From NCBI GenBank assembly GCA_013286805.1, contig JABDEY010000014.1, positions 1-38,074 of the forward strand: a stretch of DNA of 38,074 nt, read 5' to 3'. The DNA comes from Bacteroidota bacterium. Lineage in GTDB: Bacteria > Bacteroidota > Bacteroidia > JABDFU01. The position numbers and the translations under genes were made by a program. The notes beneath the pieces are model-generated. The model worked only from the letters and a program-made list of their open reading frames with translations, was not told where the DNA came from and did no database searches. This document shows positions 1-38,074 of this stretch, one piece after another. The number at the start of each line of letters is the position of its first letter. Within the stretch, counting starts at the first letter, position 1.

Positions 1-99
1 ATTGAAAATATTGAGAATGAAGAATATTTGCGTTCAATAAAGGATTCTATTTTAGCGGACAATCTTGAAAACTCATTGCATATGGCAACCTTTATGTAA
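1..99 (+). CDS. 3' end of a truncated CDS of unknown function
   Basis: Frame 1 is open from the window edge to TAA at 97-99: IENIENEEYLRSIKDSILADNLENSLHMATFM*. No family recognised. Confidence 0.35.
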   Translation: MENIENEEYLRSIKDSILADNLENSLHMATFM

Positions 100-317
100 T
101 ATATTTTTTCGATTAGACCCAGATCGTTTTATATCAACTTTGTGCCTATTTTTTATCTTATGAACTTCTGAAACACACTTAATGCCCTATATGATACTTA
201 ATCATGATTTCTTCTATTCTTTGGTCAGTTTTTTACAGGTAATAAAATGACTTTAATTTGTAGTTAACAAAGCAGTCCGAAAAAAAGGGAGGGTTACACT
301 ATGAAGTCATTGAACCG

Positions 318-455
318 TTATACCTCCCGTAATTGCATAGTATTGTATTTACTCGCAATTTCATCCACATAACGGTTTATATGCTTTGGACTAACCCGGT
401 GATAAATACCCATCAAAGACCTATTTATGAGTGACCAGAAGTTTTCTAGTAAACC
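318..455 (-). pseudogene. C-terminal remnant of a second, diverged IS1595/ISXO2-like transposase
   Basis: Minus-strand translation ...ENFWSLINRSLMGIYHRVSPKHINRYVDEIASKYNTMQLREV* aligns with EGFWSLLKRGIFGIYHSVSPKHLNKYCDEFSYRYNTRKIKDD of the neighbouring intact transposase. Upstream limit is approximate. Confidence 0.75.
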
Positions 456-463
456 AGACACAC

Positions 464-1402
464 TTATTTTTTTGCTCTTAACTGGTCAAAAGTTAATCTA
501 CCCTGAATATGGGTAAGTGAACCAGAAAACCTTTCATCATCCTTGATTTTACGGGTATTGTAGCGGTATGAAAATTCATCACAATATTTGTTCAGATGCT
601 TTGGGCTTACTGAGTGATATATCCCAAAAATTCCCCTTTTGAGTAAACTCCAAAAGCCCTCAATACTATTGGTATGAAACCCATCACGAACATATTCATT
701 GGCATTATGCTTTAAAACCTCATGCTGATAGCTTGAATTAAGCCCATTATATGCACCCCATTCGTCTGTAATCATTATTGAGCCTCTTTCTACCATTGAG
801 AAAATAATTGGCTTTAAAGACTCCGCTCTGGTATCTGTAACAACGGTTGTATTTACCTTGCCGTCTGCGAGTAATCCAAATACCGGTGTTTTATCCTTGC
901 AGCTTCTGCCCTGTGATTCTTTGATTTTCTTGTTTGCATGACGGTTTTTATTTTTCCCACCTACAAAAGTTTCATCTCCTTGAATTTCTCCGGTTAATAG
1001 TACCGGTTGTTTCACTCTGAGCATTTCACGAATGCGGTGAAGCATAAACCAGGCTGTCTTTTGACATACTCCCAAATCCCTGCTTAATTGTAAAGATGAA
1101 ATTCCTTTTTTATGAGCAGTAACCACATAAATTGCGGCAAACCAAATACTCAATTTTATTTTAGAGTTCTCCAGTACCGTCCCGACCGTTACGGAAAACT
1201 TCTTGTGGCAAGTTACCTTTGCACATTTAAACCCCCGATTAGTTCTGTAAACCCTATCATTACCGCAATGAGGGCAGATGGGCTTACCATTCCATCTTTT
1301 AAGTTCCAGGTATTTAATACAGGTTGCTTCATCTTTGAAGTGATTGAGAAGCGCAGGTAGTGATTTGAATCGGAGTTCCATAGGTTTAGTTATTAGTCCC
1401 AC
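464..1402 (-). mobile_element. IS1595 family (ISXO2-like) transposase
   Basis: Zinc ribbon CPHCGNDRVYRTNRGFKCAKVTCHKKF, then DDE-type blocks GEIQGDETFVGGKNKNRH, MITDEWGAYNGL, HTNSIEGFWSLLKRGIFGIYH. The start may be the internal Met (MELRFKSL). Confidence 0.9.
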
Positions 1403-1549
1403 TATCTACCTAATTCAATTTTCGTACCAAACCGGAATTACAGAATTTTTTTGATACAATAAATTGCTATTTTTGGAGGGGCAGAAAAACACAAGAAATG
1501 TGCTTCATCTAAAATTCACCCATTCATGTCCCAACACGTCAGTAGTTAC

Positions 1550-2173
1550 CTAAATTTTTACTTTCTCTGATTGATTGGCGGCAGCCTTGACCATAGATTT
1601 GGCAACATCCTTCCCTTCTATACCCCTGTATTTTTTCAGATTTTCAATCAAAATCAGATTAACGACCGTCCAAATTTTCTGTATGGATTTCTCTAAAGGA
1701 CGATTTTCTTTCCGGCTCCCCATAAGCATGGAAGGGCGAAAAATGTGAGTGTGGTCAAAATCCAGAGCTAAAATATCACGTTCAGTTTCCCCCTTAGTCT
1801 TAACATAGGTGATTTTTGAATTTGCATTTGCTCCAACTGCCGTGACAATAAAAACAGATTTTACTCCTGCTTCCTTTGCAATTTTTGAGGCCAATACGGG
1901 GTAATCATGATCTGTTTGATAGTATTCACCCTTATTGGGAGTAGTTTTTAACGTAGTACCGAGCGCAATAAAAATTTCATCTGCAACTATATTCTCTTTC
2001 AAATCAGTCAAAGAATGATAATCACCTATCAGTGTTTTCAGTTTGGGATGGATGATATTCAAACTTCTGCGAACGACGACGGTAACCTGCCCATATTCTG
2101 TACTATTCAATAGTTCCTCAAGAAGAAATGACCCGATAAAACCACTGGCACCAAAAAGAACTGCCTTTTTCAA
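1550..2173 (-). CDS. NAD(P)H-binding, atypical SDR oxidoreductase (HTATIP2-like)
   Basis: N-terminal Rossmann motif VLFGASGFIGSFLLEELL; FIALGTTLKTT; FRPSMLMGSRKENRP. Confidence 0.8.
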   Translation of the reverse strand: MKKAVLFGASGFIGSFLLEELLNSTEYGQVTVVVRRSLNIIHPKLKTLIGDYHSLTDLKENIVADEIFIALGTTLKTTPNKGEYYQTDHDYPVLASKIAKEAGVKSVFIVTAVGANANSKITYVKTKGETERDILALDFDHTHIFRPSMLMGSRKENRPLEKSIQKIWTVVNLILIENLKKYRGIEGKDVAKSMVKAAANQSEKVKI

Positions 2174-2176
2174 ATA

Positions 2177-2620
2177 CTATACTGTAGTTTTCGCCTGTAC
2201 GGGTGCCAACACAAAATGAGCTTCTGAAGTGATAGGAACATTTAAAGCCCTTGATATAATACACGTTTTCTCCGCTTCCTTTGTAATTGCTTCGAACTCA
2301 TCTGCCTTAATACCATCAATCGCTCCGGTAATTGACAGATGAATATTTTTAATACTTAAATCTTCCATTGTTACCGTAGCTTCGGTATCCAATGATGTCG
2401 GACGCAATCCCTTTTTGGTCAATAATGAACAAACTGACATTGTAAAACAACCCGCATGTGAAGCAGCAAGTAATTCTTCAGGGTTTGTCCCTTTCTCTGC
2501 TCCTTCAAATCTTGTTTTAAAAGAGTAGTTCGCTCTTTCCAATACTCCGCTAACTGTGCTAAGTGAACCTTTGCCTTCTTTAAGGTTTCCCTGCCAATGT
2601 GCTTTTGCTGTTTGTTTCAT
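2177..2620 (-). CDS. OsmC family peroxiredoxin
   Basis: TNPEELLAASHAGCFTMSVCSLL and EAEKTCIISRALN, the two Cys-containing OsmC motifs. Confidence 0.9.
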   Translation of the reverse strand: MKQTAKAHWQGNLKEGKGSLSTVSGVLERANYSFKTRFEGAEKGTNPEELLAASHAGCFTMSVCSLLTKKGLRPTSLDTEATVTMEDLSIKNIHLSITGAIDGIKADEFEAITKEAEKTCIISRALNVPITSEAHFVLAPVQAKTTV

Positions 2621-2793
2621 AGTGCTGATTGTTTAGGTGCGATTTTATGTAAAATTTCTTCGAACCCAAAGCTAAAGTTTTTTTGGCCTTAAAACAGGAA
2701 GAAAAAGAAAGCCGTATAAGGCACCAGCAACCATTCTAACGCTAAAAGTCAGAAAATCAGCAAATTAGCCGACAATACCTGTTTTTATAAAAC

Positions 2794-2824
2794 TTTGCCA
2801 ATTACAGTAATTTCTCTATCTTTG
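2794..2824 (+). promoter_or_regulatory. Bacteroidota sigma-A-type promoter upstream of rpsF
   Basis: TTTG (2794-2797), 19 nt, TATCTTTG (2817-2824), matching the TTTG-N~19-TANNTTTG consensus, 43 nt before the rpsF ATG. Confidence 0.7.
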
Positions 2825-2866
2825 TCACCCTTTTAAAATTATTAACAATTTAAACAAAAGCGAAGA

Positions 2867-3220
2867 ATGGCAAATCAGTATGAAACCGTTTTCATTATGA
2901 CTCCCGTTTTGTCTGATGAACAGGCAAAGGAAACGGTCGCTAAGTACAAAAAAGTACTTATAGACAGTAAATGCAAAGTCATTTACTCTGATGATTGGGG
3001 CCTGCGCAAATTAGCGTATCCTATTCAGAAGAAAACCACAGGCTTTTACCACCTCTTTCAATTTGAAGGGGATGGCAAAGTAGTCGCAGAACTTGAACTG
3101 GCTTACAAACGTGATGAACGCCTGCTGCGTTACATGACTGTGGTCCTGGACAAACACGCGATCGCATACAGCGAAAAACGCAGAGCCAAATCAAAGAAAA
3201 AAGAACCGGCATCTGCCTGA
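2867..3220 (+). CDS. rpsF: 30S ribosomal protein S6
   Basis: MANQYETVFIMTPVLSDEQ...WGLRKLAYPIQKKTTGFYHLFQFE; followed by rpsR and rplI. Confidence 0.97.
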   Translation: MANQYETVFIMTPVLSDEQAKETVAKYKKVLIDSKCKVIYSDDWGLRKLAYPIQKKTTGFYHLFQFEGDGKVVAELELAYKRDERLLRYMTVVLDKHAIAYSEKRRAKSKKKEPASA

Positions 3221-3269
3221 GTTTAAATTTCAAAAAAATAATTTATAAGCATTTAAATAATTTTCCAAA

Positions 3270-3539
3270 ATGGCTGAGAACACATCCGAAATAAGATATC
3301 TGACTCCAACCGCAGTTGAAGTAAAGAAAAAGAAATATTGCCGCTTTTTGAAAAGCGGGATCAAATACATCGACTACAAGGACCCTGTATTTTTGTTGAA
3401 ATTTGTAAACGAACAAGGCAAATTGTTGCCAAGGAGACTTACAGGTACATCTTTAAAATACCAACGCAAAGTTTCACGTGCAGTTAAACGCGCCCGTCAC
3501 ATTGCGATTATGCCATACGTGGCTGACTTGATGAAGTAA
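3270..3539 (+). CDS. rpsR: 30S ribosomal protein S18
   Basis: IKYIDYKDPVFLLKFVNEQGKLLPRRLTGTSLKYQRKVSRAVKRARHIAIMPYV. Confidence 0.97.
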   Translation: MAENTSEIRYLTPTAVEVKKKKYCRFLKSGIKYIDYKDPVFLLKFVNEQGKLLPRRLTGTSLKYQRKVSRAVKRARHIAIMPYVADLMK

Positions 3540-3608
3540 GCGATCAACTTAGCTATTTGATGAGCCTTTAGTTTGTAAGAACATTTTAAAATTTAAAAAC
3601 AGAAGAAA

Positions 3609-4052
3609 ATGGAAGTTATTCTAAAGCAAGACGTTAAACATCTTGGATACGCAGATGATGTTGTAAAGGTAAGACCAGGATATGGCCGTAACTTTTTATT
3701 GCCAAAAGGCCTTGCTATTACTGCAGACCCAAGTTCCAAAAAGCAATTGGCAGAAACCAAAAAGCAAAGAGCCTTCAAAGAGGAAAAGATAAAGAAAGCG
3801 GCAGAAGCTACAGTAGCATCGTTGAAAGATATGATCGTGCGCGTTGGAGCTAAAGTAGGTGAATCTGGCAAAATATTTGGTTCTGTAAATGCGATACAGA
3901 TTGCGGATGCCATTAAGAAACTTGGATTTGATGTGGACCGCAAGAATGTTCTCATGAAGGAAGAAGTGAAAACCATTGGTACTTATACAGCCGATGTGCG
4001 CATCCACAAAGAGATCATTGCAAAAGTTACTTTCGAGGTAGTAGCAGAGTAA
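3609..4052 (+). CDS. rplI: 50S ribosomal protein L9
   Basis: MEVILKQDVKHLGYADDVVKVRPGYGRNFLLPKGLA; IFGSVNAIQIADAIKK. Confidence 0.97.
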   Translation: MEVILKQDVKHLGYADDVVKVRPGYGRNFLLPKGLAITADPSSKKQLAETKKQRAFKEEKIKKAAEATVASLKDMIVRVGAKVGESGKIFGSVNAIQIADAIKKLGFDVDRKNVLMKEEVKTIGTYTADVRIHKEIIAKVTFEVVAE

Positions 4053-4073
4053 TTCGAGTTAGTAGCGGAGTAA
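4032..4073 (+). repeat. 21-bp tandem duplication spanning the rplI stop codon
   Basis: ttcgaggtagtagcagagtaa (4032-4052) followed by ttcgagttagtagcggagtaa (4053-4073), 2 mismatches. Confidence 0.9.
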
Positions 4074-4112
4074 AAGGTGAGCGGCAAACGGTAATCGGTG
4101 TTCAGTACAGCT

Positions 4113-4439
4113 TTATAAAATCCCCATCTTCTCTGCAAAATGGGCGCTGAAATCTTTCAGATCAGCAGTCATCGCCTCTTCTCCTGTTGCCTTTTTTAAC
4201 GTATCAGCCATGGACAGCAGACTTTGATGAAAGAATCGTTTCATCTCATCCACCGACATATCCTTAGTCCACAAATCAATCCTTAGTGTATTATTTTCGT
4301 TGGCATCCCAAAGCGCAAGCAGCAAAGACTTACATCTGCTCTTTTCCTTACCATCATCTGTTTCCCAGTCAATCGCCAGAGGAAGATGATTTTCATCGAC
4401 CTGGACTGTGATTTTTATTTCAAAAGTTTTAGCTGCCAT
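4113..4439 (-). CDS. gldC: Gliding motility protein GldC
   Basis: Small protein with FEIKITVQVDENHLPLAIDWETDDG...ALWDANENNTLRIDLWTKDMSVDEMKRFFHQSLLSMADTL. Confidence 0.88.
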   Translation of the reverse strand: MAAKTFEIKITVQVDENHLPLAIDWETDDGKEKSRCKSLLLALWDANENNTLRIDLWTKDMSVDEMKRFFHQSLLSMADTLKKATGEEAMTADLKDFSAHFAEKMGIL

Positions 4440-4512
4440 ATCCCGAACCTGTATGATTGAAAAATAAGTATTTAATATTACATTTGTTTAAACAACAATT
4501 TTGACCAAAAGT

Positions 4513-5526
4513 ATGGAATCAAAACCAAATCCCCCGGAAATAAAACCCACAACACCGGAAATAAAACCCGCAACGGCAGAAATAAAACCCACAATCCCTC
4601 CAGTCATAAAAGCTTCGACCGAAGAAAAAAAATCAAAAAAAAGTCTCATCCTGTTAACCTTGCTGCTGCTTTCCATAGCAGGAAATGGGGTGCTTGGCTG
4701 GCTGTTGCATAAAGAACAGCAGCGCGCAAACACAATCGTCACGGAAAAAGAGACCGTTATTGTTGAACGCGACAACGTGAAAAACGATCTGGTACAATTG
4801 CAAACCGACTACGGAACTTTAAAAACCAATGACAAAAAAATTCAGGCCGACCTGGACGAGAAAAAAGAACAGATAGCAGGCCTTATAGAGGAAGCAGATA
4901 AACACAAAGGAGACGCATATTATATCAGCAAATTAAAAAAAGAGACCCAAACCCTGCGTACAATCATGCAAGGGTATATACATACCATAGATTCGGTAAA
5001 TACCCAGAACAAAACCCTGCTCAAAGAAAATGTCAAAGTCCGTACCCAATACCTGAGTGAAACAGAGAAAGCCAACGAACTCACAAAAGAAAAAGAAGAC
5101 CTGGAAGGCCGGATTAGTACTGGCTCCATACTTAAAGCCAGCGGAACCAAAGCCAGCGGAGTCAGTGTACGCGATGGTGGGAAAAAAGAATCCGAAACAA
5201 AGAAAGCACGTAAGTCTGACAAGATAAAAGTAACACTCACCATTGGTGAGAACTCACTTGCCAAAAAAGGGCAGCGTGAGGTATATCTGAGGGTATTAAC
5301 TCCGGACGGAAAAGAACTGACCCGCGCGCTGGACGATGCCAACAGTTTTTCCTTCAACGGAGTCAGAGGCTTTTTCTGCGCCCGTCAATCCATCAATTAC
5401 GATAACAAGGAAATTCCGGTAACGCTGTATGCCGAGGATAAAAACAAATTCATTCCCGGGAAATACATCATTGAGGTCTATTGTGAGCAAAACAGGATTG
5501 GGCAGACTGCTATAACGCTGGAATAG
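4513..5526 (+). CDS. Single-TM coiled-coil membrane protein of unknown function
   Basis: Likely ATG at 4513 (the tracked ORF starts at TTG 4501). Pro/Lys-rich N-terminus, TM segment SLILLTLLLLSIAGNGVLGWLL, long Glu/Lys coiled coil, C-terminal beta-rich domain. Confidence 0.8.
   Translation: MESKPNPPEIKPTTPEIKPATAEIKPTIPPVIKASTEEKKSKKSLILLTLLLLSIAGNGVLGWLLHKEQQRANTIVTEKETVIVERDNVKNDLVQLQTDYGTLKTNDKKIQADLDEKKEQIAGLIEEADKHKGDAYYISKLKKETQTLRTIMQGYIHTIDSVNTQNKTLLKENVKVRTQYLSETEKANELTKEKEDLEGRISTGSILKASGTKASGVSVRDGGKKESETKKARKSDKIKVTLTIGENSLAKKGQREVYLRVLTPDGKELTRALDDANSFSFNGVRGFFCARQSINYDNKEIPVTLYAEDKNKFIPGKYIIEVYCEQNRIGQTAITLE
4534..4596 (+). repeat. 21-bp in-frame tandem repeat, 3 copies (PEIKPTT-type heptad)
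   Basis: ccggaaataaaacccacaaca / ccggaaataaaacccgcaacg / gcagaaataaaacccacaatc. Confidence 0.85.
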
Positions 5527-5635
5527 CCGGCATTCCATTTTCGCACTTCTCGTTTAGTACTGGTATCTTAGCCCAGGACGATCTTTGCATTCTTTTTGTT
5601 AATTCGTGGCCTTAATTTGAAAACAAGCTGAAGCT

Positions 5636-5735
5636 GTTTTGGGCCATATTATAATGGCTAATATCGTGCGCATTATAGGTACTTAATGGCTACTATAGTA
5701 GCCATTATAAATTAACGAAAAATCGACTTGGTTCC
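5636..5735. repeat. Dispersed ~100-bp palindromic intergenic element, copy 1
   Basis: gttttgggccatattataatggctaatatcgtgcgcattata...aatggctactatagtagccattataaattaacgaaaaatcgacttggttcc; contains the perfect palindrome AATGGCTACTATAGTAGCCATT; aligns with copies at 26629, 29473 and 34567. Confidence 0.92.
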
Positions 5736-5808
5736 CGCGAAAAATCGACTTGGTTCCATCAGCTTCCGTTACACTTGCTACCGTCGGTGAAAGCATCAGG
5801 CTCTCCCC

Positions 5809-8800
5809 CTAAAAGTATGCCCGCACCTGTGCTCCCCCTGTATTCACCACATTCGAACCGGATGACTTTCTCCCGTCATAGTTGAAGCTGATCGTCAGGT
5901 TGTGCGCCAGATTCCGCTGATAAGTAGCATTCCAGGTTACATTTAGCCCCGGCCTCAAAGCTTCCAGCATTTCATAAGCTACCGGAGTCGTCGGATCATC
6001 ATTATAGGTCAATTGAATAAAATTCACCTTTGCGCCAAAGCTTCCCTTTTGCAAAACGTTGTAGCGCAACTCTAGCCCGTAGTTCTGCTGAATGGATTTT
6101 TGAAAAGCTGAATCCCCCACGTTCTCTTTATTCACAAACTTCAGGATCAGACTGACCCGGAATTTCGTATTCGGCTGATAGCTGATTTTTGGTTCCACAC
6201 CGGAATACAACACATCAAAATCACGGGTTGCGAAAAACTGGGAATTGCTGTAATGCTCCCCGTCATTCAGGCCAAGGTTAAGGCTGAAAGCCCTTGTAAT
6301 ATTCCAGCGAATTTTCACCTCCTTCAAAATAGCTAACCGGGAATCCAATCCATCCGTAAGGTCTGTAATGGTCCGGACATCCTGGTAATTAAAATCAATG
6401 CCGTATTTGGAATTCAGCTGATTAAAAAACAGCGTGCTTCTGAAAGAAGAGGTAAGTGACTTCATGGAAGTATCACTGCCCGGCTGATAGACAGGGTTGT
6501 AGGCATGATCCAGATTATCTTCCGTAGTCTTTTTATCTACCCGGTAGGACGTCTGATCTGAGAATAATGCAATGATTTTTTTTATCCCCTTTTTACCCGA
6601 CCATACAGCAGCAGGCCTGATGTTAAAAGACTCGCTGAACTGATTCGTGAACACAGGGGTCATCTGGTTCGTTGGGGTATAGATCTTAATATAATCTGCC
6701 TGATCCTTATACGTGGCAACCTCAAACTCATTCAGTTGTTTAATTCCATCATGGTTATAATCTACCCATTGATAAACTCCTGTACCATCAGGCACCTGAA
6801 CATAAGTAAATTCCTGTTTCACCTCCTGTCCGGACCCAACTTCGTAAAACACATTGTTTGTCAGCAGGCCATGGCTCACGTTCAGAGTGTGCTCAATACG
6901 GCCCAATAAAGTCTGATCAGGCTTGATCTTTGAAATGAGCGTATCCAGAATTTCAAGTGTCCGATAAGCGGAAGTAATGCTAAGCAGGTTATTACGGTTC
7001 TTCAGAAAACGTATATTAAAAGCTGCTTCCTGTGCATAGGTGCTTTTTTTAAAGGCATTTCCTCCCGTCTCTGCCCCATAATCAGTTCGCTGCTTATAGC
7101 TTAAAGTGGTTTTCATTTTGGATGTATCTGAATTCGAGATGAAACCCGTCCATTCGAAAAAACCCGCACTGCTCACTGACAAGGTATCTGTTCCCCTGTT
7201 CCTGACCTGGTTATGTTCTTCCTGTTCACGGATGCCGAAAGTCAGGAGTTTAAAGCGCTGCGTTGCAACTCCCTTGTGCCGCAGAAAGGAAGTGTTCCGG
7301 GCGCTAGCAGAATTCATCAGGCTACCGTCAAAACTCATTTTAAATGTCTTGGTGGTAACCCCGCTTACTAATGATTGTTTATAGGCATTGTAGTTGGATC
7401 CTTCCAGAAATGTATTAATGGAATAGCCCAGCATAAATAAATTAGGTTTGGTAAGTGTTGCTCCTGCACCAAACAGATTCTGGTCCGCAAACTGAGCGGT
7501 GCCGATCCGATTCCAGTCCCTCTCAAACTCAATGGAACGATAGCGTTCGATGGTCTGGAAATTTTGCTGTAAGTATTCATAATTGACATTCGACACCAAT
7601 TTCAGGCTTTTAGATGCATTTTTTGTGGAATCGTTAGCAGCTCTCCAGGTCTGGACATTATCCACACTTGCATGAAAGGCAGTACCTACATCCGTTGATT
7701 TATCCTTTGTTGAAAATGTATTGATATTATTATTCGACAGAGCCCCCTCTACCTTTACCATTGTATTTGCATTCAATTTATAATCAGCCCCCAACGTCAC
7801 TAATTGCTGACTTTTGGGTGCAATCAGTTGTATCACCGGCTCAAAATTTCCCTGCGGCACACAATTTACGGGAGCCACCCATTGAAATACATTCCCATTC
7901 GCTGCCGAAGCTACCTGCCTGTAATTACCCTGTGTGACTTGCGAAAACTTAAGCTGGAACTTCGCCTTTGTAGAATCCGTTGAATACCTGTAGAAAATGA
8001 CATGAATAGGACCAGGACCGCAGATGGCCATCATTGTGTCTATTTTCTGATAAAGCACCAGAGAACCTGACCAGGCAACACTGTCCACTCCCGGGTAAAC
8101 GGCCTTGGACATATTATTCCCCGCATTGGCCAGAACAAGTTTTTCAGAATCCGTCAGCTGCTGAAGCACAGGCTTGTTCTTATTATCCTCTTCCGAATAT
8201 GCATTGAAACGCAGGGCCAGGTTACCCTTTTTGTATTCATCACCGATGTGATATAACGATCGTGCATAGTTGTTACTGGAATACTGAAATTCAACTGTTA
8301 TGCGGGAATCCTTCGTGATCATACGTTTGGCCGTAAATGTGATTTGGGCTGTGTTATAATCGATGGTATAATCATTGTCCTGCCCTCTGACCACGGGAAA
8401 CCCATCTATATAAACCTTCTCTGTTCCGGAAAGTACAACTACAAATTGCTCACCGGCATTTCCAGTTAAAAAATAAGGCCCCTGGTTCCCATCAATACCC
8501 TGAATAAGATTTCTTCCATACATACCCCTTGAAATACCTGCACTGCCGGTAATGGTCATGATTCCCATTTTAGAAGAATCCTTCTCCCCGGGCTGGACAG
8601 GAACCTTAGTAGTAAAATTAGCCCCCTGCGCCTTTTTGTGGAACCGCATGAAATAGCTGGCAGGGTTGGCTATTTCAAAATCTCCTGCAATCAGTTTTGA
8701 ACGTTTATCATTTATCTGGATGAACACCTTATCAAAATCCTGCAACTGCTGAGTAGTTCCTTCCGCCTGAATAGGGATATTATTATCCGTAGCCGCCAAT

Positions 8801-9405
8801 AAGATATTTACATTATCACTTAGTTTACCTGCAACCTGAAGATTCAGATTGGAATTTACAGCCAGATCCTGGTTACTGCCAAAAGTCACCCCACGTGAAA
8901 TACTGCCGTTCTTGGTAAGACCATCCGTTTTGAACAGATCATTGGAAGGCTGTGCGACAGAATACTGAAAGGGGTTCAGCGCCCCGTTTTTATCGGGCCG
9001 GAGCTTATTCATGTCTTTGTGTTGTACCACTTCCTCCAGATTAAACGGGAAAACACGGTATGAAAACAATAAGGTGTCCACAGAAATACCCTGAAGTCTG
9101 ATTTTTTTACGATTCAGATAAATCAGGGCTTTGGGATTGTCCACACGAAAAAAGGAAGTATCGATTAATTGTTTTGCAGGATTTGTAATAACAACACTCA
9201 AAGGAATAAAGCTCAAGGTATCCAGACGTATCGTGTCTGATAACACACGCACCAGCTTTGAACGGATATTGCTTAGGCTTTGCGATTGGCCGGTATTCCG
9301 TGGTACAGCCTGTGCCTGTGCCTGTGCCCGACCGACAGAAAGCAATGCAACGCTAAGTAACAGGAAAAATCCTGCGTACAGTTTGAATTTTCTAACTTTT
9401 CCCAA
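5809..9405 (-). CDS. Large outer-membrane beta-barrel-like protein (1198 aa) at the end of the RND operon
   Basis: Signal peptide LYAGFFLLLSVALLSVGRAQAQ; many alternating beta strands; ends in aromatic RAYF. TTG start at 9405 overlaps the tolC-like stop (9392). Confidence 0.75.
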   Translation of the reverse strand: MGKVRKFKLYAGFFLLLSVALLSVGRAQAQAQAVPRNTGQSQSLSNIRSKLVRVLSDTIRLDTLSFIPLSVVITNPAKQLIDTSFFRVDNPKALIYLNRKKIRLQGISVDTLLFSYRVFPFNLEEVVQHKDMNKLRPDKNGALNPFQYSVAQPSNDLFKTDGLTKNGSISRGVTFGSNQDLAVNSNLNLQVAGKLSDNVNILLAATDNNIPIQAEGTTQQLQDFDKVFIQINDKRSKLIAGDFEIANPASYFMRFHKKAQGANFTTKVPVQPGEKDSSKMGIMTITGSAGISRGMYGRNLIQGIDGNQGPYFLTGNAGEQFVVVLSGTEKVYIDGFPVVRGQDNDYTIDYNTAQITFTAKRMITKDSRITVEFQYSSNNYARSLYHIGDEYKKGNLALRFNAYSEEDNKNKPVLQQLTDSEKLVLANAGNNMSKAVYPGVDSVAWSGSLVLYQKIDTMMAICGPGPIHVIFYRYSTDSTKAKFQLKFSQVTQGNYRQVASAANGNVFQWVAPVNCVPQGNFEPVIQLIAPKSQQLVTLGADYKLNANTMVKVEGALSNNNINTFSTKDKSTDVGTAFHASVDNVQTWRAANDSTKNASKSLKLVSNVNYEYLQQNFQTIERYRSIEFERDWNRIGTAQFADQNLFGAGATLTKPNLFMLGYSINTFLEGSNYNAYKQSLVSGVTTKTFKMSFDGSLMNSASARNTSFLRHKGVATQRFKLLTFGIREQEEHNQVRNRGTDTLSVSSAGFFEWTGFISNSDTSKMKTTLSYKQRTDYGAETGGNAFKKSTYAQEAAFNIRFLKNRNNLLSITSAYRTLEILDTLISKIKPDQTLLGRIEHTLNVSHGLLTNNVFYEVGSGQEVKQEFTYVQVPDGTGVYQWVDYNHDGIKQLNEFEVATYKDQADYIKIYTPTNQMTPVFTNQFSESFNIRPAAVWSGKKGIKKIIALFSDQTSYRVDKKTTEDNLDHAYNPVYQPGSDTSMKSLTSSFRSTLFFNQLNSKYGIDFNYQDVRTITDLTDGLDSRLAILKEVKIRWNITRAFSLNLGLNDGEHYSNSQFFATRDFDVLYSGVEPKISYQPNTKFRVSLILKFVNKENVGDSAFQKSIQQNYGLELRYNVLQKGSFGAKVNFIQLTYNDDPTTPVAYEMLEALRPGLNVTWNATYQRNLAHNLTISFNYDGRKSSGSNVVNTGGAQVRAYF

Positions 9406-10759
9406 TATAAAAAGCTATGATCCGTTCTTGCAGCATAAGACCAATGACAGACTGGGTTTTATTCTCCTGCGCCTGCAGCAGGTTAAGTTGGGCATTCACG
9501 AGTTCAATAAAGGTAGCAGAACCTAAATCATAACGTCCCTTGATGATCTCAAAGGCGCCCTGAGCAGCGACAATCCCTTTATCAGAAGTCTCCACCTGCT
9601 GAACGGCAGATGTATAATCTCCAAGGGCTTGTTTGATGTCGGTTTTGATCCCGATTTGCAAATCCTCATAATCAATTCGTGCATTATCAAGAGCTATTTT
9701 ACCCAGACTAACATTCGTTCGTGTAACATTCTTGTCAAAGATATTCCAGGTTGCATTTAAGCCAGCTATTCCATAAACCTGTCCCAACTGAGTTCCGAAA
9801 GCTGTCTGTGTGGGTGGCAGGGCGGGCACATCATTCAGCGAAAGCCGGTAGTAGTAACCTCCAGTTGAATAGACTCCGTAATTAAATCCGACTTTGGGCA
9901 GGTAGCCGCTGCGGTATTTCTCCAGATTCTGTTCTGCCACATCCATAGCTAATTTCCCGGCTTCCAGATCAGCACGACGAACCAAAGCTGTATCAATCAA
10001 TGACTGTTCATTCGCATATCCGGAACTCAACTGTTCCTCACTTAGCGCAAGGTCGGCCAGTTCATAGTGTTCCGCATCAGCGATCCGGAGCTTTTTAAAC
10101 AGGTTTATTTTATCGGTCCGCAATTTATTTTCCGCATTTAATAAAATGAGTTTGTCCTGACTCGTCTGTGCCTGTTGCTGGTACAGATCAGATTTAACTT
10201 TCCGCCCAACCTCCGTAAGTTCCTTCAATTGCGCTTCTCTTTTCACGGAAGTAGTCAGGTTATCCTTTGCGTATGCAGCAATCCTGCGGTCAAGAATCAC
10301 CTGCAGATAAGCCTGGATTACATCAAAACTAATCTGCTGCAGCACACGTTGCAGGCTGAATTGTTGCCCATTTTTTTGCAGAAGGGCAGCCTTCAGTGAA
10401 GCCTTGTCCGCAAACCCGTTAAAAATATTTATGCTGCTTACCAACTGATAATTGTAGCCGCTCTTATTTCCATTCACTAACAAAGGCGTGCCAGACAAAA
10501 ACTCATCTTTCCCTGCAGTATAGTTATAACCCGCACCGGCCGTCAAATCAGGTAAAAATTGTCCGTAACTACCCATTACTTCAACGCCTGCTATTGCAAG
10601 GTTATTGTTCCCCTTTAAGACTTCCGTGGATTTTGTTACAGCCAGTTTTATACAATCGTCCAGAGTCAATACTTTCAGGGAGTCCGCCGGCGCAGCTGAA
10701 AGCAGAACCTGAAAAATAAAAGCAAAAACAACTACTAATACAACTCCCTTGTTGAACAT
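9392..10759 (-). CDS. TolC family outer membrane efflux protein
   Basis: SLKVLTLDDCIKLAVTKSTEVLKGNNNLAIAG; repeated alpha-barrel segments; GRYDLGSATFIELVNAQLNLLQAQ. Confidence 0.92.
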   Translation of the reverse strand: MFNKGVVLVVVFAFIFQVLLSAAPADSLKVLTLDDCIKLAVTKSTEVLKGNNNLAIAGVEVMGSYGQFLPDLTAGAGYNYTAGKDEFLSGTPLLVNGNKSGYNYQLVSSINIFNGFADKASLKAALLQKNGQQFSLQRVLQQISFDVIQAYLQVILDRRIAAYAKDNLTTSVKREAQLKELTEVGRKVKSDLYQQQAQTSQDKLILLNAENKLRTDKINLFKKLRIADAEHYELADLALSEEQLSSGYANEQSLIDTALVRRADLEAGKLAMDVAEQNLEKYRSGYLPKVGFNYGVYSTGGYYYRLSLNDVPALPPTQTAFGTQLGQVYGIAGLNATWNIFDKNVTRTNVSLGKIALDNARIDYEDLQIGIKTDIKQALGDYTSAVQQVETSDKGIVAAQGAFEIIKGRYDLGSATFIELVNAQLNLLQAQENKTQSVIGLMLQERIIAFYIGKS

Positions 10760-10823
10760 CTCACAAAAAAATTAATTTTTCCTTACCGATCACCGTTTGC
10801 TAATAACCGATCACCAGTTACCC

Positions 10824-11912
10824 CTACTTCAAAATCCTCACCTTTTGCCCCTCCTCCACGCTCTCCCCCAGATTAAGTGCCACCTGTTCCCCTTCTTTCA
10901 ATCCGGAATTAAGAACCAATTTCTCACCCGTATTTTCCGCAATCTTTATTTCCCTGTAACGAATCCGGCTGCTGTCATCCACAACCGGAACAAAATATTT
11001 CGCACCTCTTACTACCAATGCCTCGGAGGGTAATTGTAATTTATCAGATCCCGGAATCTGCACTTTAACCGTCACATAACTACCGGGTAGCAGAATGTTC
11101 TTCTCATTGTCAATATCAATTTCCACCGTCAGCATTCGCGTTCGCTGATCGAGTTCCCCGGTGGTGCGGGTAACAGACGCTTTCAAATTAAATTCCGGGT
11201 GATCAGGCAGTGTAATCGTCACCGGATAACCCGGCTTGATATAATCAGCGTCTTTCTGTTCCACATAAATATAGGTTCTTATTTTGTTCAGCTGAGCAAT
11301 CGTCACCACTGGCTGCGAACTCGTCTGGGAATTGGAAGCATTCTGAACCAGTGAGCCCGGATCGGCAAAGCGTGCAGTAATGGTACCGCTGAATGGAGCC
11401 TTGATAGCTTTATAATCCATTTGTTCTAACAGTGATTTCAAATTGGCTTCCCCCATCTTCACATCCGTCTCCGTCTTTTCCTTATCCTCTTTGGAAATAT
11501 ACTCCTTACCGAGCAGGGCCTGATCCCTTGTCAGAATTATTTTTTTATTTTCCAGATCAGCCTTTCCTGCATTATAAGCCTGATCTATCTCGGGGCTTAT
11601 AAGTGTCGCCAGCAATTGACCTTCAATAACTCTATCCCCTTTATCCACCAGCATCTTGTCAATGTAACCACTGATTTTAGCATACAGGGTAACATTCAGG
11701 TAGGGAGAAGTTTCTCCAACATACGTCAACTCCCTTGCGCCGGCACCCGCAGCCGCTTTCACCACTTTCACCACGGGCCCTGCATTTGCCTTAGCCAGCC
11801 GCTGTTTCGCTTCCGACTCAACGCTGTTGGAACGCTGCATAAACAAAAATGCAATTCCTGTACCCACCACCAGAATCAACAAAACACTTCCAATAACCAA
11901 TCTATTTTTCAT
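10824..11912 (-). CDS. Efflux RND transporter periplasmic adaptor subunit (MFP/HlyD-like)
   Basis: Start revised to the ATG at 11912 (MKNRLVIGSVLLILVVGTGIAF); YAKISGYIDKMLVDKGDRVIEGQLLATL; MDYKAIKAPFSGTITARFADPGSLV. Overlaps the RND gene end by 11 nt. Confidence 0.93.
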   Translation of the reverse strand: MKNRLVIGSVLLILVVGTGIAFLFMQRSNSVESEAKQRLAKANAGPVVKVVKAAAGAGARELTYVGETSPYLNVTLYAKISGYIDKMLVDKGDRVIEGQLLATLISPEIDQAYNAGKADLENKKIILTRDQALLGKEYISKEDKEKTETDVKMGEANLKSLLEQMDYKAIKAPFSGTITARFADPGSLVQNASNSQTSSQPVVTIAQLNKIRTYIYVEQKDADYIKPGYPVTITLPDHPEFNLKASVTRTTGELDQRTRMLTVEIDIDNEKNILLPGSYVTVKVQIPGSDKLQLPSEALVVRGAKYFVPVVDDSSRIRYREIKIAENTGEKLVLNSGLKEGEQVALNLGESVEEGQKVRILK

Positions 11913-14900
11913 TTGCTTCTTTTTCAAATTGTTCATCCAATGCCTGTGCGGTTGGCATTGCTTTGCGCAAAACAGCATAAACCAATGGCACCACAAATAA
12001 GGTTACAACAGTTGCCAATAGCAGGCCGCCAATTACCGCCCTTCCCAAAGGGGCGTTTTGTTCGCCCCCTTCACCGGCACCAATAGCCATGGGAATCATT
12101 CCCAAAATCATTGCGATGGCAGTCATCAGCACAGGACGCAACCTGGTTTTTCCTGCTTTCAAAGCTGCATCAAAGGCATTCAGGTTTTCATCCACGCGCA
12201 AATCATTTGCAAAATTAACCATCAGGATAGAATTTGACACGGCAATACCAACTGCCACAATTGTGCCCATGAGCGACACCACATTAATCGTAGTGCCGCT
12301 AAGTGTCAGCATCCACAATACCCCAACAAGCGCGCCTGGTACGGCAATCATAATAATAAAAGGGTCGAGCCAGGATTGGAACAGCACCACCATAAGCAGA
12401 TAGACAAGTGCCATAGCCAGAATAATCCCAAGACCCAACGTAGAAAACGAAGAGGTCATCACTTCGTTTTGTCCCCTCAGCCGGATACGCATACCCTTTG
12501 GCAATTCCCCCAACTCATTTATTTTTTTCTGAATCTCACCCGCAACCGAACCCAGGTCCCTCCCCTCCACATTCGCATTCACATCCATAATCCGCTGAAC
12601 AGTATAATGGTTTATTACATTAAATTGACTTTGGGAACTGATGGTGGCAATATTACCCAGCGATTGTGACTGGGAAGCAGGTATATCTGTTGGCATCGAA
12701 GCCGTTGTTCTAAGTAAAGCACCTGCACCTGAAGTAATGGAGGTAGACAGAATTTTCTGAACGGAATTTAATTTCTCCATCGGAGTTTTCACCGCAACTA
12801 CATAATTTACACTGTTGACCGGGTTCAGGTAATAGTTGGCCCCCACCAACGCACTGGAAGATAAGGAAATCAGCATATCATTGGCCACATCCCGTTGGGA
12901 AAGGTTCAGGCGGGCCGCCAGCACCCTGTCCACATTCAGTTTAAATTCAGGAAAGTCCAAAACCTGTTTGATATTAACATCCTCCGTCCCGGGAATTTTT
13001 TTTAGCTCATCGCGAAGGCGCTTGGCATAGATATAGGATTTGTAATAATCGGAACATTCAATCTGGACATCAATCGGAGAGGAAAGCCCGAAGTTCAATA
13101 CCTGGGAAACAATATCGGCGCTTTGAAAATAAATGCCACATCCCGGAAAATTATTCTCCAGATCTTCCCTGATTTTTTTCATGTATCCGGTGGTAGGTGC
13201 ATGCCCAGGGTTGAGAGAAATAAGAATTTCCCCATCCATCCCGCTGGCATTATCCGTACCTACAAAACCAAGATTAAAAAAAGAAGGTACACCAATCATG
13301 TCGTTGACTGTTTGCAATTCCGCAGCGGGTATAATTTTCTGAATTCGTTTTTCCGCAGCATCAACAAGCTTTTCTGTTTCTTCAATGCGTGTACCCGAAG
13401 GCGACCTGAAATGCAGTTTCATCAAACCGCTGTCAGTAGCAGGAAAGAAATCGGTGCCAACAATTTTTAACAAAAACAAAGAACCTCCCAAAACAATCGC
13501 TGCCACCGGCAGAATAATTTTTTTATTCAACAGAAAGCTCCGAAGTATTTTACCGTATCCTTCCCGGAATTTATCAAAACCTTTGTCTCTGGCAATGTTG
13601 AACTTTTCACCTAAGCGTTTCGAAATACTCCTTCCCGAATACTTTTCACCGGAATGTAAATGCTCATTTTCCATCAGGATACGTGCCAGAATAATCACCA
13701 GCGTCCTCGAAAGAATATAAGATGTAATCATCGCAATAACCACCGCCCATGCCATAGGGGTGAACAGATACCTGGAAGGCCCGGTCAGCAACACCACCGG
13801 AAAAAAGACAATGCAAATTGACAGCGTTGCTGCAAGGGCCGGAACTGCAATCTGCTGTGCACTTGTTAGAATAGCAACCGTAAGAGGCTTGCCAAGAAGC
13901 CGGTTCCGGTGAATATTTTCCACTTCCACAGTCGCATCATCTACCAGCATACCAATGGCCAGGGAAAGTCCGCCCAATGTCATGATATTCAGCGAGCCTC
14001 CAATGAGTTTCAAACCAATTATCGCCACCAAAATACACAGAGGTATGGAAGTACAAACAATAATAACACTGCGCCAGCTTCCGAGAAAAAACAGAATCAT
14101 CAGGGACACAAGAATCGAAGCCGCAATCGCCTCATGCAATACATTATTAATGGAACTGCGTACAAATATACTTTGGTCAAAATCGATTTTCAGATCCAGC
14201 CCTTCGGGGGCAGTTTCTTTGATAATGGGAATCATGCTTTTTGCCGCTTCTACCACCGCAAGCGTAGATGCCCCGGCCTTCTTGAGTACGACCAGATAAG
14301 CAGCACGTCCTCCGTTCACCCGCACAATATTCGTCTGATCCGCATAGGCATCCGCCACTCTCGCCACATCCCCAATAACAACCGGTTCTCCGTTAATCAC
14401 TTTAATTGGAATATCCTTAAAATCCTTCACCTGATCCGGGCTGGAGTTCAGACCAATATTATATTCCCTTTTACCAATCCGTGCCGTACCCGCCGGGACG
14501 ATTACATTCGATGCCTGAATGGCACTCAGCACATCAGAAGGAGAAACACCTTTTGCCCGCATGGCATCCGGATTCAGGTCAATATTGATTTGACGGCCTT
14601 TACCTCCGTATGGAGCAGGTGTTGACAAACCAGGCACCGTGAATAAACGGAGCCGGATAAAGTTCAGTGCATAGTCGAACAATTGAGACTCCGGTAAGGT
14701 TTTGCTGCTGATCGTAAGTTGGGAGACAGGAACATTGGAAGCGTTAAACTGTATAATTGCCGGAGGCTGCATACCCGGAGGCATGCTGCGCAACGAAGTA
14801 CTTGCGACAGCCGTCATTTGGGCAATAGCGGCACCAATGTCAGCACCTTCCTGAAAATAAACCTTCAGCACACCTATGCCCGGAATAGATTGGGACTCAA

Positions 14901-15141
14901 TGCGGTCAATCCCGTTCACAGTAGTTGACATCCCCCGTTCACTCAGGAATACCACACGACGCTCCATCTCTTCAGCGGAAAGACCCGGGTAATTCCACAC
15001 CACCGCCACAACAGGAATATCAATGGCCGGGAAAATATCTATCAGCATTGATTTGATAGAAATAACCCCCATAATAATGATAAGGAAGGCCATTACGCCA
15101 ATCGTATAAGGCCTGCGTAAGGCTAAACGGACTATCCACAT
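11902..15141 (-). CDS. Efflux RND transporter permease subunit (AcrB/HAE superfamily)
   Basis: 1079 aa; GLSAEEMERRVVFLSERGMSTTVNGIDRIES; GGLSLAIGMLVDDATVEVENIHRN; GEGGEQNAPLGRAVIGGLL. Confidence 0.96.
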   Translation of the reverse strand: MWIVRLALRRPYTIGVMAFLIIIMGVISIKSMLIDIFPAIDIPVVAVVWNYPGLSAEEMERRVVFLSERGMSTTVNGIDRIESQSIPGIGVLKVYFQEGADIGAAIAQMTAVASTSLRSMPPGMQPPAIIQFNASNVPVSQLTISSKTLPESQLFDYALNFIRLRLFTVPGLSTPAPYGGKGRQINIDLNPDAMRAKGVSPSDVLSAIQASNVIVPAGTARIGKREYNIGLNSSPDQVKDFKDIPIKVINGEPVVIGDVARVADAYADQTNIVRVNGGRAAYLVVLKKAGASTLAVVEAAKSMIPIIKETAPEGLDLKIDFDQSIFVRSSINNVLHEAIAASILVSLMILFFLGSWRSVIIVCTSIPLCILVAIIGLKLIGGSLNIMTLGGLSLAIGMLVDDATVEVENIHRNRLLGKPLTVAILTSAQQIAVPALAATLSICIVFFPVVLLTGPSRYLFTPMAWAVVIAMITSYILSRTLVIILARILMENEHLHSGEKYSGRSISKRLGEKFNIARDKGFDKFREGYGKILRSFLLNKKIILPVAAIVLGGSLFLLKIVGTDFFPATDSGLMKLHFRSPSGTRIEETEKLVDAAEKRIQKIIPAAELQTVNDMIGVPSFFNLGFVGTDNASGMDGEILISLNPGHAPTTGYMKKIREDLENNFPGCGIYFQSADIVSQVLNFGLSSPIDVQIECSDYYKSYIYAKRLRDELKKIPGTEDVNIKQVLDFPEFKLNVDRVLAARLNLSQRDVANDMLISLSSSALVGANYYLNPVNSVNYVVAVKTPMEKLNSVQKILSTSITSGAGALLRTTASMPTDIPASQSQSLGNIATISSQSQFNVINHYTVQRIMDVNANVEGRDLGSVAGEIQKKINELGELPKGMRIRLRGQNEVMTSSFSTLGLGIILAMALVYLLMVVLFQSWLDPFIIMIAVPGALVGVLWMLTLSGTTINVVSLMGTIVAVGIAVSNSILMVNFANDLRVDENLNAFDAALKAGKTRLRPVLMTAIAMILGMIPMAIGAGEGGEQNAPLGRAVIGGLLLATVVTLFVVPLVYAVLRKAMPTAQALDEQFEKEANEK

Positions 15142-15247
15142 AAATGAATACGCTTAATAACTTGCAGGGTAAATTTAATCAAATTGTTTCTGACCCTGAA
15201 ATAGTCTATTTTTAAACTATTTCAGTAAACAATAAAACACATTCTAC

Positions 15248-17761
15248 ATGAAACATGTTGTTTTTCTGCCCTTCCTGCTTTTCGCAGGCTTATTTTCTTC
15301 TTACGCCCAATGGACAATCAGCAATCCTGGGCAAACGGATGTGTTCATAAAAAATTCAGGGCAGTATGATTATTTGCTTGGGCACTCCTCTGAACCCATT
15401 TCTTATGTATTAAACAGCAATGACAAACATGTTTTTTTCACCGAACATGGTTATACCATCCGCTTGTATAAAAAAATCAGAAAGGAGAATGCAGGAAAAG
15501 AAAAAAAGGAGGAAGAGAATAAAACAGAATCCCTATATATCAGCATGAACTGGGAAGGAAGCAATGCTCATCCTCAGTTGCTGGCAGAAATGGAAACGCC
15601 GGGCTATCATAGCTATGCAGATGAGGGCTTTAGAAACTTAAAATCCAAAGGATACAAAAAACTTACCTATAAAGAATTATACCCCGGTATTGACATGGAG
15701 TTCAAAATTGACGAAGAAGGCGGCATTAGGTACTGTTTGATTGCACAACCGGCAGCCGACCTCAGCAAAATTAAAATGCATTATGGAGGCGACCTTGAAA
15801 AAATCGAAACAGATGCGGAGGGAAATATCAGTATTAAAACAGAAGCAGGTTATATCAAAGTCCAGACTCCTATAGGCGACACGAGACTAAAATTAAACAC
15901 AGGCACACAGATACTTTCTGCAGCCTGGCCGGTAACTCCTAACCTGGGCGGTGGAAAAGGCCCTTATGATGTAGCTTTTGACCAAAATGGAAATGTGTAC
16001 ATTGATTATACGGATGGCGTCAAGGGTTATAATTACATCAGCAAATATTCTCCTGCAGGGTTATTCCAGTGGACAATTGATTTATCACCTGCTGGGCCTG
16101 CTTCCAATGGCAGTAAATGCTATGCCGACTTTTGCGTTATTCCATCCGGAAGTATATTTATTGCAACTGGCTTTGATACCTCCCTGACAATCGGTGGAAT
16201 GGTAAGTAAAATAAGCACTGCAGGTAGTTTGGTGACTACTGCTACCTGGCCAATCGCTTTGAATAAGGAAGGCTGGGTAATAAATTACAATAAATGTTCA
16301 AATGTATTATTGATTGGAGGAGGAGGAACAACAAATTACGTAAGTATGAGGATGGGTATTGACACCTCATTGGCAGGCACAATTACCGGGACTAATTTCA
16401 ATGCTGCCACCGGGCCTTTAGATTGTGCTGATCAGTTGGGCAACCCTGGGCCATGTTACGGCAACGACATGGCCAGAATGCTGATAGATGATAATGGAGA
16501 TATGTATTCATATTTCGCCTCAAATCCCACAATGACCAGCAGCAACCAGATAACCAAATCTGCTTCCCCATATAATACAGCTGTTTATCATACTACACGC
16601 GCAGGTTGCTCTTTTTATGAACTTACCAGTATTCCCGATTATGTTAACGGATCAGAAGTCGGTGTTTGCACCCGCTTGAACGTAATGGATATGAATGCAG
16701 GTTATTTGTATTTTTTTGACGGGAAGAACCTCGAGGCATACACTAAAAGCAATGGAACCCTGATCGCTTCTATTATCGTCTCGGCAGCTTATACCTGCGG
16801 AGGGTACAATGATTTTTTTAATACTGGTAACATTAATCCGGTTTATAAGAATGAAGGAATTGCGGTTGATGCATGCAACAATATATATGTCGGAGGACAA
16901 AGCAAGATACATGAATTCAACTTCAATGGTACCTCCTTTACTGTGCTTACAACAATTCCGGTCCCGGCTAATGTATATGACCTGATGCTCGATAAAACAA
17001 ATCATCTATTATATGCAGTGGGCAATAACTTTGTAAGCTCCATCGTTGTCAGCCCTTGCAGCAGTATTTCACTTAGTTCCTCTTCCACCTGCGGAGTTAT
17101 GGTAACGGGGCCGGTAAGTGTCACCGTCATTGGAGGCACGCCTCCCTATACCTATTCCTGGAGCAATGGCGCAAGCACTAATCCAATGACAGCAGTGCCC
17201 GGCACCTATTCTGTAACTGTTTCAGATGCCTCCTGCATTCAAAGCATCCAAACGGCAGTAATCCTCGTTCCAGCTGCGGTTACTGCAGCAACGAGCAGTA
17301 TTGGCACAACCTGCGACAATTCTAATGGTCAGGCCAGCGTTACTGCAGGGGGTGGTACTGGCGCCTATACCTATTCATGGTCTGGCGGAGCATCCTCCCA
17401 GACAATTAGCGGGTTGGGAGCAGGTATTTATACAGTTACTGTCTTTGATGCTGATAATTGCACAGCAACTTCAATAGCCACTGTCAGCTGTCCTACCAGC
17501 GAGAATGAGTTTCTCAGCAGTATCCGCTTCGTTCTGTTCCCAAATCCAGCCAACAGCATAATAACCATTCAAACCACATTGAAAGACCCCTATTCCATCC
17601 AGCTGATAAATCTCCTGGGTGAAATTGTCACTACTCATGATAATATTCATTCTCCAAGTTTCAATCTTGATGTTGCCACCCTGGCAAAATCCGTATACAT
17701 TGTGCAGGTGAGAAATTTGAATACTAATTTGATCGGGCGGCAACGGGTAGTTCTGGAATAA
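15248..17761 (+). CDS. T9SS type A sorting domain protein with two SprB-like repeats
   Basis: Signal peptide; N-terminal IKNSGQYDYLLGHSSEPISYVLNSNDKHVFFTEHGYTIRL; SprB-like TVIGGTPPYTYSWSNGAST and TAGGGTGAYTYSWSGGASSQTISGLGAGIYTVTV; C-terminal FVLFPNPANSIITIQ...VYIVQVRN..GRQRVVLE. Confidence 0.9.
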   Translation: MKHVVFLPFLLFAGLFSSYAQWTISNPGQTDVFIKNSGQYDYLLGHSSEPISYVLNSNDKHVFFTEHGYTIRLYKKIRKENAGKEKKEEENKTESLYISMNWEGSNAHPQLLAEMETPGYHSYADEGFRNLKSKGYKKLTYKELYPGIDMEFKIDEEGGIRYCLIAQPAADLSKIKMHYGGDLEKIETDAEGNISIKTEAGYIKVQTPIGDTRLKLNTGTQILSAAWPVTPNLGGGKGPYDVAFDQNGNVYIDYTDGVKGYNYISKYSPAGLFQWTIDLSPAGPASNGSKCYADFCVIPSGSIFIATGFDTSLTIGGMVSKISTAGSLVTTATWPIALNKEGWVINYNKCSNVLLIGGGGTTNYVSMRMGIDTSLAGTITGTNFNAATGPLDCADQLGNPGPCYGNDMARMLIDDNGDMYSYFASNPTMTSSNQITKSASPYNTAVYHTTRAGCSFYELTSIPDYVNGSEVGVCTRLNVMDMNAGYLYFFDGKNLEAYTKSNGTLIASIIVSAAYTCGGYNDFFNTGNINPVYKNEGIAVDACNNIYVGGQSKIHEFNFNGTSFTVLTTIPVPANVYDLMLDKTNHLLYAVGNNFVSSIVVSPCSSISLSSSSTCGVMVTGPVSVTVIGGTPPYTYSWSNGASTNPMTAVPGTYSVTVSDASCIQSIQTAVILVPAAVTAATSSIGTTCDNSNGQASVTAGGGTGAYTYSWSGGASSQTISGLGAGIYTVTVFDADNCTATSIATVSCPTSENEFLSSIRFVLFPNPANSIITIQTTLKDPYSIQLINLLGEIVTTHDNIHSPSFNLDVATLAKSVYIVQVRNLNTNLIGRQRVVLE

Positions 17762-17876
17762 GGATGATAAAGATTTTTCCAAAATAAAAACACCAATTTT
17801 AATAATTTTTCATTTTTACCAGAAATTAACAAGGTTTGGCAAGGGAATTGAGTATATTTAGTAAATACACCGAATT

Positions 17877-18446
17877 ATGAAAAATCTCTTCACATTGGTT
17901 TTGACGCTCTCCTTCGGACTGCTCATTACCACAGCCAAAGCTCAGAATAAACAGAATGATGACGATGCCTACTATACGCCTTCAAATTCCAACACCAACT
18001 CAAATCAGAAAGCGGACCAGACTACTGGAAATGTTGAATCAGGTCCTTACCATGAAAATGGTTACAGCCAGATAGACTCCCTTTCCAATCCAAACGGCTT
18101 CCGTTATCCTGATTATTGCTATGACGATTATGGCTATTATTATGGTTACCCTTATTGGGGATATTATGGTGGCATCTGGTGCTATTCCCCCTGGTTCACC
18201 GGGCGTTATCCTTATGGTTATGCCAGTTGGGCCATGAGAGGCGGTTATGGAGCCCGGTACGGAAGCTATGGAGGAAGAGGGGGTTATGGTTACGGAGGAA
18301 GAGGTGGTTATGGAGGAAGAGGTGGCTATGGAGCAAGAGGAGGATCAGGAGCTCGCGGAAATTCCGGTTATGGAGCCCGCAGCGCATCCCATTCAAGCTC
18401 AAGGTCAGGTTTCGGTGGGACAGGAGCACGTTCAGCCGGCTCTTAA
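17877..18446 (+). CDS. Secreted Gly/Tyr/Arg-rich low-complexity protein
   Basis: Signal peptide MKNLFTLVLTLSFGLLITTAKAQ; YDDYGYYYGYPYWGYYGGIWCY; repeated YGGRGGYGGRGGYGARGG encoded by 18-bp DNA repeats. Confidence 0.75.
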   Translation: MKNLFTLVLTLSFGLLITTAKAQNKQNDDDAYYTPSNSNTNSNQKADQTTGNVESGPYHENGYSQIDSLSNPNGFRYPDYCYDDYGYYYGYPYWGYYGGIWCYSPWFTGRYPYGYASWAMRGGYGARYGSYGGRGGYGYGGRGGYGGRGGYGARGGSGARGNSGYGARSASHSSSRSGFGGTGARSAGS

Positions 18447-18537
18447 ATTATTATTCGCAGCATTTATTTAAATTTTTCGGAGCTCATGAATCCTCCATTC
18501 GCAGGATTTCGCTTATTCACCAATGCGCTAATTAGGA

Positions 18538-19674
18538 ATGGTTAGGCGCACTATAAGAGTGCGTCCCGATTGGCAGGATAAAGTCGAGGACCTTGGCTTC
18601 AACTACCACACGCTAAATAACGAAGTTTATTGGGACGAAAGCACCTGTTATGAATTCAGCTACCCCCAGATTGAAATTCTGGAAAACGCAACGAATGAGT
18701 TGCATAGTATGTGCCTGAAAGCTGCGGAACATGTCATTAAAAACAATTTATACGAACGGTTTTTTACAAAAAAAGAATTCATTCCCCTTATCAAATCAAG
18801 CTGGGAACAAAGCTCCCCATCCATTTACGGACGATTCGATCTGAGCTGGAACGGCAACCTTCAGACACCACCTAGAATGCTGGAGTACAACGCCGATACG
18901 CCGACCTCGCTTTTTGAGGCTTCGGTCGTCCAATGGAACTGGCTGCAGGAATGCTTTCCAAAACAGGATCAGTTCAATTCCCTGCATGAAAAAATGGTAG
19001 CACATTGGAAAGAAATCAAACCTCATCTCAAAAAGCAAATCCTTTTTTTTTCCTGCCTCGATGAATTCCCGGAAGATCTTGTAAATGTTTATTATATGTT
19101 GGAATGCGCTTCAGAGGCAGGCATAAAGACACAATTCATCAGCGTTACCGACATTGGCTGGAACGGAGAAAACTTCACCGACCTTGAAGAAAATAAGCTC
19201 TGCAATATGTTCAAGCTATATCCCTGGGAATGGCTTATACATGAAGAATTCGGGCAACATTTGATTCATTCAGATACAATATGGATTGAACCCGCATGGA
19301 AAATGCTGCTCAGCAACAAAGCCATCCTTCCAATTCTCTGGCAACTCTATCCGGGCCATCCTTATTTGCTGGAATGCTATTATGACGAACCCGGAAAGAT
19401 GAAAAGCTATATCAAAAAACCCTTACTATCCAGAGAAGGGGCAAATGTTACTTTGGTAGAAGACAATGTCCTCCTGCACCAAACAGGAGGAGACTATGGA
19501 TCAGAAGGATTTATATTTCAGCAACTATGCAAACTTCCTGACTTTGAAGGAAACTTTCCCGTTATCGGGTCCTGGCTCATAGGAGGAGAATCCGCCGGCA
19601 TGGGAATTCGGGAAAGCCGTTCTCCTATTACAGATAATTTCAGCCGGTTTGTGCCACATCTTATTGGCAAATAA
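18538..19674 (+). CDS. Glutathionylspermidine synthase family protein (YgiC-like ATP-grasp)
   Basis: VRPDWQDKVEDLGFNYHT...YWDEST; MLEYNADTPTSLFEASVVQWNWLQ; KPLLSREGANVTLVEDN; YGSEGFIFQQLCKLPDFEGNFPVIGSWLIGGESAGMGIRES. No amidase domain. Confidence 0.9.
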   Translation: MVRRTIRVRPDWQDKVEDLGFNYHTLNNEVYWDESTCYEFSYPQIEILENATNELHSMCLKAAEHVIKNNLYERFFTKKEFIPLIKSSWEQSSPSIYGRFDLSWNGNLQTPPRMLEYNADTPTSLFEASVVQWNWLQECFPKQDQFNSLHEKMVAHWKEIKPHLKKQILFFSCLDEFPEDLVNVYYMLECASEAGIKTQFISVTDIGWNGENFTDLEENKLCNMFKLYPWEWLIHEEFGQHLIHSDTIWIEPAWKMLLSNKAILPILWQLYPGHPYLLECYYDEPGKMKSYIKKPLLSREGANVTLVEDNVLLHQTGGDYGSEGFIFQQLCKLPDFEGNFPVIGSWLIGGESAGMGIRESRSPITDNFSRFVPHLIGK

Positions 19675-19778
19675 AAACATCCACAAAGCATTTTTGGTCT
19701 AAAAATTACTATATTTATACTGACACTGTTTACTTTAAAAAAGTATACTTACTTATATATAAACCTAAATTACTGTTT

Positions 19779-20405
19779 ATGAAAAGGATCATTACCTCAG
19801 CTTTTACTTTCGGACTGATTGCTCTCATCTTTACCTCCTGCAGCCGTTATTCCGATCTCTCGATTGCCAAAAGACATTACAGAAGCGGGTATTACGTAGA
19901 ATACAATTCCGGCAGGAAAGCTGAACCGACAGTACAGGAAGCAAAAGTAAACACGGGGAAAACCAACTCTCAGGTCGATATCAATATACCCTCAAATACC
20001 AAAACTCTGGCAAATTCAATCGTTCAGGCTAAACCAACTAATCAGACGAACACAACCGCTACTACATCTTCTCCTTCAAGCCCTAATAACAATTTTGCTT
20101 TGGCAAAAAAGTTTAGGAACGCAGCTCCTGCCGAGCCCAGTTCTGATATTCGCAAAATTGAACAGGTACAGCATAAAAGCATTGAGTATACCAAGGCACT
20201 GTTTCATTCAACTAAGAATTATGTGGAGGAAGCAAGACATCATGGGGGAGGCGGAGGACATAGCCTTCTTTGGTGGATAATTGTTATTCTATTAGTGATA
20301 TGCGTAATTGATTTACTTGATAATGGCTTTCTCGGCACTTTGATTTGGCTGATTTTGGTAATTGCCCTGGTACTGTTGTTACTTAGGTTATTGGAAATGC
20401 TGTAG
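19779..20405 (+). CDS. Putative lipoprotein with C-terminal hydrophobic hairpin
   Basis: Lipobox-like LIALIFTSCSRYSDL; Thr/Ser/Asn-rich linker; C-terminal GGGGGHSLLWWIIVILLVICVIDLLDNGFLGTLIWLILVIALVLLLLRLL. Confidence 0.7.
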   Translation: MKRIITSAFTFGLIALIFTSCSRYSDLSIAKRHYRSGYYVEYNSGRKAEPTVQEAKVNTGKTNSQVDINIPSNTKTLANSIVQAKPTNQTNTTATTSSPSSPNNNFALAKKFRNAAPAEPSSDIRKIEQVQHKSIEYTKALFHSTKNYVEEARHHGGGGGHSLLWWIIVILLVICVIDLLDNGFLGTLIWLILVIALVLLLLRLLEML

Positions 20406-20509
20406 CATAACCGTATTTACCCCTTTTTAGACCACTTACTCACTCAGAACGACCTTCTGATAATTACGCTCTGCAGTTAGGTTCAAAGCATATAGCTTTG
20501 CTTATCCTA

Positions 20510-21868
20510 ATGAAAAAAACTATACTCTCCCTTTTGGCAATGCTCTGTATTTATGGCGGGGTATGCGCTCAGTATAGCTGGCAGTCATTGCCTAACGCAC
20601 CCAAAAGTTATCGGTTAGATGACATTTATTTTCTGAACCCTAATCAGGGTTGGGCGATAAGTCCTTATTACGGGCTTCTTGAAAACCCATCAAAATTCGG
20701 CCAAATCTACCGGACAATCGATGCAGGGAAAAACTGGCAATTGCTAAAAGACAGCTCCCTCACTTACTACCGATCTGTTGGGTTTGCAGATTCCCTTACG
20801 GGTTGGGTGGGGAATCTTGGGGACACCACAGCTACCCCTGACACAATACCCTTTTATCATACAGTAAATGGAGGTATTACATGGTCCCCTGTTACTAATT
20901 TACCTTCCCCAAGGCCAAAAGGCATTTGCGGCATTTCAGTAGTAACGGATTCTGTCATTTATGCCTATGGCAGGTATTATGGTCCTGCGGTTCTGATGAA
21001 AACAACTGATAAAGGCACTACATGGAAAACACAAAGCATGAGTACTTATGCAAGCGGATTAGTGGACGGTTATTTTTTTAATAAGGACACCGGCTTTGTT
21101 ACCGGAGGCAGTCCGACTAAAAATGCCACTATACTTTCTACGTTTGACGGAGGGACTACCTGGAAGACACGCTATCTTTCAACCCGAAACGATACAGACG
21201 GAGTATGGAAACTATCCTTCCCCAGCAGAAATATTGGGTATGCAAGCATTGAATACTGGGGAACAAATTGGCTTAACCGTAAGACGTATTTTCTGAAAAC
21301 GACGGACGGAGGAATGACCTGGAAGGAAAATTCCTTTGTCACCAACTATGATCTTCAAGGCATTGGGTTTATTAATGATACCACCGGGTGGATAGGTGGC
21401 TGGTCCGGGACAAATTTCAAGACAACCGACGGAGGCCTGAACTGGAACTGGGATATCACCTTCGGCGTAGCAACGCCTCCCTATAATACCAGCGGAGATT
21501 ACAACATGAATCGGTTCAGAAGGTTTGGAGATACATTAATGTATGCCAGTGGCAACACTGTTTATAAATTGCAGGTGCACAATCAAACAGGAATACATGA
21601 ATTGCAAAATCAAATTGAGCATTTGGAAAATTACCCCAATCCCTTTTCAACCGAAACAACTATTTCATACAGCCTTTACTCGTCCGACATAATTTTCATT
21701 GAAGTCTATAATTCAATGGGTGAAAAAATCAGTTCAGAAAATTTAGGAACGCAGAATCCCGGAGAACATATTTATCTGCTTAAAGTTAATTTGACATCGG
21801 GAATTTATTTTTGCATCCTACATTCTGAAAACGGAAGGGTTACAAAAAAAATAGTGATAGAAAGATGA
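20510..21868 (+). CDS. T9SS type A sorting domain protein with YCF48/BNR-like repeats
   Basis: ATG at 20510; repeated TTDKGTTWKTQ, TFDGGTTWKTR, TTDGGMTWKEN, TTDGGLNWNW; C-terminal NYPNPFSTETTISYSL...GIYFCILHSENGRVTKKIVIER. Confidence 0.9.
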   Translation: MKKTILSLLAMLCIYGGVCAQYSWQSLPNAPKSYRLDDIYFLNPNQGWAISPYYGLLENPSKFGQIYRTIDAGKNWQLLKDSSLTYYRSVGFADSLTGWVGNLGDTTATPDTIPFYHTVNGGITWSPVTNLPSPRPKGICGISVVTDSVIYAYGRYYGPAVLMKTTDKGTTWKTQSMSTYASGLVDGYFFNKDTGFVTGGSPTKNATILSTFDGGTTWKTRYLSTRNDTDGVWKLSFPSRNIGYASIEYWGTNWLNRKTYFLKTTDGGMTWKENSFVTNYDLQGIGFINDTTGWIGGWSGTNFKTTDGGLNWNWDITFGVATPPYNTSGDYNMNRFRRFGDTLMYASGNTVYKLQVHNQTGIHELQNQIEHLENYPNPFSTETTISYSLYSSDIIFIEVYNSMGEKISSENLGTQNPGEHIYLLKVNLTSGIYFCILHSENGRVTKKIVIER

Positions 21869-21941
21869 ATATGCCAATTCACTATAGCCTTTCGGGAAAT
21901 CTAAATTGTGCAGCACTCAAGAATTCAAAAAAAAGCAAAGC

Positions 21942-22034
21942 ATGAATAATTGCGAAAGGGCAGACAGCCTGAGGCTGTTTGAGCCAGACAGGGTGAAAGC
22001 GAATTCAGAAAAAACAAAAGACAAGTATGAATAA
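21942..22034 (+). CDS. Candidate 30-aa leader ORF overlapping the start of the M43-type gene
   Basis: ATG at 21942 to TAA at 22032-22034: MNNCERADSLRLFEPDRVKANSEKTKDKYE*. Its stop overlaps the downstream ATG (22027). No evidence of expression. Confidence 0.3.
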   Translation: MNNCERADSLRLFEPDRVKANSEKTKDKYE

Positions 22035-24093
22035 ACCATTAATACTTACCCTTCTATCTTTCCTGTTTTTCTTTCCGGCATTGGATTTTAAATTAAATGC
22101 GCAGCTTAAATCAGCAACTTCAAGTGCTCTATCTATAGGAAATCATCCGCTTGTTGCCGGAGGGCCTCCGATGTATATTATTCCTGTTGTGTTTCACGTT
22201 CTGTATCAGCAAAGTATCGATGACATTTCTGACGCTCAGGTTATAGATGCAGTAAATATTCTAAACCAGGATTGGAGAAAACGCAATGCAGACACCAGCG
22301 ATGTCATTCCCCAATTTAAAAATCGGATAGGAGATACAAAAATTGAGTTTCGCCTGGCTACTAAAGATCCGAATGGAAATTGCACCAATGGTATAGAGCA
22401 TATTTACACCTCCTTAACAACAAATGCGGGGGATGCATCGAAAATTAATCAATGGCCAAGAGGGAAGTATCTTAACATTTGGGTTGTAAATAGTATCTTG
22501 TTATATGGCTATCAGGTAGGAGGTTTGTCTTATTATCCACCTGATGTGACAGGCCAAAATTCTATATATGATGGAGTGATGATGATAAATTCCTACACAG
22601 GAAGTATTGGGACAAGTGCAGCCTGGAGTTCAAGGGGGCTTGATCTGGAAATCGCAAAATACCTGGGCTTATGGCATACCTGGGGGCAAAACGATGGTTG
22701 TGGAATTGCCTGCGGAGATGATGGAATAGCAGATACACCAATCACCAAAGGCTGGTGCAGTTGCCCTTTACCACAAAATGCAAAAATATGTGATACAGCA
22801 ATCGTTGAGAATTATCAGAATTTTATGGAGTATTCCTATTGCACCAGAATGTTCACTCAAGGCCAGGCCATATTCTTACAGCAGGCAATGACTAATCCGG
22901 TTGATCAGCGTGACAGCCTTTCCACCAATTACAACCACTTAAACACAGGTACCGATTCAACCGATCAGGCCAACATTCCCAATTGTCCTCCTGTTGCAGA
23001 TTTCACATCAAACAGAACTTCAGTCTGTCAGGGCAGCGCTGTTTTCTTTACCGATCACTCCTGGAGATCGACCCCCACAAAATGGTTTTGGAAATTTTCA
23101 AATGGGACACCCGATACTTCCACAGCCCAAAATGCAGCTGTTATTTTTAACACGCCCGGCCTGCAAAGTGTAACACTTACTGTAAGTAATAGTGCCGGTA
23201 CTGATTCAGTACGACTGAAAAATTTCGTTTTTGTTTCATCTTCCAATGTTGACCACACAGGGCTCTATTCGGAAAATTTTGAAAATACCGATTTTAACAG
23301 CGATACACTTTGGGCCGTACAAACTGATAAAAGTCTGGGGCCTGCCTGGAAACATACAGATACAGCAGCTTTCAGCGGAGTATATTCCGTGATGCTTCCT
23401 TCATTTAATGGCACAGACATAGGTTTTACCTCTGATTTCATCACACCGCTGTTCGACCTTTCATCCTGCGTCCCAAATGCAACCCAATTAAATTTTAAAT
23501 ACTCCTGTGCAAGTAGTGCACCCGATACATCTTCTATTACAGAGAATCTGAAAATATACACCAGTAATAACTGTGGAGCTTCCTGGTTGCTTAGAAAGAC
23601 GATCAGTGGTTTTGCCTTAGCAAGCGGGGGTTATGATGCGAATTATTACATTCCGGCTTCTAAAGCAATGTGGAATTCTGCATCGTTTACGATTCCGAAT
23701 GCAAATCTCACAGGGCATACACGCTTTAAATTTGAATATAACTCCAGCCCCTACTCCAACAACATTTACATAGATGACATTAACATCTCTTCAACTGTCG
23801 GGGTCGATGAAATGCAAAATAATTTTACGGATTTAAATATGAGCCCCAATCCATCAGCCGGAAATAATACGATCATCATCAGCTATTTACTACCAGCTGC
23901 GGAAAGAATAAGCATTTCTCTCATTGATATAATTGGAAGAAGGATCAACATAATGGAGGACAAACAAGAATCGGCCGGATTAAAAACAGTTGCGCTTAAT
24001 AAAAGCGATCTGAACCTCAGGGCCGGCATTTATATAGTCAGAATCAGCGATGGCAGAAGCAGTGCCGTTAAGAAACTGGTTATCACGGATTAG
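22027..24093 (+). CDS. M43 (pappalysin-1-like) metalloprotease homologue with degenerate zinc motif, PKD domain and T9SS sorting domain
   Basis: IPVVFHVLYQQ...ISDAQVIDAVNILNQDWRKRNADTSDVIPQFKNRIGDTKIEFRLA; LEIAKYLGLWHTWGQNDGCGIACGDDGIADTP; NFMEYSYCTRMFTQGQ (Met-turn); C-terminal NMSPNPSAGNNTIII...KKLVITD. Confidence 0.9.
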   Translation: MNKPLILTLLSFLFFFPALDFKLNAQLKSATSSALSIGNHPLVAGGPPMYIIPVVFHVLYQQSIDDISDAQVIDAVNILNQDWRKRNADTSDVIPQFKNRIGDTKIEFRLATKDPNGNCTNGIEHIYTSLTTNAGDASKINQWPRGKYLNIWVVNSILLYGYQVGGLSYYPPDVTGQNSIYDGVMMINSYTGSIGTSAAWSSRGLDLEIAKYLGLWHTWGQNDGCGIACGDDGIADTPITKGWCSCPLPQNAKICDTAIVENYQNFMEYSYCTRMFTQGQAIFLQQAMTNPVDQRDSLSTNYNHLNTGTDSTDQANIPNCPPVADFTSNRTSVCQGSAVFFTDHSWRSTPTKWFWKFSNGTPDTSTAQNAAVIFNTPGLQSVTLTVSNSAGTDSVRLKNFVFVSSSNVDHTGLYSENFENTDFNSDTLWAVQTDKSLGPAWKHTDTAAFSGVYSVMLPSFNGTDIGFTSDFITPLFDLSSCVPNATQLNFKYSCASSAPDTSSITENLKIYTSNNCGASWLLRKTISGFALASGGYDANYYIPASKAMWNSASFTIPNANLTGHTRFKFEYNSSPYSNNIYIDDINISSTVGVDEMQNNFTDLNMSPNPSAGNNTIIISYLLPAAERISISLIDIIGRRINIMEDKQESAGLKTVALNKSDLNLRAGIYIVRISDGRSSAVKKLVITD

Positions 24094-24182
24094 TTTTCAA
24101 AAACCTCCTGACTTCGACCTGTTTTTTTTGTATATTCGTTATACTTAATTTTATCAGGTTTACGAACGCTAAGCTCTATTTC

Positions 24183-26618
24183 ATGCAACACAAATTACGT
24201 CTTCGCCTTGTTCTGGTTCTTTCAGGTATAACCTGGATGTATTGCGCATCTTTAACTGCACAGAACTTGTCTTCTCAATCAGCCAGGAACTTATCTTCTC
24301 AAAATGTGGCTATCAGCAACAAGGCTACCCGCACTTTGCTGGCTAATTCACTGAACGATTCCCTGGCCGGCTTTAATGAACCGGAAGTTCTAAGATTATA
24401 TAACCTTGAACCGAACAGACATATTACCTTCCCTGCTTTTCTCGGCAAAGCACAAAAAGCCTACATCGCTCAAAAATATTATTCGAATGATTCCCGGAAC
24501 CTCCGCATTATCCCAAATACAGCTCAACCACTGAATACTGCTTTCTGTACCAATTCCGATTTTGCACAGGGAACATTCGCAAACTGGACAGGATGTTCCG
24601 GCTGTAACCCCGATCCAAACGGAGGTGTATGTACATCCGGAGGAGTATGTACTACTCCGGGAATAGTATCTGGTAATCAGGACATTATGTCGGGCTTTGG
24701 AATTGACCCATGTGGAAATTTTCCGGTTGTCTGTCCCGGATTTACCTATTCAGCAAGGCTGGGAAACGCACTTCCTCCAGGCGGAACTGCTACAAATTTT
24801 GAGCCGGGTGCAGTAGCACAGGAGCTGAATTATTCTTTTACCGTACCTGTTTCCGGAAATAATGTTTTTACCTACAATTATGCTGTGGTCTTTGAAAATC
24901 CGGCCGGGCATACTGCTATACAGGCACCCTATTTTCGAGCAGGCTTATATACTGCAAATGGAGATACCGTTCCCTGTTCTTACTACAATTATATTGCAAC
25001 GACTAATAACTCTGGCTTTGCAACTAACGCGGCAACAGCATGTAACCCGCTTTATGACAGCGGCGATCCGGTAGAATATAAACCCTGGACACCTGTATCC
25101 ATTGACCTTGCACCTTATGCCGGTCAGACATTATACGCAAGGTTTATCTCCTCCGATTGTTCGCTGGGTGGACACTACGGCTATGCTTATATTGCCTGCA
25201 CCTGTGCTCCGGTTGGAATTACACAATCAGATAGTCTGACGAATTCCTCCCCTGCAACTTTGTGCGCCCCTACCGGAATGGCATTGTACAAGTGGACCGG
25301 TCCGACTGGATCTGGTACAACAGGCCTTACAACGCAATGTATCAATACAACTTTTCCAGGGAACTATTCCGTGGCCTGTGAAACCTATACCGGATGTCAG
25401 AGCAATTTGAGTATCGCAATAATCAAACATCAAGGTGCCTTTACGGCATCTGCAACAAGTACATGCCCGGGTGATTCCATACAGTTTAGCTGTGTTGACA
25501 ATGCCAAACCTTCAAAATGGAGTTGGACCTTTACTGGTGGAAGCCCGGGAATCTCAGCGCTTCAAAACCCCAAAATAGCATACCCTGCCCAGGGTTCATA
25601 TCCCGTCAAAATGATTGTTACGGATACGATCGGTACAGATACCGTAAGCTATACAAATTACATTACGGTTCAGTCGGCGCCCATTACTCCCGTAATAAGC
25701 AATAGCGCGGCCAGTGGGCCATTCTGTGCGGGAGATTCTTTAACATCTAGCTATACAACCACTAATCAATGGTATTATAACGGTGCAATTATGAGCGGAA
25801 CGACTACTCAAACAATCTATCCCGCCAATTCCGGATTTTATTCTGTAACCTACACAAACGTAAATGGATGTGCAGCAGGCTCTGCACCTGCTTCTCTAAA
25901 CAACATTCAACCTATACCAACTGCGCTGATTACTTCCTCCGGCACCGTTGTATGTGGAGGAGATTCAGCTTTACTCATAGCATCCGGAACAGGAACGTAT
26001 TCCTGGTCCACGGCTCAGACATCAGACTCCATAGTAGTAAAACCGCTCAGCACTTCATCCTATACCCTAACGGTAACCGCCAGCAATGGTTGTACTGCTT
26101 CAACAACCGCTTCCATTACTGTAAATTCCACAGCACCTCCCATTCCTGTTGCCCAACTAAACAGTGGTGTTCTTGCGTCTTCCTCTTCGACCGGAAATCA
26201 ATGGAATCTGAATGGCACTCCTATTCCGGGAGCAACGGCACAGTTTTACACGCCCACTCAGAGCGGCTTTTATTCAGTTACTGTAACCGGAACCAATAGT
26301 TGTTCATCCACATCGAACCTTATAAACTGCACTGTTACCGGGATAAATTCTGCCGTGCCGAATAGCTCTTCCCTGCATGCGTACCCTAATCCATCCGTCG
26401 GAAAATTGACAGTTGATTTGGGTGAAACTTCAACGGGCTTAATGAATCTTAGCATAACCAATACGCTGGGACAACTTATTTATTCGAAATTGATCCCTGT
26501 TGGAAGCAAAATTCTGGAACTTGATTTGTCCGAATCTGTTAATGATGGAATATACAGCCTGAAGGTTCATGGTAATTCAGGCATCCAGATACAGCGGGTT
26601 ATATTCTCAAAGCCTTAG
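24183..26618 (+). CDS. T9SS type A sorting domain protein with PKD/Ig-like domains
   Basis: PKD-like CPGDSIQFSCVDNAKPSKWSWTFTGGSPGISALQNPKIAYPAQGSYPVKMIVTD; C-terminal LHAYPNPSVGKLTVDLG...GIYSLKVHGNSGIQIQRVIFSKP. Confidence 0.88.
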   Translation: MQHKLRLRLVLVLSGITWMYCASLTAQNLSSQSARNLSSQNVAISNKATRTLLANSLNDSLAGFNEPEVLRLYNLEPNRHITFPAFLGKAQKAYIAQKYYSNDSRNLRIIPNTAQPLNTAFCTNSDFAQGTFANWTGCSGCNPDPNGGVCTSGGVCTTPGIVSGNQDIMSGFGIDPCGNFPVVCPGFTYSARLGNALPPGGTATNFEPGAVAQELNYSFTVPVSGNNVFTYNYAVVFENPAGHTAIQAPYFRAGLYTANGDTVPCSYYNYIATTNNSGFATNAATACNPLYDSGDPVEYKPWTPVSIDLAPYAGQTLYARFISSDCSLGGHYGYAYIACTCAPVGITQSDSLTNSSPATLCAPTGMALYKWTGPTGSGTTGLTTQCINTTFPGNYSVACETYTGCQSNLSIAIIKHQGAFTASATSTCPGDSIQFSCVDNAKPSKWSWTFTGGSPGISALQNPKIAYPAQGSYPVKMIVTDTIGTDTVSYTNYITVQSAPITPVISNSAASGPFCAGDSLTSSYTTTNQWYYNGAIMSGTTTQTIYPANSGFYSVTYTNVNGCAAGSAPASLNNIQPIPTALITSSGTVVCGGDSALLIASGTGTYSWSTAQTSDSIVVKPLSTSSYTLTVTASNGCTASTTASITVNSTAPPIPVAQLNSGVLASSSSTGNQWNLNGTPIPGATAQFYTPTQSGFYSVTVTGTNSCSSTSNLINCTVTGINSAVPNSSSLHAYPNPSVGKLTVDLGETSTGLMNLSITNTLGQLIYSKLIPVGSKILELDLSESVNDGIYSLKVHGNSGIQIQRVIFSKP

Positions 26619-26628
26619 CCTAAAACCA

Positions 26629-26732
26629 GGTTTGGGGCGATTTTATAATGGTTATTATAATGCGCATTAAAGGCCGCTAATGAATACTAGAGTAGCCATT
26701 ATAAATTGGAGAAAACAGACTTGACGTGGTCC
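26629..26732. repeat. Dispersed ~100-bp palindromic intergenic element, copy 2
   Basis: ggtttggggcgattttataatggttattataatgcgcattaaaggccgctaatgaatactagagtagccattataaattggagaaaacagacttgacgtggtcc. Confidence 0.9.
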
Positions 26733-26758
26733 ATCTGCATTTGATATACTTGCGTAAA

Positions 26759-29422
26759 TTACTCCTTCACAATTTTTGCCTGTAGTAAACCTGTCCCGGA
26801 TTTTGATTGCAGAAAATAAATGCCAGAAGGCAAATTGCTTAAATTGATCTGCCTTTGAGCATCCTTTGAAATCTCCTGATAAACAAGTGCGCCCAAGGTA
26901 TTATAAATCGAAATCAGTCCTAACTCTCCGGAAGATTGCACAGTGATAGAATTTGAAGAAGGGTTTGGAAAAATCTTAAAACCTGCATTGCCAGCAACAA
27001 CCGATGAAATTCCAGATGCAGGGCTGATTTGTGTTTCCCAAAGTCCTCTGCCAAAAGTCCCTGCTCTTAATAAGCCGGCACTCGTCTGAATATCCAAAGA
27101 AAAAACCATTACATCGGGCATGCCGGTATTGAAAGAAACCCAACCTCCACCCTGCGTATTATCAGTATAGAAAACACCAATATCTGTCCCAACAAAAATT
27201 CTGTCCGGATTGGTAGTTTCGTCATACACAATACAGTCAACCGGGACATTGGGCAAATTTCCTGTAACATTTGTCCAAACTGAGCCACCATTTGTTGTTT
27301 TATAAACTTTATAGCTGGTATTGTATCCGGAGAAAGTTACCCATACAGTCAGTGGATCCGAAGCCTTAACTGCAATTGCAGAAATATAGGCGGAGGCCAC
27401 AGGTAATGAACCAGTAATGTTGGACCATGTTTTTCCCCCGTCAGAAGTTTTAAAAACAAACGTACCTGGAATAGTATTGTATCCCGTATTCGTACCCATT
27501 CCAACATATAAATAATTGGAATTGGAAGGAGCAATAGCCATGGCCATTACTAAATCAGTACTTGTACCGGTAAGATTAGTGCTGATCTTAGTCCAGCTCG
27601 TCCCCTGATTGATTGTTTTCCAGACATCGTTGTACCCGGCAAAAAGCGTAGTATTTGTATTTTTATCAATGACATAAGGAGTAACCCATGCACCAGAGAC
27701 CTTCCCGCTATCAGGTGTAATCACACTAAAAGCAGTACCACCATTCGTAGATAAGAAAAGTTTTCCATCATACTCAGCTGAATAGACCGTGCTCGCATTG
27801 GAATAATCCACAATGGTCATCATTCCATCACCTGAAATATCCTGTGACCATGTACCGGTATTAAACAAGTTACTCCCATTATCCTGCTCACCGGAAGAAA
27901 CGAATGTACTATTCGTCTGAGCTGAACTGATACTATACATTTCCATGATGGTCAGACCTGCACTCAGATCAGTCCATGCAGTTCCCGAGTTTGTCGACTT
28001 GAATAATCCTCCATCACATCCCGCCAGAATAGTGGAAGAACTACCCGGCATAAAAGCCAATTTGTGAATGTCTTCGTGAACATAAACAGGGTTGTTATGA
28101 AGTACCGTATACCTCGATTTGTTTGTCCAGGTACTACCCCCGTCTGTCGAACTCCAGATATTGATACCACCTGTAAAAATCGCATTTGCATTTGCCGGAG
28201 ATGCAATAATACTCATGTCTCCCCATCCTTGTCCGCCTGCGCCAACACCAAGCGGTGACCAGTCAAGAATATTAGGAGTAGCAGACATAGAAACAAATGT
28301 TTTTCCTCCATCAACAGATCGGACAAGAGCATGAAACCCTGAGTTTGCAGAATCAGATTCCAGGGCATACAGGTAATTTGCATTAGCCGGCGTGACAGCC
28401 AGATTAATTCTATTCACCCCGGCAGCAGAATAAACAGTCGAAAACGTATTACCTGAATCTTTTGAACTATAAATGGTTTTATAGCCGCTGGCATAGATCA
28501 TAGCGACATTGCCAGGCTGAAACTGAATATCATAAATACGGTGCCCGGTCAGGGGAGTCGACCAGGTTGCACCACCATCCAGCGACTTACTGATACCATT
28601 GTAATGTCCTACCAATAACATCTTGTGATTAGCAGGGTTGATGACTATTTTATTCATGTACAAACCCTGATTCGTCTGCCATTTAAAACCCGTCACATTC
28701 CAGGTAGCTCCCCCATCAGTGGATTTCATGATGCCTGTCGAATAAGTGTAAATCACATCTCCGTCCCCCGTGGCAATATAAATAATACTGGTGTCGGTCG
28801 GGTCAATGGCAATATCGGTCACACCCAATGTTGACAGATAATCCGAAGTTGGAGTCCATGTAATACCACCGTTATGCGTTTTCCATAATCCGCCTGAAGG
28901 AGAGCCAACGTAAATCGTGTTGGTATCCAATGGATTGACAGCCAGACAATTTATCCTTCCTTCACCGCCCTTGGCAGGAATAGCAGCGGGGCCCATAGAA
29001 GTCCAGTTGGCACTAAGGGAGTTCAGATTACTCATTCTGCTGCTGCTACCAGTGCTGCTGTTATTCGAATTGCCTCCATCCAAACGAAGTTTATTTCTCT
29101 CCTTATGTGCGATCATCGGGTCCGGCATTTCTCCGGAGGGAGATATCCTGTGAGAAGCGAACCATTCCCAACGCTTGTACTGAATGTATTCACCAACATT
29201 GCCACCTTCATCATCATCCATTGAGTTCCTGTTCTGCTTTAAAACATCAAAGCCTTTTGCATTCCAATACTCATTAAATGACTTTTGTACTTCAAAAAAA
29301 TCAGGATTGGCCTGATCAGCAAATTTATTCATCCAGGGCTGGGCCAGGCTTTGATCCACAGGAAAAACAAACAATACCAGAAGCAGTAATCTGAATAAAT
29401 AAGAAGCAGGCATTCCCGTCAA
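26759..29422 (-). CDS. T9SS type A sorting domain protein, BNR/sortilin-like beta-propeller
   Basis: SGGLWKTHNGGITWTP, STDGGATWNV, SLDGGATWST, TSDGGKTWSN, TTNGGSVWTN; C-terminal FKIFPNPSSNSITVQ...GIYFLQSKSGTGLLQAKIVKE. Confidence 0.9.
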   Translation of the reverse strand: MTGMPASYLFRLLLLVLFVFPVDQSLAQPWMNKFADQANPDFFEVQKSFNEYWNAKGFDVLKQNRNSMDDDEGGNVGEYIQYKRWEWFASHRISPSGEMPDPMIAHKERNKLRLDGGNSNNSSTGSSSRMSNLNSLSANWTSMGPAAIPAKGGEGRINCLAVNPLDTNTIYVGSPSGGLWKTHNGGITWTPTSDYLSTLGVTDIAIDPTDTSIIYIATGDGDVIYTYSTGIMKSTDGGATWNVTGFKWQTNQGLYMNKIVINPANHKMLLVGHYNGISKSLDGGATWSTPLTGHRIYDIQFQPGNVAMIYASGYKTIYSSKDSGNTFSTVYSAAGVNRINLAVTPANANYLYALESDSANSGFHALVRSVDGGKTFVSMSATPNILDWSPLGVGAGGQGWGDMSIIASPANANAIFTGGINIWSSTDGGSTWTNKSRYTVLHNNPVYVHEDIHKLAFMPGSSSTILAGCDGGLFKSTNSGTAWTDLSAGLTIMEMYSISSAQTNSTFVSSGEQDNGSNLFNTGTWSQDISGDGMMTIVDYSNASTVYSAEYDGKLFLSTNGGTAFSVITPDSGKVSGAWVTPYVIDKNTNTTLFAGYNDVWKTINQGTSWTKISTNLTGTSTDLVMAMAIAPSNSNYLYVGMGTNTGYNTIPGTFVFKTSDGGKTWSNITGSLPVASAYISAIAVKASDPLTVWVTFSGYNTSYKVYKTTNGGSVWTNVTGNLPNVPVDCIVYDETTNPDRIFVGTDIGVFYTDNTQGGGWVSFNTGMPDVMVFSLDIQTSAGLLRAGTFGRGLWETQISPASGISSVVAGNAGFKIFPNPSSNSITVQSSGELGLISIYNTLGALVYQEISKDAQRQINLSNLPSGIYFLQSKSGTGLLQAKIVKE

Positions 29423-29472
29423 TTGTTTTTATATTTCGTTATACGTGAAAATGCGTTAAAAGGTTATTGACT

Positions 29473-29572
29473 GTTTTGGGCAATATCATAATGGTTAATA
29501 TCCCACGCATTAAAGGCAAGAAATGGATACTATAGCAGTCATTATAAATTGGCAAAAAATGGACTTGATTCC
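29473..29572. repeat. Dispersed ~100-bp palindromic intergenic element, copy 3
   Basis: gttttgggcaatatcataatggttaatatcccacgcattaaaggcaagaaatggatactatagcagtcattataaattggcaaaaaatggacttgattcc. Confidence 0.92.
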
Positions 29573-29577
29573 ACCTG

Positions 29578-30336
29578 TTACACCGCCATCTTATTCAATG
29601 CCCTCACCGCCAGGCTTAATGCAACCAAAGAAAATACAAAAATCACACCAAAACCAAAGAGCACAATATGGCTTCCAAAATCTCCTGCAAACAGACTGCG
29701 GGAAGCTTCCACTGCATAATAAAAAGGATTAAAGTGAGCCGCAATTTTAATCCAGCGCGGCGCAAAAGAAATAGGCAACATAATACCCGAAAGCAGCATC
29801 ACCGGAAGGTAAAAAGTATTGGTAATGGAAGCCAAAATCCCTTCGTCCTTAACCGATAAAGAAATGGCATAAGAAAGCGAAGACATAGTAATTCCAATCA
29901 TTAGTATCAGTACAAGGGTCAGCGCTATTCCAATCAACGATACATGCAATCCCAAAAACAGAGCAATTACCAGTAAGATACAGGCTTGAAAAAACAAAGT
30001 CAAAAGCTGGTTACAGATCAGGCTCAGAATGACACCCACTCTGCTGGTAGGCGTTACAAGCCATCTCGCAATAATGCCGGTACGTATCTCATCAATAAAA
30101 CTGAAGCCTGCAAAAAGACCGCCCATAGCCATAATCACCAGCATCCCCGGAACAAAAACCCGGACAATTTCCCCGGTCGGCAAAAGGGCTGTTGCTCCCA
30201 TACTTTTAAGCAATGGCATATATAATATCAGATATAAAACAGGCTGCATCAGCCCCATCAGGAGCCAAACAGGAGCCCTCAGGGCTTTTCTCAGGTGTCT
30301 CCTGAAAAGGAGGTAGATGTCTTTAAAAAAAATCAT
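29578..30336 (-). CDS. ABC transporter permease (ABC-2 type)
   Basis: MQPVLYLILYMPLLKSM...FVPGMLVIMAMGGLFAGFSFIDEIRTGIIARWLVTPTSRVGVILS...LPVMLLSGIMLPISFAP. Confidence 0.92.
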   Translation of the reverse strand: MIFFKDIYLLFRRHLRKALRAPVWLLMGLMQPVLYLILYMPLLKSMGATALLPTGEIVRVFVPGMLVIMAMGGLFAGFSFIDEIRTGIIARWLVTPTSRVGVILSLICNQLLTLFFQACILLVIALFLGLHVSLIGIALTLVLILMIGITMSSLSYAISLSVKDEGILASITNTFYLPVMLLSGIMLPISFAPRWIKIAAHFNPFYYAVEASRSLFAGDFGSHIVLFGFGVIFVFSLVALSLAVRALNKMAV

Positions 30337-30339
30337 TTT

Positions 30340-30447
30340 AATTCAAAACATACTTTCAATTCAAAAAATCATTTTAATTCAAAACATACTTTCAATTCAA
30401 AACATACTTTCAATTCAAAAATTCATTTTAATTCAAAACATACTTTT
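30340..30447. repeat. 18-bp tandem repeat, 6 units, abutting the permease start codon
   Basis: aattcaaaacatactttc / aattcaaaaaatcatttt / aattcaaaacatactttc / aattcaaaacatactttc / aattcaaaaattcatttt / aattcaaaacatactttt. Confidence 0.95.
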
Positions 30448-30491
30448 GAGTTCAGTCATTCCATTGTTCGATTCAAAATCCTTTAATTAAT

Positions 30492-31469
30492 CTAATTTTT
30501 ATCCTCCCTCAACGAACGGCCCGTCTTTTGTAAAAACACATCATCCAGAGAGGGTCGTGAAAGCCCTATGGTGGAAACAGGAATTTTTTCCTTATCCAGA
30601 ACTCTTAATACCTCAGCAATCATCCCTCCCCCGTCCTGCACGAACAAATACAACTTATTTTCCTGAGCAAATATTTTTTTTATGTTCTGCATTGATTCAA
30701 AGAGCAATTTCGCCTGCTCCAACTCCTTGTCCATTGCAAAATCCACAATGATACTCTCGGAACCAATTTCACGCTTCAATTCCTGAGGAGTCCCCTGCAC
30801 GACAATTGTCCCATGATCAATAATAGCAACCCTGTCACAGAGATGATCTGCCTCTTCGAGGTAATGAGTCGTCAGAAAAACAGTCATCCCCTCCTTTTTC
30901 AATCTGAGTATTTCTTCCCAGAAATAAGCCCGGCTTTGGGGATCAAGCCCGGTAGTAGGTTCATCAAGAAAAACAAGGGAAGGGCGATGAACAATTCCAA
31001 GTGCCAGTTCCAGTCTTCTTTTTTGTCCTCCGGAATACGTATTGGCTTCCCTTAAAGCAAATTCCTTCATCTGGAAACGGCCGATTAATTCATTGGCCTT
31101 GCTGACTGCATCCGTTGCTGAAATTCCATACAACCTTGCCTGCAGCACCAGGTTTTCGAATGCACTGCTAAACCCATCCGCACCACCCGCCTGAGAAACA
31201 TAACCAATCTGCTCCCTCACCTTTTCCGGCTGCGTCAGCAGATCAAATCCGGCAACAACAGCCTTCCCGTCAGTAGGAGCAAGAAGTGTAGTGAGCATAT
31301 TAAGTGTAGTACTTTTGCCGGCCCCGTTGGGTCCAAGGAAACCAAAAATTTCTCCCTGCTTTACCTCCAGGTCAACTCCTTTCACAGCCTCCACCAATTT
31401 AATTTTCTTCCCTCTCCCGGAAGAAAAAGTTTTGCAAAATTTGGTAGTCTTTAGTATTGCCTCGTTCAT
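30492..31469 (-). CDS. ABC transporter ATP-binding protein (DrrA/CcmA-like)
   Basis: Walker A GPNGAGKSTT; signature YSGGQKRRLELALG; Walker B PSLVFLDEPTTGLDP; C-terminal domain with SRPSLDDVFLQKTGRSL. Confidence 0.96.
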   Translation of the reverse strand: MNEAILKTTKFCKTFSSGRGKKIKLVEAVKGVDLEVKQGEIFGFLGPNGAGKSTTLNMLTTLLAPTDGKAVVAGFDLLTQPEKVREQIGYVSQAGGADGFSSAFENLVLQARLYGISATDAVSKANELIGRFQMKEFALREANTYSGGQKRRLELALGIVHRPSLVFLDEPTTGLDPQSRAYFWEEILRLKKEGMTVFLTTHYLEEADHLCDRVAIIDHGTIVVQGTPQELKREIGSESIIVDFAMDKELEQAKLLFESMQNIKKIFAQENKLYLFVQDGGGMIAEVLRVLDKEKIPVSTIGLSRPSLDDVFLQKTGRSLREDKN

Positions 31470-31545
31470 TACCCAAAGTAAATAAAAAAAACAAAGCGCA
31501 AAGGATTAATCCAATGCGCTCTGCTTAAAAAAAATCCAATCTATA

Positions 31546-32997
31546 TTATTCCTTACAGATTTTCTGATAGAATCTACCGGTTCCGGTTGTCACTTCAATC
31601 AGGTATATCCCACTTGCAAAACTGCTGATATCAATCGTTTCAGTGAGCGTTCTCACATTGCCGGAATAAATCTGTGTACTCAGCAGCCTACCGCTTAAAT
31701 CGTAAACTGCAAGCTTTTCAAGTGCATCGGAAATGTTCGTCAAGTTCACATTCATCTGGTTCCGGGCAGGATTAGGGTATATGCTGATTGCCCCCGCATC
31801 TCCCTCATTTTTTACACCAAGAGATTTCTTCTGGGATGCAAAGGTCATGTTATCAATTTTCAGGACCGATCCTGCATACTTTGTATATTGTGTATTTGAA
31901 GTATCATTGTTATGCCAGGAGGAAGAAATATTAATCATTACCGTATCGGGGGTATTGCCGGTATTAAAAGCCAAACTCATATTCTTATAGCTTGTATTTG
32001 TTGTAAAAATAGAAATACCCGTGCCATAAATATTCTGTCCGTTTTTCTTAAAACTCAGGGAAATATTGGCAGTATCGCCGGCGGTTGGCGAATATTTATA
32101 GCCGAATTCAAGCGTATCTATTGCAAGGGAATATGGAAAGCCGCCCAGTTCAGTACACATACCGGAACAATTCGGATAGAAGCCAGTGCCCGCCTGACCC
32201 TGCCCATTGCCATTGCCATTGCTATTGTTTAGTGTTTGCAGTTCAAGGGCATAACTTCCGCTCTGAGCATCTGTAGTCCGGATCGCATTTGGATAGTTGA
32301 TAATCCATCCGGGAGGAAAAAGCACGGAATTGCTTGTCCAGTTTTCAAAATCTCCATTCATTTCTGCCGGTTGAATACTGACTCCTGTAAACGTAACACT
32401 GTCAATCACCAATGTGCTTCCCGGATTTCCACCTTTTTTCCCTCCTCCATTATTATGAAGAATTCCAATGGACGAAACTGCTCCAAAGACAACCGTATCC
32501 GGAGTCACAGTTAGCGAATGAGAAGGAAAATAAGAGCGAAGCGTATAGGAAGTAACAGTTTGCGGAAGTGTAATAAGAAAGGAATCTATCGAGGAGCCCG
32601 CTTTCTTAAAAATGACAAGTACAGCAGCCGTGTCAGTACCGGAAGGAGTATACTTATAATAAAACCGCATCCCGGTAGGTTTTTGAGCGTAGGGTATTCC
32701 GCCAAAAATTCCATTACCATTACCGCCTACATTCGCGTTAATAAAATAGGCACCTTCCACTCCATTTACAGAACTGATGGTTTTCAACATGACCCCATAT
32801 AATCCATGGAATCCTGTGGTTTGCGTCACATTGGCCGCAATCCCCTGAGGGGCCTCCTTATCGTTGGATGAATTATAATATTGGGGGTCATTCCAGGTAG
32901 TTGTATTCCAGAATTCAAATCCACCATCCGGAATAGACTGGGCAGCAAGCGCAGCGGCAAAGCAACCGGTAACGCTTAAGAGTAGTAATTTTTTCAT
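31546..32997 (-). CDS. T9SS type A sorting domain protein with two tandem related N-terminal domains
   Basis: Signal peptide; PDGGFEFWNTTTW... and MNGDFENWTSNSVLFPPGW... repeats; C-terminal ISIYPNPARNQMNVNLT...GIYLIEVTTGTGRFYQKICKE. Confidence 0.88.
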   Translation of the reverse strand: MKKLLLLSVTGCFAAALAAQSIPDGGFEFWNTTTWNDPQYYNSSNDKEAPQGIAANVTQTTGFHGLYGVMLKTISSVNGVEGAYFINANVGGNGNGIFGGIPYAQKPTGMRFYYKYTPSGTDTAAVLVIFKKAGSSIDSFLITLPQTVTSYTLRSYFPSHSLTVTPDTVVFGAVSSIGILHNNGGGKKGGNPGSTLVIDSVTFTGVSIQPAEMNGDFENWTSNSVLFPPGWIINYPNAIRTTDAQSGSYALELQTLNNSNGNGNGQGQAGTGFYPNCSGMCTELGGFPYSLAIDTLEFGYKYSPTAGDTANISLSFKKNGQNIYGTGISIFTTNTSYKNMSLAFNTGNTPDTVMINISSSWHNNDTSNTQYTKYAGSVLKIDNMTFASQKKSLGVKNEGDAGAISIYPNPARNQMNVNLTNISDALEKLAVYDLSGRLLSTQIYSGNVRTLTETIDISSFASGIYLIEVTTGTGRFYQKICKE

Positions 32998-33158
32998 GCG
33001 TTTTAATTTTATTATTTAGTATATTTATCTCATTACGTTTTATTTCGGACATGATTTGTTCTGAATTAAAACCGGAAGTGCCGACAAACTTACCTGTTCA
33101 ATTCTCTGCTGCCGATGATATACATCATTAGCAATGGTGATTAAGACCAGTCTAATTT

Positions 33159-34535
33159 ATGAAAAAAAAATCTTTATTTGCGTATTATAGGGTTTGCATA
33201 TCCGTTTTTGCCCTCCTGAACTGTAATTCAGTGGCAGCTCAGACCGATTCCTTATTTACCGGGTATAACAGCACCTTCTACCCTTCTGTTCTTCTGGCAG
33301 CAAAAGGTGTGGCCAGACCCTTTCTCCTCATGCAAAAGTATACCACCCTATCCGGTGCAAGTATTTCGGATTCAACTATCAGTTATAAAGGCGCTCGTTA
33401 CATGGTGCACGATTACTACCTGAATCCAACGACTGCTTATTATGTCAAAAGCAGCCAATACAGTGCGTATGACATTAGCGGTTTCAGCACTATCTGGCCC
33501 ACACAATTTCCGAATATACTGTTCAAAGCAACAGATACTTCCTATAATTGCCAATCCGATTGTGTAGGATACCTTACCCGGCTATTGTCTGCCACTGGCA
33601 CAGCTACAACGAATGGGAATGCGTACCTCAATATCATTAATACGGTCAAAACGGCCAATGTCTCGCATTTCGCCGCAATAGGTTATGTGTCCACCGCCTA
33701 TTCCTTTGCGGTAGCATTTCCAACCTTTCCTGCATTAGTCAGCAATGGATGGCAATACATCTCCGGCAATGCAGAAACAAGTCTGGTGAATACGTATAAT
33801 CATACTATTCAAAGCTCATTGGGCACCTATACTGGTGTTCGTAAAGGAGGATTCGCCCAGGCCCTTCCCGGAGACGTATTGGCTTTTGGTTATTCTGCCT
33901 CCTCTTCCTCCAATGGACACATAATGGTTTTGGAAACAGCCCCGCAATTATTGAATGCTGACAGTATGCAGTATTATTTTCCTTCTCAGTCGCTCGCACA
34001 AGCTAAATCCTTATTAAACACACATCATATGTACAGTGTTCCGGTTTTCGATTGTTCCGGTCAGCAGGCACATTTCAGAGACAGCCGTACACTAACAAGC
34101 GGAATAGGTCATGGAAAATTATTGATGCTGACTTCGCTTTCGGACGATGCCCCGACCGGATTTATTTTTGATTCTTTGCAAGTGACATACAGTACCCCTC
34201 ACATGGATACCCTTGGCACTTCTGTTTATGCAATTTCTGTAGGACGTTTTGTTATAGCTACCACAACTGCTGTTCAGCCGCTTGAGGATCGGACTACTGT
34301 TTTTCAGGTTTATCCAAATCCAGCCAAAGGAATTATTAATATAGCTTTAAATAAACCTCAGCCGGAAAATTCAATTTTAAGAATCACAGATATGTTGGGA
34401 AAGACCGCTAAACAATTCAGAATTGACGATCAGGATTTTACAATAAATGTAAGTGACTTGAAGGAGGGAGTTTATACAATCAGTATCGCGGGTAAGAAAG
34501 GGCTGTCAAACAAGAGACTTGTAATTGTCAGGTAG
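33159..34535 (+). CDS. T9SS type A sorting domain protein, possible NlpC/P60-like (papain-fold) catalytic domain
   Basis: Signal peptide; DCVGYLTRLL, PGDVLAFGYSASSSSNGHIMVLE, VPVFDCSGQQAHFRDSR; C-terminal FQVYPNPAKGIINIAL...GVYTISIAGKKGLSNKRLVIVR. Confidence 0.8.
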   Translation: MKKKSLFAYYRVCISVFALLNCNSVAAQTDSLFTGYNSTFYPSVLLAAKGVARPFLLMQKYTTLSGASISDSTISYKGARYMVHDYYLNPTTAYYVKSSQYSAYDISGFSTIWPTQFPNILFKATDTSYNCQSDCVGYLTRLLSATGTATTNGNAYLNIINTVKTANVSHFAAIGYVSTAYSFAVAFPTFPALVSNGWQYISGNAETSLVNTYNHTIQSSLGTYTGVRKGGFAQALPGDVLAFGYSASSSSNGHIMVLETAPQLLNADSMQYYFPSQSLAQAKSLLNTHHMYSVPVFDCSGQQAHFRDSRTLTSGIGHGKLLMLTSLSDDAPTGFIFDSLQVTYSTPHMDTLGTSVYAISVGRFVIATTTAVQPLEDRTTVFQVYPNPAKGIINIALNKPQPENSILRITDMLGKTAKQFRIDDQDFTINVSDLKEGVYTISIAGKKGLSNKRLVIVR

Positions 34536-34566
34536 TCTCGTTATTACTTTAAAAGTAAAACCATGC

Positions 34567-34665
34567 TATTTTGGGTGATATCATAATGGTTATTATAGTG
34601 CGCATTAAAGGCCTCTAATGGTTACTATAGCAACCATTATAAATTACCAAAAAATCGACTTGGCC
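34567..34665. repeat. Dispersed ~100-bp palindromic intergenic element, copy 4
   Basis: tattttgggtgatatcataatggttattatagtgcgcattaaaggcctctaatggttactatagcaaccattataaattaccaaaaaatcgacttggcc. Confidence 0.92.
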
Positions 34666-34700
34666 CATTCTGATTCAGCCACCTGATTTTGAGACCTAAA

Positions 34701-35390
34701 TCACAAAACAGACTCCCCGTTTAAATCCGTCGTCAGCACTTCACTCATATAATTAAAAAAGGGCCGCATTTTTTTAAACACCTCATTCACCTTCTTATAA
34801 AAATCAGGACTCAGCACGTCCTTATCCGTAAAATCACATCGGAGAATATACTGCTTATAGCGCAACAGGTCAAGCGCCGGATGATCTTTAGAATAACCCC
34901 GTGGTGCAGAGCTCACCTGATCCCCGACCAGCTGACCAAAAGTCTGCACAAACGCTTTATGGGCCAGTAATTTTCTCCAGTCCTTATAATTGGAATCAAT
35001 ATCCTGTCTGATCCTTTTCAGATCATCCGGCACAGGACCCCAGAATCCACCCGCAATAAAAGAGTTTCCGGGTGCAATATGAAAATAGTATCCACCCCTC
35101 AGTTGTTTGCCCGCTCTTTTAAAGGAGCCACTCCAATGCGTATTGTAGGGAGTTTTGTTATTGGAAAACCGTACATCCCTATAGATCCTGAATAAACTTT
35201 TTTTACCGGAAGGAGTCTCCATCTTATCATGCTTGTTCATTTCAGCCAACAGTGCATCGGCAAAACCAATGACGGAGGCCTGAGCCTCAACATACTTGTC
35301 CTTGTGCTTATTAAACCAATCCCTGTTATTATTCTTTGAAAGCGTTTTCAAAAAATCAATTGATTCTTTTCTAATAGCAGTACATGACAT
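34701..35390 (-). CDS. DUF2461 domain-containing protein
   Basis: FLKTLSKNNNRDWFNKHKDKY; FRIYRDVRFSNNKTPYNTHWSGSFKRAG; GGYYFHIAPGNSFIAGGFW. Confidence 0.93.
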   Translation of the reverse strand: MSCTAIRKESIDFLKTLSKNNNRDWFNKHKDKYVEAQASVIGFADALLAEMNKHDKMETPSGKKSLFRIYRDVRFSNNKTPYNTHWSGSFKRAGKQLRGGYYFHIAPGNSFIAGGFWGPVPDDLKRIRQDIDSNYKDWRKLLAHKAFVQTFGQLVGDQVSSAPRGYSKDHPALDLLRYKQYILRCDFTDKDVLSPDFYKKVNEVFKKMRPFFNYMSEVLTTDLNGESVL

Positions 35391-35400
35391 ATCTGTAACT

Positions 35401-36777
35401 TTAACAATAAGGCAGTTTAATCAACACATTCGTTCCCTTTCCCAACAAGGAATTCAGCTCAATATAACCCTTGTGCAAATCGACAATTTTTTCTACAAGT
35501 GAGAGGCCGATCCCATGTCCTGCAATTCCATGCGTATTGGAGGCACGGTAGAAAGGTTCAAAAACGTGTTTTAAATCCTGGGGAGAAATGCCCATACCCT
35601 TATCCAGAAATTCCAGAGAAATATTTCTATCCTTTTCATTCGAAGCAATTTTAACGGAAACACTTTTGTCGGAAGAATATTTGCAGGCATTGTCCATCAG
35701 ATTGATAATAGCTGTTTTAAGCAATTGCTCACTTCCGGTAACAGTTAGTTTGCGCTCATCCTCCTCCAGGGAGGAATACTCCACATGAATGGAATACTCC
35801 TTTTGTCTTTTCATCAGTTCATCCCTGCTTTCGAGTATCAATTCATCTACTCTGGCATCCTTCAGTTGAATAGCAGAAGTTTCAAAACTGGTCTGGGCCA
35901 GATCAAACAGCCCGTTTGAAAGTTTACTCATATTGCTAATATCTTCCCGGATGGATTGCAAAACAGTCCTGTATTCAGGTCTGTCGGACTCATTCATAAG
36001 AGCAACATCAATCTGCCCCCCAATAGCGGTCAGGGGTGTTCTTAATTCATGCGAGGCATTTGACACAAAACTGCGCTGCATCTCAAATGCAGCTTCCAGC
36101 TTATGAATCATTTTGTTGAATTCGATCGCCAGTTGTGCAATTTCATCCGTTCCATTTCCTTCATGTATGCGTTTGCTGAGTGTTTTTGAATTGATTTCAC
36201 CTACCTGCTTTACAACATTAGCGATTGGTCTCAATGCCTGACCGGAAAATAAATACCCCGCAAATACACTGACAGATGTGGCGAAAAGCAAACCAATGAT
36301 TAAGATCAGTTTCAGGTTGTTCAGACTCTTTAACCCAATTTCATCAATAGCAGAAGCTATCACGACTACCTGTTCGTCTTTGCCCTTGAATAAAATCCCA
36401 ACCGCCTCCTTTTCTCCATCCCGAAAACGCACTTCACCCTTCAGCCTGATTTCATTCAGTAAACCCAAAGAAGGCGTCTGTGTGGGCTCCTCATCGTTTC
36501 CTGTATAAACTTTCTGATTTGTTTGATTGTAAATGGCAACATTTCCACGTACAGAAACAGATGAAGTATTTTTGTCAATGGCCTTAAGCAATTCACCTGT
36601 TATTCCCTTCATATCAACGAAGCGCTTTGCCGTATTGCCAGACTTGGTTTTAAGCCGGAGATAAGCTGATTCTTCTCTTGTCTTAGCGGAAAAATAATAA
36701 ATGCTGAAGGAGAATATAACCAAAATGGTTATGACAATAAGTGTGAAGCTACTGGTTAGTCTGACACGGATAGTCAT
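35401..36777 (-). CDS. HAMP domain sensor histidine kinase
   Basis: Two TM segments; HAMP; H-box SNASHELRTPLTAIGGQ; N-box NLMDNACKYS; G boxes DKGMGISPQDLKHVFEPFYRA and GHGIGLSLVEKI. Overlaps the regulator gene by 4 nt. Confidence 0.96.
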   Translation of the reverse strand: MTIRVRLTSSFTLIVITILVIFSFSIYYFSAKTREESAYLRLKTKSGNTAKRFVDMKGITGELLKAIDKNTSSVSVRGNVAIYNQTNQKVYTGNDEEPTQTPSLGLLNEIRLKGEVRFRDGEKEAVGILFKGKDEQVVVIASAIDEIGLKSLNNLKLILIIGLLFATSVSVFAGYLFSGQALRPIANVVKQVGEINSKTLSKRIHEGNGTDEIAQLAIEFNKMIHKLEAAFEMQRSFVSNASHELRTPLTAIGGQIDVALMNESDRPEYRTVLQSIREDISNMSKLSNGLFDLAQTSFETSAIQLKDARVDELILESRDELMKRQKEYSIHVEYSSLEEDERKLTVTGSEQLLKTAIINLMDNACKYSSDKSVSVKIASNEKDRNISLEFLDKGMGISPQDLKHVFEPFYRASNTHGIAGHGIGLSLVEKIVDLHKGYIELNSLLGKGTNVLIKLPYC

Positions 36778-37463
36778 TCTTCTTCTTTTATGATATACCC
36801 CAGACCAAACTGGGTATGAATAAGTTTCGCAGCGAACGCTCTGTCAATTTTCTTCCGGAGAAAGTTAATGTAAACATCTATTACATTCGTTTCCAAATCA
36901 AGTTTGGTTTCCCATATTTTTTCCGCTATTTCAGCTTTGGAAATAACTCTCCCCCTATTCAACAGCAGATATTCAAACAATGTAAATTCTTTCGCTGTAA
37001 GTGCTATTTTTTTACCCGCACGTTTTACTGTTTTACTATTCCTGTCCAGTTCAAGATCAGCAATCAGCAGCAAGGAGGTTTGCGTATTTTCAGTTTTAAA
37101 ACGTTTTATCAAAGACCTGATTCTGATAAGCAATTCCTGAAACTCAAAAGGTTTAGTCAGATAATCATTCGTACCTAATTCAAATCCCTTTACCTTGTCA
37201 TCTATTGTTCCCAGGGCAGATAACATGAGGATTGGTGTTTTCAAATTCTGGCTTCTCAGGTGTTTGCATATTTCAAAGCCATTCACATTTGGCAGCTTAA
37301 TATCCAATATGACGGCGTCGTATTGATGTGCCAAAGCCATTTTTTGCCCCGAAAAACCATCCTTGCATACATCAGCCTCAAACTCGTACGCCTCCAATCC
37401 CTTTTTGACAAAAGTTGCTACTTTGGGCTCATCTTCGATAATCAACACTTTATAATTTTCCAT
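36774..37463 (-). CDS. OmpR/PhoB family response regulator
   Basis: Likely ATG at 37463 (MENYKVLIIEDEPKVATFVKKGL); VILDIKLPNVNGFEICKHLR; winged helix LTAKEFTLFEYLLLNRGRVISKAEIAEKIW. Confidence 0.95.
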   Translation of the reverse strand: MENYKVLIIEDEPKVATFVKKGLEAYEFEADVCKDGFSGQKMALAHQYDAVILDIKLPNVNGFEICKHLRSQNLKTPILMLSALGTIDDKVKGFELGTNDYLTKPFEFQELLIRIRSLIKRFKTENTQTSLLLIADLELDRNSKTVKRAGKKIALTAKEFTLFEYLLLNRGRVISKAEIAEKIWETKLDLETNVIDVYINFLRKKIDRAFAAKLIHTQFGLGYIIKEEE

Positions 37464-37676
37464 AATTACATGCAAAGACGAAACTAAATTTCTGCAAGCC
37501 TGAATCCAATTAAACTAATCAATACCAAAACAAATATAACCACAAAATAACAAAATCATATATACCTCATTAACAAATACATAAAATAATAATTTAATGT
37601 AATTTTAATTACTTTTTAATTTACCTTTAACCGATAGCTGATCGAGACTAAATTTAATTCGCAAAAAAATTCAGGG

Positions 37677-37904
37677 ATGTCCCTTCTTCATTCAACTTAT
37701 TTCTTCTGCCTCCTTGCATTCTTAATAGCACATATTCTGTTATCATTTTGGTTCGCAAAGTTGCAGTATGTTAAAGAAAACTACAATAAAAAATTCCTGA
37801 GATGTTTTGTTGAAAGGGTTAGATTTGAAACTACGTTTTTGTTTTCTGGTTTGCTGGCACTTGCTTTAACAGGCATTTGGTCGCTGCTGCAGCTCTTTCT
37901 ATAA
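37677..37904 (+). CDS. Small two-TM membrane protein of unknown function
   Basis: 75-aa ORF; FFCLLAFLIAHILLSFWF and TTFLFSGLLALALTGIWSLLQLFL. Confidence 0.55.
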   Translation: MSLLHSTYFFCLLAFLIAHILLSFWFAKLQYVKENYNKKFLRCFVERVRFETTFLFSGLLALALTGIWSLLQLFL

Positions 37905-37939
37905 ATCAGGTCGATCAATATAAATCAGGTCGATCAATA
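37902..37939. repeat. Perfect 19-bp tandem duplication spanning two convergent stop codons
   Basis: taaatcaggtcgatcaata twice (37902-37920, 37921-37939); the first copy contains the plus-strand TAA, the second the minus-strand TGA. Confidence 0.95.
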
Positions 37940-38074
37940 ACCCAGTACTTCCCCAATCAGCCGCCCAACCTTCCCTGCATTGGGAAGCATCCTTGCTTCA
38001 AGAATGGAATTCAGCGGAATTGCCGGAAGATTTTCGGAACCCATGCAGCGCACCGGAGCATCCAGAAATTCAAA
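37934..38074 (-). CDS. 2-oxoacid dehydrogenase E1 component, beta subunit, C-terminal end (truncated by window edge)
   Basis: Minus-strand translation FEFLDAPVRCMGSENLPAIPLNSILEARMLPNAGKVGRLIGEVLGY*, resembling the E1-beta C-terminus (FxxLDAPVxRxxSxxxPxP). Confidence 0.8.
   Translation of the reverse strand, partial: FEFLDAPVRCMGSENLPAIPLNSILEARMLPNAGKVGRLIGEVLGY

Follow-up and report, generated by a model that had tools for sequence, protein, structure and literature searches.

The palindromic repeat of about 100 bp that is dispersed through the stretch of Bacteroidota DNA analyzed here (38,074 nucleotides, the window) is probably the front part, leader plus start region, of a repressor gene of the HipB-like (XRE) type that stands alone. 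Its two adjacent dyads would be twin autoregulatory operators, and the copies without a gene would be deletion derivatives of the complete unit which, in our reading, are kept or tolerated between convergent genes.

The initial annotation described four copies in a single orientation, and we recovered all of them at the same place as members of one family (F1), with copies 1 to 3 matching copy 4 at 82 to 86% (E values of 1e-19 to 1e-22). Its distances between the conserved tail and the stop of the facing minus-strand gene are also correct (74, 27, 6, and 36 nt for copies 1 to 4, respectively), as is the absence of a U-tract after the hairpin in every window copy. While the coordinates of the core hold, the left boundary does not, as copies 1 and 4 reach further left than described. 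The gene is gone from each of the four, and their parts are the following:

5577-5633, plus strand: left extension of copy 1, putatively promoter-proximal, with homology to what precedes the dyads in the intact units of contigs C15 and C70
5634-5735, plus strand: core of copy 1, with dyads at 5652-5675 and 5684-5707 and the spacer at 5676-5683
5714-5757, plus strand: start region of the lost gene in copy 1, tandemly duplicated (2 x 22 bp)
5750-5812, plus strand: relic of the hipB-like gene in copy 1, 20 codons, (L)VPSASVTLATVGESIRLSP, and then a stop, with about 18 decayed codons of that gene
26628-26732, plus strand: core of copy 2, with dyads at 26646-26669 and 26678-26701, between genes 24183-26618 (plus) and 26759-29422 (minus)
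29471-29577, plus strand: core of copy 3, with dyads at 29489-29512 and 29521-29544, between the tandem minus-strand genes 26759-29422 and 29578-30336
34545-34565, plus strand: left extension of copy 4, which copy C7a matches from position -20 (87%, 9e-35)
34566-34677, plus strand: core of copy 4, with dyads at 34584-34607 and 34616-34639, between genes 33159-34535 (plus) and 34701-35390 (minus)

The gene to the right of copy 3 (29578-30336, minus strand) resembles an ABC transporter permease, and its 5' end coincides with a tandem array (30309-30470) of 18-bp repeats of the AAAACATACTTTCAATTC type, located between this gene and an ATPase-like gene.

Further copies exist beyond the window. In its own genome (G000, 2.3 Mb in 136 contigs, 56% complete), similarity and profile searches, the only means by which copies were located, found F1 on ten contigs: four times in the window, twice on C7, and once each on C28, C125, C26, C15, C41, C70, C48, and C58 (C-numbers designate contigs or copies of this genome). 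The C58 copy is partial, as it runs into the contig end, and a sequence-only profile search added a right-half copy in C22, which brings the genome to 13 full and 2 partial copies. The same search detected two F1 copies in a genome of the same genus (G001, 65% complete). In one locus of that genome (C9:9273-9380), it is the opposite dyad that has the asymmetric GCGC half-site, as though the two dyads had been inverted together with respect to the ends. With copy 4 as the query against 60 genomes, matches appeared only in these two, and strict patterns of F1 or of the helix-turn-helix (HTH) alignment gave no confirmed relatives among GTDB genomes and viral contigs.

The origin of the repeat can be read from C15 and C70, where the tail of the palindrome runs straight into an intact HTH open reading frame of about 122 codons. 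Both units have positions -72 to 464 (537 bp) in common at 84%, which covers the dyads and the reading frame down to its stop. The first codons of the C15 gene (ATG TTT CCA TCT GAT TCT GAG) are the conserved tail, and the same stretch is found in the gene-less copies with a consensus close to ATGGAC-TGGTTCCATCTG-TTC. The tail pointed out by the initial annotation is therefore real, but it has to be reassigned as the start region of a hipB-like gene. Upstream of the dyads, C15 matches copy 1 from position -56 through to 100 (75.8%, 1.9e-24), and by this homology the left extension of copy 1 is a putative promoter region.

The protein encoded by the C15 and C70 type of gene has an HTH domain (Pfam HTH_31 and HTH_3), and its best relative of solved structure is HipB (PDB 9u9g, E value of 2e-12), while against NCBIfam TIGR03070 it scores 34 bits, which is under the cut-off of 71.65. 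In the loci of other genera that we inspected, the better-matching homologs immediately precede hipA-like genes. No HipA_C domain was detected in the 56% of the genome that is available, and the four hipB-like genes (in C15, C70, C7c, and C4) have unrelated genes as neighbors, without an adjacent hipA. With unrelated genes on both flanks, the intact genes are solitary regardless of what the missing remainder of the genome contains. Comparison of the C15 and C70 genes over 100 codons gives a dN/dS of 0.12 at a dS of 0.49, a sign of purifying selection, which means that the protein stayed functional after the two copies split.

Two of these hipB-like paralogs, the intact C7c (C7:30903) and a frameshifted one (C4:44202), are preceded by a second family of leaders (F2), which has a different twin palindrome at the same place, of the type ATAGGTTCA-N6-TGAACCTAT. 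F2 has nine copies in G000, including those two. Both families follow one layout, in which two dyads of 24 bp are separated by a spacer of 8 bp, with dyad sequences that are unlike each other. Within the F2 dyads 78% of the cells pair, compared with 12 to 38% when the dyads are slid, while covariation among the copies does not exceed that of shuffles. A skeleton pattern common to both families was not clearly above control in other members of the genus. At the C4 locus, about five tandem repeats of about 23 bp (GCTTATGAGAGCATCAAAAAACT type), which resemble extra half-sites, lie between the F2 dyads and the frameshifted gene.

Several of the gene-less copies retain pieces of the gene. The relic in copy 1, VPSASVTLATVGESIRLSP, is identical to the C15 protein at 11 of 17 residues (E value of 6e-6 in a single comparison), C125 matches C15 as far as position +138, and in C7a a downstream block of the gene (28 nt at 96%) has been joined over an internal deletion. 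F2 copies C23, C28b, C10, and C2 also carry gene relics, that of C28b consisting of two pieces brought together by a deletion. At least some of the gene-less copies have thus arisen from whole units by deletion. Most F1 copies end near one place (around codon 8), and a short mobile form would account for this as well as independent deletions do.

The palindrome had also been read as a possible hairpin with arms of about 38 bp showing compensatory change, and a structure in the 3' untranslated region was among the functions proposed. Pair counts in the F1 alignment do not support that change: 78.5% of the cells in the long inter-arm hairpin are paired, against 79.0% in shuffles, and 435 of 500 shuffles equal or exceed the observed value. 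Within the right-hand 24-bp dyad of F1, 84.3% of the cells are paired against 81.6% in shuffles (reached by 8 of 500, and by 9 of 500 for the covariation score), to be read with the warning of the covariation tool that related sequences can exceed shuffles without any structure. In the left dyad, which is asymmetric (TAATGGTTA...GCGCATTA), covariation is not clear. Copies 1 and 4, which lie at convergent gene ends, as an RNA hairpin or a bidirectional terminator would, do fold well below their shuffles (z of -3.0 and -3.7), but copy 3 folds no better than its own (z of +0.84), and the F2 example forms local hairpins instead of a long one. No Rfam family matches the window at an E value of 1 or less. 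An intrinsic terminator, that is, a G+C-rich hairpin followed by a U-tract, was considered as well, and there is no terminator-like site at copies 2 to 4 and no U-tract at any copy. Either kind of RNA element is therefore a very improbable explanation of the repeat. Constraint points the same way, as private mutations of gene-less copies are rarer in the half-sites (20 of 647) than elsewhere (61 of 1,055; pooled p = 0.013; F1, p = 0.015; F2, p = 0.24), a modest effect in a set of copies found by similarity, which favors conserved stretches. The lack of covariation in the long stem, its presence in the right dyad, the unfolded copy 3, and the constrained half-sites are together more in keeping with paired binding sites for a protein than with a stem of RNA.

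Placement is biased in the two families taken together. The 21 evaluable copies, tallied by hand and with the HTH gene assigned to the unit, comprise 17 in convergent gaps and 4 in tandem gaps, with no copy in a divergent one, while the background, 38 gaps of 60 bp or more that come from open reading frame calls in the F1 loci and not from curated genes, has 4 convergent, 23 tandem, and 11 divergent (17/21 versus 4/38 convergent; Fisher p = 9e-8). The dispersal, the intergenic position, and the bias toward the 3' side noticed in the window hold genome-wide, with the right neighbor pointing at the tail in 20 of 21 copies. A polar nucleoid or replication motif, also among the candidates proposed, may be involved, but what the dyads occupy is the place of the promoter and operator leader of a HipB-like gene, which the gene-less copies of the window do not reveal. 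GC skew around the copies, taken as a proxy for replication direction, has no consistent sign. REPs, too, lie for the most part in convergent or unidirectional gaps (PMC3733652), so placement alone is no proof of function, and avoidance of promoters would be enough to explain it.

This bias can be read in other ways. The gene-less dyads might form at least two networks of twin operators that differ in sequence and are each served by a solitary HipB-like repressor of their own, in which selected sites across the genome bind the remaining HipB-like proteins and act as transcription roadblocks between convergent genes or as chromosome-organizing sites. The excess of convergent gaps, the better conservation of the half-sites, and the purifying selection on the HTH genes would agree with it. 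Nevertheless, convergent gaps are the safest place for an insertion anyway, the constraint is modest, the background depends on gene calls from the same loci, and two unrelated families of sites for one job would be uneconomical, all of which makes such networks improbable. Somewhat better placed, though still unlikely, is a short mobile element of about 112 bp, of the MITE or REP kind and moved by a transposase in trans, whose overlap with hipB-like gene starts would reflect its origin from such a leader and not a later decay. Copies C26, C125, C7b, and copy 3 of the window start sharply at or near CTGTTTTGGG, most copies end near positions 104 to 111, and the gaps they occupy are also typical of REPs (PMC3733652). 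On the other hand, right ends vary among copies, several of which bear gene relics beyond the short form, and neither clean terminal inverted repeats nor target duplications were seen by eye in the aligned flanks. The proposal of a REP- or MITE-like element stands for dispersal and intergenic position. No Y1_Tnp/RAYT domain (PF01797) was found in G000 or G001 (56 and 65% complete). The window does code for an IS1595-family transposase (464-1402, minus strand; DDE_Tnp_IS1595 and Zn_ribbon_IS1595 domains), which we rejected as the mobilizer since no ends matching the repeat were recognized. When we looked for empty sites through orthologous neighbors in genomes of the same genus, the gene to the right of copy 4 was the only one recovered, and synteny did not extend to the other side.

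We therefore return to the leader of a HipB-like gene as the source of the repeat. An intact unit consists of a promoter-like sequence, a 24-bp dyad, an 8-bp spacer, a second 24-bp dyad, a ribosome-binding and start region, and the HTH gene of about 122 codons. Given their position and the analogy with hipBA, the twin dyads most likely serve as a pair of operators in both F1 and F2. They are spaced by 32 bp, or about three helical turns, and an HTH dimer would bind them and so repress its own gene, in the manner of HipB in E. coli. Units would have been dispersed into the gaps between convergent genes, where most later lost the gene, partly or wholly, by deletion, leaving the dyads and the start region, which is the state of the four window copies. 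F2 would have taken the same course, with operators of another sequence.

The site bound by HipB of E. coli is TATCCN8GGATA, which occurs twice in the published O1O2 oligonucleotide, 28 bp apart (PMC3376134), a distance close to the 32 bp seen here. The system thus resembles hipBA autoregulation in having an XRE-type HipB-like protein with serial palindromic sites in the leader of its own gene, but it differs from it in the absence of a hipA toxin gene, in putative operators unrelated to the E. coli site, and in the many scattered leaders without a gene. It also resembles solitary (orphan) antitoxins, defined as antitoxin homologs without a linked toxin gene (PMC3874152), except that here four paralogs, one of them frameshifted, belong to two multicopy families of dispersed leaders. 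REPs are defined as palindromes of 20 to 40 bp with a GTAG or CGTC tag at one end (PMC3733652). Like REPs and REPINs, our repeats are palindromic, intergenic, and dispersed mainly between convergent or unidirectional genes. In contrast to them, the core is a twin dyad of about 100 bp derived from a gene leader, its ends are CTGTTTTGGG and ATCTGCTTCTG with neither tag, and no RAYT was detected in the two incomplete genomes. MITEs and putative mobile promoters are short, noncoding, dispersed pieces of DNA that may carry a promoter. Our copies are similarly short and dispersed and may carry one too, but they have a decayed gene attached and no recognized terminal repeats or transposase. Dispersed hipB leaders were not found described in the open-licence literature that we searched.

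It is often unclear where the palindromic repeats of bacteria come from. Here, a dispersed family would go back to a definite source, namely the operator-like leader of a solitary gene for an antitoxin-like repressor. A single genome shows intact units, intermediates of deletion, and bare dyads, and it does so for two different dyad sequences. This provides pairs of protein and site that can be tested, and raises the question of what role a HipB-like protein under purifying selection may have without HipA.
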